64,000 bases of DNA, taken from NCBI GenBank assembly GCA_017510785.1, contig JAFWMH010000026.1, positions 1 through 64,000 on the forward strand. Direction: 5' to 3'. This document shows positions 1 through 64,000 of the stretch, in pieces. Numbering within the stretch: the first letter of the stretch is position 1; the number at the start of each line of letters is the position of its first letter. A program made the translations under genes and the position numbers. This DNA comes from Atopobiaceae bacterium (GTDB lineage Bacteria; Actinomycetota; Coriobacteriia; Coriobacteriales; Atopobiaceae). The notes beneath the pieces are model-generated. The model was not told the DNA's origin. It ran no database searches and worked only from the letters and a program-made list of their open reading frames with translations.

Positions 1-757
1 CCGCCTCGGCCGCGCGCTCGGGCGTCTGCTCGCCGTCGCCCTCCGCGCCCTCGGCCTGCTCGGACGCCTCGGGCCCGGCGGACTCGCCGTACCCGGAGGG
101 CTCAGTGGCCTCCGTATCCTCGTCGGTCTCGGACCCTGCCACATCGCCCCGCTCTTCGCCGTCGGCATCTGCATCGTCCGACGTCTCATCCTCGGTCTTA
201 TCTGCGGCCTCGTCGCCTTCGTCGTCGGCGCTGGCATTATTGTCCGCATCATCGCCCGAGTCGTCAAGCCATGGATACTCGCCGGGTACGCCCTGCGCTA
301 CATTCATCTCGGTTGTCGAGTCATCCAACGTGAGTCGTACAACGCCATCAACGTCGCCTGCGACCTCACAGGAAAACCCGAGAGCGTCGGCGACCAGCGC
401 GAACGCACGGGCCACACCGGCCGACGTGCTCGTTTGCCCAACTAGAGCGGCGTGTACCGCCTCGTCGTCAGTCATGGCACCATCAACGTCGTCCGTGTCT
501 TCATCGGCCACGGCGACACCCGCGATTGCATCCCACGCCGCAGCAAGCAGGTCATCGTTCGACCCTCCCTGCTCCCGCAGCGTCGCGGCAAACGCCTGCG
601 ACTCTTCCTCGGGCATTGTCCCCTGCGCCTCGACAGCGCCCGACGCCACGTCCTCCTTCGAGATTATCTGCTCGGCAACCTGCGCCCATGCCGGTGCGGG
701 CACGAGCCCCATCACCAGCATGGCACTCGCCATCAAAGCAGCCAGCCTGCGTTTCAT
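1..757 (-). CDS. Secreted acidic protein, N-terminal part (runs off left edge)
   Basis: The reverse strand from the ATG at 757 reads MKRRLAALMASAMLVMGLV then PAPAWA-Q, a signal peptide with basic n-region, hydrophobic core and an AxA cleavage site near residue 25. An AGGAAAGGA ribosome site lies just upstream. The next roughly 110 residues form a small domain, followed by a long Glu/Asp/Ala/Gly-rich linker that stays open to the window edge; no stop interrupts it. The layout (signal peptide, small domain, acidic linker) matches the secreted protein at 40468-43944, and the segment around SAGVARAFALVADALGF aligns by eye with PEGAANAFTLLANHMGL there. That pattern recalls the C-x-G-x-A helix of transglutaminase-like folds but lacks the cysteine. 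Function unknown; probably a surface or secreted protein whose C-terminal domains lie to the left. Confidence 0.8.
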   Translation of the reverse strand, partial: MKRRLAALMASAMLVMGLVPAPAWAQVAEQIISKEDVASGAVEAQGTMPEEESQAFAATLREQGGSNDDLLAAAWDAIAGVAVADEDTDDVDGAMTDDEAVHAALVGQTSTSAGVARAFALVADALGFSCEVAGDVDGVVRLTLDDSTTEMNVAQGVPGEYPWLDDSGDDADNNASADDEGDEAADKTEDETSDDADADGEERGDVAGSETDEDTEATEPSGYGESAGPEASEQAEGAEGDGEQTPERAAEA

Positions 758-862
758 ATGTCCTTTCCTTTCAACTGTTGTTCCGCACGCAACATACCCC
801 GCGTAACGCATGCGACGCGAGCGACTCGTGAGGGCATGGTGCCTGCAAAACATTGTCCCATC

Positions 863-909
863 AAAAAGGGATGCTCCCCGGCACAAATGCGGTGCCATGG
901 GAGCATCCC
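863..909 (-). terminator. Rho-independent terminator of the GH13-GH77 gene
   Basis: Arms 868-878 (GGGATGCTCCC) and 899-909 (GGGAGCATCCC) pair perfectly, with an inner GGCAC/GTGCC stem at 880-884 and 892-896. On the minus strand the stem is followed by TTTTT (863-867). It lies 17 bp after the stop codon at 926. Confidence 0.88.
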
Positions 910-925
910 CCGTCAGTCCCTGTTC

Positions 926-3900
926 CTACCGCTTGGAGTCGCGCGCAAGCTGGGCAAGGTATTGCGTGCTCGCCGTAACAGCGTCGCCATCGGCGCGCCA
1001 GCACCAGTTATTCTCTGCGACGCCAGGCACGTTCATACGGGCCTCGTCGCCCAAAACGAGAATATCTTGCAATGGCACGATTACCACGTCGGCGCTAGAG
1101 TGCAGGCACTTGCGCATGAGCTCGCGATACACGTCGTCGGTGTGCTCGAACGGCCACTTGCTACGAATCCAACCGACGAGCGTTTGCGTGTCGTGAGTGC
1201 TGGGATAGCAAATCTTGCCAGGTGCCGGCGTGTATCCCTGCCGCACGTCCTCGTTGTAGAACTGTACCACGTCCATGCCGGGGAAGCCCGTCGTGGCTAC
1301 GAGGAAGCGCACCGCAGGCGTAATGGTGCCCAGGTCCTCACCAATAAAGGGCAGCGCGCCAAAGTGCTTTTTGGCCACGCGGAACAAATCCAAGCCTGGC
1401 CCGAAGTACCACAAACCTTCCTTTGCACCACGACCGCCGGGAATGTTGTAGTACGAGGAGAATCCCAGGAAATGGTCGAGACGCACGTAATCGTAGAGCT
1501 CGAGCATGCGCTCCAAACGGCGCATCCACCAATCGTAGCCAGTCTCACGCAGTACGTCCCACCTAAACGTGGGATTGCCCCAAATCTGACCATCCTGCGC
1601 GAAGTTATCGGGCGGGCATCCCGCAACGCCGGCCGGCTTGCCGTCCTCGGTGAGTGCAAAGATCTCGCGCTCGGCCCACACGTCGGAGGAATCGGCACTC
1701 ACGTACATCGGCATATCGCCCACGATGGAAATCCCGCGTTCGTTGGCATAGGCATGCAGCTCGTCCCACTGCTTTTGGAACACATACTGCGCACGACGAT
1801 GCGTCTCCGCAATGGGCTTAAGACCACCCTCATCCGCAAGGCCAGGCCTATACTCGCGATAGTTCTCGGGCCAAAGCGTCCACGGCACCTCGTCGCCCAC
1901 CGTCTCCTTAATGGCTTGGAACGCCACGTACGGCTCAAGCCACTGGGCGTTCTTCTCGCAAAACGCGAGGTAAGCGGAATCCTCGTCGAGACCCTCGATG
2001 AGCTTGTCGAGCTCGGTTTGGAAGCCTTCCATGAGGTATGGGTTGCCTGCAAACGCCGAAAGCCCAGCGTAGGGCGAGCCAAACTGGTCGGTGGGGTTAA
2101 CGGGCAGCACCTGCCAGTACGTTTGCCCGCCCTCAGCAATCGCGTCCACGAAGCGCTTGGCAGGCTCGCCCATGGTGCCCTGCTCGCCATCGTTCGGCAC
2201 ACTTGTGATGTGGCAGATAATACCCATGCCCCGCTTCATTGGCTCCTGCAGGCGCACCTCGTCGTGGAAGTACAGCACCGAGGTGCCGAGCGGCCACAGG
2301 TGCACGGAGCAGCTCGTGCCGTCGTCGGAAACCTGGGGCTTCTTGCCCTGCACGATGTCGTCCACCTCGGCGCCGTGCATCGGAACGCTCACGACGTGCG
2401 GGTTCTTGAGGCTCGCATTGGCCAGCACGCACACCGTGGTATCGCCAAGCGTCCGTGTGAAGGCAAACACGTCGTCGTTAATGGCAAACGGCCGGAAGTC
2501 ACCGTCTTCAAACACCTCGGGGAGCGACTTGCGTACCGCAATGGCGTTGCGGTAGATGGTTCGGCAGTTCTCGTCCTCATGCCCCCACGGGTAGGTGGCA
2601 CGATTGTAGGGGTCGGTATAGCCCTCGAGACCCGCCTCGTCGCCGTAGTACACGCACGGCACGCCGGGCATCGTCATTTGCAGGAGGGCCGCAACCCACA
2701 GGCGGCTAACGGCCAAACCGCGTTGACCGTCGCTCAGGCGGTAGTCGCGGCGCTGCTCGTCCGAGAAGGAGTCCTTGTTGGGCGCATCACCAAGCATGGT
2801 GAGCACACGCTCACGGTCGTGGCTGCCCAAGAGGTTAAGGCAGCTCAGGAATGCCTCGCGGGGATAGTTCTCGTACAGCTCCTCAAGACGATCCGCAATG
2901 GCGCCCGCTGTCGTCTTGTTGGTGAGGTAATCGAGCATCGAGGTACGGAAGGGATAGTTCATCACGCCGTCAAGTTCGGCGCCCTGCAAGTACTTGCGCA
3001 GATTACCGTAGCTTACCTTGTGCGAGGCATCCTCCCACACCTCGCCAATAACGAGTGCATCGGGTTTCTCTGCAATCGCCGCAGCCTTTATGTCCTCAAT
3101 AAAGTCGTCGGGCAGCTCGTCGGCCACGTCGAGGCGCCATCCCGAGGCGCCGAGTCGCAGCCACGTGCGCACAACACCGTTTTCGCCGCAAATGAACTCG
3201 CGATACGAGGGAACCTCCTCGTCCACGTCGGGTAGGTCGTCCACACCCCACCAGCATTGGTACTCACCGTCGTCGGCCCCACCAAGCTTATACCACGAAG
3301 AATAGGGGCTATCGGCACTTTGGAACGCGCCAATCTCGGGATAATTGTTGTACTTGTTGAAATAGCGCGAGTCGCATCCGGTGTGGTTGAACACACCGTC
3401 CAGAATGATAGAGATGCCCATCTCGCTGGCGGCTTCACACAAACGCACGAAGGTTTCCTTGTCGCCAAGCATGGGATCGATGGCCATGTAGTCGGCAGTA
3501 TCGTAGCGATGGTTGCTCGCGGCTTCAAAAATGGGATTGAGGTACAGCACGGAAATGCCCATGGACTTGAGGTAGGGCAGCTTTTCGCGAATGCCATCAA
3601 GCGTGCCGCCGTAGAAGTCCCACGTGGAGATGCGACCGTACTGGTCCTTATGGTACCGCGGTGTGGCATTCCAATCCTCCACGAGCTCACGGCCAGGACC
3701 GTTGCGATGCTGCTCGAGGCTCGCCTGCGCCAGTTCGTGCCAGTTAGCCCCACGCTCGAAGCGGTCGGGGAAGATTTGATACACGATGCCATGCTGGTAC
3801 CAAAGCGGACGCTCCTCGCGCGGCTCGTACACCGTAATTTGGAACGAGCGCGGCTCGCCATCGGCAAAAGCACCCTCGCCCACGCTGCACTCGTTACGCG

Positions 3901-4198
3901 CGCCATAGCGCCACACGTCGCCGGCGTCGGACTCAATCATGAAGAAGTACCAAATGATTTCGGTCTTTTCGGGCGTAAACGTTCCCGAAAGACGCACCAC
4001 GCGCTCGCCGTACTCCTCGCGCACCGTAGGCTTCATGGGGACGAGCGTTTCGCCCTCGCCGTCAACCCACAAGCGAATCGTGCCCTGGGGACTCTCCTCG
4101 TCGCGCACGTCAATGGAAAGCGTAATGGGCTCCCCAAGAGGACAAGCACCAAACGGCGTGCGATAGGCGGTGTTTGAAGTGATGTGTATGGCTCTCAC
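926..4198 (-). CDS. Fused alpha-amylase-family glycosidase (GH13) and 4-alpha-glucanotransferase (GH77)
   Basis: A 1090-residue cytoplasmic two-enzyme fusion for maltodextrin and glycogen use. Residues about 1-130 form an N-terminal beta-sandwich as in neopullulanases. The GH13 barrel spans about 135-640: DGVFNHTG, the nucleophile Asp357 in GWRLDVADE, acid/base Glu386 in IGEVWED and Asp461 in GSHDRER are all present. A GH77 amylomaltase follows from about residue 653 (MKRGMGIICHITS), with nucleophile Asp908 in VRLDHFLG, Glu954 in IGEDLGT and Asp1003 in THDTQ. GH77 enzymes move glucan chains between maltodextrins, while the GH13 half should hydrolyse short alpha-glucans, so one chain could both disproportionate and cleave them. 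There is no signal peptide, and all catalytic residues of both halves are intact. The gene stands alone with its own terminator at 863-909. Substrate range cannot be read from sequence. Confidence 0.93.
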   Translation of the reverse strand: MRAIHITSNTAYRTPFGACPLGEPITLSIDVRDEESPQGTIRLWVDGEGETLVPMKPTVREEYGERVVRLSGTFTPEKTEIIWYFFMIESDAGDVWRYGARNECSVGEGAFADGEPRSFQITVYEPREERPLWYQHGIVYQIFPDRFERGANWHELAQASLEQHRNGPGRELVEDWNATPRYHKDQYGRISTWDFYGGTLDGIREKLPYLKSMGISVLYLNPIFEAASNHRYDTADYMAIDPMLGDKETFVRLCEAASEMGISIILDGVFNHTGCDSRYFNKYNNYPEIGAFQSADSPYSSWYKLGGADDGEYQCWWGVDDLPDVDEEVPSYREFICGENGVVRTWLRLGASGWRLDVADELPDDFIEDIKAAAIAEKPDALVIGEVWEDASHKVSYGNLRKYLQGAELDGVMNYPFRTSMLDYLTNKTTAGAIADRLEELYENYPREAFLSCLNLLGSHDRERVLTMLGDAPNKDSFSDEQRRDYRLSDGQRGLAVSRLWVAALLQMTMPGVPCVYYGDEAGLEGYTDPYNRATYPWGHEDENCRTIYRNAIAVRKSLPEVFEDGDFRPFAINDDVFAFTRTLGDTTVCVLANASLKNPHVVSVPMHGAEVDDIVQGKKPQVSDDGTSCSVHLWPLGTSVLYFHDEVRLQEPMKRGMGIICHITSVPNDGEQGTMGEPAKRFVDAIAEGGQTYWQVLPVNPTDQFGSPYAGLSAFAGNPYLMEGFQTELDKLIEGLDEDSAYLAFCEKNAQWLEPYVAFQAIKETVGDEVPWTLWPENYREYRPGLADEGGLKPIAETHRRAQYVFQKQWDELHAYANERGISIVGDMPMYVSADSSDVWAEREIFALTEDGKPAGVAGCPPDNFAQDGQIWGNPTFRWDVLRETGYDWWMRRLERMLELYDYVRLDHFLGFSSYYNIPGGRGAKEGLWYFGPGLDLFRVAKKHFGALPFIGEDLGTITPAVRFLVATTGFPGMDVVQFYNEDVRQGYTPAPGKICYPSTHDTQTLVGWIRSKWPFEHTDDVYRELMRKCLHSSADVVIVPLQDILVLGDEARMNVPGVAENNWCWRADGDAVTASTQYLAQLARDSKR

Positions 4199-4317
4199 GT
4201 GGGTGCCCTTCTACTACTATAAACTGACATTCAATACTTCGTGCTACGTATGGACATGCATCGAATAATCGACTTGTTCATCCGCAGCGCGTGACAAAAG
4301 CGCGTTTTACTTGTCAA

Positions 4318-4355
4318 CAAAACGTGCCGAGGAACCTTTGCGGCACCTCGGCACG
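4318..4355 (-). terminator. Terminator of glyA
   Basis: Arms 4323-4332 (CGTGCCGAGG) and 4346-4355 (CCTCGGCACG) pair perfectly. On the minus strand the stem is followed by TTTTG. It begins 6 bp after the glyA stop. Confidence 0.87.
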
Positions 4356-4361
4356 TATTCG

Positions 4362-5621
4362 TTAACCAAGTTCGGGATACAGCGGATGCGCCGAGAGGAG
4401 CTCGGCAACCTCAGCCTTAACGGCAGCCAGTGCGGCCTCGTCGTCGAGGTGGGTTACGGTTTGGCCAATGAGCTCTCCGATGCGCTCGGCCTCGTCTTCG
4501 CCAAAGCCGCGTGTCGTCATGGCCGCAGAACCCACGCGGATGCCGCTCGTCACAAACGGGCTGCGCTTCTCGCCGGGAATCGTGTTCTTGTTTACGGTGA
4601 TGCCCACCTCGTCGAGGGTGTGCTCGGCAATCTTGCCCGTCACCTCATCGCCAGCGGTGGTAAGGTCCACGAGCAGCAGGTGGTTATCGGTGCCACCCGT
4701 CACAAGACGAAGGCCCTTTGCCTCCATGCCACGCCCAAGTGCCTTGGCGTTGGCGCACACCTGGTCGATGTAGGTTGCGAAGCTTGGCTGCAGTGCCTCG
4801 CCAAAGGCCACGGCCTTTGCGGCAATGATGTGCTCAAGCGGACCACCTTGGCTGCCAGGGAACACAGCCGAGTTCATGCGGCGCGTAAGCTCCTCGTCGT
4901 TCCAAAGGATAAGGCCACCACGCGTGCCGCGCAGGGTTTTGTGCGTGGTGGTGGTTACGACGTCGGCAACACCTACCGGCGTGGGGTGCGCGCCCGTCGC
5001 CACAAGGCCCGCGATGTGGGCCATATCCACCATGAGCGCGGCGCCGTTGTCGTGAGCGATTTGAGCAAAGCGCTCGAAGTCGATGATGCGCGGATAGGCG
5101 GAAGCACCCGCAATGATGAGCTTGGGCTTGTACTCCTCGGCCTTGGCAGCCACGTCATCGAAGTCGATGCGCTCGGTTTCGGGATTAAGACCATAGCTCA
5201 CCACATTGAACAGCTTGCCAGAGTAGTTGGCCGGGCTGCCATGGGTAAGGTGGCCGCCATTCGAAAGGTCCATGCCCATCACGGTATCGCCAGGCTGGGC
5301 AAACACGCTGGTCGCTGCGTAGTTAGCCTGCGCGCCCGAGTGCGGCTGTACGTTGGCGAAGGCAGAGCCGAAGAGCTTCTTGGCACGATCGCGCGCGAGA
5401 TTCTCTACGACGTCAACAGCCCAGCAGCCACCATAGTAGCGCCGACCAGGCAAACCCTCAGCATACTTGTTGGTAAGCGGGCTGCCTGCAGCCTCCATAA
5501 CGGCCAGACTCACGAAGTTCTCGGATGCAATGAGCTCGATGGAGTTGCGCTGGCGCGTGAGCTCGTCGTTCATGGCCGAAGCAAGCTCGGGATCGGAGGC
5601 AGAGATGTACTTGAGTTCCAT
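4362..5621 (-). CDS. glyA: Serine hydroxymethyltransferase
   Basis: A 419-residue PLP enzyme of normal family length. It interconverts serine plus tetrahydrofolate with glycine plus 5,10-methylene-tetrahydrofolate and is the main cytoplasmic source of one-carbon units. Family hallmarks are complete: [12 protein letters not shown] near the N-terminus, [23 protein letters not shown], and the PLP Schiff-base lysine Lys228 in [14 protein letters not shown]. The start ATG at 5621 is preceded by AAGGG at a suitable distance. A TATACT hexamer at about 40 nt upstream could be the -10 element, but no good -35 is seen. The gene is monocistronic, with its own terminator at 4318-4355. Confidence 0.97.
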
Positions 5622-5875
5622 AGTGTGCCCTTCAAGAGATTTTACTGCAAACGGTAGTATAGACGCCCTGAGCGGTTCGCGCTACCCGTATATGGAAAAA
5701 GGCACACCGTTCCCCAGATTTATTGTTGCGAGTTGAGTTGCGGCTTCATCCGCTTGGCTTCTCTTTAATTGGCGGTACCATGAAATTGTGGCGCAAACAA
5801 AATCGCGCCAGTAGCCACGGCGCACGCCTTTCCATGTTGTGGGTCCGTCGGGCTCGCCTCGGGCATTGCCGCTCA
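5622..5875. other. Intergenic region between divergent glyA and AAA ATPase genes
   Basis: Holds the glyA leader (TATACT on the minus strand and AAGGG at the start) and about 150 bp with no recognisable gene, running into the 23/46-bp repeat array at 5876. An open frame passes through from 5723 on the plus strand, but the repeat period (46 bp) is not a multiple of three, so this part is unlikely to be translated. Confidence 0.6.
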
Positions 5876-6045
5876 CCCAACGGTTTCGTCACAATCTGCA
5901 CAACGTGGCTATTGCATTCTGCCCAACGGATTCGTTACAATCTGCACAACGGAATCATTGCATTCTGCCCAACGAATTCGTCACAATCTGCACAACGGAA
6001 TCATCGCATTCTGCCCAACGGTTTCGTCGCAATCTGCACAGCAAC
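5876..6045. repeat. Tandem array: 46-bp repeats, each two related 23-bp halves
   Basis: Copies start at 5876, 5922, 5968 and 6014, exactly 46 bp apart. Each splits into two 23-bp halves: an A half (CCCAACGG, then T/ATTCGT, then ACAATCTG) and a B half (CACAACGG, AATCATT, GCATTCTG). Seven full 23-mers are present; the eighth (from 6037) decays into the ribosome site of the downstream ATPase. There are no unique spacers. The array ends about 15 bp before the start codon at 6062, so it would lie in the promoter or leader of that gene. Confidence 0.9.
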
Positions 6046-6061
6046 TTCACAAGGAGAATCC

Positions 6062-7336
6062 ATGTCATTCGAATACTACCCAAGGCTGGCGGACGACGAA
6101 CTTCGGAGGGGGCTCCAGAGGTCAGGTGCGGTGGTAATACGGGGCGCGAAGTGGTGCGGCAAGACTGAGACGGCAATCCAACAGGCAAGGAGCATAATAT
6201 TCCTGCAGGACCCCGATGAGTACGAAAACAACCTGCTCACCGCACAAACAAAACCATCGCTTCTGTTGGCGGGTGACCAGCCGCGGCTCATCGACGAGTG
6301 GCAGGACTTCCCTCAGGTGTGGGATGCGGTACGTTTTGCCATCGATCGTCAGCACAAAAGGGGCTGCTTTATCCTTACCGGATCAGTCTCCCGCGAGATG
6401 GATGCGAATGAGAAACCGAAGCACTCCGGCGTGGGCAGAATCGCGTCCATGACCATGCGTCCCATGAGCCTATTCGAGTCGAGGGAGTCATCAGGAGAGG
6501 TCTCGCTTGGAGCCCTCTTCGAGGGGGCCAAAGACGTCGCCGGCACGTCGAGCTGGGATATTGAGGACGTCGCGCGTCAGGTCTGCCGGGGAGGGTGGCC
6601 GGAGGCAGTTGCCGCAGGAGAGGAGACAGCAGGCGACCTGGCACGCGACTACCTTGACGCCGTGGCCGAAAGAGATGTGAGCCTTCCCGACGGCGTGCGG
6701 AGGGACCCCACGCTCGTCAGGCTCATAATGGCAGCATACGCACGATGTACCGCAACACAGGCCAGTGGAACCACCATCCGTGGGCACGTAAACGCCTCCC
6801 GGGAGGACATCTCGAGAAACACGGCAAGCGCTTACATAGGTTCACTGCGCAGGCTATACCTATTCGAGGATCTCCCCTCCTGGCGGCCGTCGCTGCGGGA
6901 CAAAGCCCGAATCACCGCAACACCGAAGAGGCACTTCGTCGACCCGTCCCTTGCCGCCGCAGCTCTAGGCGCGACTCCCCAAAACCTCCTGCACGACTTG
7001 CCAACACTCGGCCAGCTCTTTGAGTCGCTTGTCGTACGAGACCTGCGCATATACGCGCAAGCCATTGGCGGGAAACTGCATCACTACCACGACGGAGCCG
7101 GTCGTGAGGCCGATGCCGTCATCACGATGCCCGATGGCCGCTGGGCCCTCGTCGAGGTCAAGCTCGGCGGCAAGGGCGTCGCAGACGGCGCGAACGCCCT
7201 TGCCGGCCTCGCTAAAACAATAGACCAAACGATTATGGGATCGCCATCATTCCTGGCCGTCGTGCATGCGGGAAGATTCGCGTCGCACCTCGCCAACGGA
7301 GTGCTCGCTCTCCCACTCGGATGCTTGAAGCAGTAA
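6062..7336 (+). CDS. AAA-family ATPase with DUF4143 (AAA_14) domain
   Basis: A 424-residue protein from ATG 6062, chosen because AAGGAG lies just ahead and the upstream frame runs through the repeat array. Residues about 15-140 form an AAA_14 ATPase: Walker A GAKWCGKTE, Walker B LIDEWQ and a LTGS sensor-like motif. The C-terminal DUF4143 part ends with GREADAVITMPDGRWALVEVK, which has the E/D-x-n-D-x-n-ExK spacing of PD-(D/E)xK nuclease folds, as proposed for many members of this family. Members are common, scattered and poorly understood in actinobacteria and anaerobes; roles in nucleic-acid metabolism or as toxin-like modules have been suggested. It stands alone, convergent with nudC 24 bp downstream, and is preceded by the 23-bp array, which may be its operator. 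Confidence 0.9.
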   Translation: MSFEYYPRLADDELRRGLQRSGAVVIRGAKWCGKTETAIQQARSIIFLQDPDEYENNLLTAQTKPSLLLAGDQPRLIDEWQDFPQVWDAVRFAIDRQHKRGCFILTGSVSREMDANEKPKHSGVGRIASMTMRPMSLFESRESSGEVSLGALFEGAKDVAGTSSWDIEDVARQVCRGGWPEAVAAGEETAGDLARDYLDAVAERDVSLPDGVRRDPTLVRLIMAAYARCTATQASGTTIRGHVNASREDISRNTASAYIGSLRRLYLFEDLPSWRPSLRDKARITATPKRHFVDPSLAAAALGATPQNLLHDLPTLGQLFESLVVRDLRIYAQAIGGKLHHYHDGAGREADAVITMPDGRWALVEVKLGGKGVADGANALAGLAKTIDQTIMGSPSFLAVVHAGRFASHLANGVLALPLGCLKQ

Positions 7337-7360
7337 CGTTTTCTCAAACACGGATGGGAT

Positions 7361-8224
7361 TCATTCGCCCCGGGCATCCATATGCCGGTCGCGCCACAGG
7401 CACATCATTTCGTTCGTAAGCGAGAAGTCGTCGGGCTGTCCCGGAATCGCATCGGGGCCAACCCACTCAGCGCGGCCTAGCTCGTCTTTGTCGCGATGAA
7501 TCGTAGGGTCTCCCACTACATCGCACCAGTATCCACACAAAAGGTCGCCGGCCACGCCCCAAGGCTGCGACTTGTAGTAGCGGATGTTTGCTACCTCTAA
7601 ACCGAGCTCCTCGCGTACTTCGCGACGCACGCAATCCTCCATCGTCTCGCCAATCTCAGCAAAACCAGCAACGAGTGCATCGATGGCAAAGTAACGCCCG
7701 GCGGCATAACGCGTAAGCACGATCTTATCGCGCACGGGGTCGCATACGCACACAATGACGGCTGGGTTAAGACGAGGAAACACCGTGTTGCCACAAGCAG
7801 AGCAACGCATGGCACGCAACGTAGCGTGCGGTTGCATCGCATGTCCGCACGCACCGCAAAAGCGCGTCTTGGCATACCAGTCGGCCAGATGCACCGCCGT
7901 ATACACAGCGAACATCAACTCGCGCGGGCCACGACGCTCCTGACGCAGCACGCGGTTGTGAATATACTCGTAGTTCGTAGGCGGTTCAGCAGCCCCAGCG
8001 TTGGGTGCGAGCCAACACGCCTCGCCATCGAGCGCGAACAGGTACGTAAGACCCTCAACCGGCACGCCCTCTTCGCCAACACGTGGAACATCGAGGCCAT
8101 GATCACCCTCACGTCGTACCGCAAGCTCTTGTCCACGAACAAAGAACACCCGCTCGCCCGCCGCCGGCCGTGCCTCGTACTCGTACTCGTTTGCTAGCCG
8201 ATGCGGTGCAATATCTTGAATCAT
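7361..8224 (-). CDS. nudC: NudC-like NAD(H) pyrophosphatase (Nudix)
   Basis: A 287-residue protein from ATG 8224, preceded by GGAGAG; longer versions would overlap tsaC. It has an N-terminal domain, a four-cysteine zinc ribbon (CGACGHAM and CSACGN), then a Nudix box GFAEIGETMEDCVRREVREE in the canonical G-x5-E-x7-RE-x2-EE form. Enzymes of this type cleave NAD(H) to NMN and AMP and can remove NAD caps from RNA. The usual SQPWPFPxS signature after the Nudix box is changed here to SQPWGVAGDLL, so nicotinamide-dinucleotide specificity is not certain. It is last in the prfA-prmC-tsaC-nudC run, 28 bp after tsaC. Confidence 0.85.
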   Translation of the reverse strand: MIQDIAPHRLANEYEYEARPAAGERVFFVRGQELAVRREGDHGLDVPRVGEEGVPVEGLTYLFALDGEACWLAPNAGAAEPPTNYEYIHNRVLRQERRGPRELMFAVYTAVHLADWYAKTRFCGACGHAMQPHATLRAMRCSACGNTVFPRLNPAVIVCVCDPVRDKIVLTRYAAGRYFAIDALVAGFAEIGETMEDCVRREVREELGLEVANIRYYKSQPWGVAGDLLCGYWCDVVGDPTIHRDKDELGRAEWVGPDAIPGQPDDFSLTNEMMCLWRDRHMDARGE

Positions 8225-8252
8225 GGCGCTCTCCGTTCCGTTCGCCAAAACC

Positions 8253-8882
8253 TTACAGTTGGGCATATAGCTCGTGTTTCCCGATTGCGCCCTGGCGCAG
8301 AATGCGCGGCTCAAGTGCCGTAGCGTCTACGATGGTGCTTGCAACGCCAACGGGCGCTGGGCCGGCATCGAGCGTGAGGTCGGCCTGCTCCACGATTCGC
8401 GGCTCGACACCTGCACCACTCGTGGCCGCAGCCTCGCCATGCGTGTTGGCACTCGTCGTAGCCAATGGCCCCACTTCGCGCACAAGCTCACGCACGAGGT
8501 TTGAGTCGGGCACACGCAACGCGATGGTCCCATTCGCCGCCCTATACTCTCGCGGAACCGCGTCACTCGCCTGCACTACCAACGTTAGCGGGCCAGGCCA
8601 CAACTCGCGAGCCATGCGCTCGGCCCATTCGGGTACATCCGTCCCATACACAAGCAAATCCCGCGCATCGCCCACGAGCCACGGCAGCGTTTGCGCTCGG
8701 TCGCGATGCTTGATGGCAAAGATCTGCTCGTGCCCGGGATTCTCCGCGACCGCGGCACATCCAATGCCGTACACCGAATCGGTTGGCATAACGAGCACGC
8801 CACCCGCACGCAGCACATCCGCAGCACGACGCAGCACATCCTTTGCCGGGACGTTTTGGTCAACGTGCAACAGGGCACCCAT
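8253..8882 (-). CDS. tsaC: Sua5/YrdC-type L-threonylcarbamoyladenylate synthase
   Basis: A 209-residue YrdC-fold protein from ATG 8882 (AAGGCGG upstream). It makes threonylcarbamoyl-AMP from threonine, bicarbonate and ATP, the first step of tRNA t6A37 synthesis. The motifs MPTDSVYGIGC, the SIKRR-like AIKHRDRAQTLPWLV, PGPLTLVV and ATTSANTHGEAA fit the family. The length corresponds to the short TsaC/YrdC form without a separate Sua5 C-terminal domain. The pairing with prfA and prmC is a common bacterial gene order. It follows prmC by 26 bp. Confidence 0.9.
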   Translation of the reverse strand: MGALLHVDQNVPAKDVLRRAADVLRAGGVLVMPTDSVYGIGCAAVAENPGHEQIFAIKHRDRAQTLPWLVGDARDLLVYGTDVPEWAERMARELWPGPLTLVVQASDAVPREYRAANGTIALRVPDSNLVRELVREVGPLATTSANTHGEAAATSGAGVEPRIVEQADLTLDAGPAPVGVASTIVDATALEPRILRQGAIGKHELYAQL

Positions 8883-8908
8883 GACGCACCGCCTTTCGCA
8901 GTAGCTAC

Positions 8909-9988
8909 CTACACGTCGCGCACGGCAACGAGCACGCGCGGACGGTGCGTGAGGTCCTCGCGCACCTCGACGCGACTCCATCCAGAACTTGCACGCACGA
9001 GGTCGGCCGCATCGTGGACGTTATCTTCGAACAACTCTACGCATAGCATGCCCGCAGGGGCAAGCAGGCGCGGCGCCACCTCAAGAATGCGCCGAAACAC
9101 GTCGAGACCATCATCGCCGCCATCGAGCGCCAGTCGCGGCTCGTTGTCGCGTACCTCGGAGGGAACGTCGTAGTCCAAAATCTCGGTAGGTATGTAGGGC
9201 GGATTCGAAACAAGCACCGAGAAGGTGCCCCACAGCTCCTCGGGCACCGCGTCCGCAAGATCGCACTCAAGCACATCGACGGCGTCACTCAAACCAAGGG
9301 TTTTGCAATTTCGCTCGGCCACGGCAACTGCCTCGGGCGAAATATCGGTCGCAACCACGTACGTACCAGGACGCTCCGACGCAATGGAGAGCGCAATACA
9401 ACCAGTCCCCGTACACAGGTCGAGCACGCGCACACCCAACGGAGCCGCGGCCGGCAAGGCCTCGAGCTCAGCTTGCGCACGCATGTACTCGTCTGCCATG
9501 CGCTCGTCGGGCAACTCGCCCTCCCAGTTTTGCAACCGTTCCCGCAAATCGGCCACGCGCTTCTCGCGGGCTTTTCTCTCCTCCTCGACACGGCTCTGCG
9601 CGCGAGCACGAACGTCGTCGTAATTCACGCCCGAGGCAAGCGCCGCATCCACGCCTTCGAGCGCGGCATCCACGAGCACTTCCGTTTCGGGCCGCGGAAT
9701 GAGCACCCCACGCTCGCAACGAAGAATGATGTGGCGAAACGGCATTTCGCCAGTAACATATTGCAGCGGCTCGCCCGCACCGCGACGCCGCACGCCCTCG
9801 CGCATGATGTCGAGCTCCGCCGGCACGAGCGGCCGATCGAAGTTCATGTACAGCTCCACACGCGAGAGCCCCGTCGCATCGCTGAGCAGCCACTCGGCCG
9901 AGAGCCGCGGATGCTCGTCGCCCTTGCGCTCCAAAAACCCAACCGTCCAGTTAAGGATGCGCTGGACTGTCCACAGCTCGTCTGCCAT
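8909..9988 (-). CDS. prmC: Release factor N5-glutamine methyltransferase with coiled-coil insertion
   Basis: A 359-residue SAM-dependent methyltransferase (PrmC/HemK) from ATG 9988 (AAGGCG upstream). It methylates the glutamine of the GGQ motif of release factors such as the neighbouring prfA product. Seen are the N-terminal helical domain, LIPRPETE near residue 97, SAM motif I VLDLCTGTGC near 188, and the catalytic NPPY in LVSNPPYIP near 259. The family is usually about 280 residues. The excess is mostly a charged helical stretch of some 65 residues (about 112-183, nucleotides 9440-9655) between PRPETE and motif I, where normal members have about 20 residues. prfA lies 7 bp upstream, so the two are surely co-transcribed. 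Confidence 0.94.
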   Translation of the reverse strand: MADELWTVQRILNWTVGFLERKGDEHPRLSAEWLLSDATGLSRVELYMNFDRPLVPAELDIMREGVRRRGAGEPLQYVTGEMPFRHIILRCERGVLIPRPETEVLVDAALEGVDAALASGVNYDDVRARAQSRVEEERKAREKRVADLRERLQNWEGELPDERMADEYMRAQAELEALPAAAPLGVRVLDLCTGTGCIALSIASERPGTYVVATDISPEAVAVAERNCKTLGLSDAVDVLECDLADAVPEELWGTFSVLVSNPPYIPTEILDYDVPSEVRDNEPRLALDGGDDGLDVFRRILEVAPRLLAPAGMLCVELFEDNVHDAADLVRASSGWSRVEVREDLTHRPRVLVAVRDV

Positions 9989-9995
9989 GTGCGCC

Positions 9996-11063
9996 TTACA
10001 CCGCCTCAGCCAGCTTTTGGGCGCGGTCGGCCGCGGCAAGCGCGTCGATAACACCTTGCAGGGTATCGCCAAGCAGCACGCCGTTGTACGTGCCGTTAAA
10101 GCCAATGCGGTGATCGGTTACGCGATCTTGCGGCTGATTGTATGTGCGAATCTTCTCGCTACGATTGCCATGGCCAATTTGCGCGAGACGCTCCGCACCC
10201 TGCTCGGCCTGCTGCCGCTCAAGCTCCATCTCGTACAGACGGGCACGCAGCATTTGCATACACACCTCGCGGTTTTGGATTTGCGAACGCTGGTCCTGCG
10301 ACTGCACCACGGTATTGGTGGGAAGGTGCGTAATACGCACGGCAGAGTACGTCGTGTTTACGCCTTGGCCGCCAGGACCACTCGCGCAGTACGTATCGAT
10401 GCGCAGGTCCTCTTCGGCTATTTGAATGTCGATCTCGTCGGCCTCGGGCAGCACAGCAACGGTTGCCGTGGATGTGTGGATGCGACCTTGGCTTTCCGTT
10501 TTGGGCACGCGCTGCACGCGATGCACGCCGCTTTCGTACTTCATAACGGAATACACCTTCTCGCCCGTCACCTTGAACTCGATGGTTTTGAACCCGCCGG
10601 CTTCGCTTGGGCTCGACGACAAAACCTCGATTTTCCACCGGCGCCCGGAAGCGAAACGCGAATACATCTCGTAGAGGTCGCCCGCAAAGATGGCGGCTTC
10701 GTCGCCACCCACGCCGGCGCGAATCTCCACGATGGTATCCTTCTCGTCGTTGGGGTCGCCGGGGATGAGCATAATCTTGATTTCCTGCTCGAGCTCGGGC
10801 AGCTTTGCCTCGTTGGACGCGAGGTCCTCCTGCAGCATGGCCTTCTCGTCGGGATCTGTTTCCTCGTGGAGCATCTCCTTGGCGACTTCGATGTCGTCAA
10901 TCGCGGCAAGGTACTCGCGTGCCTTCGCCACGAGCGCAGCTTGGTCGGCGTGTTCCTTTGCAATGCGCGCATACTCCTTGGGGTCGCTCACGACCGCCGG
11001 ATCGACCATGCGCCGTTCCAATTCTTCGTAGGCTGCTATGAGTTTTTGCAGCTTGTCACCCAT
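9996..11063 (-). CDS. prfA: Peptide chain release factor 1
   Basis: A 355-residue class I release factor that reads UAA and UAG and triggers peptide release. The GGQ motif is in SGPGGQGVNTT near residue 230. The stop-codon tripeptide, P-x-T in RF1, reads PKT in VQRVPKTESQGR near residue 187, where PAT, PVT and PET are the forms I know best. The RF1-specific regions GVGGDEA and RIRTYNQPQDRVTDHRI are present. The start ATG at 11063 is preceded by AAAAGGAG. It heads the prmC-tsaC-nudC run and follows the rpmE terminator. Confidence 0.97.
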   Translation of the reverse strand: MGDKLQKLIAAYEELERRMVDPAVVSDPKEYARIAKEHADQAALVAKAREYLAAIDDIEVAKEMLHEETDPDEKAMLQEDLASNEAKLPELEQEIKIMLIPGDPNDEKDTIVEIRAGVGGDEAAIFAGDLYEMYSRFASGRRWKIEVLSSSPSEAGGFKTIEFKVTGEKVYSVMKYESGVHRVQRVPKTESQGRIHTSTATVAVLPEADEIDIQIAEEDLRIDTYCASGPGGQGVNTTYSAVRITHLPTNTVVQSQDQRSQIQNREVCMQMLRARLYEMELERQQAEQGAERLAQIGHGNRSEKIRTYNQPQDRVTDHRIGFNGTYNGVLLGDTLQGVIDALAAADRAQKLAEAV

Positions 11064-11178
11064 GTTGGCTCCTTTTGCTTCGATGTGTAGCCTTCCTAGA
11101 ATACCTCAGCTCATGCCCGCGTGCGCGCCGCATACAAAACCCACAGCGGCACCGCACGCCTGCAGCGCATCCCCACGC

Positions 11179-11215
11179 AAAAACCGACCCACCCGTACGA
11201 ACACGGATGGGCCGG
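11179..11215 (-). terminator. Terminator of rpmE
   Basis: A 13-bp stem with two G-U pairs: CCGGCCCATCCGT (minus strand, 11203-11215) with ACGGGTGGGTCGG (11184-11196), followed by TTTTT (11179-11183). It separates rpmE from prfA. Confidence 0.82.
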
Positions 11216-11237
11216 CCTTGTGCTGTACCGTTATGTG

Positions 11238-11651
11238 CTACTCAGCGTCGCCTGCGGCATCGGCAGCTGCAGCGGCCTCCTCGGCAGCCTTCTTGGCGGC
11301 CTCAGCCTCGGCACGCTTCGCATATTCGGCAGCGCGGGCAGCCTTCTTGGCGGCCTTGGCCTCGGCAGCAGCCTTCTTGGCGGCCGCGAGCTCGGCAGCC
11401 CTCTTCGCGCGGGCTTCCTTGGCGGCAGCAGCGCGAGCGAGCTGGGCTGCGGCGGCACCACCGAACTTGTCGGCAAAGCGCTGAACGCGTCCGCCCGTAT
11501 CGACGAGCTTCTGTGTGCCGGTGTAGAACGGGTGGCACTTGTCGCAAAGGTCGAGCCTCATGCTGGGCACCGTGGCGCGCGTGGTCCACGTATTGCCGCA
11601 GGAGCAACGAACAGTGCACTCCATATAGTTGGGATGAATGCCTTGCTTCAT
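11238..11651 (-). CDS. rpmE: 50S ribosomal protein L31 with long Ala/Lys/Glu-rich tail
   Basis: Residues 1 to about 70 are a zinc-binding L31 (MKQGIHPNY; Cys16, Cys18, Cys36 and Cys39; HPFYTG; RFADKFG). L31 bridges the two ribosomal subunits. The family normally ends here at 66-90 residues, but this protein runs on for about 65 residues of almost pure Ala, Lys, Glu and Arg, predicted to be one long helix, to 137 residues. ATG 11651 follows GAGGAGAAACC. A small stem (CCTGGT at 11671-11676 with ACCAGG at 11682-11687) sits in the leader and could take part in feedback control, which is only a guess. Confidence 0.93.
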
Positions 11652-11749
11652 GGTTTCTCCTCACGTCGGCCCTGGTTTCCGACCAGGACATCGATTCTTC
11701 GCCGAGGCACAGGGCAGGACACCTGCCACCTCAACGGTCAAGCTGCACT

Positions 11750-11779
11750 AGTCTAGCGCAACCCATCGTTTTTGCGCAA
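11750..11779 (-). promoter_or_regulatory. Candidate promoter for rpmE
   Basis: On the minus strand TTGCGC (11774-11779) and TAGACT (11750-11755) are spaced by 18 bp, about 100 nt before the rpmE start codon. Both hexamers deviate from consensus. Confidence 0.4.
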
Positions 11780-11791
11780 CCTCCACACAAA

Positions 11792-12319
11792 TTACCAACG
11801 ACGGAACAGACGCGCGATGCTCCAACCATAATCGTCATCGTCGTTGGCGGGGCGCTTGAGCTTTACGATTTCGGCACTCTCAACCGTTCCAGCATGCGCC
11901 ATCACGCGTGCAATCGTAGGGCCGCCGGCGGTACGTGGAAACGTAGGACTGCCAGGGTTTATTACAAGCACACGTTGCGAACCGCCGGGACTTGGCTCCC
12001 AGTGCACGAACGGACGATGCGAGTGCCCGCAAATGGCAACATCGCACGTCGCGAGATCCAAGCGATCCTCGTAATGGCACAGCTGCCAGCGCAATCCCTC
12101 GCGAAACACGCGCGTCATGCGCTCCACGCCCGGACCATAGTCCATACCCCAGTCGTTGTTGCCCAAACACATCTCCATGGGCGCAATGTTGCACAGCGTT
12201 TGATAATCCCCATACGAGCAGCAATCCCCGGCATGCAAAATGACGTCGGCGCCCTTAAGCGCCTCGAGAAGCTCCTCCGAAAGATGCCCGTGCGTATCGG
12301 AAACAATATCGAAGCGCAT
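11792..12319 (-). CDS. YfcE/MJ0936-type metallophosphoesterase
   Basis: A 175-residue calcineurin-like phosphoesterase. All metal-binding blocks are present: DIVSDTHG near the N-terminus, LHAGDCCSYGD, GNNDW, and CGHSHRPF followed by NPGSPTFPR. Small members of this family hydrolyse phosphodiesters in the cytoplasm with two divalent metals; the natural substrate is generally unknown. It starts 9 bp after the LytTR regulator stop codon, so the two are probably co-transcribed. Confidence 0.9.
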   Translation of the reverse strand: MRFDIVSDTHGHLSEELLEALKGADVILHAGDCCSYGDYQTLCNIAPMEMCLGNNDWGMDYGPGVERMTRVFREGLRWQLCHYEDRLDLATCDVAICGHSHRPFVHWEPSPGGSQRVLVINPGSPTFPRTAGGPTIARVMAHAGTVESAEIVKLKRPANDDDDYGWSIARLFRRW

Positions 12320-12328
12320 CTCGAAGCC

Positions 12329-13048
12329 CTAAAGACCAAGTGCCCGCTTGAGCGCAACGACGCGCCGACGCGATACCGAAATCTTTTTGTCCTCCACACC
12401 ATTAATCCCAAGTTGCAGGATGCCACTCGAAATGGTTTCGACGTCCTCAACGAAGGCGAGGTTAACGATGTAGCCACGGTGCACGCGGAAGAAGCCGTGC
12501 TCGCCCAACTTGGCCTCAAGCTTGGCCAGCGAAATCGTGGAGAGGTACCGATCGGAGTCCGTGTAGATGCAGGAATAGTCGTCCTTCGCCTCGATGTAAC
12601 GAATCTTATCGACGGGCACAAGCACCTTTCGACCGCTCTTCTCTACGGGAATGCGATCCACCGACGGCGTGTTTTGACGTGGCGGCTTTACGCGCGCCTG
12701 CACCTTGTCGAGCGCCTGGGTAAGACGGTCCGTCTCGACCGGCTTCATAAGATAATCGACCGCATCCACGCCAAATGCCTCGAGTGCGTACTCACTGTAA
12801 GCCGTAACGAACACCACTGCAGGCGGGTTCTTGAGTTTGTGCAGGGCCTCGGCCAACTGCATTCCACTCGTCTTGGGCATCGAAATATCCAAGAACATTA
12901 CGTCGGCACGGTTTTCCATAAGCCGCTCGACGGCCTCACGAGCACTCGCTGCCTCCACAATGGTGCCCATGCGACCCGTCTCTTCCAGCAGGTACCTTAG
13001 CTCGGAGCGTGCGGGGGCCTCATCGTCTACAATAATGGCATTTAGCAT
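12329..13048 (-). CDS. LytTR-family response regulator
   Basis: A 239-residue regulator: receiver domain (residues 1-120, phosphoacceptor Asp54 in MFLDISMP, TAYSEYA, and Lys in YLMKPV), then a LytTR DNA-binding domain (about 140-239, RYIEAKDDYSCIYT, FFRVHRGYIVNL, SVSRRRV). I chose ATG 13048 with GGAG nine bases ahead; a GTG at 13063 is in frame but has only an AGG two bases away. Its partner is the LytS-type kinase at 13234-14559, 185 bp upstream. LytTR regulators bind paired 9-bp direct repeats and often control surface or carbon-uptake genes; the target here is unknown. Confidence 0.92.
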   Translation of the reverse strand: MLNAIIVDDEAPARSELRYLLEETGRMGTIVEAASAREAVERLMENRADVMFLDISMPKTSGMQLAEALHKLKNPPAVVFVTAYSEYALEAFGVDAVDYLMKPVETDRLTQALDKVQARVKPPRQNTPSVDRIPVEKSGRKVLVPVDKIRYIEAKDDYSCIYTDSDRYLSTISLAKLEAKLGEHGFFRVHRGYIVNLAFVEDVETISSGILQLGINGVEDKKISVSRRRVVALKRALGL

Positions 13049-13172
13049 ACGGGTTTTCTCCACTACCTTTTAAAATCAGTCGGCTACAAGAGTATAGCGC
13101 ACGAATTGAACGCCGTACTCCACCATTTTATGTGATAATGACGCATTTTTAAAACTCACGAGGTACGTCCCC

Positions 13173-13205
13173 TGGAGGTTTGCCGCTTTGTGTAACGAAC
13201 CTCCA
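13173..13205. repeat. Inverted repeat between sensor kinase and response regulator
   Basis: TGGAGGTT (13173-13180) and AACCTCCA (13198-13205) form perfect 8-bp arms around a 17-bp centre, with no T-run on either side. It lies about 125 bp upstream of the response regulator start, so it may be an operator or a pausing hairpin rather than a terminator. Confidence 0.5.
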
Positions 13206-13233
13206 AGGAACGCACCCACCTGTGGAATGGCAC

Positions 13234-14559
13234 TCATCGCTGAACGGCATCGGCAAGGCGCAGGGTTACCACGGTACCCTCGCCGGGTTTCGACATAACT
13301 TCGATGCCCGAGCCAACTCCGTAAAAGAGTTCGATACGCTCGGCAACATTACGCAGCGCAATGCCGGTGCCGCCGCCGCTTCCCTGCGTTCCCTCCGCCG
13401 CGAGCAAACGATCGGCGACCTCGGCCGTCATGCCCAGCCCGTCGTCGGCCACGGCCACTAGCACGTCGCTCCCATCGGTCGCCACGTGCACGTCGATGTG
13501 CAGAGGTCCCTCATCGCGCATGGCATGCCGCACGGCATTCTCTACGATGGGCTGCACCAAAAAGCTCGGCACAAGCACCTCGCCCAGGCCAGGCTCGACG
13601 TGTTCCGACTCCACGATGCGGTCCTCGCCGAAGCGTGCCTGCTCAATGGTGAGGTAGCGCCTCGTTTGCTCCAGCTCCTGCTCGAGCGGGATGAGCGATT
13701 CGGAACCCTCGAGTGTCCGTCGGTAAAACACCGAGAAATCGCGCAGCAGATCGCGTGCCCGCGCGGGGTCCGTGCGCGTAAACGCCGCAATGGTGTTGAG
13801 CGTGTTAAACAAAAAGTGCGGGTTTATCTGCGCCTGCAGCGCCTTGACCTCGGCACGCGCCGTAAGCTCGGCCTGACGATCCAGCTCGTATGCCGAAAGC
13901 TGCGCCGAAAGGAGGTTGGCCATGCCACGCGCGATGGTAAGCTGCGTACGATCGATTTGCCGGCCTCTGCGATAGTAGAGCTTGAGTGTACCCACGGGGC
14001 GATCGGCCACCACAAGCGGCACGATAATGCACACCGGGAAGCCTTCGACGTCCGTAGTGGAAGCCGTTATGCCAAATCCCTCCTCCCCGATTGCCGCAGA
14101 GTTGCGCGTCGAGAAGGTTTCCATTCGGCCCGACTTGAGCACCTCCATCGTAGGCCAGGTAATGCTCGAGCCTGGCGGATAGTCGGGCGCACGCTCACCA
14201 ACGTAGGCAAGCACACTTGAGGTATCGGTCATGGATACGGCCTGCGCACTAGTTTCGGGCAACACGAGCTGACACACCGCGTGGCATCCTTCGGGCGTAA
14301 GGCCGTTTCGCATGTGGTCGAGCGTACTTGAGGCCACACGAAGCGTTCGCTCCATGGCGTGCGAGCGCTGGTTATCGGGGATGAGCAGCACCGACGCCCC
14401 GAGCACAATAACGATGGCAAGAATTGAGCCTGCAAGCATGGTTGCCAGGATGCTGCCCGTAGTGATGCCCCACGAAAGCAGGGCAAGAAGCAGCACGATG
14501 AGAACTACGATGCCGCCGTATACATAGTTGCCTAGCCGCTCATACAGCCATTGTCTCAT
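13234..14559 (-). CDS. LytS-type sensor histidine kinase with GAF domain
   Basis: A 441-residue kinase: two hydrophobic segments (about residues 15-62) place it in the membrane, a GAF-like sensor domain follows (about 85-215), then a His_kinase domain with phosphoacceptor His248 in QINPHFLFNTLN, the N box VQPIVENAVRH, and a HATPase_c domain with DDGLGM and GTGIALRNV. It lacks the many-helix 5TM region of classical LytS. It should phosphorylate the LytTR regulator downstream. Its ATG overlaps the stop of the glycosyltransferase gene by 4 bp (ATGA), so it is made from the queT-glycosyltransferase message. The signal is unknown. Confidence 0.9.
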   Translation of the reverse strand: MRQWLYERLGNYVYGGIVVLIVLLLALLSWGITTGSILATMLAGSILAIVIVLGASVLLIPDNQRSHAMERTLRVASSTLDHMRNGLTPEGCHAVCQLVLPETSAQAVSMTDTSSVLAYVGERAPDYPPGSSITWPTMEVLKSGRMETFSTRNSAAIGEEGFGITASTTDVEGFPVCIIVPLVVADRPVGTLKLYYRRGRQIDRTQLTIARGMANLLSAQLSAYELDRQAELTARAEVKALQAQINPHFLFNTLNTIAAFTRTDPARARDLLRDFSVFYRRTLEGSESLIPLEQELEQTRRYLTIEQARFGEDRIVESEHVEPGLGEVLVPSFLVQPIVENAVRHAMRDEGPLHIDVHVATDGSDVLVAVADDGLGMTAEVADRLLAAEGTQGSGGGTGIALRNVAERIELFYGVGSGIEVMSKPGEGTVVTLRLADAVQR

Positions 14560-15842
14560 GACTCAGCGTTCCAGTCTTCCCAGTCGACGACGTCTTGGCT
14601 TAACGGCTGATCAACACGCTGCGTGCGACGACGACGCGGATAGCGCGGCGTACCCGTCTCGATAATGGACTCCGCGATTTGCTCGTTACCCCAAAGCGAC
14701 GACATCATGCCCGGCCAGTACGTTTGGAATGCAAGGTAGCTTTCGCTCATGCGCGAAGCCCAAATCTTGGCGTCCTTGCGCGCGTGCAGCCAAACGTGGA
14801 AGTACTCGGAACGCTCTGGTCCGGCAATCGCGCGTAGCAAGGACGTGCGGAAGATGCGCTTGTGTACCCCGCGCGTAATCCAAGGAGCGGGGTACGGCTG
14901 CAACGAGTCGGGGGTGATTGGCCTAAAGCCAATGCGATGATTGGCAACGTCGAGCTTTTCCACTTCGTACGTCCAGCGGTATACGTCCTGCATAAAGCGG
15001 CTTGCGTGCGACGGCGTTTTGGGCGGCATGTGCTTTACCGCCCACTCGTTATCGAACCACACATCGAGGCCGTTCATGCGCAGGTTAAACAGGTAGTCGA
15101 GGTCCTCGCCGCGCGTGATGTACGGGTCGAACGCAACATGACAAAAGGCGTCGGCGTACAACGCAAAACACCCTCCGCACACGTAGTTCGAGCGAGAAAT
15201 GCGCGTGGAGCTTTGCGCACGTTGCATCCACTCGTTGAACTCGGACTTTTTTGTCCAATGGCGATCGCACCAGCGCGTCGTGCTCTCGTCGGCATAGCAA
15301 GAGTCGTTGCGGTCGAAGAAGTACCCGCTCTTTGCAGATACGGGAAGATCTTGTCGCGTTAACAAGCCGAGTCCATACACCGCATCGATGAGGAAGTTCT
15401 CGTCGAGCGCCACCTCGTCGTCGTCCATAAACACCACCACGTCGTGGCCGAGCACCGCAGCTACCACTAAGCCCATGTTGCGAATGGCACCGTAGCCACG
15501 AAGCGATACGGTTTCGCCCTCCATTTTTGGTGCCACCACGTGAATGGCGTTCTCGATGACCTTAGCCTCGCGATTTCCAATAATGAGTGGATTGAGGTTT
15601 GGGTGTGTGGAGCAAATGCCGTTAACACGGGCGCGGGCAGAGTCCGCACAGCTCGCCGGCGCTACGAGCAGCACGACGACGCGCAGCACGCCTCGCACCT
15701 GTTCGAGCGAGTCCAAGCAGGTTTCGAGCTCGGGCACTGGTTTGGAAATGGGCGTTGCGTGGTCGTAGGCACCAACCTCACCCATACCAGCGGGATCGTC
15801 GGTTTCGGCCCAATACGTGGGGATAACGATTACGGGGTTCAC
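14556..15842 (-). CDS. Glycosyltransferase family 2-like protein
   Basis: A 428-residue cytoplasmic protein with a GT-A fold: PVIVIPTYWAE at the N-terminus, the metal-binding VVFMDDDEV (a DxD variant) near residue 140, and YITRGEDLDYLFNLRMNG, the acceptor-site ED block. It transfers a sugar from a nucleotide donor to an unknown acceptor, perhaps a wall glycan or glycolipid. There are no membrane segments. The start is GTG at 15842; the ribosome site AAAGGAGG overlaps the end of queT, so translation is probably coupled. A basic C-terminal stretch (RYPRRRRTQR) is notable. Confidence 0.75.
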   Translation of the reverse strand: MNPVIVIPTYWAETDDPAGMGEVGAYDHATPISKPVPELETCLDSLEQVRGVLRVVVLLVAPASCADSARARVNGICSTHPNLNPLIIGNREAKVIENAIHVVAPKMEGETVSLRGYGAIRNMGLVVAAVLGHDVVVFMDDDEVALDENFLIDAVYGLGLLTRQDLPVSAKSGYFFDRNDSCYADESTTRWCDRHWTKKSEFNEWMQRAQSSTRISRSNYVCGGCFALYADAFCHVAFDPYITRGEDLDYLFNLRMNGLDVWFDNEWAVKHMPPKTPSHASRFMQDVYRWTYEVEKLDVANHRIGFRPITPDSLQPYPAPWITRGVHKRIFRTSLLRAIAGPERSEYFHVWLHARKDAKIWASRMSESYLAFQTYWPGMMSSLWGNEQIAESIIETGTPRYPRRRRTQRVDQPLSQDVVDWEDWNAES

Positions 15843-15848
15843 CTGACG

Positions 15849-16442
15849 CTACGCCTCCTTTGTTCTCATAGCGGGCTGCTCGTCGCCCGAAAGCTGCTTG
15901 GCCAACGGCGTACGCTTAAGAGCATAATACAAGGGAAGTCCCAAGAAGTACATTACTGCGGCCTCACCAATTCCGGTAGCCACGAACCCAAACAAGAACA
16001 TTGGTAAATATGCGCCTTCCAAGTCGACGCTCGTAAACGGAATGGTGTAAAAGCCCAAGCCTTTGAGCATGACGGGCAGGTACAGGGGCACGATAATTGC
16101 GTTCGCAATCACGGGGCCGAGCACCGCCAACGCCGGGCGATCGCGGAAACGCCACGAGAACATCGCACCAAGGCATGTCGCAAGCGAACCGAAAACCACG
16201 TCGAGCAAGCCAAGCGTACCCACACCCGAAAGTGCGATGTTGGCCATGTTCGCAATAACGCAGCCCAACGTAAGGCCGGGAATGGCATCCGCCGTGAAAA
16301 GCGCCAGCACCGTAAGCGCCTCGGAAATGCGTGCCTGCACCGGACCCCACGATATCCACCCCAAAAACAGCATGGCCACGAGCGTAGCACCGCAATAGGC
16401 AGCGGCTATCATGGCGATTCGAGCAATGCGATGCGCATCCAT
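15849..16442 (-). CDS. queT: QueT-family transporter (ECF S-component, queuosine precursor)
   Basis: A 197-residue membrane protein with about six helices. The run VQARISEALTVLALF, followed by ADAIPGLTLGCVIANM and LLDVVFGSLATCLGA, matches QueT. QueT is thought to be the substrate-binding subunit of an ECF transporter that imports a queuosine precursor such as preQ1. The energy-coupling subunits are not in the window and would be shared. I looked for a preQ1 riboswitch in the 200 bp upstream and could not recognise one. AAAGGGG precedes ATG 16442. It heads the operon with the glycosyltransferase and LytS kinase. The gluQ gene at 21522 acts on queuosine-modified tRNA, but in a separate unit. 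Confidence 0.78.
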   Translation of the reverse strand: MDAHRIARIAMIAAAYCGATLVAMLFLGWISWGPVQARISEALTVLALFTADAIPGLTLGCVIANMANIALSGVGTLGLLDVVFGSLATCLGAMFSWRFRDRPALAVLGPVIANAIIVPLYLPVMLKGLGFYTIPFTSVDLEGAYLPMFLFGFVATGIGEAAVMYFLGLPLYYALKRTPLAKQLSGDEQPAMRTKEA

Positions 16443-16643
16443 TAGTCAAGCCCCTTTCGATAGACGGTTTTTGATTCTACAACAAGCGCAGTGCCTTGAC
16501 CACACGAAATTGTTTTACGCACGGTACGCGCCCCCCAGGGGGCGTATATCCTTTGTATTACGGCGAGACGAACAGCCTGGAAGCGTGCATCGCGGCGAAG
16601 CTGCTACAATGCCGAGAGCGATACTGGGCACAAAGGAGGAAAC

Positions 16644-17309
16644 ATGGTGCAGGAAACGTTTAGCTTGGGCACGCCAGCCCTCGTGTGCCGATGGCGGCTA
16701 TATAACGGTGAGCTTCCGCTGCAAAGTCGTCATATGCGCGCGCTTGCGGCACGAACGGTTGGGGGCCGCCGCATTACACCCGAGCTCGTTGCCTGGGTAA
16801 AGCAACGCGTCGAATGGGGCCTCAGTCCCACGACTTGCGATCATCCCGACGGGGTTCTTATGCTCGTAGTTGATGCCAAGGGCTCCTCGGCCCTCTCGCT
16901 GGGCCCGTACCAGCCACTGGGCAACACCTCGGCCCGCGAACTCCTCACTCGAGCGGAGCTTTCCCAACAGGAGGCGCGTACAACCGGCGTCGCCCCAGAG
17001 GAACTGTGGATTGCACGTCATGACTACCTCGTGCGCTGCACGTCTGCCGACTTCGCCCCTTCCGGCGCCTCGTCGCTCATAGTCGACCTCGCCCACACCA
17101 TGGGCATTGCCGTGCAGCACAGCAACTCCATGCTTGAGGACGTGGCATGGAATGGATACGCAGGTAGCGAGGCTTTTTTGGTTTCGGACGAGCATGGAAT
17201 CGTGCCGTCGAGCGACCATGGTGGCAAGCGAGCAGAGAAGTTCGCGCAGAGCTACCAAAAGCTGCTTGAGCGCAATCTTCAGCAGCCCGGCCGCAAACGT
17301 ACGGGCTAA
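16644..17309 (+). CDS. Conserved-looking protein of unknown function
   Basis: A 221-residue soluble protein that I do not recognise. The start is firm: AAAGGAGGAAAC directly precedes ATG 16644, and a TACAAT hexamer about 40 nt upstream may be the -10. There is no signal peptide or membrane segment. Distinct blocks are CRWRLYNGELPLQSRHMRAL, a hydrophobic centre VLMLVVDAKGSSALSLGPYQ, and the C-terminal GIVPSSDHGGKRAEKFAQ, which ends in a basic tail. Codon use resembles the neighbours, so it is likely a real and resident gene. It stands alone and converges on nifJ, whose terminator lies between them. Confidence 0.75.
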   Translation: MVQETFSLGTPALVCRWRLYNGELPLQSRHMRALAARTVGGRRITPELVAWVKQRVEWGLSPTTCDHPDGVLMLVVDAKGSSALSLGPYQPLGNTSARELLTRAELSQQEARTTGVAPEELWIARHDYLVRCTSADFAPSGASSLIVDLAHTMGIAVQHSNSMLEDVAWNGYAGSEAFLVSDEHGIVPSSDHGGKRAEKFAQSYQKLLERNLQQPGRKRTG

Positions 17310-17368
17310 GCCACGATGAGCCAGGTTCCCATGCTCGCTACGCCGCGCTCGCACGAGTCTTGGAATCA

Positions 17369-17406
17369 GCAAAAGCGGGGCAACCTCCGAAGAAGCTGCC
17401 CCGCTT
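17369..17406 (-). terminator. Terminator of nifJ
   Basis: Perfect 10-bp arms AAGCGGGGCA (17373-17382) and TGCCCCGCTT (17397-17406). On the minus strand the stem is followed by TTTTGC. It lies about 30 bp after the nifJ stop and between convergent genes. Confidence 0.87.
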
Positions 17407-17437
17407 ACTAGCAAGCGGTATTATCTGCTAGAAGCGC

Positions 17438-20400
17438 CTACACCTCGGCGTAAACCTCCTTGAGCTTGAGCAGGTGCGCATAGCGATCCTTTGCCGCCTG
17501 CTCGTTGCGCTCGAAGAGCTCCTCGGCGCGCTCGGGGAACTCGCGGGTAAGACGGTTGTAGCGAGCCTCGTTGAGCAGGAACTCGCGATAGCCGCCCGCC
17601 GGCTCCTTGCTGGTAAGCGTGAACTTCTTGCCTGCGGGAGCGGCCGGATTGAAGGTGAAGAGGTTCCAGTAACCGCACTCAACGGCCTTCTTCATCTCGT
17701 CCTGGCAGTGCGTCATGCCACCCTTGATGGAGTGCATCTCGCACGGGCTGTAGCCAATGATGAGGGACGGGCCGTCGTAGGCCTCGGCCTCTTGGATGGC
17801 CTTGAGCGTTTGCATGTAGTTGGCGCCCATGGCGACCTGTGCCACGTACACATAGCCGTAGCTCATGGCGATTTCGGCGAGAGACTTCTTCTTGATCTCC
17901 TTGCCAGCCGCGGCGAACTGCGCGACCTGACCGATGTTGGAAGCCTTGGAAGCCTGGCCACCGGTGTTGGAATAGACCTCGGTGTCGAACACGAACACGT
18001 TCACGTTGTTGCCCGAAGCGAGCACGTGGTCGAGTCCGCCGAATCCGATGTCGTACGCCCAGCCGTCGCCACCGAAGATCCAGAAGCTCTTCTTGGTGAG
18101 GAAGGCCTTGTCTTTGAGGATGGCCTTGGCGGCGTCGGAGCCGTCGGCCTCGAGCAGCTCGATGAGGGCTGCGGCCGTCTTCTTGGACTCGTCGGCGTCG
18201 TTCAGCGAGGCAATCCACGCGTCAACGGCAGCCTTGGACTCGTCGGTGGCTGCCCACGCCTTGAGCTGTGCGCACACCTTGCCCTGGACTGCCTTGTAAC
18301 CAAGCTCCATGCCCAGGCCGTGCTCGGCGTTGTCCTCGAAGAGGGAGTTGTTCCACGCGGGACCATGGCCCTCGGCGTTGGTGGTGTAGGGGCTGGTAGC
18401 CGCGGGGTTACCCCAAATGGAGGAGCAGCCAGTGGCGTTGGAAATGAACATGCGATCGCCGGCAACCTGCGTGATGAGGCGTGCATAGGCGGTCTCGGCG
18501 CAGCCTGCGCAGGAGCCGGAGAACTCAAGCAGCGGCTTCTTGAACTGGATGCCCTTGAGGTTGTTGGCAACGGCGCCTTCCTTCTCGGTGACGTTGGCAA
18601 CGCAGTAATCGAAGACGGCCTGCTGATCGTGCTCGTCCTCCTGGGCGACCATGGTGAGAGCGCCCTTGGGGCACACGCCGGCGCACACGCCGCAGCCCAT
18701 GCAGTCGAGCGGGCTGATGGCCATAACGAACTTCATGCCGGGGAACTTCTTGGGCGGCATCATGGGCTTGGTACGGGTTTGCTCGGGAGCGGCTGCCATC
18801 TCGGCCTCGTCGAGAACGAACGGACGGATGGTGGCGTGCGGGCACACGTTGGCGCAAGTGTTGCACTCGATGCACTTGGACTCATCCCAGTGCGGTACGA
18901 ACACGGCCACGCCGCGCTTCTCGTACGCGGAAGCGCCGAGCTCGAACTGACCGTCGGCGATGTCCTTGAAGGCGGAGACGGGCAGGGAGTCGCCATCCAT
19001 CATGTCGATGGGGTTGAGAAGCTCCTTGACCTGCTTCACGATGGCCTCGCGACCCTCGAGAGGAATAACGGTATCGGTATCGGTGGCCGTCTTCCAGCTC
19101 TCGGGAATCTCAATCTCGGTGAAGGCGGTGGCACCAGCGTCGATGGCGCGCCAGTTGGCCTCAACGATGTTCATGCCCTTCTTGGCATAGGAGTACTCGG
19201 CGGCATCCTTCATGTACTTGATGGCCTCCTCGGCAGGCAGCACCTTGGCCAGCGCGAAGAACGCGGACTGGAGGATGGTGTTGGTGCGCTTGCCCATGCC
19301 GACCTCGAGGGCCAGGTCGATGGCGTTAATCAGAATAACGTGGATGTCGTTATTCGCGATGTAGCGCTTCGCCTCGGCGTTGAGGTGCTGGTCGAGCTCC
19401 TCGACGCTCCACTGGCAGTTGATGAGGAACGTGCCGCCAGGCTTGACGTCGCGGACCATCTTAAAGCCTTTAACGATGTAGCTGGGGTTGTGGCAGGCCA
19501 CGAAGTCGGCCTTGTTCACATAGTACGGCGAACGGATGGGGCTGTCGCCAAAGCGCAGGTGGCTTACGGTTACGCCGCCCGTCTTCTTGGAGTCGTACTG
19601 GAAGTACGCCTGAACGTACTTGTCGGTGTGGTCGCCAATGATCTTGATGGAGTTCTTGTTTGCTCCAACGGTACCGTCGCCGCCGATGCCCCAGAACTTG
19701 CACTCGATGGTGGAGGGGTCGGCCGTGTTCGGCGCGTCGGGATTCTCGTCGAGCGAAAGGTTGGTGACGTCGTCCACGATGCCAATAACGAACTCGCGCT
19801 TGGGATCGTCCTTCTTGAGCTCGTCGTAAATGGCGAAGGCGCTCGCGGGGGGCGTGTCCTTGGAGCCGAGACCATAACGGCCACCGATAACTTTGATGCC
19901 GTTGCAGCCAGACTCGAAGAGCGAGGTGACGACGTCTTGGTACAGGGGCTCGCCGATGGAGCCGGGCTCCTTGGTGCGGTCCACAACCGCGATGGACTTA
20001 ACCGTCTTGGGTAGCGCGGCGATGAAGTGCTCCACGGACCACGGACGATACAGGCGGACCTTAACCAAACCGACCTTCTCGCCGTGAGCGTTGAGGTAGT
20101 CGATGACCTCTTCGAGCACGTCGCAGAACGAACCCATGCACACGACGACGCGGTCGGCATCCTCGGCGCCGTAGTAGTCGAACAGGTGATAATTGGTGCC
20201 GAGCTTGGCGTTAACCTGGTTCATGTAGTCCTCGACGACGGCGGGCAGCGCGTTGTAGGTGCTGTTGCAGGCCTCGCGATGCTGGAAGAAGATGTCGCCG
20301 TTCTCGTGGGAGCCACGCGCCGCGGGGTGCTCGGGGTTGAGGGCGTGGTCGCGGAACGCCTGGACGGCGTCCATGTCGCACATTTCCGCAAGGTCGTCGT

Positions 20401-20962
20401 AGTCCCAAATGGCAACCTTCTGGATTTCGTGAGAGGTGCGGAAGCCGTCGAAGAAGTTCAGGAACGGCGTACGGCCCTTGATGGCGGCAAGGTGTGCGAC
20501 GGCACCGAGGTCCATGACCTCCTGCACGTTGGTTTCGGCGAGCATGGCGAAACCGGTTTGACGGCATGCCATAACGTCGGAGTGATCGCCAAAGATGTTG
20601 AGCGCGTGGCTGGCCACGGTACGGGCAGACACGTGGAACACACCCGGAAGCTGCTCGCCGGCGATTTTGTACATGTTGGGAATCATGAGCAGCAGGCCCT
20701 GAGACGCCGTGTAGGTGGTGGTAAGGGCGCCTGCGCCCAGCGAGCCGTGCACGGTACCTGCGGCGCCGGCCTCCGACTCCATCTCCACAACCTTGACGGG
20801 CGTGCCAAAGATGTTCTTTTGGCCCTTGGCTGCCCACTGGTCGACGTAGTCGGCCATCGGGCTAGACGGGGTGATGGGGTAAATACCCGCTACCTCCGTA
20901 AACGCGTACGACACGTATGCCGCTGCGTTGTTGCCGTCCATGGACTTAAACTTTCTTGCCAT
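17438..20962 (-). CDS. nifJ: Pyruvate:ferredoxin (flavodoxin) oxidoreductase
   Basis: A 1174-residue single-chain enzyme of normal length for the family. It oxidises pyruvate with CoA to acetyl-CoA and CO2 and passes electrons to ferredoxin or flavodoxin, a central reaction of anaerobes. The N-terminal domain starts MARKFKSMDGNNAAAYVSYA with TEVAGIYPITPSSPM. Two 4Fe-4S motifs, CIECNTCANVCP and CMGCGVCAGVCP, lie near residues 697 and 752. The TPP domain has CAGCAETAY, SNATGCSSIWGNPA and GGDGWAYDIGFGG. ATG 20962 is chosen for AAGGAGAGG just ahead; the frame stays open upstream without family similarity. It is monocistronic, with its own terminator. Confidence 0.97.
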   Translation of the reverse strand: MARKFKSMDGNNAAAYVSYAFTEVAGIYPITPSSPMADYVDQWAAKGQKNIFGTPVKVVEMESEAGAAGTVHGSLGAGALTTTYTASQGLLLMIPNMYKIAGEQLPGVFHVSARTVASHALNIFGDHSDVMACRQTGFAMLAETNVQEVMDLGAVAHLAAIKGRTPFLNFFDGFRTSHEIQKVAIWDYDDLAEMCDMDAVQAFRDHALNPEHPAARGSHENGDIFFQHREACNSTYNALPAVVEDYMNQVNAKLGTNYHLFDYYGAEDADRVVVCMGSFCDVLEEVIDYLNAHGEKVGLVKVRLYRPWSVEHFIAALPKTVKSIAVVDRTKEPGSIGEPLYQDVVTSLFESGCNGIKVIGGRYGLGSKDTPPASAFAIYDELKKDDPKREFVIGIVDDVTNLSLDENPDAPNTADPSTIECKFWGIGGDGTVGANKNSIKIIGDHTDKYVQAYFQYDSKKTGGVTVSHLRFGDSPIRSPYYVNKADFVACHNPSYIVKGFKMVRDVKPGGTFLINCQWSVEELDQHLNAEAKRYIANNDIHVILINAIDLALEVGMGKRTNTILQSAFFALAKVLPAEEAIKYMKDAAEYSYAKKGMNIVEANWRAIDAGATAFTEIEIPESWKTATDTDTVIPLEGREAIVKQVKELLNPIDMMDGDSLPVSAFKDIADGQFELGASAYEKRGVAVFVPHWDESKCIECNTCANVCPHATIRPFVLDEAEMAAAPEQTRTKPMMPPKKFPGMKFVMAISPLDCMGCGVCAGVCPKGALTMVAQEDEHDQQAVFDYCVANVTEKEGAVANNLKGIQFKKPLLEFSGSCAGCAETAYARLITQVAGDRMFISNATGCSSIWGNPAATSPYTTNAEGHGPAWNNSLFEDNAEHGLGMELGYKAVQGKVCAQLKAWAATDESKAAVDAWIASLNDADESKKTAAALIELLEADGSDAAKAILKDKAFLTKKSFWIFGGDGWAYDIGFGGLDHVLASGNNVNVFVFDTEVYSNTGGQASKASNIGQVAQFAAAGKEIKKKSLAEIAMSYGYVYVAQVAMGANYMQTLKAIQEAEAYDGPSLIIGYSPCEMHSIKGGMTHCQDEMKKAVECGYWNLFTFNPAAPAGKKFTLTSKEPAGGYREFLLNEARYNRLTREFPERAEELFERNEQAAKDRYAHLLKLKEVYAEV

Positions 20963-21336
20963 GTCCTCTCCTTCTTCGACTTTGGTGGCTCGCACTCCCT
21001 GGCAAGCCATACTCACACGTAGACCATAATACCGCAAATTGGGACAGTAATAAAAGAGCACGGGGTAGATGGCGAGATTCTCACAAGGGGCAGGCTGCCT
21101 CGCGGGTGGGGTGCCACACGTGGGAGTTTGTCTCTCGGGCAATGGCCCCCAACGGTCGGCTCGCGATCGGCTCGCTCGAACCAGCCCGAGCTCATACATG
21201 CTAGCACTCTTTACACGCTATCACTCTTACGATATGGTTTTTCTTGAAATCTGCCCCAAGGAACCGATTTCCCAAGAGAGAGCGTCTCGCCAAAGGTCCT
21301 CTCGAAGCTTTCCACGGAATGGCCATGCATCAAAGT
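20963..21336. other. Long upstream region of nifJ
   Basis: No gene is seen. It holds the nifJ leader, a weak candidate -10 (TATTAT on the minus strand, complement of 21026-21031), and a pair of tandem near-identical motifs at 21196-21228 described separately. The open frames crossing it lack start signals and family similarity. Confidence 0.5.
21196..21228. repeat. Tandem pair of 16-bp motifs upstream of nifJ
   Basis: ACATGCTAGCACTCTT (21196-21211) and ACACGCTATCACTCTT (21213-21228) differ at two positions and are repeated with a 17-bp period, about 235 bp upstream of nifJ. A direct repeat of this size fits a pair of regulator half-sites. No regulator is assigned. Confidence 0.55.
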
Positions 21337-21441
21337 TTCAATGTGTACAATTTCCCCGCCAGAAAACCGGCCCAATGTACAATTCGAGACTAGAATTGTA
21401 CATTGAGCCGGTTTTTGGGAACGATAATTGTACACATTGAA
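21337..21441. repeat. 105-bp nested palindrome with four TGTACA cores
   Basis: Outer arms TTCAATGTGTACAATT (21337-21352) and its exact complement (21426-21441) enclose inner arms 21363-21385 and 21393-21415, which are complementary over 23 bp with one mismatch and flank a 7-bp loop (GAGACTA). The inner arms carry AAAACCGGC and GCCGGTTTT at their outer ends, so it could also work as a bidirectional terminator. TGTACA cores begin at 21344, 21376, 21397 and 21429, with 32-21-32 bp spacing. It lies between divergent nifJ and gluQ. Confidence 0.9.
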
Positions 21442-21521
21442 CTATAGATATCAGCATTTTTTTCAAATGTGGCAACATGAGTCCGAGCGAACACACCACG
21501 AGCGAGTAGAAAGGATCACAC

Positions 21522-22448
21522 ATGAGAGAAGCCATCGTCGGCAGATTCGCGCCAACGCCATCCGGCAGGATGCATGCGGGCAACGTGTTCGCAGCACTCA
21601 TGGCATGGCTGGGCGCGCGCACCACAGGCGGACGGCTTGTGCTGCGCATCGAGGACCTCGATCCACGCGGACACCGACCCGAAGCAACGCGACAGCTGCT
21701 CGACGACCTGCAATGGCTTGGTCTCGACTGGGACGAAGGTCCTTATCGGCAAAGTGAACGAACCGAAATCTACGTGGATGCCATTAAGCGGCTCGACGAG
21801 CTCGGCCTCGTTTATCCCTGCTTCTGCACGCGCGCCCAATTGCACGCGGCCACGGCACCGCACGCGTCCGACGGCACATTCGTGTATGCAGGTACATGCC
21901 GCCATCTCACGCCCGACGAGGTTGCAGCCCGCTCGGAGACGCGTGCGCCTGCCTTGCGTTTGCGCGTGCCCGATGAGGACGATCCCGCGGGCACAATTGT
22001 GTTCGACGACGTCGTGTTCGGACCGCAGCGCGAGGTATTGTCTCGTGAATGCGGCGATTTTTTGGTACGACGAAGCGACGGGGTGCTAGCGTATCAGCTG
22101 GCGGTGGTGGTGGACGATGCCCTCATGGGTGTTACCCAAGTGGTGCGCGGGCGTGATTTGCTGGGCTCGGTAGCACGGCAAATCTATTTGCAGCGATTGC
22201 TGGGGTACGCCACGCCCACGTACGCGCATGTGCCATTGCTGGTTGCGCCCGACGGACGGCGACTTTCGAAGCGCGATCGCGACCTCGACCTCGGAGCAAT
22301 TCGCGCGCGCGACACAGGACCAGAGCGCCTACTTGGCGAACTCGCCGCATGCGCGGGTTTCGCAGAGAAAGGCGAGACGCTGTGTGCCGACCAGCTCGTC
22401 GACCGCTTCTCGTGGGACAACATGCGCCGCGACGACATCGTGTTTTGA
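21522..22448 (+). CDS. gluQ: Glutamyl-Q tRNA(Asp) synthetase
   Basis: A 308-residue truncated glutamyl-tRNA synthetase paralogue without the anticodon-binding domain, the typical form of GluQRS. The HIGH-type motif is in FAPTPSGRMHAGNVF, the KMSKS-type motif in RRLSKRDRD near residue 247, and cysteines in PCFCTRAQL and GTCRH form the zinc site. The enzyme attaches glutamate to the queuosine base at the wobble position of tRNA-Asp. ATG 21522 is the first start after the upstream AAAGGATCACAC. It follows the 105-bp palindrome by 80 bp and may be controlled by it. Confidence 0.9.
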   Translation: MREAIVGRFAPTPSGRMHAGNVFAALMAWLGARTTGGRLVLRIEDLDPRGHRPEATRQLLDDLQWLGLDWDEGPYRQSERTEIYVDAIKRLDELGLVYPCFCTRAQLHAATAPHASDGTFVYAGTCRHLTPDEVAARSETRAPALRLRVPDEDDPAGTIVFDDVVFGPQREVLSRECGDFLVRRSDGVLAYQLAVVVDDALMGVTQVVRGRDLLGSVARQIYLQRLLGYATPTYAHVPLLVAPDGRRLSKRDRDLDLGAIRARDTGPERLLGELAACAGFAEKGETLCADQLVDRFSWDNMRRDDIVF

Positions 22449-22541
22449 GGATTCCCGGCACGAGTGATTCCGGCCATGTCGCAGAAGAGCTGCCCGACCA
22501 CATTCGCCATAGTGTCAAAGTTATTATAAGCGGTACAATGG

Positions 22542-22572
22542 CCCTCCAGCCACTTTTGCGCCACCTGGAGGG
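22542..22572 (+). promoter_or_regulatory. Leader hairpin that would mask the TetR-gene ribosome site
   Basis: CCCTCCAG (22542-22549) is exactly complementary to CTGGAGGG (22565-22572), which contains the GGAGGG ribosome site of the start codon at 22580. The 15-nt loop leaves a hairpin in any transcript starting near the TACAAT element at 22533-22538 or further upstream. Confidence 0.55.
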
Positions 22573-22579
22573 AAATGCG

Positions 22580-23158
22580 ATGGCCATTGACGTAGAGGCC
22601 TTGGTAATCGACGCGCTTCTCGCGCTCGTCGAGGATGAGGACGTACCACTCGAACGCATAACGGTAAAGCGCCTTTTGGAGACTTCTGGCGTCAGCCGAC
22701 AAACTTTTTATAACCACTTCCTCGACAAGAACGACCTCATATGCAAAACGTACGAGAGGCGCATGGTACGGGCCTTCAACGCACCCCCGGTCGGTTTCGC
22801 GTTTCGCGATGAACTCGAGCGGTCACTCGCGCGCATGCGTAAACATGGGTCTTTTATGCGTCAGGCTGCAAAACTGAGAGGACAGAACTGTCTTACGGAG
22901 CATGCGCTCGCGCGCGCACAGGAATTCGACCTCGCGTGGCACCAATCACTGTGGGGTCCGAGTCCCATGCCAGAGGAATTGAGGCTCGCCACCACGTATC
23001 ACGCTATGGCCTCCACGCACATGGCCCTCTCGTGGATACTCTCGGGTTTTCCTTCGCCGGAGTCGGAACTCGCCGATCTTATCACCCGCATGCGCGGCAT
23101 TGGTATGGAGCGACTCTTCGAGGGGGCGCAAACGCCAGGCAACCCGTATGCGTCGTAG
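22580..23158 (+). CDS. TetR-family transcriptional regulator
   Basis: A 192-residue regulator from ATG 22580 (GGAGGG upstream). The N-terminal helix-turn-helix reads ITVKRLLETSGVSRQTFYNHF followed by LDKNDL, typical of TetR and close to the DhaS/DhaR type in which the second half binds a ligand or a partner. The C-terminal half is helical and ends GNPYAS. It follows gluQ by about 130 bp, and the hairpin at 22542-22572 overlaps its ribosome site. Likely targets are itself and the metallo-hydrolase gene downstream, but no inverted-repeat operator other than that hairpin is obvious. Confidence 0.85.
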   Translation: MAIDVEALVIDALLALVEDEDVPLERITVKRLLETSGVSRQTFYNHFLDKNDLICKTYERRMVRAFNAPPVGFAFRDELERSLARMRKHGSFMRQAAKLRGQNCLTEHALARAQEFDLAWHQSLWGPSPMPEELRLATTYHAMASTHMALSWILSGFPSPESELADLITRMRGIGMERLFEGAQTPGNPYAS

Positions 23159-23224
23159 CGCCAGCCGCGCGACCCGGGTTTCTCGCGACGCAAGCGCCGG
23201 GCAACCCGTATGCCCTGTAGCGCC
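23127..23224. repeat. 62-bp-offset direct repeat of the TetR-gene 3' end
   Basis: The segment CGCAAACGCCAGGCAACCCG through the stop codon and TAGCGCC (23127-23162) recurs at 23189-23224 as CGCAAGCGCCGGGCAACCCG and so on, with few changes. The second copy lies after the stop codon and is not in frame with the gene. Confidence 0.75.
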
Positions 23225-23372
23225 TGAGGCCCGGCCCCACAGTCCGTACAAAGTAGACAAAACCCTCGAATCGTCAATTTGTGGACGCGCGGTTCGAACC
23301 GTCCGTCGCATCTTCCGCACGCATCCCCTAAGATAAGGCCAAGATTCAAGCACCGAAAGAAGGAGGAGCCCC

Positions 23373-24200
23373 ATGAGCGTTCAGATTCGTCGCAGTGCAC
23401 AAGGTCAGGCCATGCCAAGGGAAACGGTAGCCCTCCCCGCCGAAGCCTTCGGACCGTCCGACAAAACCACCGTTTATTGGCTGGGCAACGCCGGCTTCCT
23501 TCTCAACAGTCGTGGCACCACCATTATGTGCGACCCGCTGCTGGTGGGATTCGACATGCCCACGTTGGTCGAGCCGCCCATCCTTCCCGAGGACGTGCCC
23601 GCATTCGATGCGCTTCTCTACACGCACATCGACAACGACCACTTCGCACGCGAAACACTCGCCGGCCTTAAGGACAAAGCCAGCGAAGTGCACGCAACCA
23701 CCTATGTGGCGCAGGTTGCAACGGACGAGGAGCACGTCGCAGGTGCCGTGGGACACGAAATCGGCGAGCACTTTTGTGTAGGAGACGTGGACGTTACGCT
23801 CACCCCGACGTGGCACAACTGGCAAGAGCACATGACGAGCGAGAAGTATCAGCACCGCACCTGGGAGCGCAAGGAGTACTGCGGCTACTGGTTCGATACG
23901 CCAGATGGCTCGATTTGGCTTCCTTCGGACTCGCGTCCGCTGCCCGAGTTCTTGGAGTGGGAGAAGGCGCCCGATATGATGCTCTTCGACTTCGCAGATA
24001 ACATCTGGCACATCGGCTTTGCCGGCGCGGTTGAACTCGCAAACCATTATCCCGAGTCGGAGCTGCTACTCATCCACTGGGGCTGCGTGGATGCGCCGGA
24101 ATACACCCCCTTCAACGGCGATCCCGAGCGCTTGGAAGCTGCCATCAAGAATCCTGAGCGTATACACGCACTCGCCTTGGGCGAAGGGCTTTCGCTGTAA
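23373..24200 (+). CDS. MBL-fold metallo-hydrolase (UlaG-like)
   Basis: A 275-residue metallo-beta-lactamase-fold protein. The metal signature THIDNDHF lies near residue 84, with later ligands in TPTWHNW, LPSDSRPLP and LLIHWG. A VYWLGNAGFLLNSRGTTI strand opens the fold, as in the UlaG/NAPE-PLD group, which includes L-ascorbate-6-phosphate lactonase and broad phosphodiesterases; the substrate here cannot be told. GGAGGAG precedes ATG 23373. It follows the TetR gene by 214 bp, so the regulator may control it. Confidence 0.87.
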   Translation: MSVQIRRSAQGQAMPRETVALPAEAFGPSDKTTVYWLGNAGFLLNSRGTTIMCDPLLVGFDMPTLVEPPILPEDVPAFDALLYTHIDNDHFARETLAGLKDKASEVHATTYVAQVATDEEHVAGAVGHEIGEHFCVGDVDVTLTPTWHNWQEHMTSEKYQHRTWERKEYCGYWFDTPDGSIWLPSDSRPLPEFLEWEKAPDMMLFDFADNIWHIGFAGAVELANHYPESELLLIHWGCVDAPEYTPFNGDPERLEAAIKNPERIHALALGEGLSL

Positions 24201-24282
24201 GGCCGGGTCTTCGTCGAGCAATAAGCCGCCAGTGGCTCTCCGGACTTCCGGATGGTCGGTTATGACGAAATTAGGCAAATAA

Positions 24283-24331
24283 TGGCACCCATTGGCAACA
24301 ATGGGTGCCATGGCACTCTTGGCACCCATTG
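24283..24331 (+). promoter_or_regulatory. Three-copy element forming alternative hairpins
   Basis: TGGCACCCATTG occurs at 24283-24294 and 24320-24331, and its complement CAATGGGTGCCA at 24299-24310. The middle copy can pair with the first (4-nt loop) or the third (9-nt loop, followed by TTTAGCATTATTTT). This looks like an attenuator or a bidirectional 3'-end element between the metallo-hydrolase and MerR genes. Confidence 0.6.
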
Positions 24332-24453
24332 TTTAGCATTATTTTGGTGCGGACTACCGCTTTTCTCCGGACACTGCATGGTCGGTCGTATGCACAATAC
24401 GAGATTCGCCAACCGCAACGCCACGTCTCAGCCACAAAACCGCTCAATACCGC

Positions 24454-24484
24454 TTGACCCTAACGTTACGTCATGGTTTATGCT
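24454..24484 (+). promoter_or_regulatory. MerR-type promoter of the TipAS regulator gene
   Basis: TTGACC (24454-24459) and TATGCT (24479-24484) are separated by 19 bp, the long spacer typical of MerR-family-activated promoters. The spacer contains CCTAACGTTACGTCA, with TGAC/GTCA half-sites around AACGTT, as in many TipAL/Mta-type operators. The start codon lies 23 bp downstream. Confidence 0.78.
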
Positions 24485-24506
24485 CTTCACATACCAAGGA
24501 GGCAGC

Positions 24507-25253
24507 ATGAAGACGGTACGAGAGGTAAGCGAGCTTTGCGGCGTGAGCATCCGGACGCTGCAATACTACGACCAAATCGGGTTGCTGTGCCCGGCCACAC
24601 GCACCGAGGCCGGATATCGTCTGTACGACGACGCGGACCTGGAGCGTTTGCAGCAAATTTTGCTCTTTCGCGAGCTTGAATTCCCCCTCAAAGACATCAA
24701 GCGCATCGTGGACAGTCCGCACTTCAACAGGTCGCGTGCGCTTGAGCAACAAATCGAGCTCCTTGAGCTCAAACGAAAGCGATTATCTAATCTTATAAAG
24801 CTTGCAAAGGACCTCAAGGCAAAGGAGACAAAGACGATGACGTTCGAGCCGTTCAGCACCAAAGAAATCGACACATACGCCGCGCGGGCAAAGGCTTCGT
24901 GGGGCAACACACCCGAATGGAAGGAATACGAGCGCATAAGCGCTGGCCGTTCGAAGGGAGAGGAAAGCGCGATGGGCGAGGAGCTTATGACCCTTTTCGT
25001 TCCGTTCGGCGAAATGTCCAAACGCGGGGTGGATCCAGCAAACGAGGAGGCCATGCTGCAGGCAAAGCGTATTCAAGACTACATAAGCAAGCACTTTTAC
25101 ACCTGCTCCGACGAGGTGTTTTTGCAACTTGGTCAAGCTTATGGCTGCGGCGGCGACTTTACGCAGAACATAGATGCAGCCGCAGGGGCGGGCGCCGCGG
25201 TCTTCGCCATGAAAGCCGTAAAGGCATATGTTGCCAACAACCGCCACCAGTAA
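24507..25253 (+). CDS. MerR-family regulator with TipAS antibiotic-binding domain
   Basis: A 248-residue regulator: MerR helix-turn-helix at residues 1-70 (MKTVREVSELCGVSIRTLQY, YDQIGLL, GYRLYDDADLERLQQI), a long dimerisation helix to about 110, then a TipAS domain (STKEIDTYAARAKASWG, EWKEYERIS, HFYTCSDEVFLQLGQAYGCG). TipAS domains bind thiopeptides and other hydrophobic drugs and switch the protein to an activator of its own gene. A cysteine is present in the FYTCS segment where TipAS proteins have one. AAGGAGGCAGC precedes ATG 24507, and the promoter at 24454-24484 has the expected 19-bp spacer, so autoregulation is likely. Confidence 0.92.
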   Translation: MKTVREVSELCGVSIRTLQYYDQIGLLCPATRTEAGYRLYDDADLERLQQILLFRELEFPLKDIKRIVDSPHFNRSRALEQQIELLELKRKRLSNLIKLAKDLKAKETKTMTFEPFSTKEIDTYAARAKASWGNTPEWKEYERISAGRSKGEESAMGEELMTLFVPFGEMSKRGVDPANEEAMLQAKRIQDYISKHFYTCSDEVFLQLGQAYGCGGDFTQNIDAAAGAGAAVFAMKAVKAYVANNRHQ

Positions 25254-25379
25254 TAAATACTCGTTTCATAAAACCGAGCCGCTTTGGCAGACAAGCCCAC
25301 ATTGCAAAACAAGCTCATCGCAGTGCGCGGTCGCACAACAAGCGGTCGAACTTCATGCGGCACCGTGTATCACACATAA

Positions 25380-25404
25380 CAAAAAGGACCCCGTTCGGGG
25401 TCCT
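25380..25404 (-). terminator. Terminator of tRNA-Ser
   Basis: AGGACCCC (25385-25392) and GGGGTCCT (25397-25404) with a 4-nt loop. On the minus strand the stem is followed by TTTTTG. It begins 8 bp after the tRNA 3' end. Confidence 0.92.
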
Positions 25405-25412
25405 GAATACTC

Positions 25413-25502
25413 TGGCGGAGAGCTGGGGATTCGAACCCCAGATGGCATCACTGCCATACTCGCTTAGCAGGCGAGCACCTTCGGCCTCTCGGTCAGCTCT
25501 CC
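25413..25502 (-). tRNA. tRNA-Ser (anticodon GCT)
   Basis: A 90-nt serine tRNA on the minus strand. The acceptor stem GGAGAGC pairs with GCTCTCC; the anticodon arm is CTCGC, CTGCTAA, GCGAG with anticodon GCT (reads AGC and AGT); a long variable arm (TGGCA/TGCCA) marks it as serine; the T arm is TGGGG, TTCGAAT, CCCCA. CCA is encoded. A TATAGT hexamer at 25514-25519 may be the -10 of its promoter. Confidence 0.97.
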
Positions 25503-25744
25503 GTGGAAGCAATACTATAGCACAAACCGAGGCGTTGGAACCACTTTTTTCGATTTTTTTCGCGCCTTGACTCATCGTCCACCCCGTAGGTCCCAAACGT
25601 ACGCGCAGGAGTGCCGCTATCGCACCAAACCAACAGACCGCCATCGTATTGAGCATAACGATTGATAGCCCAAGGGTTGATAGTCCAAGTCCCGCCCGGC
25701 GAAACGGAAATTCGCACGAGCACGCGCACAGCACGAATCTGCGC

Positions 25745-25750
25745 TACAAT
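25745..25750 (+). promoter_or_regulatory. Candidate -10 of the signalling and wall-growth operon
   Basis: TACAAT lies 44 bp before the GTG start at 25794. The same hexamer recurs upstream of 16644 and 22580. No good -35 is seen, so confidence is low. Confidence 0.3.
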
Positions 25751-25793
25751 GTACCCACGCGACAAACACAGCTCAAACGAACAAGGAACCGTC

Positions 25794-27578
25794 GTGCAAC
25801 AAACCGAGAGAATTCCCAATCCCGCAGCACCGCCATCGAATGCGAACGAGGGCGTCGCAGCCCGCGGTGGCGCACAGGTATTGCTTGGCCGCTATCGCGT
25901 GCTCGAAACCAACACCACCGGCGGCTTTGGCACGGTAAACGTATGTTGGGACGCTCGTCTCCAACGGCGCGTGGCAATAAAACGCATGCCACTTCGGCTT
26001 GGTCCCGGTGCGCCAGGCGAGGCGTCCACCACGGCAGAGGCGCTCGCAGAGGCGCGCACCTCCTCAATGCTACAGCACCCCAACATCGTCACTATGTTCG
26101 ACTTCGAACGCGACGACGAGTTCTCCTACCTCGTTATGGAGTACGTCGACGGCCTGAACCTCGCCGACTTTCTCGCGCGCGTCGAAGGCGGCATCCTCAC
26201 CTTCGACGAATGCGCCCATCTGGTAGATTCTCTCGCCTCCGCGCTTGCCTACGCCCACGAAAACGGCGTTTTGCACCTCGACATTAAGCCCGCCAACATA
26301 ATGGTGGACCGTTCCGGCAACGTTAAGCTTGCCGACTTTGGCATGGCGTCCCTGGCGTCAGCCGCAGGTTACGGCGGCGCACGCGGCGGTACCGTGGGAT
26401 ACATGCCCCCCGAGCAAATCGAGGGCGACCTCGTGGACGAGCGCTGCGACGTGTTCTCCCTCGCCGTCGTGATTTGGCAGGCACTCACCGGCTCTTGTCC
26501 CTTCGCCGCCAAAACTCCCGAAGATTCGCTCGACCTCATCGAACGCGGTCCCTCACCCGCCCTCTCCACAATAGAGCCCGAACTTGCCGGCCGCGTAGAG
26601 AATACCCTCCTTGCCGCGCTCGATCCTAACCCCGCGCACCGCACGGCCTCGGTTCGTTCGTTCGGCCGCACCCTTGCCCGTGCACTCGGCGATCCTCATG
26701 AGGGTGCAGCTTCCTTGCGCGATCTTCTCACCCAGGCCGAGCCCGATGAGGAACCCGACCCCGCTGAGGACTGGGAGCGCTTGCAGGTTCCCATCCAAGC
26801 CCGCGCCCCTTGGCTGGTAACGGCAACGGTTCGTATACTCGCCGCCGGCGCAGCAGCTTGGATTGCCTGGCGCGTACTTCCCTTCGTGCTTCCCGAAACG
26901 CAGCTGTACATCAGCACGGCCATCGCCGGCGTGGCAAGCCTTTTGTGGCCGCCACTCTCTGGCGCCCTCGGCATCGCCGCGATTACGGCCGCACTTTTCG
27001 CGCAACCATCACAAATCTCCGTTATTCTCGCCCTCATAATGGGCTTGCTCGGCATCATGTGGTGGGCGCTCGCCGGACGGCGCTCGCACCTTAGCGGCCC
27101 CGCGCTCCTCGCCCCCTGCTGCACCACGTCGCCTCTTACCGGCGTGTGTTTAAGCGCCTTCGGCCTCGACCCCGGGTCGGCGTTCGTTACCGCAACGGGC
27201 AGCTTCCTCCTGTGGATTCTTGTCTCGTTCGGACTGCGCGTGGCCTTCGCGCCAGATTTGCTCGCTCCGCTGCTGCGCGACGTCTTTTTCGAGCCCCGCA
27301 CGTGGATAATTGCGTTCGCCTGCGGTGCGGCCGCCCTCATTGGCGCAGCCATCTCGCACGACGGCCGGGCCTCCAGAAAACTTGCAGGACAACTCGTCAC
27401 CTGCCTTCTTTTGGTAACTATATATGTATTGGCATTGCGCATGGAGAATGGCAGCATTGCCGCGGCTCTGAACACCACATCTCTCGTTATTGCGCTAAGC
27501 TTAGGTGCTACCCTGTGCATCATAGGAGCCTTGTCGGGAGACGGAGGCATCAACCAGAAGGGTGATGAACGAGCATGA
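25794..27578 (+). CDS. Membrane Ser/Thr protein kinase with HLD catalytic loop
   Basis: A 594-residue Hanks-type kinase from GTG 25794 (AAGGAACC upstream). An in-frame ATG at 25749 overlaps the likely -10 hexamer and is less probable. The kinase domain covers about residues 30-300: a glycine loop TTGGFGTV, Lys63 in VAIKRMP, the catalytic loop HLDIKPANI (His161-Asp163, with Leu where Arg is usual) and DFG at 181-183. After residue 337 about eight hydrophobic segments follow, so instead of a single helix and outer sensor it has a polytopic membrane domain. It is first in the operon, where actinobacteria often have pknA nearby, and overlaps the FHA gene by 4 bp. Likely substrates are the FHA proteins. 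Confidence 0.88.
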   Translation: MQQTERIPNPAAPPSNANEGVAARGGAQVLLGRYRVLETNTTGGFGTVNVCWDARLQRRVAIKRMPLRLGPGAPGEASTTAEALAEARTSSMLQHPNIVTMFDFERDDEFSYLVMEYVDGLNLADFLARVEGGILTFDECAHLVDSLASALAYAHENGVLHLDIKPANIMVDRSGNVKLADFGMASLASAAGYGGARGGTVGYMPPEQIEGDLVDERCDVFSLAVVIWQALTGSCPFAAKTPEDSLDLIERGPSPALSTIEPELAGRVENTLLAALDPNPAHRTASVRSFGRTLARALGDPHEGAASLRDLLTQAEPDEEPDPAEDWERLQVPIQARAPWLVTATVRILAAGAAAWIAWRVLPFVLPETQLYISTAIAGVASLLWPPLSGALGIAAITAALFAQPSQISVILALIMGLLGIMWWALAGRRSHLSGPALLAPCCTTSPLTGVCLSAFGLDPGSAFVTATGSFLLWILVSFGLRVAFAPDLLAPLLRDVFFEPRTWIIAFACGAAALIGAAISHDGRASRKLAGQLVTCLLLVTIYVLALRMENGSIAAALNTTSLVIALSLGATLCIIGALSGDGGINQKGDERA

Positions 27579-29320
27579 ACGTTCTTTCCATATTCGACCA
27601 ACGCATCAGCGCCATCTTCGAGGAAGGCGCTCCCGGGCAACGCAAGCCCTTCTCGTTCAAGCGTTTGGCCAAGCGTGCCGTGCGCGAAATGGAGGACGAG
27701 ACCTTCGTAATCGACGGCATCGACACAGCACCCGCTCTGTACACGGTACTCGTTTCGGCAAACGACGACGCGCTCATGCGCCCGATGTACGTGCAGCTTT
27801 GCGACGAAATCTCGCAGCTCGTGGAAGCCCAGGCAAAAAAGCGTGGTTACACGTTTGTGGGACGGCCGCTCGTGCGCTTTATGGTGGACCCGGCCCTGCG
27901 CAACGGTCGCTTCTCGGTGTTTGCAGAGAATATCGATCCGCGCACGCTCGCCCGTCTTCGCGACGAGGAAAACGCCTATTTGGGTGTAACGGCACCACAT
28001 GGTGTGCCTAACGTCGTGCCCGCCTTCGTTCCCGTTGAGGAAGAGGAGCCGGCACCAATCGCTTCGGAAGTCGCCTTCGTGGAGGACGACCTCGACCTCG
28101 ATTCCATCGACGAAGTGCCCGAGGAAGAGCTGCCCACTCCAGCAGCTACCTTGCCCGATGTTGAGTCGGACGTGCCGCTCGACGAGCCGGAGGCACTGGC
28201 TGCCGCACTTGACGAGCCGGCACCCGAGGAACCAAGCGCACCGCTCGACGAGCCAGTCGTGCCAAGCAAGCCACTCGACGAGCCAGTTGCTAAAGTGGCG
28301 CCCATCGTCTCCAGTTCCAGGCCGTCGTGGCTCGATGCCGCACTCGACGAGGCTCTCGAGGTGGCTTTCGACGAGCCCGCACCTATGGAGGAGCCCATCG
28401 CTTCGCCCGCCGCAGCTCCTGGCAGCGGATTTGACGCAGAGAAAATCGCCGCAGCAGCCACTATTGCGCCCGCAATGCCCGAGACTGGCGAGCCACTAAA
28501 CAACGCAATGACCCCGGCTCACTTTACGCCGTCGGCAAGCGATATTCCTGAAGAGGCAGCGATTGCTGAAGATGCGGCCGCGGGCACACGCGACGTTGAA
28601 GGCCTCGCTTCCACTAAACTAGGCGAACTCGACGAGCCCAACGTGTTTGCTACCGAAGCAGTCGAGTCCGTCGCATCGGCCGAAGCTCCCGAAGCGTCCT
28701 TCGATGTGGCCGAACTGGCACCCGAACCAACGGCCGAACCAGCACGCAAACCTATGCCAATGCCCATGTTCGACGCCGGCGACGCGCTGGAACCCGTTTC
28801 GGTGCCGAAGCCTGCCTCGGCACCCACGTCAATTCCCGCTCCCGCACCGGCGCCTGCGCCCGCACCGATGCCGATGCCGGCGCCCGAGGTCGCGCCTTCG
28901 GTCGAAGCCGACTTCATGCACGAAATCGCAACCACCTCGCGCAACGAGCACGAGGTGCCCAACGCCTCCGAGCGCACCGCGGCAGCAGAGGCCCAAGTTC
29001 CTCCCACCCGCGTAATCCCCATGCGCCGTCAGCACGATACGTGCACGCTTACCGATGTTGCCACCGGGCGCACGTATCAAGTCATCGTCCGTCGTACGCC
29101 AATCGGCCGCGAACGCGTGCCGGGCGGCATCGTGTTGCACGATCCAAACGTGTCGCGCCGCCACGCAGAGCTTGTTTTCGAAAACGGCCTGTGGCAAATC
29201 CGCGACCTCAATTCCACGAACGGTACGCTCGTGGACGACATGGACGTGCGGGAGGCGATTCTCACCGACGGCGACGTTATTACCATTGGTCTAACAAACC
29301 TCGAATTCAAGGCGGGATAA
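27575..29320 (+). CDS. DUF3662-FHA protein (FhaA type)
   Basis: A 581-residue cytoplasmic adaptor. Residues 1 to about 115 are a DUF3662 domain (MNVLSIFDQRISAIFEEG, FVGRPLVRFMVDP). A long Pro/Ala/Glu-rich disordered linker (about 130-485) contains repeated PLDEP and LDEP motifs. A C-terminal FHA domain (about 490-581) has the phosphothreonine-binding block NVSRRHAEL and LNSTNGTLV. In mycobacteria FhaA is phosphorylated by PknB and links it to wall synthesis through MviN. The linker is much longer than needed and could carry phosphorylation sites. It overlaps the kinase gene by 4 bp. Confidence 0.92.
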   Translation: MNVLSIFDQRISAIFEEGAPGQRKPFSFKRLAKRAVREMEDETFVIDGIDTAPALYTVLVSANDDALMRPMYVQLCDEISQLVEAQAKKRGYTFVGRPLVRFMVDPALRNGRFSVFAENIDPRTLARLRDEENAYLGVTAPHGVPNVVPAFVPVEEEEPAPIASEVAFVEDDLDLDSIDEVPEEELPTPAATLPDVESDVPLDEPEALAAALDEPAPEEPSAPLDEPVVPSKPLDEPVAKVAPIVSSSRPSWLDAALDEALEVAFDEPAPMEEPIASPAAAPGSGFDAEKIAAAATIAPAMPETGEPLNNAMTPAHFTPSASDIPEEAAIAEDAAAGTRDVEGLASTKLGELDEPNVFATEAVESVASAEAPEASFDVAELAPEPTAEPARKPMPMPMFDAGDALEPVSVPKPASAPTSIPAPAPAPAPAPMPMPAPEVAPSVEADFMHEIATTSRNEHEVPNASERTAAAEAQVPPTRVIPMRRQHDTCTLTDVATGRTYQVIVRRTPIGRERVPGGIVLHDPNVSRRHAELVFENGLWQIRDLNSTNGTLVDDMDVREAILTDGDVITIGLTNLEFKAG

Positions 29321-29321
29321 C

Positions 29322-29735
29322 ATGGTCGACCTCGTACTTTTTGCGGGCCGCATCCTGCTCGTAGCCATGCTGTACCTGTTTTTGTACGCAGCAATGCGCT
29401 CGGGCATCGGCTTGGTGCGTGGTCAGCGCCGCGATGCGGCTATATGGGCGGTCGATGTCGAGAAAGGCTCCAAGCAGCTTCGTGGCTTGCACGTCGACAT
29501 TCTCGGTCCGGTTGTGACTGGACGTTCGCCTTCGTCAGATATCGTTATTGACGAGCCTTTCGTTTCGGCCACACACGCACGCTTTACGCTGCAGGGTCCC
29601 GCCCTCGTGCTTGAGGACCTCGGATCCACAAACGGCACTACGGTCAACGGCCACCTCATTGGCCAGCCCGTCACGCTGCGCGACGGCGACGAAGTACAAA
29701 TCGGCGACACCATTATGCGGGTGAGCAGACGATGA
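29322..29735 (+). CDS. Short membrane-anchored FHA protein (FhaB type)
   Basis: A 137-residue protein: one N-terminal membrane helix (LFAGRILLVAMLYLFLYAAM), a short basic linker, and an FHA domain (about residues 55-137) with TGRSPSSDIVI, FVSATHARF and LGSTNGTTVNG. This is the usual neighbour of FhaA, PstP and RodA in actinobacteria and binds phosphothreonine peptides at the membrane. It starts 1 bp after fhaA, and its ATGA overlaps the phosphatase gene. Confidence 0.94.
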   Translation: MVDLVLFAGRILLVAMLYLFLYAAMRSGIGLVRGQRRDAAIWAVDVEKGSKQLRGLHVDILGPVVTGRSPSSDIVIDEPFVSATHARFTLQGPALVLEDLGSTNGTTVNGHLIGQPVTLRDGDEVQIGDTIMRVSRR

Positions 29736-32107
29736 GCGCCAACAAACTACATTCGGAACAAATCGAAGAGCAGGCCGTGCAGACGAGCGAAGCAGCGGCC
29801 ACGCCAAGTCCTTCGGCATCGGTTGAGGCCGAGGTCGAAACATCGGTTGCCGCCGCTTCAAACGGAAGCACTGCAGAGAAAACCACGCCGGAGGCAACTC
29901 CGGAGTCCACGGCCACGTTCGAACGGACGAACGAATCGTCACCCGACTTCGGGGGCGCAACGTCGCAACAACGCGCGGCAACACCCGAGGATACTGCTCC
30001 GTTCGACGCGCTCGAGGCGACTCCCGAGGCGGCACACGAGGCCGCAGCATTACCAACGCAGCACCATGACGCGCTTGGCAACACTGCTCCGTCCCAGCTG
30101 ATCGAGCCGTTCTCGCCTGACGACACAGCACCATTTGAGCCAGTCGAACTCGAATCCCAGTCTTCCGACGACACTGCCCCGTTTGAGCCACTGGAGACCC
30201 CTTATTCCGAAGGCGCTGCACCGCTGGAGTCGGTGCAGGACGCGTCGCCTAGCGACACCGCATCCTTCGAACCTGTGGAGTCCCTTTCGCCCGAAGACAC
30301 GGCGCCACTCGATGCGCAACCCGCAACAGAAGCTGATCTTGGCCAGCCAAACTCAGTCCAGTCGAGCCAAGACCCCAATTCGGACCTCGAAGCGTTTGCC
30401 AGCACGCCATCGCTCCCCGAAGAGTACGACGAGAGAGCGATTGTGGAGGCAATTCTAGCTGCAGAGGAAGAGGCAGCTGCCCAAAGACTCGCGGCCAAGC
30501 GAGCAGCCGCGAACGCAGAGGATGCGAATACGGAGGAGGCGCTCTTAGCAGACGCGCTACGCGCCGCGGAAGCATCCACCATCGAAGCGCAGGCGGCAGC
30601 CTCGAAATCCATTCCCGAGGAGGATTTCGAGGAAGACGGAACCCGCGCACGTGGCGACCACGACGCACGCAACAAGCACGGCAAGCGTAACAGGCGCAGC
30701 GCACAAAATGCTCCCGACGCTCGCGCGATGGACCCCATCGAAGCCGCCGAAACGGCAGGAGGCATCGTTCCCACAACGCGGCACATGATGCCTGTGGCGG
30801 CTCCTGGTCGCAACCAAATGCCCGTGGACAACCGGCCCGGCGCCGAAACCAGCTCGGGTACGACGTGCAACCTCGCATGGGGCGCACGCTCCGACGTCGG
30901 CCTTGTTCGCGCCCACAACGAGGACGCCTTCCTCGCGCAGGCGCCGCTATTCGTCGTGTGCGACGGCATGGGTGGTCACGCCGCGGGCGAAGTGGCGAGC
31001 CATATTGCCGTAGAGGCCATCGCCAAACGTGCGCCCGAGCATGCCGACGAAATCCTGCTCGGCGCAGCCGTGGAGGCTGCCAACGAGGAGGTCCTCGAGG
31101 GAGCTCTTACAGGCAAGGGCAAGCCGGGGATGGGTTGTACCGCCTCGTGCGTGCTCATCGAAAACAACCTCATGTCGATTGCGCACGTTGGCGACTCGCG
31201 TGTGTATTTGTTGCACAGTGGTACGCTCGTGCGCATCACGCACGATCACAGCTATGTGGAAGAACTTGTTGACGCAGGCGAGATTACCGCCGACGAGGCA
31301 CGCGTACACCCCTCGCGCTCTATTATCACACGCGCGTTGGGATCCGACCCCGACATGTACGCCGACCACTTCACGCTCGACGTAACCTCCGGCGACCGCA
31401 TCATCCTGTGCTCCGACGGTCTTTCCAGCATGGTTCCCGATAAGGAAATTGAGGAGCTGGCCGTTTCGAGCGTTACGCCGCAGGCCGCAGCCGATACGCT
31501 CGTTTCGGCAGCACTTACGGCCGGTGGTCACGATAACGTCACCGTCGTGGTCGTAGACGTAGTAGACGATGGCCTCGGTGAACTCCATCGCGCGCAGCGT
31601 CGGCGCTACGTGCTCATTTGGGCCCTCATTGCCCTTGCCGCGCTCGTGTTGGCCGGCGGCGCCATTGTTGCCGTCGTGCGTAACTCGTGGTATGTGGGCA
31701 ACAACGATGGCACGGTTGCCGTATACCGCGGCATCAACGACGAGCTCTTTGGCGTTCCCTTGTATGAAGTCGCCGAAACTAGCACCGTGCAAGTGGCCGA
31801 CCTGCCCGTCACCCTGCAACGTCAGCTCGACGAGGGCATTGGCGTCGCAAACATGGACGAGGGCTGCAACACGGTAGAGAACTATCGCGATCAAATCGAC
31901 AGCGCCAAAACGCTCGCGGCCGAAACCGCTGGAGCGGCTCAAAGCGCCTCAGGCGTCGGCAAGCAGGGCAGCCAAGGCGCCGCAGTGGAATCGGGCGACT
32001 CTACGCCTCCCGCCGCAGCCCAAACTGGCGCACAGGCAGCCGACGAAGCCTCCGAGGCAGCTAGGCAGGAAGCGGCTTCGGGTGCGGTTGGTCAGGAGGG
32101 CGAGTAA
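29732..32107 (+). CDS. pstP: PP2C-family Ser/Thr phosphatase with long acidic N-terminus
   Basis: A 791-residue membrane phosphatase. The catalytic domain (about residues 375-610) has [51 protein letters not shown] and [11 protein letters not shown], the metal-binding blocks of PP2C. A single membrane helix (about 625-650) is followed by an outer domain of about 140 residues. Unlike usual PstP, which begins with the catalytic domain, about 370 acidic, low-complexity residues come first and contain repeats such as [30 protein letters not shown] and [10 protein letters not shown]. It should dephosphorylate the two kinases of the operon and their targets. It overlaps fhaB by 4 bp. Confidence 0.92.
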
Positions 32108-32108
32108 C

Positions 32109-34973
32109 ATGGGAACCTCCTCGCTCACACGCCGCACCACCGAGCTGCTGCTGCTCATCGCAGGCGCGCTGCCAGTGTTGCTGCTTTATTCCATGTACAC
32201 CGTAAACACCCATACGGAGCTTTCGGTGCAAACGCTCGCGGTGCCCATCGGCCTTTTCGCGGCATTCGCCGTCGCACACGTGGCCATTCGCTTCCTCGCG
32301 CCGGGCGCCGATCCGGTAATACTGCCCATCACCTTCGTACTCGCGGGCATCGGCATCGCATTCGTTACGCGATTGCGCCCCGACCTCGCGTTTAACCAGG
32401 TGCTATGGCTCTTCCTTTCCGTCGCGGCCATGGTCGCCACGCTCTTCGTGGTGCGAAACCTCGACGCACTGGCATCGTACCAGTACACGCTCGGCATCGT
32501 GGGCATCGTGCTGCTCGTCCTGCCCATGATAATCGGCACCGAGCAGGGAGGCTCCAAGCTGTGGCTCACCTTCGGACCGCTTTCGTTCCAACCAGGCGAA
32601 ATCGCCAAGGTGCTCATCATTTTGTTCCTTGCCGCATACCTCTCCGAGAATCGCGAGCTGCTCTCCGCATCCACGCGCAGCATTGGACCACTCGCGTTGC
32701 CCAAACCTCAAATGCTCACCCCCGTCCTCGCGATGTGGGGCGTCAGCCTGCTCGTGGTTATCTTCGAGCGCGACCTAGGTAGCGCCGTGCTGTTCTTCAC
32801 GTTCCTCGTGGTTATGATTTACGTCGCTACCGGACGCTTGAGCTACGTGCTCTTCGCAATTCTGCTGCTCATCGTGGGCGCGTTCTTTTGTTATCACGCG
32901 TTCTCGCACGTGCGCAACCGCATCCAGATTTGGGTAGATCCGTTCGCGAACCCCGATGGAGGGTATCAAATTATACAATCGCTCTATTCCCTCGCCGATG
33001 GCGACCTCGTGGGTACGGGCATAGGCAAGGGCATGCCGCGTCTCATCCCGGTAGTTGAGTCCGACTTCATCTTCTCGGCCATTGGCGAGGAGATGGGCCT
33101 GCTCGGCGGCTCGGCAGTGCTCATTGCGTACATGCTGTTCGCCGTACGCGGCTTCGCAACGGCCGCCCGCGCAAAGTCGGATATGTCGGCCTTTACGGCG
33201 GTGGGCCTCACCACCTCCATCGCCTTCCAGGCGTTTCTTATCGTTGGAGGTTGCACGCGTCTTTTGCCCCTCACAGGCGTAACGCTTCCCTTCATGAGCC
33301 AAGGCGGCAGCTCCCTTTTGGCAAGCTTCATCGTAGTTGGTCTGCTGCTTCGCACGGGCGACGAAGGCACCGGACGCGAGGCGCTCATCGCCAACTACAA
33401 TACAAGCTCGACGCCTTCACTGAACGTTGACGAAGAGGAGGCAAAGAAGGTTGCGGCGGTCGCCCATGGTGGTAACGTGCGCGGTCGCTTTGGCATGGAC
33501 ACCCCCGAGTCGGGCGTCCTCGGGCGCGTGGCGCTTGGCAACCGCCTTACCGCGCTCATAACTACCTTCACCATTTTGTTTGCGGCACTCATTGCCAACC
33601 TCACCTACGTGCAGGTGGTGCAGGCACAAAACTATCAGCAGCGTCCCAACAACAACCACACCATCGCCAAGAGCGCCTATGTGCAACGCGGCGCCATTAT
33701 AACCTCCGACGGACAAACGCTCGCCGAGAGCGTGCCCAACGAGGATGGCGCCTTCCACCGCGAGTATCCCAACGGCAGCGTTGCGGCACATACCGTAGGC
33801 TATCTTTCCGATCGCTTCGGCGCCACGGGCATCGAGTCCCGCATGAACGACACGCTCCGCGGCAGCGAGAACTTCAGCAACTGGCGTGGGGCAATAAACT
33901 CCCTGGCTGGGCGTCCAACTCCCGGCGCCTCCGTGGTGCTCACACTCAACTACCAAATGCAGCAGGCAGCCGAACGTGCACTCGAAGGGTACCAAGGCGC
34001 CATTGTGGTGCTCGACCCGCGCACCGGCGCGGTACTTGCCAAGGCATCGAACCCCACCTACGACCTCGACGACATCGCTTCCGTTATTGAGGCGCCCGAA
34101 GAGGGCTCGAGCGCGCTCGTGGACCGCACCACGCAGCTCTACACGCCCGGCTCCACATACAAGGTGGTAACGCTCGCCGCCGCCATCGACGCCGGCATCG
34201 CCAATCTCGATTCCGTGTATCCCGCGCCTGCTTCCATCGATGTGGGTGGGCAGCAGGTGGTAAATGATCACGGCGGCGAATACGGCGACCTCAATTTGCG
34301 CGACGCGTTTGGCATTTCGGCCAACACGGTATTTGCGCAGCTAGGAAACACGCTGGGATCCGAGCGTCTTGTAAACTATTCCAATGGATTTGGTTACGGA
34401 CAAGGCCTTGGCCTCGACTTCACCTGCCAAAAGTCCCTCATGCCCAAGCCCAACGAAATGACGGAATGGGAGACGGCGTGGTCGGCCTGCGGACAGCCCG
34501 TTGGCGAGCACGAGAGTCCCGCCGGCCCCCAAACAACCGTTATGCAAAACGCCGTTGTTGCGGCAACCATCGCTAATCACGGCACTGCCATGAACCCCTA
34601 CGTGGTCGACCACGTGCTCTCCCCCGAGGGCACCACCGTTTCGTCTACCACACCGAAGGTCCTCGGACAACCCATCACGCAAGAGACGGCCGCACAAGTT
34701 GGTGAAGCCATGCTTGGTGTCGTTACCAACGGCACGGGCACAGCTGCACAGGTATACGACTATCTCGTTGCCGGCAAAACAGGCACGGCGCAGGTGGGTG
34801 CGGAATCTATCAACTCGCTCTTCATTGGCTACGCGCCCTACGACAACCCCACACTGGCAATTTCGGTATGCATCGAGGGCCAAGGCGAGGATGTTCAAGG
34901 TGTTGCAGCGGGTGTCGCGGGTGACGTGCTGGGGCAGTGTCTCAACATTCAGGCATACGGAGCGGCCATATGA
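32109..34973 (+). CDS. Fusion of SEDS glycosyltransferase (RodA/FtsW) and class B penicillin-binding protein
   Basis: A 954-residue membrane protein that unites the two enzymes of the elongasome or divisome in one chain. Residues 1 to about 420 are a SEDS protein with about ten helices, including [20 protein letters not shown] with the conserved Asp, and [12 protein letters not shown]. Helix [19 protein letters not shown] near residue 478 starts the class B PBP. Its transpeptidase domain has TPGSTYK (Ser682, Lys685), SAN (Ser737) and KTGT (Lys890). The SEDS half polymerises lipid II and the PBP half cross-links it; in most actinobacteria these are the separate adjacent genes rodA and pbpA. 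ATG 32109 follows AGGAGGG. The reading frame through the junction shows no stop or frameshift. Confidence 0.95.
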
Positions 34974-37186
34974 CGAGACGAAATCAGGGCGGCGCACGTG
35001 CGATGCGCCCAGACGATAAACGCGAGCTTGAGCCACTGACGATTGGAGCGCAGATGGCACAGAGGCAAATGGGAGGCCGCTACACGGTCCAAGACAAAAT
35101 CGGCACGGGTGGCATGGCCATCGTGTATCGCGGACTCGACGAGGTCCTCGGCCGAACCGTGGCCATTAAGACGATGCTGCCGCAGTACGCCAACGATCCG
35201 TCCTTCGCAGCACGCTTCAAACAGGAGGCACAGGCTGCAGCCGCGCTGCAAAGCCCCTACATCGTAAGCGTATACGACTGGGGCAAGGACGGCGACACGT
35301 ACTACATCATCATGGAGTACCTGCGTGGCACCGACCTCAAGAGCGGCATTCGCAAGCATGGTGCACTTGACTGCCGTAAGGTGGCGCAAATCGGTTCGCA
35401 AATATCGCAGGCCTTGAGCGTTGCACACCACCACGACATTATCCATCGCGACATCAAGCCGCAAAACATCATGGTGCAGCCCGATGGCAACATCAAAGTG
35501 ATGGACTTCGGCATTGCACGCGCGAAAAACAGCCACCTCACCACCGATAACTCGGTGCTCGGCACGGCGCATTACGTAAGTCCAGAGCAAACGCAGGGTC
35601 AGGAGCTCGGACCTACCACCGACATTTACTCGCTCGGCATCGTTATGTACGAAGCCGCAACTGGTCAGGTGCCTTTCGATGGCGATGACGCGATTTCGGT
35701 AGCACTCAAGCAGGTTAACGAGCCACCGATGCCGCCTAGCCAAATCAATCCGCGCGTAGATCCAGCACTCGAGGCCATCATCCTCAAGTGCATGCAAAAG
35801 CGTCCCGAAGACCGCTTCCAAACCTCCGAGGAGCTCTATCGCGTACTGCGCGACTATTTGGCCGGAAGGCTTCAGGCCGTCAACCAGTCTGCCGCCGTCA
35901 CCTCGACGCCCGCCAACCGTACGCAGCGCACTACGCCGCTCAACCGCGCGCGCCAGGGCACGGGACGCATTGCGGGCAACACGACGGGACACTATCGCAT
36001 TCGCAGCGCGCGCGAGGCAGAGCTCGATCGCAAGCATCGCCGCCATGTGGCAGTAGGCATTATCGTAACGATTTTGGCCATTGCCAGCATTGCCATGGCA
36101 GGACTCCTTATCGCAAATCGCCAACGTACAACCGTCGTGCCCGACGTCGTTGGCCTTACACAGGAAGAGGCCATAAACCGCATTGTGAGTTCTGGCTTTA
36201 CCCAAGGCGAGGTTAAGCCGGGATTTAGCAACGATTATCCCGAAGGTACGATTTTCGACCAAAACCCCGACGCGGGCAACGCCGCACGAAAGGGCAGCAA
36301 AATCGATTTGGTCGTTTCGAAGGGACCCGAGCCTGCACAAGCCGTAACCGTACCCGACCTCACCAACATGACACCTACCGAGGCGGGCAACGCCCTTGGT
36401 CTTGTGGCGCTCAAGGCGCAAGAAGGCGATACGGTATTCTCCGATCACATCGAAGCTGGTCGCGTGGCCGCACAAAACCCCGCACCCAATGCCACGATTA
36501 AGGCCGGCGACACCGTTACGTATAACCTCTCGAAGGGAGGAGACCAGGTGGACGTGCCCAACGTCGTAGGCATGTCGCGCGAAGAAGCAACCACGACGCT
36601 TGAGCAGGCCGGCTTTGCGGTGCAAATCGCCACCGAAGAGAACGACGAATACGCTGCCGGCATCGTGTGCGCGCAATCCGCAACCGAGAAGGCCAGTCGC
36701 GGAAGCACGATTACCATTACGGTTTCGGCAGGCGCATCTACCACAGAGATTCCCTACGTCGTTGGCAGAAGCGAGTCCTCCGCGTATAGCACGCTTACGG
36801 GCGCAGGCTTTAACGTTATTACCGTAAGCGTTGCATCATCCGATCCAGCCGGCACGGTGGTATCGCAATCGGACTACGGACGCGCCACACCCGGCTCCAC
36901 CATTCAAATCGAAGTCTCGGTTGGCATGGCTTCGAGTACCGACACGAGCTACGACACGGGAACCGGAACAGGCACGAGCTCCGGTACGAGTACCACCTCG
37001 GATTCGGATACCGACTCCTCTGGCTCGTCGAGCACGTCCGATACGTCCGAGAGTGATACCTCGTCCTCCGGGTCTAGTAGCAGCTCATCAGGAGAGACCT
37101 CTTCCGAGAGCAGCTCGGGTTCGGGTTCGGGTTCTGGATCTAGTTCGAGCTCTTCGTCCGACTCCTCCACATCGAGCAACGGCTAG
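34970..37186 (+). CDS. pknB: PASTA-domain Ser/Thr kinase with serine-rich outer tail
   Basis: A 738-residue membrane kinase. The kinase domain has [28 protein letters not shown] (His159-Asp161) and DFGIARAK, all intact. A juxtamembrane basic segment leads to one helix ([20 protein letters not shown], near 360-380). Four PASTA domains follow at about 385-455, 456-525, 526-590 and 591-652; these bind muropeptides or lipid II in related kinases. The last roughly 85 residues are almost all Ser, Thr, Asp and Gly. The ATGA overlap with the SEDS-PBP gene (34970-34973) implies translational coupling. A strong terminator follows, so this is the last gene of the operon. Confidence 0.95.
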
Positions 37187-37197
37187 CAAAAGAACTG

Positions 37198-37233
37198 GTC
37201 ACCTAGTCTATAATGGATTAGGTGACTTTTTTT
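37198..37233 (+). terminator. Terminator of the kinase and wall-growth operon
   Basis: GTCACCTA (37198-37205) and TAGGTGAC (37219-37226) pair perfectly and are followed by TTTTTTT (37227-37233), 11 bp after the pknB stop. Confidence 0.92.
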
Positions 37234-37282
37234 CTTACACATTGTGGTTCAACAATCACTCGCAAGGTACGTGGAGCCAAAC

Positions 37283-37768
37283 ATGACAAACACCGCAGAA
37301 GACAAGAGCTTGAGACGTTACCAAGACGTGCTGTACATCGTTGGTACCGGCATCATGGCTATGGGCTTGTGGAATTCGTTTAAAACGGTGCTGTTTTTCA
37401 CAACGGGCGCAAATGGGTATGCGGAATTGGGCAATGATGGCGTTCCACGTGCTGTGATTATTGTAACGTTCGTTTTAATCGATATTATTGATCTCGCGCT
37501 TCGATACTATGTGTGTTCGCACGCACGCGCCGAGGGACTTGCACGCACGTCAGAGCCCCAAGGCAACCTGTACCTTGTGTTGGCGGGGTTCCTTGCGCTT
37601 GGGCACTTCGTATCGGTGCTTCTCATTGCAATTGCCTTTACAGAACTTGGGGACTCTCAAATCGAGAGTCTCATAACAGCAGTCATGGACCTTACCCTCT
37701 TTTGGTTAATGGTTTATATGATAGTCGCGGCAGTGCGCATCCGAAAAGGGGGCTACCATGCAGGGTGA
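37283..37768 (+). CDS. Small integral membrane protein
   Basis: A 161-residue protein with four predicted helices (around YIVGTGIMAMGLWNSF, AVIIVTFVLIDIIDLA, LYLVLAGFLALGHFVSVLL and LFWLMVYMIVAAVRI) and short loops. I do not recognise the family. ATG 37283 is preceded by GGAG; an earlier in-frame ATG at 37244 falls inside the operon terminator spacer. Its 3' end overlaps the DUF6765 gene by 11 bp, so the two are translated together. Confidence 0.8.
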   Translation: MTNTAEDKSLRRYQDVLYIVGTGIMAMGLWNSFKTVLFFTTGANGYAELGNDGVPRAVIIVTFVLIDIIDLALRYYVCSHARAEGLARTSEPQGNLYLVLAGFLALGHFVSVLLIAIAFTELGDSQIESLITAVMDLTLFWLMVYMIVAAVRIRKGGYHAG

Positions 37769-39050
37769 TTTTCATTATTACGCTACGTACTGCGCTGCTT
37801 TGTTGGCCGGTTATACACCAGCGGAAAGCACGGAGATTTGTTATAGCGCACAAATGGCCGATTGGTGCACCCGCACGTTTTTGTCTAAGCTGCATGCCCC
37901 TCTTTCGGCAGCAACCACTCAGTCGCCTATTGAGCTCGCCGAAGCTCGCACCGACCCCATTGGCCTACAGGACATCACACGCATTTGGGCGTCGTTCCAC
38001 TTTTTACCGGGCGACTTGTACGCAGAGGTTCCCAAAGGCAGCAGAAACTATCGCGAAAAATACCGCTTGATTTGCAATCCAAACGGACCATTACTTGCCG
38101 ATACCGTCAAGCTTGCAAAAGATAGGAGCTTGCAGGCTGCTGGACTGGCAATGCATGTTTTGGCCGATACATGGGCACATCGCTACTTTGCCGGCACGCC
38201 GTCGCTCGTCATCAACAACGTTAGTCGCCACTTCGAGGAGCTTATCCTCCTTACGGAATCAACGTCTCCGGCAAGCATGACTCCTGATGAGTCATCGACC
38301 TCTTCGGCATCTTCGGCAAATGTCGCACCGGCTTGGGTTGAGCGGGAGTTGCACGAGGGTGAGTATAGGGCATTGCCTACGCGGTTTACGAACAATCCGA
38401 AGCCAGCCGATAATCCCGAAACCAGCATATACGTGCGAAGTGTGTATCAAATCGACGAGAACTCAATTATGAATCTCGGACACGGGCGCGCCGGCCATTT
38501 TCCCGACTACAGCTTTGCGCGATATCGCTATCTGCCCGCATGGGGCGACTATGCCATGGTGCTAAAAGACAACCCCTCCGACTACTACCATGCGTTCGCG
38601 CAAATGGTATATGCGTTGCGCTACCTTCGCGGTGAGTATAGTTCCTTTGAGGTGAATCGTTACGATTGGCATATTGTTGCACCTTGGGAAGAGCAAATCC
38701 ATACCCTGCTTGAGCGACGTCAGCTCAAAGCCTCTGATGACTGGCGCGAACTCGGTGCTCGCATAAGCGGCGTGGAGCTCGAACCCTTCGATGTGAATCG
38801 CCATGTGGACGAGTACCTGGACGCCACGCAATCCGAACACGATAAAACCGTGTTAGGCCGCTACATTCTTGCTGCACTGGCACAAAAGAGCATGGTAACA
38901 AACCGGATTTATGCATCGGGCAATATTTTGGCTGGCAGGTCCATCGACTACGACACGCATGGTTTTGCTGGCATACGCGATTACGTAAGCCTGCTCCATC
39001 ACTACGGTAGCGCAGGCCGAACCCTCGACGCGAAAAGAGGCACACGATGA
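37758..39050 (+). CDS. DUF6765 family protein
   Basis: A 430-residue soluble protein starting MQGDFHYYATYCAALLAGYT with an SAQMADWCTRTF block, the layout of DUF6765. The segment HVLADTWAHRYFAG, with spaced His and Asp, recalls the metal-binding helices of zinc-dependent phospholipase C-like proteins, so a hydrolase is possible but unproven. There is no signal peptide. AAGGGGG precedes ATG 37758. The gene overlaps both neighbours, which are small membrane proteins, suggesting a membrane-associated three-gene unit. Homology is recalled from pattern, not from a search. Confidence 0.75.
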   Translation: MQGDFHYYATYCAALLAGYTPAESTEICYSAQMADWCTRTFLSKLHAPLSAATTQSPIELAEARTDPIGLQDITRIWASFHFLPGDLYAEVPKGSRNYREKYRLICNPNGPLLADTVKLAKDRSLQAAGLAMHVLADTWAHRYFAGTPSLVINNVSRHFEELILLTESTSPASMTPDESSTSSASSANVAPAWVERELHEGEYRALPTRFTNNPKPADNPETSIYVRSVYQIDENSIMNLGHGRAGHFPDYSFARYRYLPAWGDYAMVLKDNPSDYYHAFAQMVYALRYLRGEYSSFEVNRYDWHIVAPWEEQIHTLLERRQLKASDDWRELGARISGVELEPFDVNRHVDEYLDATQSEHDKTVLGRYILAALAQKSMVTNRIYASGNILAGRSIDYDTHGFAGIRDYVSLLHHYGSAGRTLDAKRGTR

Positions 39051-39583
39051 GCAGGTTGCAAAAGCTACGGCGAATCGCAATCCAACTCCTCAAGATTTTG
39101 GTCGCCTTGGTCCTTCTTTTTAGCCCCTATAAAGAGGAGGCTATCCTTTTAATTGCCATCGTTATGGCCTTTGCGCTGTTGGTTTGGGGAATGCGCATGC
39201 TTGTGTTTTATCTCCGTATGGCACGACACATGGTTGGAGGATTCTCCCTGCTCTTCGTGGGTGTAATTGCTCTGGACGCAAGTCTTCTCGCGCTAACTCT
39301 TCTTGATAATTCCCCCGTGTTCGTTATGTTGTATCTCGTCGCCGAGCGCATGTTTGCTGGTGCCGTCGCGTTCGCGCGCGCATTTGAGGCCCGGGGTTAC
39401 AAATCTCCCTGGAAACTCAAGCTTCTTCATGGCATCATCGAAATTGCGGCTGCCATTGCATGCGTCGTTTTCTTGCGGATGCCGAGCGTACTTGTTGATG
39501 TGTACAGCGTGAGTCTTATTTACTCTGCGCTCATCAGCATCATCGACACGCTGCGCCCGCAGGACATCGTGTACATACAGTAA
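39047..39583 (+). CDS. DUF308-like membrane protein
   Basis: A 178-residue protein with five or six hydrophobic helices (ILVALVLLFSPYKEEAILLI, AFALLVWGMRMLVFYL, GGFSLLFVGVIALDASLLAL, IIEIAAAIACVVFL). Short helix pairs separated by tight turns resemble the DUF308/HdeD group of acid-resistance membrane proteins, but identity is not certain. The ATGA overlap with the DUF6765 gene shows co-translation. It ends the three-gene unit; an inverted repeat follows at 39629-39647. Confidence 0.7.
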   Translation: MSRLQKLRRIAIQLLKILVALVLLFSPYKEEAILLIAIVMAFALLVWGMRMLVFYLRMARHMVGGFSLLFVGVIALDASLLALTLLDNSPVFVMLYLVAERMFAGAVAFARAFEARGYKSPWKLKLLHGIIEIAAAIACVVFLRMPSVLVDVYSVSLIYSALISIIDTLRPQDIVYIQ

Positions 39584-39628
39584 GCCGCGCGATGCTCCCT
39601 CTCGTGCATCGCTATTCTTCCTGAGCCC

Positions 39629-39647
39629 AGCCTTCTATGAGAAGGCT
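39629..39647. terminator. Stem between convergent genes
   Basis: AGCCTTCT (39629-39636) and AGAAGGCT (39640-39647) form a compact 8-bp stem with a 3-nt loop between the convergent DUF308-like and mazF genes. There is no T-run, so termination is uncertain. Confidence 0.4.
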
Positions 39648-39686
39648 CTCAACACATGCGTCATGCCGTCTTTAGGCGAGAGGCAC

Positions 39687-40019
39687 CTACAAGCCAAATA
39701 TGCTGCCAACCAACTCGAGCACCTCTCCCATCGTTTCCTCGCCAGCGAGAACGCCTGTGGACTCATAACACCTCGCAACTGGATCGACAGCGGCGAGCTG
39801 TTCCACGCAAATGTAACCATGTACCGGCAGGCCATTGCCCACTGGCACATGAAGCGGATACGTGCTTGGCGTTGCAGTAATGGGACACACAACGATGAGG
39901 TTCGAGAGAAAGGCATTGTAGCCGTCTACACTTATTACAAGCGCAGGCCTGCGTTTGGTAGGCTCGTGGCCAGCGCTAGGATCGAAATCAATAAAGCCGA
40001 GTTCTCCCTGCCTAATCAT
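39687..40019 (-). CDS. mazF: MazF/PemK-type endoribonuclease toxin
   Basis: A 110-residue toxin from ATG 40019: MIRQGELGFIDFDPSAGHE, then KRRPALVISVDGYN, NLIVVCPITAT and YICVEQLAAVD fit the MazF/PemK fold, with the RPAL loop and a TS/TP segment that bind RNA. MazF enzymes cut mRNA at short sites and are blocked by the antitoxin. Its start overlaps the antitoxin stop by 8 bp (ATGATTAG), the usual order with antitoxin first. A longer version from 40100 would lie inside the antitoxin gene and is rejected. Confidence 0.9.
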   Translation of the reverse strand: MIRQGELGFIDFDPSAGHEPTKRRPALVISVDGYNAFLSNLIVVCPITATPSTYPLHVPVGNGLPVHGYICVEQLAAVDPVARCYESTGVLAGEETMGEVLELVGSIFGL

Positions 40020-40293
40020 CGAGCACCTCAGCCCCCACACGTCCATGAATCCACTCGTCACCCATGGGAGGACCTTCATATCCTGCAAAGACCTCCTCAA
40101 TCGTACGGTTTCCTCTGCGTTTGTATCGCGGTCGGTCCTGAACCGCCGAGATTACAATCGTATGGCCCTCAACCATCAGGTGGAGTGTATCTCCAACGCC
40201 AATCCCTACCGCATCACACATTGATCGCGGAATGCGCACCCCTTGAGAGTTTCCCCACTTAACGACCTTCGACTCTGCCACAGTCGTTGGCAT
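40012..40293 (-). CDS. mazE: MazE-type (AbrB-fold) antitoxin
   Basis: A 93-residue antitoxin. The N-terminal half is an AbrB-like DNA-binding domain (ESKVVKWGNSQGVRIPRSMC, VGDTLHL). The C-terminal tail (TIEEVFAGYEGPPMGDEW) is the acidic, extended part that normally inserts into the toxin. GGGGAG precedes ATG 40293. A palindrome with TATAC half-sites lies at 40322-40335 and overlaps candidate -10 hexamers, as expected for an autoregulated pair. Confidence 0.92.
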   Translation of the reverse strand: MPTTVAESKVVKWGNSQGVRIPRSMCDAVGIGVGDTLHLMVEGHTIVISAVQDRPRYKRRGNRTIEEVFAGYEGPPMGDEWIHGRVGAEVLDD

Positions 40294-40321
40294 TACGTTC
40301 TCCCCTCGTCAATAGAAAGTA

Positions 40322-40335
40322 TATACCCTAGTATA
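40322..40335. promoter_or_regulatory. Operator/promoter of mazEF
   Basis: TATAC-CCTA-GTATA is a perfect inverted repeat with 5-bp arms, 29 bp before the mazE start codon. The minus strand reads TATACT twice around it, so the operator would cover the -10 element. Confidence 0.6.
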
Positions 40336-40385
40336 TCCCATATGGACGACAACCAAGACAAGCTCCCACACAAAGGCCTGTCGCG

Positions 40386-40426
40386 AAAAAAATCCACCCG
40401 CCGGTCCGAGGAACGACGGGTGGATT
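40386..40426 (-). terminator. Terminator of the Ig-like repeat protein gene
   Basis: AATCCACCCG (40391-40400) pairs with CGGGTGGATT (40417-40426). On the minus strand the stem is followed by TTTTTTT (40386-40392). Confidence 0.88.
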
Positions 40427-40467
40427 CGGTGAATGCTAGCCGAGGTGCATCCAGCACCGTTAATTGG

Positions 40468-43400
40468 CTACTTCTTAACGGTGATTGTTACCGTTTTGCT
40501 GGCTGCAAGCCAGTTGGCATTGCTCGCAGAGGAAATCGTAATCTTTACGGTACCAGCCTTAACGGGAGTTATAACGCCCGTGGAGCTAATCCTCGCGATG
40601 CTCGTGTTTGCGCTCTTGTAGGTGAGCTTGGGCGCACCGCTCGTCGTCTTCGCACCCAGCGACGGCTTAGTGCCCAGCTTAACAGTTTTGTTGGAAGCCG
40701 TGATGGTGGGCTTTCCCTTGTCGACGGTAACGGTTACCTTCTTGGTAACGGAGCTAAAGTTTGCGTTGGCCGCATTCTTAATGGTAATGGTAACTTTACC
40801 GACCTTTACCGGCGTGAGGTTGCCACTTGCATCGACCTTCACTACGGCGGTGCTCGAGCTGGTGTAGCTCAGCTTGCCAGCACCGGCGCTCACCTTGGCT
40901 CCAAGCGAAACCTTGGTTCCCATCTTGATGGTTTTGTTGCTTGCCGTGATGGTAGGCGTGCCCTTGGTAACCGTAACCGTAATGGTCTTAGTGGCAGAGT
41001 TGTAGTTGGTGGATGCGGCAGACGTAATGGCGATGGTTGCAGTGCCAACAGCAACAGGCGTAATCTTGCCTGCAGCGTCAACCTTGGCAACGGTGGTCTT
41101 CTTGCTCGCATACGTGAGCTTGCCGGCTCCAGAGGTAACGCTCGCACCAATCGTCACCGTGGCACCCATCTTCACCTTTTTGTTGCTTGCGGTTATCGTG
41201 GGCGTACCCTTGGTAACGTTTACGGTAACCGTCTTGCTCGCTGCATTAAAGGTACCGTTCTCGGCTGCAGTAACAGTAATCTTGGTACTTGCGTTCATCT
41301 TAACCGGCGTGAGTTTACCCGTAGAGTCCACCTTAACGATGTTGCTATCTGCACTCTTATACGTAAGCTTGCCCGCACCAGACGTAACAGTGGCACCCAA
41401 GTTAACCGTCGATCCATAGGGAATCGTCTTGTTGCTCACGGTTATGGTAGCTGCCTTCTTAATTATGAAGCTGGCCGATTTCGAACCGGTGTATCCGTTG
41501 ATGCCCGTAACCTTAACCGTTGCCGTACCAGTATTCGTGTTGTTTGAATACGTCACTTTGTAGTCAACGTCCTTCGTGAGCGTAAGGCCAGAGTACTGCA
41601 CGGTTACAGCTGGCGTAACTGCACTGCCACTCTTGTAGTTTTGCGTCGCAATGGGAAGGATAACCGCATCGTTAAGCGACCCCTTGTTATCGGGTGAGCT
41701 CAGGGTGCAATCCGCGGGATTAATTGTGTAGTACACCGGCTTTTGATTGCCTTCAAAATCCTCCGCATACCAAGAAACGAGGCTATTGTACATAATCGGT
41801 TCGCAGTCGGAGAGATACCCGTTTTGCGACTTAATGTCGCTCAGTCGGTTGCCGTTTCCATCGATAATGGCGTAGCACACCTTACCGTTTTGGTTAGTCT
41901 CGTTCCACCACGGATCCGCACAGTTCATTTCGGACCATATCACCATGAGCTGGCTTCCCGCATCGTCGAGCTTTATGAGTTTAACGAGTGCCGCGCCTTT
42001 ATCGCCGTTAACTCGATAATTGGTAAGCTTGTACACCTTGTTGGACGTAACGTTACCCGCATCGGTCGCACAAATGTACACGTTTCGCGCACCAAACTCA
42101 CTACGCTCGGAGCTCTTTTGGTCGATGGACGCAAAGGCGCTCACAACCTTGCCCGCGCTAGCCGAGGCTTCGAGACCGCCCAGAATGACGCCCGTGTAGT
42201 TATCCCCCTCTTCGCCGGAGATAACCAACGGCTTACCAAAGCTGTTCGAACCAGTAGTGCCAAGCTTCTTAACGGTAACCGCACGCGGATACGAGTCGCC
42301 CAAGTCAAGCGAGTACAAGGTACCGTTAAGATTCGTAAGTTGCTGACCAAACGAGTGCGACACAAAACCGTAGGTGGTTTGGTTTTGATTGCTCTTGTAC
42401 ATCATGGAATCGGCCAAGCTCATGTTGCTCTCGTTTACCACTATATGAATGCTGGACTGGAATCCGTCGTAGTACTCCTGAGCCGTACGAATGTGCAGAA
42501 GGTTGCCCTCTTCTTCGAACGCAACAGTACCTTGCGAGAAGGGCACCGCCGTACCATCCGCGCCGCTCACTTTGGACTTGGAGAGTTCAAGCGCCTTAAC
42601 GAAGTTCCAGTTCTTGTCGAACTTCGTAATGCGATACACCACGAGGGAATCCTTACAATTGGGATTGTCCTGACCCGTCACCACATAGTTGTGAGACGCG
42701 CCTGAGAAGAAGCCGCCCCACCTAAAGTTGGCCTTTACCAAGCCGGTTGGCTGATAATTGCTTGCGGTAACCACGCGCTGCTTGTTCACTTGGAGCATGG
42801 AGGAGGAAAGCGTCTCTACCACGAGCATGTTATCCACAAACTCCACGCGCTCGGGATTGCCCGAAGGATCGATATGCAGTGCCGAGAATCGCGCGCCGTC
42901 CCACAGGTAGTTGTCCACACCCCACGCGCAGTCGTACACGTTGTGACTGAGCGCAGGCTTACTGAGCAACACACCCTGTTCCTCTGCCTCGGGCTCGCTG
43001 GCGGGCTTGGCATCGTTAGTGGTCGTGGTACCTTTAGCCTTGCCCGCTTCGGAATTGGCCGTGTTTGTAGTTGCCGACGTCTCTTTTGATTCGGCTTCCT
43101 GGGATTCGGCCTCCGCCTTCGCCTCCGCCTCGGCACGCGCTGCATCCTCCTCGATGGGCGTTGGTGCGTTTGCCTCAGTGGTTTCGCGCTCTTCGTCCTC
43201 GGCTTCCTCGATAATCTCGGTTTCCTCCGACATTTCCTCGGCCACAGGCTCTTCCTCTGCCACGACCTCGGGCTCCTGAATGGTAACCTGCTCCGGACCC
43301 CACGGTTCCTCGGCTTCGGTATTGCCCTCCTCGGCACGAGCATGCACGGCCGTTGCCACATCCACGCTGAGCCAGTTTTCCGCGATGAACACGCGAGGGA

Positions 43401-43944
43401 TTGGCCAGTCATTTACGTAAGTAAGTTCGGCTTTCAAGCCCATGTGATTCGCAAGCAACGTAAATGCGTTAGCGGCGCCTTCGGGGGTAGTTGTGCCACC
43501 GTGAAGCGCCGCTATGGTTTGCTCGTTAAGAGGAGTGCCATCGTCTGCCGCAATAGTCACCACATCGGCAACCGTATGGAACGCCGCACTTAGGCGTTCG
43601 CTCTCCGGCACGTCCGAAAGCGCTGCCATAAGGCCGGCAGCAACACCGGATGCCACGTCGTCCGCTGTAACATCCGATTGTGCGGTGATGCCGGTTGCCG
43701 ACGTGCTAGCATCGGTACTGGAGACGGTTTGGGCATCCTCAGAGTCGCCAGATTGGACATCCTGCCCCCCGGCCTGATCGTCAGTAGATTCCTCGTAAGC
43801 CGAAGGTTCTTCGTTGCCCTCTATCGACTCCGCGAATCCTTCTACGGCGGGTATGGGGAACAGCCCCCACATTAGTACAATTGACATAATAAGTGCTGCG
43901 ACCAAACGCAATAAACCGCGCCGGTTGCATTTTGAGGTACGCAT
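40468..43944 (-). CDS. Secreted repeat protein with Ig-like domains
   Basis: An 1158-residue protein from ATG 43944 (TTGGAGGAG upstream). The signal peptide RRGLLRLVAALIMSIVLMWG ends near VEGFA. A small domain (about 50-200) resembles that of the left-edge protein; an acidic Glu/Ala-rich linker (about 215-330) follows; then a large domain (about 340-760, LSHNVYDCAWGVDNYLWDGA, VVSAFASIDQKSSERSEFG) that could be a beta-propeller. A short fibronectin-like domain (SGLTLTKDVDYKVTYSNN) precedes four Ig-like repeats of about 85 residues, each with a PTITASNK-type strand and GAGKLTY or a close variant, ending TVTITVKK. There is no LPxTG signal or C-terminal helix, so it is probably released or held non-covalently. 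Confidence 0.85.
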   Translation of the reverse strand: MRTSKCNRRGLLRLVAALIMSIVLMWGLFPIPAVEGFAESIEGNEEPSAYEESTDDQAGGQDVQSGDSEDAQTVSSTDASTSATGITAQSDVTADDVASGVAAGLMAALSDVPESERLSAAFHTVADVVTIAADDGTPLNEQTIAALHGGTTTPEGAANAFTLLANHMGLKAELTYVNDWPIPRVFIAENWLSVDVATAVHARAEEGNTEAEEPWGPEQVTIQEPEVVAEEEPVAEEMSEETEIIEEAEDEERETTEANAPTPIEEDAARAEAEAKAEAESQEAESKETSATTNTANSEAGKAKGTTTTNDAKPASEPEAEEQGVLLSKPALSHNVYDCAWGVDNYLWDGARFSALHIDPSGNPERVEFVDNMLVVETLSSSMLQVNKQRVVTASNYQPTGLVKANFRWGGFFSGASHNYVVTGQDNPNCKDSLVVYRITKFDKNWNFVKALELSKSKVSGADGTAVPFSQGTVAFEEEGNLLHIRTAQEYYDGFQSSIHIVVNESNMSLADSMMYKSNQNQTTYGFVSHSFGQQLTNLNGTLYSLDLGDSYPRAVTVKKLGTTGSNSFGKPLVISGEEGDNYTGVILGGLEASASAGKVVSAFASIDQKSSERSEFGARNVYICATDAGNVTSNKVYKLTNYRVNGDKGAALVKLIKLDDAGSQLMVIWSEMNCADPWWNETNQNGKVCYAIIDGNGNRLSDIKSQNGYLSDCEPIMYNSLVSWYAEDFEGNQKPVYYTINPADCTLSSPDNKGSLNDAVILPIATQNYKSGSAVTPAVTVQYSGLTLTKDVDYKVTYSNNTNTGTATVKVTGINGYTGSKSASFIIKKAATITVSNKTIPYGSTVNLGATVTSGAGKLTYKSADSNIVKVDSTGKLTPVKMNASTKITVTAAENGTFNAASKTVTVNVTKGTPTITASNKKVKMGATVTIGASVTSGAGKLTYASKKTTVAKVDAAGKITPVAVGTATIAITSAASTNYNSATKTITVTVTKGTPTITASNKTIKMGTKVSLGAKVSAGAGKLSYTSSSTAVVKVDASGNLTPVKVGKVTITIKNAANANFSSVTKKVTVTVDKGKPTITASNKTVKLGTKPSLGAKTTSGAPKLTYKSANTSIARISSTGVITPVKAGTVKITISSASNANWLAASKTVTITVKK

Positions 43945-44197
43945 GGCTCCTCCAAGTATTTCCTCAATTTTGGCAGGGTGTTGTAATTGAATTGTAACAT
44001 GCATTTGACGCACTTTAGCTGGGAAAATGCAATTGGTTCAAAAAAGTCAGGAGTAGTTTTGCCTTTATTTCCAACATTATCAGCTCGCCTTTAGCTCGCT
44101 CCTCGCACCCTGTAAAATACATCGATTCTTATATTATTTTACTTGCGTTCTTTATTTTTTTGAATACATTCTTCGCTACTTGCGCGGCCTTTTGACT
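43945..44197. other. AT-rich upstream region with inverted repeat
   Basis: No gene is seen. The minus strand has TACAAT in the leader of the Ig-like protein gene. GTAAAATA (44112-44119) and TATTTTAC (44135-44142) form perfect 8-bp arms 15 bp apart. The stretch is clearly richer in A and T than its surroundings. Confidence 0.5.
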
Positions 44198-44600
44198 TTA
44201 GGCCGTCCACGCTTCACCTGCCTGCATGCCCGCCCCACCGCCGCGAGTACACACGCTAACGATGTTTCTTACGATCTCTATAGTATCGTAAGGGCTGTAT
44301 GCGAAAGTGCGGTATCTGATCGGTGCCTTCTGCATGAAGATGTTGAAATGGACGAGGAGCTTCTTTCTCGTTTTCTGGTCTAGGCCCTCGTAGTCGCCAT
44401 GCCCGTGCAAGAGCTCCCTCATGTGGAACGGGATATCTGGCAGCCGGTTTCGTGCGACGTGCGCTCGGTAGTCCCTAGCATGTCGTTCAAGGGAGTCCGT
44501 CTGGTCATGTACAATGAGCGTGAGCAGGTAGTACCCCGCAGACATGTCCTGCTGTCCCGCCTCATCGCAAAAAACGGAAAGAGCTGGCAAGCTGGCGCAC
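44198..44600 (-). pseudogene. Truncated DUF3800 protein remnant
   Basis: The minus-strand frame reads LPALSVFCDEAGQQDMSAGY, then YLLTLIVHD and IPFHMRELLHGHGDYEGL, the N-terminal part of DUF3800 proteins (Asp-Glu near the start, then His and Glu of a nuclease-like RNase H-type fold). These are usually about 220-260 residues. Here the similarity stops after about 115 residues, and the frame ends at 44198 with an unrelated tail (CTRGGGAGMQAGEAWTA). A clean start codon is also missing: a TTG lies about 12 codons before the Asp-Glu, without a ribosome site. It is probably a decayed accessory gene. A TATAAT promoter element and a hairpin lie upstream. Confidence 0.55.
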
Positions 44601-44616
44601 CCCCCGAAACGAAAAT

Positions 44617-44636
44617 GCCAGGGGATTGCCCCTGGC
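44617..44636. terminator. Hairpin in the leader of the DUF3800 remnant
   Basis: GCCAGGGG (44617-44624) and CCCCTGGC (44629-44636) form a perfect 8-bp stem with a 4-nt loop. On the minus strand it is followed by ATTTTCG, so it may be an attenuator between the promoter at 44675-44705 and the remnant. Confidence 0.45.
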
Positions 44637-44674
44637 GCTTGGAACCTCGGCACCTTTGGTGCTCCGGCGGTCTT

Positions 44675-44705
44675 ATTATACCACATTTGGAGCCGTCGGC
44701 CGCAA
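44675..44705 (-). promoter_or_regulatory. Promoter upstream of the DUF3800 remnant
   Basis: On the minus strand TTGCGG (44700-44705) and TATAAT (44675-44680) are 19 bp apart. The -10 element is a perfect consensus. Confidence 0.5.
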
Positions 44706-44783
44706 GAACTGGCTCTTCAGCAACACGCCGCGGGGCGCCAAGTGTCCTCTTCGCCACACATTACTGGTACCCATCATCGTAAC

Positions 44784-44925
44784 GTGTACCCAGGGCGCCA
44801 CTTAGGCTTGCCCTAGCGCGCTAAATGGCCCCCCGGTACACATGATGAGTGGCGGGTACCCGTAACGTGTACCCACGGTGCCACTTAGGCGAGGTTCTGT
44901 CCACTAAACGGCCCCTGTGGTACAC
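44784..44925. repeat. Two matched stem-loops, 83 bp apart
   Basis: Stem-loop 1 (44784-44841): GTGTACC with GGTACAC outside, and GCCACTTAG with CTAAATGGC inside. Stem-loop 2 (44867-44925): GTGTACC with GGTACAC, and GCCACTTAG with CTAAACGGC. Both have a 15-nt apical loop of different sequence (GCTTGCCCTAGCGCG and GCGAGGTTCTGTCCA). There is no gene between 44687 and 45076 other than these and the adhesin terminator. Confidence 0.75.
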
Positions 44926-44965
44926 AACGTGTAACGAGCTTTCATACAGTAGTCAAAAGCACAGT

Positions 44966-45015
44966 ACAAAAGAGCCCGCGGGCCACCGGGAGGTTTTCCC
45001 AGTAGCCCGCGGGCT
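44966..45015 (-). terminator. Terminator of the giant adhesin gene
   Basis: AGCCCGCGGGC (44973-44983) pairs with GCCCGCGGGCT (45005-45015). On the minus strand the stem is followed by CTTTTGTAC. It starts about 60 bp after the stop at 45077. Confidence 0.82.
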
Positions 45016-45076
45016 TGGCAGTGCATCAGCTGTGCACGTCAGTCGTCAGTGTCCGACGTCACACTCGTAGCTTTCG

Positions 45077-48000
45077 CTACTTGTTGCGCCGACGGGTGAT
45101 ACCGAAGACGATTCCTGCGACACCAACAATCACCAGTGCGATGATGCCAACGAAGCTCGTCGGATCGGACGTAGTGGCCAGTCCAGCGCGTCCGGAGGTA
45201 GCAGTAGTAGCAGTCGTGGTCTTCTTGCCCTCCTCTGTAGGAGGCGTGTAACGGTTGTTCACGGTAAGCTTGTCATTCTTGAACTCGTCCTTGAATGTGC
45301 CGTTCCTAATCTGCTCGCTCATCTTGTTCCAACGCTCGATTGCACTCAGGCCCGTGTACTCGGACGAATCCCACGATACGATGTAGCGCACGCTTGTACT
45401 CATATCATTGTTAACCGTAACAGCAACGTAGTTAGGCGTAGTATCGTAGCTCATGCCGGTTGTCTTGTTCTCAGGTTCCACCTCGGTAATGGTATACCAA
45501 TAGGTACCGGGCTCGGTGTAGATTATGTTATCAAACGTACCAGTTGCGCCAGCCTTTACCTTAACAGAGGTGTTTTGAGGAAGGACATCAGACTTCTTCA
45601 ATCCAAGATCAACCTTATCCAGCTTGAACTCGAACTCTTCGTTGCCCTTGTAGTTCTCGCCCAAAACCTGCTTGGTAACAGCCAGCTGCGCCTGAGATTG
45701 ACGTTTGTTGGTGCAGGTCACGACGGATGAGGCCTCGTTTTCAGACTTAACTTCGCTCAAATCCGCCTTGAGACCACCAGCATCCGTCTCCCTCACACGA
45801 TAGTACAACTTGCTGTTTATTAGCGGCAGTCCCGTTGCGGTGCGAACCTCGCCATCCTTCAGCGTGAACTTCGCGACACCCTTCTCAAACGTCATGTCGC
45901 CATATGTACCGTTAACGTCCTCACGTACCTCGCCTTCTGCACCCGTGGCTGTTTTAAGAGTAACTTCGAACGGGAATTCCTTCTCCTTGTCCGCTTTTAC
46001 GTCGCTCTCAACAACCTTCTTAACACTCAGCGTGCCGTCGGCAGGTTTGTACGTGTTGGTTACCTCGGCATGCTCATTTGTCTCCGTGGACTTGCCCGCG
46101 TCGCAGTCAGCCTTATTTGCGTAATACCGCACGGTCGTCATCAGATTATCGTCCACGACTACAGTCGCATAGCGCGGCGTAGTGTCATACGTCACACCAT
46201 AGGTCTTCTTTGCAGGAGCGACCTCAGTTATCGTGTAGATGTACGTTCCTGCGTCTTCGTATGCAATTGCGTCGAAGGTTCCAGTCTCCCCGGCTTTAAC
46301 CTTAATCGTAGTACTCTCTGGCAACTTATCTGTACCTTCGTCGACCTTCTCAAGCTTGAATTCGAAGTCTTCGTTTGCGGTATACGATCCTTCGGGCGTA
46401 GCCACGAGATTCTTCTTTACGCGGAGCAATGCCTTGCCCTTGTTCGGTACAAATTTGTTCACGATCTTGGCCTCGGCAGTCTTGCCAATCTCGACGCTGG
46501 CAGTAGCCTCAAGTTTGGACTCCTCGGGAACAAACGCACGACCCTCGATCTCGGTTATGTCGCCGGTGTTCGTCTCGGTAACGGTGTACTTACCAGCCGG
46601 AATCCTGGTGAACTCAAGATAATTCGGCTCAGGGGAAACCGTGTTCGTGATCTCCTCGTCCGAGAATACCGTCTTGCCGTCCTCGAGGCCCAGGTAGCGT
46701 CCGTTCTCGTCTTGCACGGTAACCGTAAACTTCTTGTTCTGATACTCGTTCGGAGAGAGGTCCTCAACGCCCGCGAGCGTCTTCACGACCTTGAGTTGGC
46801 CAACCTGGTACTTGTTCACCACGGTGGCAGCCTCGTCGGATGCCTCCTCGTCGTCGGCACGCCTCACAAGCTCATCGGGGTCATTGCCGTAGTACACGCG
46901 GTAGTCGAATCCGTCGCCGCCAAGTACCCTCACGAGCGCGTACTGGGGCTCCATGTTGTACGTCATGCCGGGCGTCGGATTCTCGGGCTCGACCTCAGTA
47001 ATCTTGTAGAAGTAGTCGTGCGCCTTGATGCTCGCATACTTAATCTTGCCGAAGTTCTCGGTGGTGTAGGTTCCGTCCGCCTTGCGCGTAACCGTGACCT
47101 CGGTACCGGGCTCCTCGCCGACCGCGGGCAGCTCGTCCACGAACTCCGTCTCGGCCTCGTTCTCGTCGCGGTTGGCCTTCTCGAGCGTGAACGTAAACTC
47201 CTCGTTGCCGTCGTACTGGAATTCGCCACCGTTGCCAGTGCTCTGGACCTTCTTGGTCACCGCGAGCTGGGCGTCGCCGGAGGATCCTTCCCAGACGTTG
47301 GTAATCTTCACTCGCCCGATTCTGTTCGCAGTTACCCTCACGCGCCCGTTCTGGCCTAGCTGATACGCCCACACGTAGCTGGGGTCATCGCCCTGCGAGC
47401 GCTGCTCAATCACGCGGTACGTGCCCACCTTCAGGTTGTCGATTGTCCAAGTGAGGGTGTTGTTTCTCGTATTCTCGGTGAATTCAGCCAGAGTCTTCAC
47501 AGCGGGCTTGCCGTCGATCTGGAGCACGTTGCCGTCCTCGTCCGTCACCGTGAAGGTATAGGCCTCCCTCTGTTTCTTCGTGAGTTCACGATCCGCGCCC
47601 CGCGTGAGCGAACGACCACGGATGACCTTCTGGATCTGCAGCTTTCCGAGCTCGGTGTCGTACACGTTACCCGCCAGGCCGTCGAGCTGTTCGTTGGCCG
47701 TGAGCTCGAGGTCGCCGTCGAGCACGTCGCCCGTGAGCGTCTCAAGAAGCGAGAGGCGACGCTCGTCCGTATCCGCGAAGTTGGGCTCTTCGCCCTCGGA
47801 GGCGTGGTCCCACGCGGTCACATGACCAGCGACGACCTCGAACACGACCGGCGTGATGGTGTCGTAGCCTGTGGGCGCCGTGGTCTCGGTGAGGAGGTAC
47901 GTGCCGTCGTCGAGGCCCTTGAAGGTGAAGGTGTTGCCAGCCACCTCGACCGGGTAGGACGCGATAATCTTGTTCGTCACCTTGTAGTCATCGATGTCTT

Positions 48001-51000
48001 GGTCGTACTCGTACGACACCTGGCCGTCTTCGTCGAGCTTGATCTTTTCGAGCGTGAACTCCGCGCCTTTGAGCGGCTGCTCGTCGGCCGCATCGAACTT
48101 GCTCACGTCAACCTTGTAGGTGAACGCGATGACGTAGTCCCAAGGCGTCTCCTCGGTGTCGTCCTTGTCATCGTCGGAGGTTGAGGTGTTGGAGTAGATC
48201 AGCTTGCAGCCGTTCACGTTGCCCTGCTTGCCGAGCTTGGCGTTCGAATTGAGCGTGGCGGTGAAGTACACGTTGACCTCCGCCTCGTTGAGGGACTTGT
48301 CCGCGATCTGCTTGCGCGCGTCGCCCTCGCTTTCGCCTGCCCAGTCGATGCGGACGGTGAACTCCCGGTCGTTCGCGCTCGCGAACACGTACTTGCCGAG
48401 GTCGCGCTCCGTGCCGCCCTTGGGCTTGATGGTGACGCGCTCGATCTCGCTGAAGGTGAGGCTCGGCTCCATCTTGTCAACGAAGGTGATGTGGTAGTTG
48501 AAGTAGTTCGTCACGTCGTCGGCCAGCGTGGCGGTGAGCTTGTACGGCACGGCGTCGCCGATGTCGTAGTCGGCCGAGTCCTGCCACTCGCTCGTCTCGC
48601 CGGTGGAGTCGTTGGTGTCCTTTATCTTCTTCTCGAACTCGGGCGTGTCGTGCGGCGTGTTCTCCACGTTGCTCTTGAGCGCCGCGAGCGCCTCGTCCGC
48701 CTCGAGCTTGAGCGCGCCGGTCTCCTCGTTGCCGGTGAGGCTGGTGAGGATGGCCAGGCGATGCTCCTTGCGGTCTGCGAACGTCGGGTCGTCCTCGGCG
48801 TCAATGTAATCCCACGTGTCGCCGTGCTCCGCCTCCACCACGAAGGTGACCGGGTCGAGCAGCTTGTAGCCCTTCGGCGCCTTTGTCTCGGTGAGGCGGT
48901 AGGTGCCGTCGTCGAGGCCCTCGGCCTTGAAGATGTTCTTCTTCTCGCCGCCGCCGTTGGAGATGAGCTCCACGAGCTCCCACGTGGGATCGGCGCCGTC
49001 CTTGCCGGCAATCCTCTTCTCGAGCTTGAACTCGGCGCCCTCGAGAGGCTCGCTCTTCTCGTTCACCTTGCTGAGGTCGACGTCGTACGTGAATGCGATG
49101 ACATAGTCCCAAGGCGTTTCGTCCTCGCGGTCGAGCTCGTCGATCTGCGGGCTGTTGCTGTACTTGAGCTGCGACTTGTTCACGTTGCCGGGCTTGCCGC
49201 GCTTGGCCGTCTTGTTGAGGGTGGCGGTAAACTCGACCTCCACTGTCGCGCCGTTGAGGTTGGCGTCGGCGATGGTTTGCTGTTCGTCGCCCTCGCCTTC
49301 GCCAGCCCAGTCGAGGCGCACCACGAAGTCGTGGTCGTTCTTCACGCTGTCGTCAACCGCGAAGCCGTCCGTGATCTCCTTGCCGTCGGCTCCGATGACC
49401 TTGACCATTGCGTCCTTGTTGTAGTCGAGCGTGGACTCCATCTTGTCGCTGAAGGTGATGTGATACTTCTTGTAGCTCGTCACGTCGTTGGGCAGCTTTG
49501 CGGTGAGCTTGTACGGCACGGCGTCGCCGATGTCGTAGTCGGCCGAGTCCTGCCAGCCGCTCGTCTTGCCGGTGGAGTCGTTGGTGTCTTTGATCTTCTT
49601 CTCGAAGTCGGGCGTGCCAGGCTTCGTGTTGGTGAAGGAGACGGTGTTGACCTTTGCGGACTTGCCGTTTTCGACCGTCACGTCGCGAGCCGGGACGCCG
49701 AGCAGCTTCATGGCCTTGTTGGTGCTTTGGTCGGTGAGCTCCGTCACGGTGTAAGTACCGGCATAGAGGTGGTCAACCGTAGCGGTGTTCGACTTGCCGT
49801 CGGTAATCTCGATGGTTGCCGTCTTCGTCACGCGGTCGGCCTCCTCGAACTCTGCGGGACCGGTGACCTCAAACGTGTAGGTGCCGTCGGCTTCCTTGCT
49901 CGTGGTCTCCTTGCCGTTCACGGTGACGTTCTTCTGGATAACGAGCTCGCCGAGCTTGGTGTTCACGAGGTCGCCCGCGAGCGTCGCGAGGTTCTTGTCG
50001 GTGGTGAGGGTGAGCTTGCCTTCCGTCTCGCTGGCGTTCGTTTGCGTGCCCTCGAGGTTCGTCAGGATCTCGAGGCGTCCCTGGCCGTTCGCGTCGAACT
50101 CGTCCGAGGTGTAGTTCCACTTGGCACCGTGCTCGGCCGTCACCTCGATGATGATCGGGTCGATCTTGCGGTGGTTGTCGGGCGCCGTGACCTCGGTGAG
50201 ACGGTAGATGCCGTCGTCGAGACCCTTGGCGCTGAACAGGCTGCCAGCCTTCGTGAGCGAGACTTCCTCCCACGTGGGATCGGCGTTGTCCTTGCCGGCG
50301 ATTTGCTTCTCGAGCTTGAACTCCGCATCCTCGAGCGCCTGCTTGTCCTCGTCCACCTTGTTCACATCGACCTTGTACGTGAACGCTATGACATAGTCCC
50401 AAGGTGTCTCTTCCTCGTCCTCGTCGGAGTCGTCCTCGCTTGACGGCTTGTTGGAGTAGGCGAGCTTCGCTCCGTTCACGTTGCCCTGCTTGCCGAGCTT
50501 GGCATCCTCGTTGAGCGTGGCGGTGAAGTACACGTGGACAACAGCCTCGTCGAGCTTGAGGTTCTCGTCGTCACCGATGTAGCCCTCGCCACCGTTCGGG
50601 CCAGCCCAGTCGATGCGCAGCGTGAAGTTCTGGCCGTCAACCTTGTTGAACACGTACTTACCCAGGTCGCCCTGCGAGCCGGCCTCGACGTCGGTCTCCA
50701 CGCCATCCTTCGGAGTGATGGTCACGCGCTCGATCTTGTTGAACGTCAGGCTCTGCTCCATTTGGTCGGTGAAGGTGACGTGGTACTTGTGGTACGCCGA
50801 GACATCGTCGGCCAGCGTTGCGGTGAGCCTGTAGGGCACGGCATCGCCGATGTCGTGGTCGGCCGAGTCCTGCCACCTGTTGGCATCGAATGCGGAGATG
50901 TCCTCGGGCTTCACCTCGTACGAATCGTTGACGTCGGCCGTCTTCTTGTCGAACTCAGGCTTGTCGGGCGTGTAGGTATTGGTGATGATGAGCTTGTCCT

Positions 51001-54000
51001 TGGTACGGTCGTACCTCACCGTCGCAGTGAGCTCGTTCGTCTCCTCGTCCTTCTCGACGCTTACGAGCACCACGTGGTCGGCGGTGTCGTAGGTGACGCC
51101 CTTCACGCCGTCGTTTGTCTCGGTGATGACGTAGTAGTAGTCGCCAGCCTTCGTGTAGGTGATCTCGCCCCACGTGGCCGTCTTGTTCGCCTCAGTGGCG
51201 TAGGCCTTCGTTCCGTCGTTCTGGTCGCTGACCGCGGGAGGCATGGGGGTCGTGCGCTTCTCAGCCGTGAGCGTGAACTCGAACCTCTTGGCCTTGCCCC
51301 AGGCGTCGAACTTCTTGGTGGCCTCGATTACGGCCTTCGCCGGCGTGAAGGTGTTGGTGATCGTGAGTGAATCTTGCTTGTCGTACTTCACCTCGGCGGA
51401 GAGCGCGTTCGTTTGCTCGTTCTGCGTCACAGTAACCACCACAGTGTGCGGCGTCGTGTCGTAGCTCACGCCATCCACGCCGTCGTTGCGCTCGGTAATG
51501 GTGTAGGTGTACACACCCGGCTTCTCGTAGTTAATCTCGCCCCACGTGGCCTTCTTGTTGGCCTCGGTCGCGGTGGCAACGGCGCTGGTGGGCATGGGCG
51601 CTCCGCCTGCTATATCGGCATCATTGTTGTCCTTGGCCGAGACAGCCGCAAGATCGAACGTAAAGCTCTTGGCCTGGCCCCAGTCGTTGAACTCCTTCGT
51701 TGCCTCAATCGTGGCCGTAGCCGGGGTGAAGGTGTTGTTGATGGTAAGCGAATCGGCCTTGTCGTACTTCACGTCGGTGCTGAGCTTGTTGCCGGCACCC
51801 TTGGTTACGGTAACGACTACGTTGTGCGGCGTCGTGTCGTAGGTGACGCCCGGCACGCCGTCGTCGGTCTCCGTAATGGTGTACTTGTACACGCCGGCCT
51901 TCTTGAACTCGATTTCGCCGAAGTCGACGGTCGGTTTGCTCTTCGTGGCGTCGAGCGCGAACTCGCCGTCGGTAGCGCCAGCAGGCATCGGGGTATCGAC
52001 GCCGTCCACGTTGTTATCGCCCGCCTTGAGCGTGAAGGTGAACTTGTTGGCCTTGCCCCAAGCATCCGCGCCGAGGTTCGTGAGGAAGCTCTTGGTAGCC
52101 TGGATGCTCGCCTTGGGTGACTCGGAGCGGTTCGTAATGGTGAGAGCATTCGCCTCCGTCTCGCCGTACTTCACCTCGGCAGAGAGCGCGTTGGTACCGG
52201 AATCCTTGGTTACGACGACCTTAACGGGATACGGGGTAGTGTCGTAGGTTACGCCGTCAACTCCGTCGTCGGTTTCGGTAATGGTGTACTCATACGTGCC
52301 AGCCTTGTCGTAGGCAATCTCGCCGAACACCGCGTCGAGCTTCTCCGGATCCTTGGTGGCTTGGGCGGTAATCTTGCCGTTCGCAGCACCCGTGGGCATC
52401 GGAGCGTTGTTCTTGGCCTCGAGCGTGAACTTGAAGTGGTCGGCGTTACCCCAGTCGTTGATGGCCTTCGTCACCTTAAGGGTACGCTTAACCGGCGTAA
52501 AGGTATTGGTGATAATGAGCGGCTTGTCGGTATCGTCGTACGTCACCGACGTCTGGAGCGTGTTGTTCTTGTCGCGCACCACATTAACCACAACGTTGTG
52601 TGTGGTGGTGTCGTACGTGACGCCGTCCACGCCATCGTTGGTTTCGGTAATGGTGTAGCGATACTGGCCTTCGGTGGTGTAGGCAATGTCGCCGAAGTTG
52701 ACCTTGGGCTCCTGTTCGGTAGCGTCCTTCGCAAGCGTGCCGTCGTCTGTGGCGCCAGCGGGCATCGGTGCACCATTCACACTCGCAAGCGTGAAGGTGA
52801 ACTTCTGGGCCTTGCCCCAGTCCTCGAATGCCTTCTCGGCCTCAATTTCGGCATGGGCGATGTGATCATCGACGACGTCACCCGTCAGGGTAGCGAGTTC
52901 TTTGTCGGCCTGGAGCTTAATCGCACCACCAGTAGTGTTGCCCGTCAGAGACTCAAGCACCTCAAGACGTGCCGGGGTAGCTGCGGTTGTGTAGAAGTCA
53001 GCAGAATCCACGTCGCCGTTGGAGTTTGCATCCCACGAAGTTACGTGTCCAGCGTTCACGACGAAGGTGATAGGATCAATCTTGGTGTAGTCAGTCGGAG
53101 CCTCCGTCTCGGTGAGAACGTACGTGCCGTCATCGAGACCCTTGAAGGAGAACACCGGGTCGGCACCCATATTGGTGTATGCCTGCACGACCTCCGCGGT
53201 ATTATTGGCAAAGACCTTCTCGAGCTTGAACTTCGCGCCCTTTAGCTCTGCCCCAGACTGGTCCTTCTTGTTAACGTCCACCTTATAGGTAAAGGCTATA
53301 ACGTAGTCCCACGGGGTGTTCTCGTGACTGTCACCGTTGTTGGGGTTGTTCGAATACGTGAGCTTGGCGCCGTTAACATTGCCTTCCTTGCCGAGCCTCG
53401 CCTTGTCGTTAAGCTTCGCATGGAAGGTGAGTTCGACGCGTGCACCATTGAGCTTGGACGTAATGTTGCGCTGTCCGGTGCCGTTCTTCACCCATTGCAT
53501 GCGTGCACTGAAGCTGTGTTCAAGGTTTTGGTACGTGAACGAATTCGCGAGCGACTCTTCCGTACCATCGTTGTAGAAAATCTTTACGTCGTCGAGCCAC
53601 TTATTATTGCCCTCCAGCGAGAGAGACTCTTCCATTTGGTCCGTGAACCATACGTCATATGCCTTGTAGTCCGACACGTCGTTCGCAAGAATTGCGGTGA
53701 GCTTGTACGGCACGTCATCACCGATGTCGTAGTCGGCCGAGTCCTGCCAGCCGCTCGTCTCGCCGGTGGAGTCGTTGGTGTCCTTGATCTTCTTCTCGAA
53801 GCTGGGCTTACCGGGCTTCACGTTGGTGAACTCGGCTGTGTGAACCTCAACGTCCTTGCCAACTTCTACCTGAACCTGCACGTCGTTTCCGCTGAGAAGC
53901 ACCATTCCCGTGGGGTTCTGTTCGATCTGCTCATGCACCGTGTACGTACCAGCCGAGAGCTCCTCAAGGGTAGCAGTGGCAGACTTACCGTCCTTCACCT

Positions 54001-57000
54001 CAAGCTCAACAGTATTCTGATATTCATTAGGACCAGTCACCTGGAACTTGTAAATGCCATTAACTGCGTCCTTCTCCTCCTGGGTGCTTGCTTCGCGACC
54101 ATCGAACAACACGTTCTTCTTGATGTGAAGCTTACCAAGCGAGGTGTTTTCAACTTCGCCCGTAAGGTGGCTCTCGTCACCAGATTGCTGGTCGATGTTA
54201 AGGGTGAGTACGCCGGTTGTCGTGTTACCCGTCAGGCTCTCAAGCACAGATGTACGTGCCGGGGTCACATCGTCGGGCAGGTATGCAAGAGCCGCTTGGC
54301 TGTTGGCGTTCTCCCATTCAGCCTTGTGAGTTGCCGCAACAACAAACGTAATCGGATCGATTTGCTTGTAGCCGTCCGGAGCCTTGGTTTCCGTAAGTAC
54401 GTAGGTACCGTCATCCAGTCCGCGGAAGCTGAACTTCGGATCATTGTTAATCACGGTATAAGTCTGTACGACCTCGGTGGTGTTGTTAGCATTGACCTTC
54501 GCAAGCGTGAACTCAGCACCGATAAGAGGCTTCTTTTGCTCGTCGACCTTGTTCACGTCCACCTGATACGTAAATGCAATCACGTAATCCCAAGGCTTCT
54601 CGCCCTCGTCGGAATCATCTTCAGAGTTCGGATTGTTGGAGTAAGAAAGCTTGCATGCGTTGATGTTGCCCTGCTTGCCAATCTTCGCCGTGTTGTTAAG
54701 CGTGGCAGTGAAGTAAACTTCGACCACGGCGCCATTGAGGCTATCGTCGGCAATTGTTTGTTGCTCGTCACCCTCGCCCTCGCCATGCCAGTCGAGCCTG
54801 AGCGTAAAGCCGTGCACTTTTCCGTCACCGCTGGCAGGATTCGGCGTAAGCGTATAGTTGGTCGCTTCAACGCCGTTCAGTGTAACCTTCTTGAGTACGT
54901 TGAAGTCGAGCGAACTCTCCATCTTGTCGGTGAAGGTGATGTGGTAATTCTTGTAGGACGTTACATCGTTGGAAAGCGTGGCGGTGAGCTTGTATGGCAC
55001 ACTGTCACCGATGTCGTGGTCGGCCGAGTCCTCCCACCTAGTAGGATCGAACTGAGAGATGTCCTCGGGCTGCGTTTCCTGCGAATCGTTAACATCAGCA
55101 ATCTTCTTGTTAAACTCGGGCGTGCCAGGCTTGGTGTTGGTAAACTCGGCCGTCGGAACGGTGGTCGGATTAGTCGCGTCGTTAAGCGCGGTAACCGTTA
55201 CCGTGCGTGAAGTTCCGCCCAGAAGTACGATGCCCTGACCCGCAAGCGCTCTCGTATCCTCAGTAATGGTGTATTCGTCGGGAATAAGGTTGCTCAAAGT
55301 CGCCGTGTTTGATTGTCCGCCCCGAATAGTAATGTCGATCGTTTCTTGGTAGTTCGCATCGCCCTTACGTGTCACGTTAAAGGTATACGTTCCGTCCAGT
55401 GCGTCGTCGGTAACGGCCTTTCCGTCCTTCGTAACGTTCTTCTTGATGATGAGCGATCCAAGGCCTTGGTTCGTAACGTCGCCCACGAGCGTGGCAAGAT
55501 CGTTATCTGCTGCAAGATCAAGCTCGCCAGTAGTAGTGTTGCCCGTGAGGCTCCTCAGTACGCTGCTTCGTCCGGTCACATCGAACACCGGATTATCTCC
55601 CGTGGTGTTGTAGTTCCAAAGGTCTGCATGCCCAGCGGTTACGGTAAATACAATATCCTCGAGCTGTGCATACTTATCGGAAGGCTTCTGCGTCTCCTTG
55701 AGCACGTAGGTGCCGTCGTCGAGACCCTTGAAGGAGAACACCGGGTCGGTACCGATATTAGCGTACTGCTGTATGACCTCGGTAGTGTTGTCGGCCTTGA
55801 CCTTTTCGAGCGTGAACTGCGCGCCCGTAAGATCGTTTCCGTCCTGGTCCTTCTTGTTTACGTCAACCTTATAGGTGAAGGCGATGACGTAGTCCCACGG
55901 CAGCTCAGTCTCGTCGGAGTCGTCCTCACTCGTCGGGTTGTTGGAGTAGGCCAGCTTGCTCGCGTTGACGTTGCCCTCCTTGCCAAGCTTGGCGTTATCG
56001 TTGAGCCTGGCCTTGAAGTACACGTCAACAACGCCGAGGTTGAGGCTCGTGTCGGCGATGGGCGCGTCGCTAGTGCCGGCCCAGGCCACACGCACGGTGA
56101 ACTTGTGGTCGTTCACCTTGGTGAGTTCATACCCGCTCGTAAGCTTGTTGCCGTTCACGAACACCTCAACGCTGTCTTGGATGAAGTCGAGCGACTCCTC
56201 CATCTGGTCGGTAAACGTCACGTGGTACTTCCTGTAGCTCGTCACGTCGTTGGCAAGCGTGGCGGTGAGCTTGTACGGCACCTCGTCACCAATGTCATAG
56301 TCGGCACTATCCTGCCAGCCGCTCTCCTCGCCGGTGGAGTCGTTCACGTCCTTGATCTTCTTCTCGAACGTAGGCTTATCAGGCTTGGTGTTCGTAAACA
56401 CGGCCTCTTGAACGCCCGTGTTTATCACGCCGGTGTTGCCCACTCTTCCGTACAGCACGAATCCATCCGTCGCGCTTTCGGTTACGGTGTAGTTTATCCC
56501 GATGGGAAGATTCGTGGCAGCAAGTTCTTGGTCGGCCTTCAGAGTGAAGTTAGCCACACCATTCGTGAACTCCATCGCACCGTAGGTCTTGTTGCCTGTC
56601 GTGTTAATCGACGTATCCGAGAGGGTTACGGTGAAGTTGAAGAGTTGGTCCTTATCTTCCACGCGACCCAACAAAAGCTTCTTGCTCACCTTAAGTCCAC
56701 CGGTCAAGCGCTTGTTGGTGAACTTCACCTTGGACTGCTGCTTGGTAATGTTACCCGTATCTCCATCCTTGGTTACTTCAAAGCCGGTTGCACTCTCCTC
56801 GGTAACGGTATATCCAACACCAATGGGCAAGCCATCCACCGAGGCAACCTCGCCACCTTTGAGTTCCACCGTGGCTACGCCACTTACAAAGCTCAGGGAC
56901 TTGTCGCCATCCGTAACCACGTTATAACGCCGCGGACGATCATTGGTGCCAATGGTGTTGTCGTCCAAACGCACGGTGAACTTAAACGTGCGGTCTTGGT

Positions 57001-60000
57001 CAGCAGCCGCGTCGGAAATGAGCACCTTCGAGAGTACCAGTTGACCAGGCTCGCGCTTGTTGGTGAACTTCACCGACGACGCGCTAGTACTGATTACACC
57101 TTCCGCCTTTCGATCTTCAACGCTAGTACCCGTATTCCTATCATTGATGGTAACACCCGTCAGCTCGAAGTCGGCGGCGCTCTCCTCGGTAACGGTGTAG
57201 TACACACCCACTGGCAGGTTAATGGCAGTCGCCGTATCGCCACCCGTCAGCGTAACCGTAGCCTCACCATTCTCGAAGTTAATGGCCGTCTCGCCAGTGC
57301 CATATCTGCCGCTCAACGTGGAAGGTTGCGTGCGGGCAGCGTCGTTCCAAAGCTTCACATTGAACGTAAACTCCACGTCCTGATCGGCTGCGGCGTCGGA
57401 AAGAACCGTCTTGTTTATGCTGAGACTACCAGATTGACGAGTGTTCGTGCAATTGATAATAGCGGGCGCAGCATAGTTCACACGGCCTGTCTTGCCGCTC
57501 CAAGTAGCCGAAATGCCTTCGACCGTTTCCTCGTCCACCGTGTAATTCACACCCGTAGGAATACCAGCGTCATCGGCACTAGCCGTGGTGTACACGGTTT
57601 GTCCGTTCGTCAGTGAGGACCCACGCAAAGCCGCAGCGTAATCTGCGCCAATTATGACACTCTCACCATCTTTGAGCGTAAGCGTTGCCTCACCATTGAT
57701 GAAAGTAAGCGGGTTGTTCGTATCGACGGTAAGCTTGTCGTCAGTACCCTTAACTACAGGATACAGATTGAACACGTAGTCATTGCCGCTCTTCGCGCCA
57801 ATGTTTCCACCGGTAAGCTTTACGGTAAACGTATATTCGCGATCCTTATCGGCCTCCAGCTGACTCGTCACACGCTTGTAGAGCTGCAGCTCGCCGTTTT
57901 CGCGTTTGTTCGTGTATCCGCCGATTCCGCGTGCGTCAATGTCGGCACCCTCGTCCAGCCACTGATAGTTGGTGAGTTCTACCGCTCCGTTAGAACCATA
58001 GCCCACAAGGCCGGTTGTGTTCCACCCGCTTTGCTGGAAGTCCGCATCAGCGTCCTCGTTAATCGTGTAACGCAGTCCCTTGGGAAGATCTGTCGCAATG
58101 CACTTTTCGCCACTCTTAAGCGTGAACTCCGCAACACCATCCGTAAACGTCATATCGCCAAAGGTGCCGCTAATGCTCGTATCGGCAAGCTCAACACGGA
58201 AACGGAATTCTTTGTTGGCATCCTCCTCAAGCTGGCTCACAACGTGCTTCTGTACTTCAATGGGGCCGAGTTCTACGTTGTTGGTAAACACGACTTCATC
58301 AGTGGTGTTCTTTGAGATCGCCGGATCGTAGGCATTGCCCGCATCGGTGCCCTGCCATGCGGTAGTAGCATCTTGCTTATCCCACGTGTTGAGCGTGGTT
58401 ACGCCATTACGCGTCGTCGTTGTTATGTCGCGCTCTACGGAATCCGACCCATCATCCCATGTCAGCGTCTTGGTTTCCTTGCCAGGAGCATAGGTACCAT
58501 CGGCATTCGCCGTTGGCTCCTGCGTGTAGCCATAGGTATACGTCTTTGCTTGCGTTTCATCCGGCTTATCGGTCTTGCCCTTAGTAGTACTACTCCACGT
58601 GGTGGTATAGCCGTCCTTATGGGTTTCGGTTACGGTGTAACCAAGACCAACCGGAAGCGTATAGTAAGCGCTATCTCCCTCGGACAGAGGATTCTCATCT
58701 GTGCCCTCATTAGCAGTGCTCAGGCTCTCGCCCTTCTTGAGAGTGAAGCTTGCCACGCCGTTCGCAAAGGTCATGCGACCGAACGTTCCGGTGATGGTTT
58801 TATCGTCGAGCTCAACGCGGAAGCTGAACTCATCGTTTTCGTCCGACACAGTACTATCGCCGCTCTTTGTAACCTTGAGATTACCGTTCTCGCTCTCGTT
58901 AACCACGACGACTTGAGCTTCATTGTCAGACTCTATCTTGCCCTTTGTAAAGCTATAGTCACCGTCCTGGGCGAGTTCTACCTCACCGACCTTCACGATG
59001 AAGCCAGCGGGGGTTTTCTCTTCTACCTTGTACCAAAGGCCATTCTCGCCAAGAGGCAGGTTAAGCGCATACGCCACCTCACCATCTTTGAGCGTGAACG
59101 TCGAGACACCATTAGTAAACGTCATGGCACCGCTAGCGCGACCACCGCCACCATAGGTGCCGTTAACATCCGCCGGATCCGTGCACCCCTCATCGGTATA
59201 GAGCGTTACGCGGAACTCGTAGTCCTTGGTCTTATCGGAACTCATGGGGCTATTGACGCTCTTGGTTACGTACAAACCACCTTCAGTACGCGTGTTGTAG
59301 AAACGTGCCTCGCTAAGTCCTTCAAGCTTGCCTGTCTCGCCCGTTTTTACCAGTGCAAAACCTTCAGGCGTTTCTTCCCATACGGCATAGTACAGTCCGC
59401 GCGGCAGGTTGGTGAACTTAGCAACATCTCCGCCATAGATACCTGTTGAGGCAGTTCCACCGCTAAAGGTGCGGGAGGTCTTTTCCGTTGCACCAGTGAA
59501 AATTCCATAGGTTCCCGAAAGACTAGTGGCCGTAGCCGCAGGAATTGTACCATCCGCCGCAATTGTCGGCTGTTCGGTATAGAAGTTAATTGTGAACTGA
59601 TAGTAGTAGTTGTAGTCGGCTTCGGTATGGCTTACTACCGTCTTATAAACATCAAGCTCGGCAGGCTGACGGGTGTTACGAGCGTAAACGCGTGCCGTAT
59701 CATTAGCCGGAATGCTTCCCGTCTTACCACTCCACGTAGTGGTGAAGCCTGCCTCGTCGGTTTCGGTTACAGTGTAGGCAATACCAGCTGGCAGGTTACG
59801 CGCCGATGCAGTTTCGTTGTGTTTGAGCGTAAACTCGGCAACGCCATTTTCGAACTCAATAGCCTTGTTCCCCGCAGTAATCACCGGATAACGATACGAA
59901 TCGCCAGTCTTGTCGTTAGTAATGGTTGTGTCGCCAAGCTCCACCTTGAAGCGGAATTCTTTGGTAAGGTCCTCAGAATACTGGCTCGTCACCTGCTTGT

Positions 60001-63000
60001 TAACCAAAATGTTGCCAGGCACACGTGTGTTGTTATACGTGGGTCCGCTGTAGGTATGTTCGGGGTTCGTGTTCTGCGTAACGGTATCGGTTACCACAAC
60101 GTTATTCGAAACAGTGCTGACCTTAGACGCGGCAACACCATCAACCGTGGTAGTAAAGTCGTTATCGCGCACCTCGGTTATGGTATACGTCAAGCCAACG
60201 GGCAGGTTCTCGGCATAAACACTCTCGGTATCTTTGAGCGTAAACGTTGCAAGTCCGTTGTTGAACTTGATCGTGCCATATTTGAGGGACTCATCGTCAT
60301 CGGTAGCGGGGTCGTCGTCCGGCGACGTAATGCTGGCACCGTTTATGCGAACATTGAAGGTGAACTCACGCTCATGATCGTCCTGCTGGGGACTTGTCAC
60401 AGCCTTGGTAAGTTTGAAGCCACCCGTTTTGCGTTCGTTTTGGAATTCCTCGGTAGCTTTGCCACCGAATTTAGGTGTTTTGCCAGTCCTCTCAGCACTG
60501 GTATTGCCCTTGAGCTGGAAGTTGTCCACGCTACGCTCGGTTACTTTGTAGTCAACGTCGCTAGGCAGGCCGCTGATGGTCGCCTTTTGACCTCCGACCA
60601 GCGTGATGGTGGCCTTCCCGCCAGTCAACTTAATCTTTCCACTGTCACCCTGCTTCGCAGGAGCATACGCGATATCGAACTCCTTGCCGGCATCCTCATC
60701 GGTAAGACCAGTAAATACTACGTCGAAAGTGAACTCTTGGTTAGCGTCAGCCGATACGTCGGATATGAGTTCCTTGGAAATTTCCAAATCGCCAGGAACG
60801 CGCATATTGCGTAGTGTAACCTCCGAAGGTTGGAGCTCAATGGTATCGACGGGCTGGCCAATGAAGCCGGCAAAAGCAATACCATCTTGCCCAAGGCCAT
60901 CCATCACCTCGTTCACGTTATACCTAACGCCGACCGGTATGTTAGTAAACTCTTTTGTTTCATCGTGCTTGAGTTTGAAGCTGTACTCGTGATACTGACC
61001 GGTCTGCGTGTAGGTGATGCCGCCAAACGTCTTATCGCCATCGGAAAGACCATTGAGCCTAAGAACTACATCAAATTCCTTGCTTTCATCCGCTTTGTTG
61101 CGGCCCAGCATCGTCTTGGTAATCTTCAGATTACCATAGGTATCATCATTAGTAATTGTTGCCGTCTCGTTGTTCTCCTTCAGCGTACCAGACGTATTCT
61201 CCGTTCCAGAAATCGAATACGAACTGGTAACACCGGAGAGATCCTCGGCAACGCTGTACGTTACACCTATCGGCAAGCCATTGATCGTTGCGGTTTCGTT
61301 CCCTCTGAGCATAAGCCTCGCAACGCCATTATTCAACGTCACTGTGGAGCCAGAGCCACCCGTCCTCTCGGGCTCGTACGTGACCGGATACGTAGCATTA
61401 GCGGCCTCGCTCGTGAGTCCCGTTAGCGTTACTACAAAGGCAAATGTACGCGAGGCGCTGGAGCTGCGATTGGAATTAAGCACCTTCTTTATCGGCAGAC
61501 TCGTGGTTTTGCGCTCGTTAACGAATGACGCATTGCTTCCTGTGCCACCTTGGGCAATGCTTCCCTCGTAGACAATTTGGCCCGTTTGGCTAAAGCCTTC
61601 CGCAACACGCTCGGTTATAACATAGTACAGGCCCACAGGCAATTGCTCACCGCTCACGTTGTTATTCGCCTTAACGTTTACGACAGCATCGCCGTTGGTA
61701 AACGTCATACCACCGTACGTACCGCTGATGTTCGCCTTCTGCGTATGCTGCTCGTCAGTGTAGAGCGCTACGTCAAACGTGAACTCCTGGTTAGCGTCGG
61801 CCGTAAGCTTGGAAATGAGTTGCTTCGATACGGTGAGACGACCCCTTGTGCGAGAGTTGGTAAAGTGCTTCGATGCAATATTCGATGTAATCGTACCGGC
61901 CGTAATCGTACCAGTGGTCGTGCTCGAATCGGATCCATCTCGTATGGTAGTTGCAAATTGATCAAGTTTGCCGTAGAGGCTTGCAGGCACCTCTGCGGAA
62001 CTCTTCCCTGCAGCTTGCACGGTTTGGGACGTCGTGTCGACTTCTTCTACCTTATACTTGGTTCCCTCCGCAATTCCGTTGGCAACGGCCTGCTGATTGT
62101 GCTTAAGCACAACGTACGCAACGCCATTGTTGAACTTCATATCACCGTATTGTTGCGTAATGGAGGTGTTCACGGAGTCATCTTCGTTGAGCAGGGAAAT
62201 CTTGAAACTATAATACTTGCCCTCGTCCTCGCTCAACGGGGAGCTTACGTTCTTCGATACCAGCAGGCCACCCTCATCCTTGGTGTTGGTGAATTTGGCG
62301 TTAGCGAGCGTAGAAGAACTGATCTTTCCTGTCTCTCCCGTGCTGCCGATAGCAAAGCCCGTAGAGGCAGCCTCGGTTACGGTGTACGTTACGCCCTCCG
62401 GCAAACCAATAGCCAGAGCCTTTTCCCCGTGTTTGAGCTTAACGTTTGTTGCGCGACCGTTGGTAAAGGTTATGGCCTTCGTTTTGCCATCAGCAGAATT
62501 CTCACCAAAGGTTCCATTAATCGACGTGTCCGAAAGCACGATAGTAAAGTTGAACTCTACATCTTTGTCGCCATCCGTACTCGAAACTACCGTCTTATCG
62601 ATTTCGAGGTTGCCCTTATTGCGCGTGTTTGTTGCCAATACTTGTTGAGTGACGCCCTTTACGATAGTTCCCGCACCGGTAGTTGTGTCACCACTCCACG
62701 TAAGGGTAAACCCTTCCTGCGTGGTTTCCGTTACGGTGTACTTGAGCCCTGCTGGGAGGCCTATTGCCTCTCGCTCTTGATCATTTGTGAGCCTGAAGGT
62801 TGCGACGCCGTTCGTAAACGACATGGCCGTGTTACCTGTACCGTAGGTGCCGCTCAACGAGGAGCCATCAAGGGTTACGGTAAAGTCGAATTGCTTCGTA
62901 AGATCATTTGCAAAGTCACTGCTGATAATCTTCTTGACTTTGAGGCCACCCTCGTCCTTACTGTTCGTGAACTCCACGGAAGAATCGGTCTTCGCGATAT

Positions 63001-64000
63001 ATCCCTCGGCCTGGCGTTGTTCGATGTTCTTCGTTGATCCGTGGTTTCCATCCGCTCCACCGGCCAAGGTAATACCGGTTAAGCTGAAGCCCGTTGCCGA
63101 CTGCTCAGTAATGGTGTACTTCACACCGGTAGGAAGCCCTGTAATGTTAACAGAATCACCACCAGCAAGTTCAACGGAAGTACGCCCATTGGTAAAGGTT
63201 GCACCACCGTAATTGCCAGTAAGTGACGTATCGTCCAGCTGAATAATAAAGGTGAATCTCGTGTTTTGATCAGCCGGATTCGACGAAAGAATCGACTTGG
63301 AGAGCGTAAGATTGCCCCTCTCCACCTTATTGTTAGTAAAGGCTGCTGTAGGAATCTCCGTCGTTTGACCCGCCTGTACTTCAACACTCTTGTTGTTGCC
63401 ACCCTGTTGGCTACCACCCACGAGCGTCATGTTCTCAGGCAGGTGCGTTACGCCTTCGTTCTCGTGAATGACGTAGGTACCCACGGGAAGGTTATCGATT
63501 TGCACATAGCCATCGGCACTTGGCGTAACAGAACGCCAATTCAGGGACTCCCCACCCTGGCCGTTCGGCGTACGCTCCGAGGTAAGCTCATATCGAGCAT
63601 CTACTGGCACACCATTTTGGAAGATGATTTGTACACGAGCATACGGCTTCTCCGTGCTATTGTAGGCATTCTCCCAAATCTGGAACGTGTACGGCCTGTT
63701 ATCGAATGAGTTATCTCCCGAAGTGAGAGTTCCGAAGTCCGCCGTATCGAGTACAGGCTTCCCATTTATCGTGACGTTCTTCTTAATCTTCAGTGATCCG
63801 AGTTCCACGTTGTTGGTGAAGGAAGCCGTACCAGTCGCATCAACCGTCGTGCCGGCCTTTACGGTGGCGGTTACCACGTTATCCGCAACTGACTTGCCAC
63901 CTTCGGCGGAAACGAGGGTAGCTTCATCGTTCGTAGAATCGGTCTCCGTAATGGTGTAGTCGCCAACGGATAGATTATCCACCGTCACGTAGCCATTGGT
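45077..64000 (-). CDS. Giant modular fimbrial-type surface adhesin, at least 6307 residues (N-terminus off right edge)
   Basis: One uninterrupted frame fills 18.9 kb and is still open at the right edge; the first codons seen (TNGYVTVDNLSVGDYTITE) are inside a module. In protein order: about 19 DUF5979/Cna-B-like modules of about 105-200 residues; three supermodules of fimbrial backbone domain plus SpaA-like domain, the first two also with a DUF5979-like domain; five FctA-like pilin isopeptide modules; three more supermodules; then mixed FctA and Cna-B modules and a wall anchor. The end is GKKTTTATTATSGRAG, LATTSD, a hydrophobic helix FVGIIALVIVGVAGIVFG and ITRRRNK. Such modules usually form Lys-Asn isopeptide bonds that lock a thin stalk, so this is probably a very long wall-linked fibre for attachment. 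Base use varies along it: 48-51 kb looks richer in G and C than 56-64 kb. Confidence 0.93.
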   Translation of the reverse strand, partial: TNGYVTVDNLSVGDYTITETDSTNDEATLVSAEGGKSVADNVVTATVKAGTTVDATGTASFTNNVELGSLKIKKNVTINGKPVLDTADFGTLTSGDNSFDNRPYTFQIWENAYNSTEKPYARVQIIFQNGVPVDARYELTSERTPNGQGGESLNWRSVTPSADGYVQIDNLPVGTYVIHENEGVTHLPENMTLVGGSQQGGNNKSVEVQAGQTTEIPTAAFTNNKVERGNLTLSKSILSSNPADQNTRFTFIIQLDDTSLTGNYGGATFTNGRTSVELAGGDSVNITGLPTGVKYTITEQSATGFSLTGITLAGGADGNHGSTKNIEQRQAEGYIAKTDSSVEFTNSKDEGGLKVKKIISSDFANDLTKQFDFTVTLDGSSLSGTYGTGNTAMSFTNGVATFRLTNDQEREAIGLPAGLKYTVTETTQEGFTLTWSGDTTTGAGTIVKGVTQQVLATNTRNKGNLEIDKTVVSSTDGDKDVEFNFTIVLSDTSINGTFGENSADGKTKAITFTNGRATNVKLKHGEKALAIGLPEGVTYTVTEAASTGFAIGSTGETGKISSSTLANAKFTNTKDEGGLLVSKNVSSPLSEDEGKYYSFKISLLNEDDSVNTSITQQYGDMKFNNGVAYVVLKHNQQAVANGIAEGTKYKVEEVDTTSQTVQAAGKSSAEVPASLYGKLDQFATTIRDGSDSSTTTGTITAGTITSNIASKHFTNSRTRGRLTVSKQLISKLTADANQEFTFDVALYTDEQHTQKANISGTYGGMTFTNGDAVVNVKANNNVSGEQLPVGLYYVITERVAEGFSQTGQIVYEGSIAQGGTGSNASFVNERKTTSLPIKKVLNSNRSSSASRTFAFVVTLTGLTSEAANATYPVTYEPERTGGSGSTVTLNNGVARLMLRGNETATINGLPIGVTYSVAEDLSGVTSSYSISGTENTSGTLKENNETATITNDDTYGNLKITKTMLGRNKADESKEFDVVLRLNGLSDGDKTFGGITYTQTGQYHEYSFKLKHDETKEFTNIPVGVRYNVNEVMDGLGQDGIAFAGFIGQPVDTIELQPSEVTLRNMRVPGDLEISKELISDVSADANQEFTFDVVFTGLTDEDAGKEFDIAYAPAKQGDSGKIKLTGGKATITLVGGQKATISGLPSDVDYKVTERSVDNFQLKGNTSAERTGKTPKFGGKATEEFQNERKTGGFKLTKAVTSPQQDDHEREFTFNVRINGASITSPDDDPATDDDESLKYGTIKFNNGLATFTLKDTESVYAENLPVGLTYTITEVRDNDFTTTVDGVAASKVSTVSNNVVVTDTVTQNTNPEHTYSGPTYNNTRVPGNILVNKQVTSQYSEDLTKEFRFKVELGDTTITNDKTGDSYRYPVITAGNKAIEFENGVAEFTLKHNETASARNLPAGIAYTVTETDEAGFTTTWSGKTGSIPANDTARVYARNTRQPAELDVYKTVVSHTEADYNYYYQFTINFYTEQPTIAADGTIPAATATSLSGTYGIFTGATEKTSRTFSGGTASTGIYGGDVAKFTNLPRGLYYAVWEETPEGFALVKTGETGKLEGLSEARFYNTRTEGGLYVTKSVNSPMSSDKTKDYEFRVTLYTDEGCTDPADVNGTYGGGGRASGAMTFTNGVSTFTLKDGEVAYALNLPLGENGLWYKVEEKTPAGFIVKVGEVELAQDGDYSFTKGKIESDNEAQVVVVNESENGNLKVTKSGDSTVSDENDEFSFRVELDDKTITGTFGRMTFANGVASFTLKKGESLSTANEGTDENPLSEGDSAYYTLPVGLGYTVTETHKDGYTTTWSSTTKGKTDKPDETQAKTYTYGYTQEPTANADGTYAPGKETKTLTWDDGSDSVERDITTTTRNGVTTLNTWDKQDATTAWQGTDAGNAYDPAISKNTTDEVVFTNNVELGPIEVQKHVVSQLEEDANKEFRFRVELADTSISGTFGDMTFTDGVAEFTLKSGEKCIATDLPKGLRYTINEDADADFQQSGWNTTGLVGYGSNGAVELTNYQWLDEGADIDARGIGGYTNKRENGELQLYKRVTSQLEADKDREYTFTVKLTGGNIGAKSGNDYVFNLYPVVKGTDDKLTVDTNNPLTFINGEATLTLKDGESVIIGADYAAALRGSSLTNGQTVYTTASADDAGIPTGVNYTVDEETVEGISATWSGKTGRVNYAAPAIINCTNTRQSGSLSINKTVLSDAAADQDVEFTFNVKLWNDAARTQPSTLSGRYGTGETAINFENGEATVTLTGGDTATAINLPVGVYYTVTEESAADFELTGVTINDRNTGTSVEDRKAEGVISTSASSVKFTNKREPGQLVLSKVLISDAAADQDRTFKFTVRLDDNTIGTNDRPRRYNVVTDGDKSLSFVSGVATVELKGGEVASVDGLPIGVGYTVTEESATGFEVTKDGDTGNITKQQSKVKFTNKRLTGGLKVSKKLLLGRVEDKDQLFNFTVTLSDTSINTTGNKTYGAMEFTNGVANFTLKADQELAATNLPIGINYTVTESATDGFVLYGRVGNTGVINTGVQEAVFTNTKPDKPTFEKKIKDVNDSTGEESGWQDSADYDIGDEVPYKLTATLANDVTSYRKYHVTFTDQMEESLDFIQDSVEVFVNGNKLTSGYELTKVNDHKFTVRVAWAGTSDAPIADTSLNLGVVDVYFKARLNDNAKLGKEGNVNASKLAYSNNPTSEDDSDETELPWDYVIAFTYKVDVNKKDQDGNDLTGAQFTLEKVKADNTTEVIQQYANIGTDPVFSFKGLDDGTYVLKETQKPSDKYAQLEDIVFTVTAGHADLWNYNTTGDNPVFDVTGRSSVLRSLTGNTTTGELDLAADNDLATLVGDVTNQGLGSLIIKKNVTKDGKAVTDDALDGTYTFNVTRKGDANYQETIDITIRGGQSNTATLSNLIPDEYTITEDTRALAGQGIVLLGGTSRTVTVTALNDATNPTTVPTAEFTNTKPGTPEFNKKIADVNDSQETQPEDISQFDPTRWEDSADHDIGDSVPYKLTATLSNDVTSYKNYHITFTDKMESSLDFNVLKKVTLNGVEATNYTLTPNPASGDGKVHGFTLRLDWHGEGEGDEQQTIADDSLNGAVVEVYFTATLNNTAKIGKQGNINACKLSYSNNPNSEDDSDEGEKPWDYVIAFTYQVDVNKVDEQKKPLIGAEFTLAKVNANNTTEVVQTYTVINNDPKFSFRGLDDGTYVLTETKAPDGYKQIDPITFVVAATHKAEWENANSQAALAYLPDDVTPARTSVLESLTGNTTTGVLTLNIDQQSGDESHLTGEVENTSLGKLHIKKNVLFDGREASTQEEKDAVNGIYKFQVTGPNEYQNTVELEVKDGKSATATLEELSAGTYTVHEQIEQNPTGMVLLSGNDVQVQVEVGKDVEVHTAEFTNVKPGKPSFEKKIKDTNDSTGETSGWQDSADYDIGDDVPYKLTAILANDVSDYKAYDVWFTDQMEESLSLEGNNKWLDDVKIFYNDGTEESLANSFTYQNLEHSFSARMQWVKNGTGQRNITSKLNGARVELTFHAKLNDKARLGKEGNVNGAKLTYSNNPNNGDSHENTPWDYVIAFTYKVDVNKKDQSGAELKGAKFKLEKVFANNTAEVVQAYTNMGADPVFSFKGLDDGTYVLTETEAPTDYTKIDPITFVVNAGHVTSWDANSNGDVDSADFYTTAATPARLEVLESLTGNTTGGAIKLQADKELATLTGDVVDDHIAHAEIEAEKAFEDWGKAQKFTFTLASVNGAPMPAGATDDGTLAKDATEQEPKVNFGDIAYTTEGQYRYTITETNDGVDGVTYDTTTHNVVVNVVRDKNNTLQTSVTYDDTDKPLIITNTFTPVKRTLKVTKAINDWGNADHFKFTLEAKNNAPMPTGAANGKITAQATKDPEKLDAVFGEIAYDKAGTYEYTITETDDGVDGVTYDTTPYPVKVVVTKDSGTNALSAEVKYGETEANALTITNRSESPKASIQATKSFLTNLGADAWGKANKFTFTLKAGDNNVDGVDTPMPAGATDGEFALDATKSKPTVDFGEIEFKKAGVYKYTITETDDGVPGVTYDTTPHNVVVTVTKGAGNKLSTDVKYDKADSLTINNTFTPATATIEATKEFNDWGQAKSFTFDLAAVSAKDNNDADIAGGAPMPTSAVATATEANKKATWGEINYEKPGVYTYTITERNDGVDGVSYDTTPHTVVVTVTQNEQTNALSAEVKYDKQDSLTITNTFTPAKAVIEATKKFDAWGKAKRFEFTLTAEKRTTPMPPAVSDQNDGTKAYATEANKTATWGEITYTKAGDYYYVITETNDGVKGVTYDTADHVVLVSVEKDEETNELTATVRYDRTKDKLIITNTYTPDKPEFDKKTADVNDSYEVKPEDISAFDANRWQDSADHDIGDAVPYRLTATLADDVSAYHKYHVTFTDQMEQSLTFNKIERVTITPKDGVETDVEAGSQGDLGKYVFNKVDGQNFTLRIDWAGPNGGEGYIGDDENLKLDEAVVHVYFTATLNEDAKLGKQGNVNGAKLAYSNKPSSEDDSDEDEEETPWDYVIAFTYKVDVNKVDEDKQALEDAEFKLEKQIAGKDNADPTWEEVSLTKAGSLFSAKGLDDGIYRLTEVTAPDNHRKIDPIIIEVTAEHGAKWNYTSDEFDANGQGRLEILTNLEGTQTNASETEGKLTLTTDKNLATLAGDLVNTKLGELVIQKNVTVNGKETTSKEADGTYTFEVTGPAEFEEADRVTKTATIEITDGKSNTATVDHLYAGTYTVTELTDQSTNKAMKLLGVPARDVTVENGKSAKVNTVSFTNTKPGTPDFEKKIKDTNDSTGKTSGWQDSADYDIGDAVPYKLTAKLPNDVTSYKKYHITFSDKMESTLDYNKDAMVKVIGADGKEITDGFAVDDSVKNDHDFVVRLDWAGEGEGDEQQTIADANLNGATVEVEFTATLNKTAKRGKPGNVNKSQLKYSNSPQIDELDREDETPWDYVIAFTYDVDLSKVNEKSEPLEGAEFKLEKRIAGKDGADPTWELVELISNGGGEKKNIFKAEGLDDGTYRLTETKAPKGYKLLDPVTFVVEAEHGDTWDYIDAEDDPTFADRKEHRLAILTSLTGNEETGALKLEADEALAALKSNVENTPHDTPEFEKKIKDTNDSTGETSEWQDSADYDIGDAVPYKLTATLADDVTNYFNYHITFVDKMEPSLTFSEIERVTIKPKGGTERDLGKYVFASANDREFTVRIDWAGESEGDARKQIADKSLNEAEVNVYFTATLNSNAKLGKQGNVNGCKLIYSNTSTSDDDKDDTEETPWDYVIAFTYKVDVSKFDAADEQPLKGAEFTLEKIKLDEDGQVSYEYDQDIDDYKVTNKIIASYPVEVAGNTFTFKGLDDGTYLLTETTAPTGYDTITPVVFEVVAGHVTAWDHASEGEEPNFADTDERRLSLLETLTGDVLDGDLELTANEQLDGLAGNVYDTELGKLQIQKVIRGRSLTRGADRELTKKQREAYTFTVTDEDGNVLQIDGKPAVKTLAEFTENTRNNTLTWTIDNLKVGTYRVIEQRSQGDDPSYVWAYQLGQNGRVRVTANRIGRVKITNVWEGSSGDAQLAVTKKVQSTGNGGEFQYDGNEEFTFTLEKANRDENEAETEFVDELPAVGEEPGTEVTVTRKADGTYTTENFGKIKYASIKAHDYFYKITEVEPENPTPGMTYNMEPQYALVRVLGGDGFDYRVYYGNDPDELVRRADDEEASDEAATVVNKYQVGQLKVVKTLAGVEDLSPNEYQNKKFTVTVQDENGRYLGLEDGKTVFSDEEITNTVSPEPNYLEFTRIPAGKYTVTETNTGDITEIEGRAFVPEESKLEATASVEIGKTAEAKIVNKFVPNKGKALLRVKKNLVATPEGSYTANEDFEFKLEKVDEGTDKLPESTTIKVKAGETGTFDAIAYEDAGTYIYTITEVAPAKKTYGVTYDTTPRYATVVVDDNLMTTVRYYANKADCDAGKSTETNEHAEVTNTYKPADGTLSVKKVVESDVKADKEKEFPFEVTLKTATGAEGEVREDVNGTYGDMTFEKGVAKFTLKDGEVRTATGLPLINSKLYYRVRETDAGGLKADLSEVKSENEASSVVTCTNKRQSQAQLAVTKQVLGENYKGNEEFEFKLDKVDLGLKKSDVLPQNTSVKVKAGATGTFDNIIYTEPGTYWYTITEVEPENKTTGMSYDTTPNYVAVTVNNDMSTSVRYIVSWDSSEYTGLSAIERWNKMSEQIRNGTFKDEFKNDKLTVNNRYTPPTEEGKKTTTATTATSGRAGLATTSDPTSFVGIIALVIVGVAGIVFGITRRRNK
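45164..45181 (-). other. Atypical cell-wall sorting motif LATTSD
   Basis: LATTSD is encoded by 45164-45181, directly followed by PTSF, a 17-residue hydrophobic helix and RRRNK. This is exactly where a sortase LPxTG motif is expected, but the Pro and the Gly are both replaced. Confidence 0.7.
45260..47645 (-). repeat. Adhesin C-terminal module block
   Basis: Six modules alternate between Cna-B-like (KLQIQKVIRG, QLKVVKTLAGVED, TLSVKKVVESDV) and FctA-like (AQLAVTKKVQST, LLRVKKNLVATPEG, AQLAVTKQVLGENY) types. The FctA-like ones carry the YTITEV or YKITEV strand and a YDTTP, YDTTPN or YNMEP block before the last strand. Confidence 0.7.
47645..50970 (-). repeat. Adhesin supermodules 4-6
   Basis: Three backbone-SpaA supermodules starting near 50970, 49612 and 48643. 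Each begins with a P-E/D-F-D/E-KK segment, then WQDSADYDIGDAVPYKLTA (or DHDIGDAVPYRLTA), a backbone domain, PWDYVIAFTYKVDV and a SpaA domain with GLDDGTYxLTE. The end of number 4 is followed by a DUF5979-like domain (ELVIQKNVTVNGKE). The block is visibly GC-rich. Confidence 0.75.
50970..52850 (-). repeat. Five tandem FctA-like isopeptide modules
   Basis: Modules start near 52850, 52490, 52115, 51715 and 51330 and are about 120-130 residues each. Each has an Ala/Val-Lys strand (IEATKEFNDWGQAKSFTF or a close variant), APMP or TPMP, YTITE, DGVDGVTYDTTP and a closing ITNTFTP. These match the streptococcal pilin isopeptide linkage domain. Confidence 0.8.
52850..56382 (-). repeat. Adhesin supermodules 1-3
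   Basis: Three supermodules starting near 56382, 55122 and 53812 with the same plan as 4-6. Numbers 1 and 2 end in a DUF5979-like domain (SLIIKKNVTKDGKA, KLHIKKNVLFDGRE); number 3 runs directly into the FctA array. Confidence 0.75.
56382..63800 (-). repeat. About nineteen tandem DUF5979/Cna-B-like modules
   Basis: Each module starts with a (N/D/E)L-x-(V/I)-x-K strand followed by VxS and a D/E-rich turn, has a FTNGxAxxxL strand, then GLPxGxxYTVTE and closes with FTN-x-(K/R)-x-x-G. Lengths range from about 105 to about 200 residues and the modules are well diverged from each other, unlike the supermodules. Confidence 0.8.

Follow-up and report, generated by a model that had tools for sequence, protein, structure and literature searches.

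A rigid 23-bp repeat array before a PDC-S01-type ATPase gene is probably an operator read by the gene's own product

What is the function of a tandem repeat array that lies directly before an ATPase gene in a 64,000-nucleotide stretch of an Atopobiaceae bacterium genome (the window), and what reads it? Tandem Repeats Finder resolves positions 5876-6040 (+ strand) both as a period of 46 (3.6 copies, 90% matches, score 258) and as a period of 23 (6.3 copies), and cutting into 23-mers from 5876 gives seven full units (5876-6036) plus 4 bp of the next, confirming the strict alternation of two unit types reported in the first-pass annotation. Units 1, 3, 5 and 7 are CCCAACGGATTCGTCACAATCTG-like and units 2, 4 and 6 are CACAACGGAATCATTGCATTCTG-like, with 13 of the 23 columns invariant across all seven. 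The type-A units occupy 5876-5898 (CCCAACGGTTTCGTCACAATCTG), 5922-5944, 5968-5990 and 6014-6036, and the type-B units 5899-5921 (CACAACGTGGCTATTGCATTCTG), 5945-5967 and 5991-6013, which gives the 46-bp super-period. The distance from the end of the array to the ATG at 6062 is 21 bp, not the ~15 bp originally estimated, and the intervening segment (6041-6061) contains a Shine-Dalgarno sequence, AAGGAG (6051-6056, +), read from the sequence; no consensus sigma-70 promoter was recognised in the window. The earlier argument that coding selection does not explain the repeats holds: the period is not divisible by three, and the start at 6062, backed by the Shine-Dalgarno sequence, is conserved at the matching position in homologues (M..Y.PR), so the array is non-coding and a coding origin is excluded. 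A CRISPR array is also rejected, as the 23-mers are contiguous, without spacers of CRISPR length. Nor is the array a product of chance, because shuffled or control sequence almost never yields a 22-23 period in the self-repeat test described below.

The gene behind the array (6062-7336, +) encodes a 424-residue protein, P0001, with ATPase, winged-helix and PD-(D/E)xK folds, and is matched by Pfam AAA_14 (PF13173; 43.9 bits vs. a gathering score of 27) and DUF4143 (PF13635; 107.6 bits vs. 28.1). The Walker A motif, GAKWCGKT (residues 28-35; 6143-6166, +), contains G28, G33 and K34, which are invariant in homologues, and the PD-(D/E)xK motif originally flagged as possible, E349.D351...E365.K367 (7106-7162, +), is borne out by conservation of these residues at 97, 100, 98 and 97%, respectively, on the expected strands. 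The protein also matches the PADLOC model PDLC04790 (PDC-S01; E 6.5e-67, residues 4-422), as do four array-bearing homologues, and is thus, judged by sequence, a candidate phage-defence protein of the PDC-S01 class. The passages on PDC-S01 in PMC12988326 describe an ATPase fused to PD-(D/E)xK that is the fourth commonest (candidate) defence system in prokaryotes, with ~40,000 copies in one survey, and anti-phage validation is described there as pending for most PDCs; those in PMC13356809 count 10,358 PDC-S01 loci in the rumen. The PDC-S01 passages of these two papers say nothing of repeats before the gene, of DNA specificity or of autoregulation, and we found no mechanism for PDC-S01 in the literature searched. 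Searches of PHROGs and NCBIfam with P0001 returned no informative family, and no solved structure related to it by sequence was found.

The array and the gene lie between glyA (4362-5621, −) and nudC (7361-8314, −), which adjoin one another in relatives L283-L286 and L289. The ~1.7 kb insertion in the window (approximate extent 5700-7380, +) consists of the array and this single gene and nothing else, so that the two appear to move together as one cassette; homologues with arrays are also found on plasmids and viral-type contigs. Elsewhere in the window, a bL31-like ribosomal protein gene (11238-11651, −) has a long Ala/Lys/Glu-rich C-terminal tail built from imperfect 27-30-bp repeats.

Homologues were collected from the same taxonomic family and then from the class (Coriobacteriia), and the 250 bp before each start were scanned by self-alignment at lags of 12-70, with a locus considered positive when the best lag was 22, 23 or 44-46. 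We find an upstream period of 22-23 bp, or its double, in 160 of 176 non-redundant loci, compared with 5 of 173 downstream, none of 176 in the first 250 bp of the gene, 1 of 176 deeper in the gene and none of 176 block shuffles. Several of the 16 loci without a clear array carry weaker 23-bp copies by eye, e.g., L069, L075, L104 and L148. The spacing is nearly invariant, with 363 of 367 unit-to-unit steps exactly 23 bp; arrays mostly contain 3-4 copies, and the comparison of copy number between relatives that had been proposed reveals a difference in 29 of 45 close pairs, the kind of variation on which a phase-variable leader, another option of the first-pass annotation, would depend. The unit letters differ from locus to locus while the pitch and layout are conserved. 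The expectation that other DUF4143 genes are preceded by such repeats is therefore upheld for the period, but the letters suggested for the search, CAACGG and CAATCTG, were too narrow: looking elsewhere for the same repeat letters finds almost nothing, since these are private to each protein.

The first-pass annotation reasoned that repeats scattered genome-wide, away from ATPase genes, would speak against the roles it proposed. We find the opposite, as arrays precede nearly all homologues and units occur essentially at their own gene only in the genomes checked. The window unit is confined to the array in its own genome, with one two-mismatch match elsewhere, a level equal to that of a reversed-pattern control. 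Downstream of the gene, the own unit is absent in 147 of 149 loci; the two exceptions are L041, with an extra copy just after the stop codon (G003:C3:704313-704327), and L215, with one 87 nt after the stop. With only these two cases, downstream copies were dropped as a sign of a target site. A Flavobacterium match (L018) was likewise dropped as an array case, there being no DUF4143 match in its genome.

Registration of 153 period-23 loci, carried out without protein data, reveals a shared unit layout that consists of an A-rich linker (columns 0-6), a variable box 1 (7-10), an A-W-W core (11-13) and a variable box 2 (14-20), and a separate leave-one-out fit favours the same strand in 132 of these loci. 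The last unit ends a median of 42 nt before the start, and TANNNT boxes are concentrated 6-7 nt past it (21 counts among 84 loci, whereas no single position exceeds 6 in shuffles), so the -35 and spacer region probably lies under the last unit. Across the family, the repeated sites overlap or adjoin the promoter of the gene that they precede.

The 23-bp pitch also precedes homologues in Bacteroidota, Chlorobiota, Bacillota, Proteobacteria and viral-type contigs, and is found before plasmid relatives in Bacteroides ovatus, Bacteroides uniformis, Prosthecochloris, Lentilactobacillus and Spartinivicinus. This pitch recurs in seven IMG/VR contigs, of which two resemble each other and one has about eight copies; a Rhizobium relative has a pitch of 22 bp, an Actinomyces relative is a weak two-copy case, and in Mycobacterium riyadhense four units can be made out by eye, ranking below the top score of the scan. 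A Thermus relative has a palindrome in place of the array. At loci of other DUF4143 ATPase subfamilies, often with GARQVGKT, the 23-bp array is replaced by palindromes or inverted repeats, perfect or nearly so, immediately upstream of the gene (L132, L135, L142-L145, L151, L154, L163, L169, L171 and L178), which may represent a second type of operator in the family. Members with a GPRQ[SC]GK-type Walker A motif are likewise preceded by direct repeats of 23 or 46 bp (L159, L161, L168, L174, L176, L177, L179, L181, L182, L184 and L186), and the array is therefore probably older than the KWCGKT clade. At a DUF4143 locus of another actinobacterial family (L155), the upstream region contains a 33-bp direct repeat in about three copies.

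The bases of the unit covary with four residues of the protein: 252 and 253, in the predicted recognition helix (residues 252-264; 6815-6853, +), 283, in the predicted wing (A282 and R283; 6905-6910, +), and 345, in the loop before a strand of the PD-(D/E)xK fold (7094-7096, +). After correction for overall similarity (MI-APC over about 9,700 residue-base pairs), the top three pairs are 253-column 19 (z 11.4), 345-column 8 (z 9.2) and 252-column 16 (z 7.4), with 283-column 9 lower. Permutation within 24 clades places these four pairs at ranks 1, 3, 4 and 13 of 9752, respectively; the strictest version, within 45 clades, places them at 3, 6, 28 and 8521, and the 283-column 9 signal is mostly between-clade. 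Among 76 disjoint sister pairs, 252-column 16 comes first among 7716 tests (p = 6.9e-8), and 345-column 8 has the largest leave-cluster-out information. The second pair in the sister-pair test, D249-column 17, failed within-clade permutation and was dropped, and a pairwise-correlation statistic was not relied on because, under plain row permutation of its matrix, null maxima reach 0.35, equalling the best pair.

The resulting pairings are chemically sensible. At column 16, arginine and lysine at residue 252 prefer G (0.83 and 0.90) and glutamate prefers C (0.67); at column 19, aspartate and glutamate at residue 253 prefer G (0.86 and 0.72), proline A (1.00), serine T (0.81) and asparagine C (0.66). 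At column 8, lysine at residue 345 prefers G (0.78), glutamate and aspartate C (0.91 and 0.71), and asparagine and serine T (0.96 and 0.77); at column 9, arginine at residue 283 prefers G (0.74) and alanine C (0.84). The window fits this code at R252/G16, N253/C19 and R283/G9. We then find, in a matching test with the code trained in Coriobacteriia and equal register freedom allowed for true and swapped proteins, a sum of 28.3 vs. 0 ± 6.6 (p = 5e-5) for 14 loci of other classes or phyla, a weak signal (p = 0.06) for 13 held-out Coriobacteriia or weak-array loci, and p = 5e-5 for all 27. When single bases are predicted with automatic register for loci outside the training set, there is no clear gain (35 of 95 vs. 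31.8 expected, and 37 of 89 vs. 30.7), which we attribute to the uncertain register of the units; only register-free matching succeeded. A few amino acids predict the bases of a protein's sites, and by implication each protein would be the reader of its own control region.

An AlphaFold2 model of P0001 obtained with eight sequences has a pLDDT of 76.8 overall, mostly 84-94 from residue 200 on, ~68 around residues 270-290 and low in the ATPase half. The model contains a helix-turn-helix, formed by helix 236-246, a turn and helix 252-264, with residues 252 and 253 opening the second helix. Residue 283 falls in the loop between this helix and strand 289-292, and residue 345 between strands 338-343 and 349-355, the latter of which bears E349 and D351. 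The best structural matches to residues 1-303 are the archaeal AAA ATPases SSO1545 (2fna, Z 6.7) and PABY2304 (2qen, Z 7.5), at Z values in the range of common arrangements and with the likeness confined to these residues, the PD-(D/E)xK domain being unaligned. The C-terminal fold matches McrC, Card1 and Can2 at modest Z (5.5-6.7), and a STAND-type comparison gives CED-4 and NLR matches at Z 4.7-5.9, with the ATPase part at low pLDDT.

The position of the repeats before nearly all homologues, their lack of scatter and the covariation of their bases with predicted contact residues strongly support an autoregulatory operator bound by the ATPase, one of several roles entertained in the first-pass annotation. 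Binding of the array by the ATPase encoded behind it is strongly inferred, and we consider autoregulation through this binding probable. The array would be the private operator of the gene behind it, with every 23-bp unit bound by a single ATPase protomer or by an oligomer of fixed size; box 2 would be read by the recognition helix (252/253), and box 1, on the other side of the A-W-W core, by the wing (283) together with the nuclease-fold loop (345). Several protomers would then line up head to tail, at a constant spacing of 23 bp, over or beside the promoter, an arrangement that makes repression of the ATPase's own gene the most likely outcome and would keep the ATPase-nuclease parked on the DNA. 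A signal, plausibly phage or foreign DNA, would alter the state of the ATPase through a putative ATP switch and take the protein off the array, and the vacated array would leave the gene derepressed and the nuclease free to act. Release on infection is plausible. In Thermus thermophilus HB27, the AAA_14/DUF4143 gene TT_P0211 rose 6.6-fold in the joint presence of plasmid DNA and Argonaute (PMC4406477), which hints at inducibility and is compatible with such release, if perhaps in another subfamily. Each paralogue would have diverged to its own site, such that neighbours coexist without cross-regulation. Only tentatively do we extend this to PDC-S01 proteins as self-addressed sentinel nucleases, held inactive and head to tail on a private array by a short residue-to-base code, with the nuclease fold contacting the site, infection releasing the protein and derepression coupled to nuclease action; if true, specificity would be predictable, and possibly redesignable, from sequence.

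A last unit just upstream of a -10-like box occupies a position used by activators too, and the ATPase might therefore activate its own promoter, by positive autoregulation or as a bistable switch. However, the array extends to within ~20 nt of the start in the window and in many other loci, which is more like steric repression, and we consider activation unlikely and repression the more likely sense of control. The presence of array-bearing homologues on plasmids and viral-type contigs and the highly diversified unit specificities would also suit superinfection-type immunity or incompatibility, in which the protein already in the cell would recognise its array on any plasmid or phage arriving with the same cassette; this seems improbable as the function of the array, as it may simply be a consequence of self-binding.

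The nuclease domain brings up a different possibility, that the array is its cleavage or integration target, in a homing- or transposition-like process, and not mainly an operator. Conserved PD-(D/E)xK residues, the tracking of a unit base by residue 345 of the nuclease fold, the mobility of a cassette whose flanking genes glyA and nudC are adjacent in relatives, and the quick change in copy number are all in keeping with a target, but the copies stand upstream only, with the own unit downstream in just 2 of 149 loci, no unit is seen at the empty site in L283 and no array elsewhere in the genomes checked, and the position of the array and the -10 box suggest promoter control, all of which makes a target role quite unlikely. 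Slippage with no binding role would explain how readily tandem repeats arise and why copy number varies between close relatives, but not an exact 23-bp pitch maintained with different letters across phyla, the absence of repeats downstream or the residue-base covariation; the latter and the matching test effectively refute this explanation, which we regard as having a negligible chance of being correct. A self-read operator, in turn, combines a universal private site with residues that predict its bases, and so provides an uncharacterised ATPase with a predicted DNA target. Binding, repression and induction become directly testable for any PDC-S01 member, the target sites of orphan members become predictable, and hundreds of naturally diverged protein-array pairs make up a rare data set on DNA recognition by a winged helix and a nuclease fold.

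That a gene product reads its own operator is a known principle; an array of rigid 23-bp pitch that a putative ATPase-nuclease reads by way of a decipherable code is undescribed in the literature searched. The DNA-binding products of toxin-antitoxin, phage-repressor and defence-regulator genes read private sites in their own promoters, and PDC-S01 resembles these in its own-promoter private sites and in divergence from paralogues. PDC-S01 differs in that the ATPase-nuclease is itself predicted to do the reading, without a dedicated regulator beside it, and in that the sites are direct repeats of rigid 23-bp pitch. Iterons, the direct repeats of ~20 bp beside a plasmid Rep gene that Rep binds via winged helices, are similar in repeat length and in their position beside the gene of a winged-helix binder, as predicted for PDC-S01; unlike iterons, which accompany a Rep gene and an origin, the array studied here belongs to a stand-alone cassette on the chromosome.

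Follow-up and report, generated by a model that had tools for sequence, protein, structure and literature searches.

Architecture of the palindrome between nifJ and gluQ

The stretch of DNA analysed here (the window, 64,000 nucleotides of an Atopobiaceae contig) raises the question of why a long nested palindrome should lie between two divergent genes, nifJ (pyruvate:ferredoxin oxidoreductase, TIGR02176, 17438–20977 on the minus strand) and gluQ (GluQRS, NF004315, 21522–22448 on the plus strand), both of which are treated as context only. The palindrome, to which no strand is assigned, spans 21337–21441 and is evident both as an inverted repeat, with arms of 52 nt each (21337–21388 and 21390–21441) that are 83% complementary, and from the RNA fold of its single strand, which reaches −59.5 kcal/mol (z of −11.9, with 0 of 200 shuffles as good). 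Exact matches to AATTGTACA occur at 21344 and 21376 on the minus strand and at 21394 and 21426 on the plus strand, which means that TGTACA starts at 21344, 21376, 21397 and 21429 with a spacing of 32-21-32 bp. The sequence search thus confirms the 105-bp nested palindrome with this spacing of cores that was described in a first-pass annotation. The two outer cores (21344–21349 and 21429–21434) and the two inner cores (21376–21381 and 21397–21402), none assigned to a strand, all correspond to alignment columns that are nearly invariant in 28 copies of the element. When AATTGTACA is required to be followed by CATTGAA, there are 2 matches in the window, both within the palindrome, and 0 in 100 dinucleotide shuffles.

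Judged from the other copies, the conserved unit probably extends somewhat beyond the palindrome, to ATCAAAG on the left (from 21329) and to GATATC on the right (to 21452). The terminal segments ATCAAAGTTTCAATG (21329–21343) and CATTGAACTATAGATATC (21435–21452), again strandless, are therefore probable ends of the element, with limits estimated from similar ends in other copies and species. The sole Rfam match in the window is an L31-Coriobacteria ribosomal protein leader (11657–11689, minus strand).

Dispersed copies in the home genome

It had been proposed that the palindrome controls nifJ, gluQ or both. This proposal did not survive comparison: some 30 copies, of which the window palindrome is one, lie scattered through the genome next to unrelated genes, and in the three relatives inspected (G004, G011 and G014), in each of which nifJ and gluQ are close neighbours, the palindrome is absent from the gap between them, so that conservation at orthologous promoters was not found. 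An operator dedicated to these two genes was rejected on both grounds.

Within the window's own genome (G000; 3.56 Mb in 81 contigs, 96.4% complete), BLASTN locates the element at 31 distinct places, with a full copy at 30 and a partial one at the other, and with identities mostly of 74–83%; a 12-base arm pattern adds two further partial copies for an overall count of 30 full and 3 partial. The spacing is unaltered from 32-21-32 in all but 2 of the 30 full copies, which have indels (+1 and −2); among the other 28, the TGTAC/GTACA cores are perfect in 26 and contain one mismatch in 2. The counts of invariant columns and of paired changes were restricted to these 28 copies; aligned without gaps, they have 18 of 20 core columns invariant as compared to 14 of 81 others. 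The four phased cores and the nested arms have persisted as the rest of the sequence drifted. This phasing upholds the earlier reading of the four cores as protein recognition sites, a reading that also fits the occurrence of the same plan with other arms in 12 species.

All 25 copies scanned are located outside called genes, where the gene calls are rough ones from a codon-score caller made for this analysis. The named neighbours of the copies (an EF-G-like protein, a flotillin-like protein, SSB, a GltD-like oxidoreductase, acetate kinase, an alpha-amylase-like protein and a hydrogenase-like protein) are so varied that no shared function is apparent. An integron-like cassette array was also considered and set aside, as the copies are mostly solitary amid ordinary genes. 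Two further features of the copies were seen. When referred to the two dissimilar ends of the element, the loop TTCGGAGACAAAA points one way in some copies and the other way in others, as though the centre had been inverted (L022–L052), and two truncated copies near contig ends (L112 near 2560 and L098:100–160) adjoin the same stretch, GAGCAGTCTCGGATTCTAT.

The same plan in related species

The elements of relatives have arms that cannot be aligned with those of the home genome, with the plan of four TGYRCA cores about 32/33-21-32/33 apart being kept. The arms vary by species (e.g., TGTACAATTTC, TGTACACAAAACGCGAC, TGTACACTAGACGTC and TGCGCACTTTCCG), as do the cores (TGTACA, TGCGCA and TGCACA), and a copy in G002 illustrates the pattern with different outer arms at unchanged spacing. 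The pattern TGTAC-27-TGTAC-17-GTACA-27-GTACA, with at most 1 mismatch, is present in 4 of 140 genomes of the family, all within this genus, while a search of the 395 genomes of the order for TGYRCA cores at 31–34/21/31–34 gave matches in 12, namely 10 of the 16 belonging to this genus and 2 from another; a reversed control pattern gave 0 of 395. The middle spacing of 21 is preset by these search patterns, and copies found via one arm alone show it too.

A scan of named genomes returned 3 matches, of which two were exact and lie in uncultured Coriobacteriaceae MAGs (RUG14867 and RUG13877), and the third, in Sutcliffiella, is a tandem array judged unrelated. A phage or plasmid element was likewise rejected: BLASTN of the window element against plasmids and phages gave no match, neither the exact TGTAC/GTACA pattern nor that of TGYRCA at 32-21-32 occurs in any of the viral contigs searched, and the 33-21-33 TGYRCA pattern occurs in 4, which were judged unrelated upon reading (3 poorly paired, at 21–25 of 46, and 1 a short-repeat array, at 33 of 46). 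Among the relatives, one G002 copy (L152:182–260, C4) is left with its outer arms after loss of the inner hairpin, the two inner cores included, and G007 (L253, L254 and L256) carries several copies of a second palindrome family, GGGGATACTCCCC...GGGTACATCGCG...CGCGATGTACCC.

A gene framed by palindromes

On the window's own contig (C80), two copies at 106392 and 108772, 2.3 kb apart, enclose an open reading frame of 371 amino acids (L087:3639–4754), and in G014 a homologue of 364 amino acids lies between two copies (L187:2903–3997). Searching the collected loci by tblastn gave homologues in G008, G004, G001 and G148, and further stretches gave a second G004 gene, so that a gene of about 365 amino acids with palindromes on both sides is found at 7 loci in six species (G000, G014, G008, G004 twice, G001 and G148). 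The downstream palindrome begins 18, 93, 49, 56, 78 or 160 nt after the stop codon, or abuts or overlaps the stop codon in G148, where it is shortened on one side; the upstream gap is 237–1179 nt across the 7 loci, with degenerate cores in the G001 copy. For 31 copies in 3.56 Mb, the chance of a copy within 160 nt downstream is 0.0014 and within 1200 nt upstream 0.010, values that have to be read with the fact that the loci searched had been chosen mainly for holding palindromes, so that unflanked homologues could escape. A profile search of the collected loci recovered the 7 flanked loci along with a distant G002 homologue (26%), which is unflanked with its nearest palindrome about 4.5 kb off, and a Collinsella homologue without palindromes.

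The flanking pair is in direct orientation at 6 of the 7 loci, and at the G001 locus the inverted match is slightly better (75 vs. 68). The best matches of the flanking copies are mostly in the same genome, a preference that holds for G014, G008 and G148, with G001 as the exception, where the gene-flanking copies are most like G002 elements. The two G004 genes are each surrounded by a different palindrome type, and a solitary G004 copy (C60) is closest to the C90 type (0.76–0.77), above any other-genome copy compared. The collected loci revealed no gene to go with the commonest palindrome type of G001, nor any in G007, G005, G010, G013 or G141; in G007, two palindromes 2.2 kb apart have a different protein encoded between them. 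Upstream of the G001 gene, around the flanking palindrome, lies an array of GGTMCACTTT-type half-sites (L249:1950–2300, C75).

The similarity of the encoded protein to known families is faint. Pfam DUF559 matches 2 of 6 members with E-values of 0.006 and 0.014, under the curated cut-off (best score 16.8 bits vs. 20.6), so its likeness to DUF559 proteins is sub-threshold. PADLOC gave no match for it, NCBIfam no credible family, and PHROGs and PDB sequences nothing credible, while the N-terminal 250 or so residues match nothing in Pfam, NCBIfam, PADLOC or PDB sequences. By hhalign, it aligns to the Collinsella protein with a probability of 98.4% (E of 1e-14), and that protein in turn has sub-threshold DUF559 and MTES_1575 nuclease matches. 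Alignment to the E. coli DUF559 protein YcjD brings the spaced residues E..G..H..D..R..G near the C terminus into register, although the match is not significant (E of 0.26, probability 0.2%). Invariant in the 6 partner sequences are TPD261, E272, G275, D287, R290 and DYQxLG, among which D261, E272, D287 and R290 may be residues of a putative PD-(D/E)XK site. No homologues were found in phages, none of 24 pattern candidates in viral contigs was confirmed, and the one match in the plasmid collection is the Collinsella record.

A probable mobile repeat with a putative partner protein

The genomes thus hold a dispersed repeat of conserved architecture and a homologous gene framed by palindromes in six species. 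We consider it fairly probable, judging from the sequences compared, that the window palindrome is a copy of a non-autonomous, REPIN-like mobile repeat that is bound and probably spread by the DUF559-like partner protein. The protein, which putatively has a nuclease fold, would contact all four TGYRCA cores on the same face of the double helix and would copy or move the palindromes in trans, probably via a hairpin or paired-end intermediate. The window copy would then be the product of an insertion between nifJ and gluQ, and any influence on either gene would be incidental. Neither excision nor a precise empty site nor a target-site duplication was observed. Literature searches on DUF559 with palindromes or mobility, on extragenic palindromes and endonucleases in Coriobacteria and on Eggerthella repeats yielded no account of such a system, the papers returned being unrelated, for DUF559 with palindromes as judged by title and abstract.

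The main rival to this reading remains one in which the copies are dispersed binding sites that persist because a protein of the host, either a regulator or a nucleoid protein, needs four of them in phase, with the flanked gene encoding that protein and controlling itself. Evidence for it comes from 13 copies in the home genome that were duplicated together with their surroundings, in which the core has accumulated 0.159 substitutions per site with 0.021 gap openings per substitution, compared to 0.331 and 0.398 substitutions per site and 0.114 and 0.118 gaps per substitution in the left and right flanks, respectively (the right-flank figure may partly stem from short internal repeats). The flanks have thus diverged 2 times faster, with indels per substitution 5 times higher, and the core has been constrained after duplication. 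This slower evolution of the core could also reflect host function or gene conversion. The host-site reading is also favoured by the absence of copies from called genes, by the persistence of phased cores where arms have been lost, and by the base that follows the core being common to inner and outer sites, which agrees in 12.5 of 13 element types (permutation p of 0.003; across four bases after the core, p of 0.049), these types lacking phylogenetic independence. Nevertheless, the genes beside the copies are unrelated, the element was detected in just 10 of 16 species of the genus, and the copies have their full-length sequence in common, which points to spread by duplication and not to separate origin. 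We regard host binding sites as unlikely relative to the mobile repeat; whether core constraint after duplication stems from mobility or from host use is a question that these data make testable.

The longer dispersed repeat in which these 13 copies lie (L024, L027, L028, L029, L034–L037, L041, L043, L044, L048 and L050) has outer tails that resemble each other in direct orientation, and its tail also stands alone at about 8 further places (L241–L248), somewhat like solo repeats. Among matches to this flanking repeat without a palindrome, right-tail-only matches are present and no clean empty site was found.

The strong fold (z of −11.9) suggests another account, in which the element acts as an RNA hairpin at the 3' ends of genes, either a mobile bidirectional terminator or an mRNA stabiliser. 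In this species A/T tracts surround the inner stem, with a G+C stem followed by a T tract on both strands, so that the earlier suggestion of a bidirectional terminator may be right for the home genome, but the tracts are absent from the elements of G008, G014 and G004, and a terminator is for this reason not the conserved feature. Of the 26 copies (25 listed and the window copy), the 20 whose called neighbours are separated by 1500 nt or less lie in 12 tandem, 6 convergent and 2 divergent gaps, and 10 of the 12 tandem copies are nearer the end of the upstream gene, as the RNA account would have it, whereas the window copy lies between divergent genes. The inner stem also shows signs of compensatory change: its two sides pair better within a copy (0.886) than between copies (0.827), a difference matched in 0 of 2000 permutations; for the outer stem the two values are equal at 0.693 (29 own copies, L024 being left out as unplaceable and L048 kept despite an indel). 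In the 28 copies, inner-stem cells with changes on both sides of a pair number 47 vs. 33.5 for shuffled data (the observed count being reached by 1 of 500), with unremarkable values both for the pairs having such changes (17 vs. 15.5, 129 of 500) and for further pair types (39 vs. 37.9, 193 of 500). A preference of wobble pairs for the sense strand, counted in 28 copies for totals and in 11 tandem copies for the comparison of strands, is weak (49 to 31, p of 0.057), and a terminator would need no fixed spacing of cores. Taken as the explanation of the element as a whole, the RNA hairpin is in our judgement quite improbable.

Comparison with known hairpin repeats

The proposed mobile repeat with a DUF559-like partner can be placed beside REPINs. 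Among hairpin repeats that have a gene of their own these are the best known, and they are described as having fixed length, a hairpin, compensatory changes and a flanked gene for a tyrosine transposase (PMC3116915). The likeness is considerable, as the present elements are also short hairpin doublets of fixed length, inverted and dispersed outside genes, of types specific to each genome, with a related gene framed by copies. They differ in having four TGYRCA cores in a nested palindrome and a DUF559-like partner in place of a Y1 transposase, and we noticed no GTAG or CGTC tag at their ends. According to PMC3733652, CGTC repeats seem to be without a dedicated transposase, and TIRtrons are RAYT-like genes flanked by inverted repeats. 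The present system resembles TIRtrons in that a gene is framed by short repeats which also form dispersed families, but its partner protein has no Y1_Tnp match and its flanking copies are in direct orientation at all but one of the loci.

We put forward more tentatively, as a possibility of somewhat lesser standing than the mobile repeat itself, that a PD-(D/E)XK-type (DUF559-like) protein has here taken the place of the tyrosine transposase, recognising and spreading hairpin repeats through four helically phased TGYRCA sites, with the lineage of the enzyme and the type of palindrome diverging together between species. If hairpin repeats are associated with a second protein that is unrelated to the first, this would point to more than one origin of such systems, and orphan repeats would gain a candidate class of partner.

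The earlier note had also offered a small inverted-repeat mobile element as an alternative, and this comes closer to our reading, but the copies are mostly 74–83% identical where such an element would have near-identical ones, no target-site duplication was seen, and there is a candidate partner gene. In its classical form, that of a MITE mobilised by the transposase of an ordinary insertion sequence through recognition of the arms, this explanation has inverted symmetry, intergenic position and copy number in its favour, and terminal inverted repeats with several dispersed copies are indeed present. The one candidate for an autonomous element with the same ends is the palindrome-flanked gene, whose role in movement is putative. 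Against it, the arm GTGTACAATTTC (at most 1 mismatch) has 58 matches nearly all in palindromes, none of which was recognised as flanking a transposase, and by eye no target-site duplication appears in flanks whose exact boundaries with the element are uncertain. ERIC and other imperfect-palindrome MITEs (see also the MITE review PMC10969869) share a length of about 100–130 bp, an intergenic position and tens of copies, but the present element stands apart by its species-specific arms, by the fixed spacing of its cores and by having a candidate partner gene. A classical MITE is very improbable.

Still less credible, and mostly refuted, is the idea that the element is a REPIN in the strict sense, with a RAYT tyrosine transposase moving it. 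A fixed-length hairpin doublet with compensatory changes would fit it, as reported for REPINs (PMC3116915), and Y1_Tnp matches are present in 15 of 16 genomes of the genus. However, PF01797 has 0 matches in the home genome at its 96.4% completeness, and 29 of the 30 Y1_Tnp loci examined in relatives are without such an element, the one exception having it about 1.3 kb away. A RAYT with REPINs proper was rejected on these grounds, together with the fact that the Y1_Tnp loci of relatives carry palindromes of other kinds, with at least 1 at 13 of the 30 loci and on both sides of the match at 8 of them. At these 8 (L200, L205, L207, L211, L212, L214, L215 and L219, with the match near 1501–1840), the other palindromes are mostly near-identical within a locus, and the loci framed in this way are apparently ordinary REPIN-RAYT units.

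Follow-up and report, generated by a model that had tools for sequence, protein, structure and literature searches.

A minus-strand reading frame in the window (the 64,000-nucleotide stretch analyzed here, positions 1–64000 of the 181,511-base contig C80 in an 81-contig, 3.56-Mb host genome) raises the question of whether a pilus can be made as one covalent polypeptide in place of sortase assembly, as an earlier note on this DNA had proposed, or whether the frame encodes a surface protein of another kind. The frame (45077–64000) is open at the window edge, and extending it into the contig, as that note had recommended, led to an ATG start 5,565 bases past the window, at contig position 69565. 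The complete CDS (contig C80, 69565..45077, minus strand) has no internal stops and encodes 8,162 aa, with a predicted mass of 887 kDa and a pI of 4.5. The N-terminal 1,855 residues are encoded outside the window; the frame is real, and the earlier figure of more than 6300 codons was a lower bound. Calling the gene larger than almost any in bacteria was an overstatement, since Adlercreutzia equolifaciens, of the same class, has the published giant LPXTG genes AEQU_0093 and AEQU_1251, of 74.8 and 74.2 kb (PMC3778203). These surface genes are three times longer than the present one and were compared with it by size and type alone. The gene is real and intact, and its predicted product is a wall-anchored giant surface protein.

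By inspection, the protein begins with a signal peptide (MKRGPNDKPLARILSIVVSISMILSLVPSDGVAEA), after which come an acidic linker (aa 36–140), a segment that duplicates the beginning of the head (aa 139–281) and the head itself, a conserved, multi-domain N-terminal region of ~900 aa (aa 602–1500). The C-terminus (RAGLATTSDPTS; 45080..45181, minus strand) is a sorting signal in which the non-canonical motif LATTSD, read as LATTSDPTS, precedes a hydrophobic helix and the residues RRRNK. Most head-bearing relatives with a sorting signal have xTGD or xTSD endings, their C-termini showing TPKTGD, LATTGD, TPKTSD or TAQTGD and then a hydrophobic stretch; two giants of another type end in LPSTGG. No class A or housekeeping sortase was clearly identified in the host genome. 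The head was modeled as a chain of beta-strand-rich domains (pLDDT 81). Sequence comparison with the PDB gave it no convincing solved relative and one weak unrelated match, and Pfam returned almost no matches for ten heads; an MG2 match was judged to be due to chance, and Foldseek matches to generic Ig strings (complement, macroglobulin, integrin), all with TM < 0.2, were dismissed as uninformative. Because the head has no convincing relative by sequence, Pfam or fold, its putative role in adhesion is deduced from architecture. The giant gave no match to a thioester domain (TED), a negative that is weak by itself since control genomes likewise gave none; residues 1–3,460 are free of Cys. The ester-bond motif HxDxxDxxQ was not found in the giant.

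The stalk consists of about 45 modules: 25 of DUF7601 type, six pairs of a pilin-backbone domain (PF16569, hereafter BB) with SpaA, and eight FctA. Purpose-built HMMs counted 25 DUF7601-type, six BB, six SpaA and nine FctA-type modules, and Pfam counted eight FctA in the giant frame; because the module at aa 7310–7427 is classed differently by different models, “about 45” is the safe count. From the head toward the wall (all on the minus strand), two CnaB/DUF7601-type modules that span the window edge (aa 1794–2083) are followed by 18 tandem DUF7601 modules (aa 2084–4394; 56384..63316). Then come pair 1 (D2-type PF16569 plus SpaA; 55469..56380), pair 2 (54146..55126) and pair 3 (52868..53812), with single CnaB/DUF7601-type spacers between them at 55130..55459 and 53810..54142. 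Five tandem FctA modules (PF12892; 50972..52852) lead to pair 4 (49961..50965), a further CnaB/DUF7601-type spacer (49622..49951), pair 5 (48659..49618), pair 6 (47657..48649) and a wall-proximal mixed block in which FctA and DUF7601 modules alternate (45242..47638).

Pfam gave the same outline, with DUF7601/DUF5979 across the first long array and then six GramPos_pilinBB plus SpaA pairs and FctA. The motif DxDIGDxVPY[KR]LT matched six times, coinciding with the six PF16569 and PF17802 (SpaA) pairs, and the six backbone-SpaA supermodules described earlier are thus present. The modules then called Cna-B-like do form a diverged array, but their family is DUF7601/DUF5979; the five-copy FctA array likewise lies where it had been placed, between pairs 3 and 4, with three more copies near the C-terminus that had gone unlisted. 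NCBIfam matched the submitted pairs to RrgB_K2N_iso_D2 and, below cutoff, to the SpaH/EbpB-family major pilin, and the FctA block to the streptococcal pilin isopeptide linkage domain. Weak Pfam matches on FctA pieces (Pih1_fungal_CS, MtrC-MtrF_N, SdiA-regulated and DUF6544) were judged to be chance.

Although their mean pairwise identity is 0.30 (range 0.15–0.51), the 25 DUF7601-type modules share four invariant columns among 101 well-occupied ones: a K near the start, the Y and E of a YxVxE strand, and an N at the end. K, E and N fall where the known CnaB triad lies. In RrgB, Lys-Asn bonds form with an essential Glu (PMC3132780). The same residues are kept in the other module classes, with K, E and N in all eight FctA copies, the KK lysine and GN asparagine in BB (43 sequences from many genomes), and K and E in the SpaA consensus, which is completed by a terminal N or D in six of six copies of the giant. 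Internal Lys-Asn/Asp isopeptide bonds would therefore be predicted, from residue conservation, throughout these stalk modules, in agreement with the earlier view of the protein as a giant single-chain stalk of isopeptide type.

An AlphaFold2 model of pair 1 with the next DUF7601 module (mean pLDDT 92) was compared with the PDB using Foldseek, and its best match was the Streptococcus sanguinis shaft pilin PilA (8wxd, E 7.4e-23), followed by other backbone and basal pilins. In a profile search, the pair aligned with 8wxd residues 184–441, taken as D2–D3 (E 1.5e-62), and the N-terminal part of 8wxd (D1) was unrepresented. The model of copy 1, together with the sequences of all six copies, supports a predicted BB-SpaA fold like D2–D3 of shaft pilins, and in profile and predicted fold the pairs are like PilA and the SpaH/EbpB- and RrgB-type pilins. 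The latter, however, have a D1 domain with the pilin lysine, end in LPxTGG and are polymerized, and the giant's pairs are without all three. No D1 precedes D2 in the pairs, and no YPK/PK-type lysine motif was found in them; copies 1, 2, 3, and 5 (but not 4 and 6) do have a Lys that can be lined up visually with the pilin PK, but it is part of FTNTK, the sequence that closes the CnaB module before the pair. Each of the 31 complete single-BB pilins examined carries a terminal LPxTGG; the giant has LATTSD instead, and no class C sortase adjoins its gene. Because a regular-expression search found PK just before D2 in only 11 of these 31 pilins, the argument from pilin motifs rests more on the missing D1 and the sorting signal than on PK.

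The head was found in 12 of the 16 genomes of the genus (E ≤ 0.001) and, at a stricter cut-off (E ≤ 1e-8), in 20 of 140 genomes of the family. Stalk length and make-up vary beneath it: stalks are mainly DUF7601 in genomes G010, G011, and G012, mainly FctA in G014 (contig C43), G002 (C41) and G014 (C3), and mixed, with BB-SpaA, in G002 (C59) and the window giant. The order of the DUF7601 modules is nevertheless fixed. Counting same-class reciprocal best matches only, and ignoring forced pairings of BB/SpaA with DUF7601 across the BB/FctA block, collinear pairs numbered 23 of 23 for G011–G012, 19 of 19 for G010–G011 and 22 of 23 for G010–G012. When each was set against the window protein, the longest collinear stretches comprised 13 of 13 pairs (G010), 11 of 14 (G011) and 12 of 13 (G012), and for each comparison none of 20,000 shuffles reached the observed collinearity. 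Even a long insert at aa 3678–3766 has a counterpart in all four DUF7601-type giants.

The BB/SpaA/FctA block (aa 4396–7303) differs among these same proteins, with six BB copies in the window giant, two in G011, one in G010 and none in G012, and we conclude that the backbone pairs are a lineage-specific insertion beside an older array of ~20 DUF7601 modules. Third-position GC climbs from 0.56 to 0.90 within the one gene (contig 45077–69565) in steps that match the module blocks (head 0.56, array 0.59, BB 1–3 0.70, FctA 0.83, BB 4–6 0.90), which would fit a different origin or age for the block. PF16569 was present in 116 of 299 genomes of the order, and among the matches listed every frame longer than 1,200 aa came from this genus, those of other genera having 395–972 aa. 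The statement that backbone domains normally occur singly thus holds within the order, for the matches listed, but fails more widely, as rumen Lachnospiraceae/Clostridia MAGs have multi-BB giants too. A plasmid search with the BB-SpaA pair gave no matches.

The host genome also carries ordinary pilus genes. At C80:172.6–177.6 kb, about 100 kb from the giant, a pilus locus encodes a 562-aa backbone pilin, a minor pilin and a pair of class C-type sortases, of which one scored above the NCBIfam cut-off and the other below it; it is adjoined by a 3,649-aa module-rich frame with FctA, Cna_B, and DUF7601 modules, whose product is presumed to be the tip. Contigs C25 and C50 carry further class C sortases, and at C80:152 kb there is a class B-like sortase, a candidate for anchoring the giant. 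The earlier note had advised looking for class C sortases near the giant gene; a search reaching about 80 kb from it turned up no sortase gene. Since ordinary pilus genes are present in the same genome, the giant accompanies them and does not replace them. A one-polypeptide pilus that substitutes for sortase-polymerized pili would account for the six D2–D3 pairs in a single chain and for the match of the modeled structure to shaft pilins, but we consider it decidedly unlikely: conventional pilin and class C sortase loci coexist with the giant, its pairs lack D1 and the pilin motif, and they are a minority of the modules, confined to a lineage-specific block that is absent in G012 and has a third-position GC of 0.70–0.90 as against 0.56–0.59 in head and core array. 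It is also unlikely that a class C sortase loads the giant onto a conventional pilus as a tip or co-polymerized subunit. The pilus locus on the same contig does have a large module-rich protein of its own, the presumed tip, which lends that idea some plausibility; the nearest ~80 kb around the giant, however, are without a sortase gene, LATTSD stands in place of the LPxTGG of the single-BB pilins, and the stalk is already long.

That the giant is an assembly artefact, a chimera or a decaying gene is barely credible, even though the window comes from a fragmented genome. Copies of BB, SpaA, and FctA share 60–80% DNA identity, the longest exact repeat in the 24.5-kb gene is 56 bp, and TRF found no tandem repeat array in the window part of the gene; because the copies are so diverged and the repeats too short to mis-assemble easily, collapse or chimerism, a concern raised in the earlier note, is unlikely. 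The head and array order also recur in independently assembled relatives, the same head lying in frames of 3,461–6,455 aa in other assemblies of the genus and in a 4,472-aa frame in a two-contig genome from another genus of the family. As to decay, the triads are retained in all copies, and dN/dS was 0.21 over 5,775 codons in a related pair of giants (G002 C41 and G014 C3, 76% identical), so such frames are under purifying selection. The same divergence bears on a periscope-type antigenic spacer, in which recombination among nearly identical repeats would change the length. Genomes do differ in the overall length and composition of the stalk, but with DUF7601 copies just 15–51% identical, exact repeats this short and a module order fixed across species, such a spacer is very improbable. 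More speculatively, the stalk may be an addressed structure, in which each of the ~20 DUF7601 modules has a position-specific role (a defined bend, binding patch or force step, the order being kept at roughly 30–60% identity) and the wall-proximal pilin-derived cassette is exchanged to set length or stiffness; we offer this tentatively, as a possibility that may well prove wrong.

Among known systems, the closest is the 7,651-aa adhesin of Mobiluncus mulieris, in which 51 Ig-like domains are cross-linked; the paper describing it already sets it apart, as the product of a single gene, from polymerized pili (PMC10619420). Both are actinobacterial, sortase-anchored products of a single ORF of similar size with dozens of Ig-like domains, and the Spy0128/FctA-like isopeptide domains of the Mobiluncus protein have their counterpart in the FctA of the giant, which likewise combines a signal peptide and sorting signal with dozens of predicted Ig-like domains bearing triad residues. 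The Mobiluncus adhesin, however, combines ester-bond and isopeptide domains and carries, at its N-terminus, a putative thioester domain; neither the ester-bond motif nor a TED match was found in the giant, and its mix of DUF7601, pilin backbone D2–D3 and FctA modules is a different one. Because the ester-bond motif is absent, we do not file the giant in the same family. Periscope proteins are defined by highly identical tandem repeats in variable number (PMC9704523); the giant shares with them a single-chain, wall-anchored rod that projects an N-terminal functional region, but its repeats are diverged and their order conserved. A literature search for giant isopeptide adhesins in rumen Coriobacteriales yielded no paper. 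The size and chemistry of the giant are therefore of a known kind, and the new features are the multi-copy pilin D2–D3 pairs and, chiefly, a module order that stays the same across species.

Other giants were observed alongside this one. The host genome has further giant frames on C7 (5,854 aa), C25 (6,601 aa), C50 (5,120 aa) and C77 (5,667 aa) and at C80:161–172 kb (3,649 aa), which carry some of the same modules. Also in the host genome (G000), frames of 4,137 aa (C61, L120) and 3,911 aa (C64, L121) run off contig ends within DUF7601 arrays of 26 and 28 modules, which share 53% identity on average and 81% at most; the C61 frame has a signal-like N-terminus and the C64 frame a C-terminus, and they may be halves of one assembly-broken gene of over 8,000 codons. 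Endings also differ among giants. Five large BB-containing frames from rumen Clostridia MAGs (L032, L036, L040, L042, and L065) have a common C-terminus resembling EEYETPLGVEVIINHVGDCFD, without LPxTG or a membrane helix, perhaps an alternative anchoring signal. Three giants (G003:C74, L100; G000:C64, L121; G060:C1, L114) end in HLVDPYPTDYFT plus about 35 residues, without a sorting signal, and in G003 smaller membrane-anchored-looking genes adjoin that giant.

Gene neighborhoods likewise varied. In both G002 (C41; L104/L105) and G014 (C3; L106/L107), the FctA-type giant lies within a type IV pilus-like cluster, as read from the sequences, with PilC/GspF-like and prepilin-like genes on one side and a prepilin-peptidase-like gene on the other. 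In G010, G011, and G013 (L094, L097, and L108), the giant gene has as its neighbor one for a secreted subtilase with ChW domains; release of the adhesin by such a protease was considered and set aside, as the arrangement holds in those three genomes and not at the window giant, whose downstream neighbor (40468–44013) encodes a secreted protein with Big_2 repeats.

With the frame, its anatomy, the conserved triads, the collinearity and the coexisting normal pilus system directly observed, we consider it very probable that the gene encodes a giant adhesin made as one polypeptide and anchored by a sortase, with a cross-linked stalk and a conserved outer head. Such a protein would be exported through its N-terminal signal peptide, and a sortase would recognize LATTSD and link it to the wall. 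The roughly 45 Ig-like modules would fold and form internal Lys-Asn/Asp isopeptide bonds, giving a rod resistant to proteases and force that, at about 4–5 nm per module, may reach ~0.2 μm. The rod would hold the ~900-aa head at a distance from the cell, where it could attach to a surface, a fiber or another cell. Its history would be that of an ancient fixed-order core of about 20 DUF7601 modules to which a wall-proximal cassette of D2–D3 pairs and FctA was added, or in which it expanded, in this lineage.

Long bacterial stalks are usually explained as sortase polymers or as arrays that gain and lose repeats. The giant adhesin would be one chain of unlike modules in a kept order, with pilin-backbone domains reused as stalk beads, which raises the question of why module order would be selected. 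Its ~25 natural DUF7601 sequences, at 30% identity and sharing almost only the cross-linking residues, may help to define what an isopeptide bond requires. The presence of the giant and ordinary pili in one genome, moreover, allows one to ask whether a one-chain stalk and a polymerized pilus differ in the job that they do.
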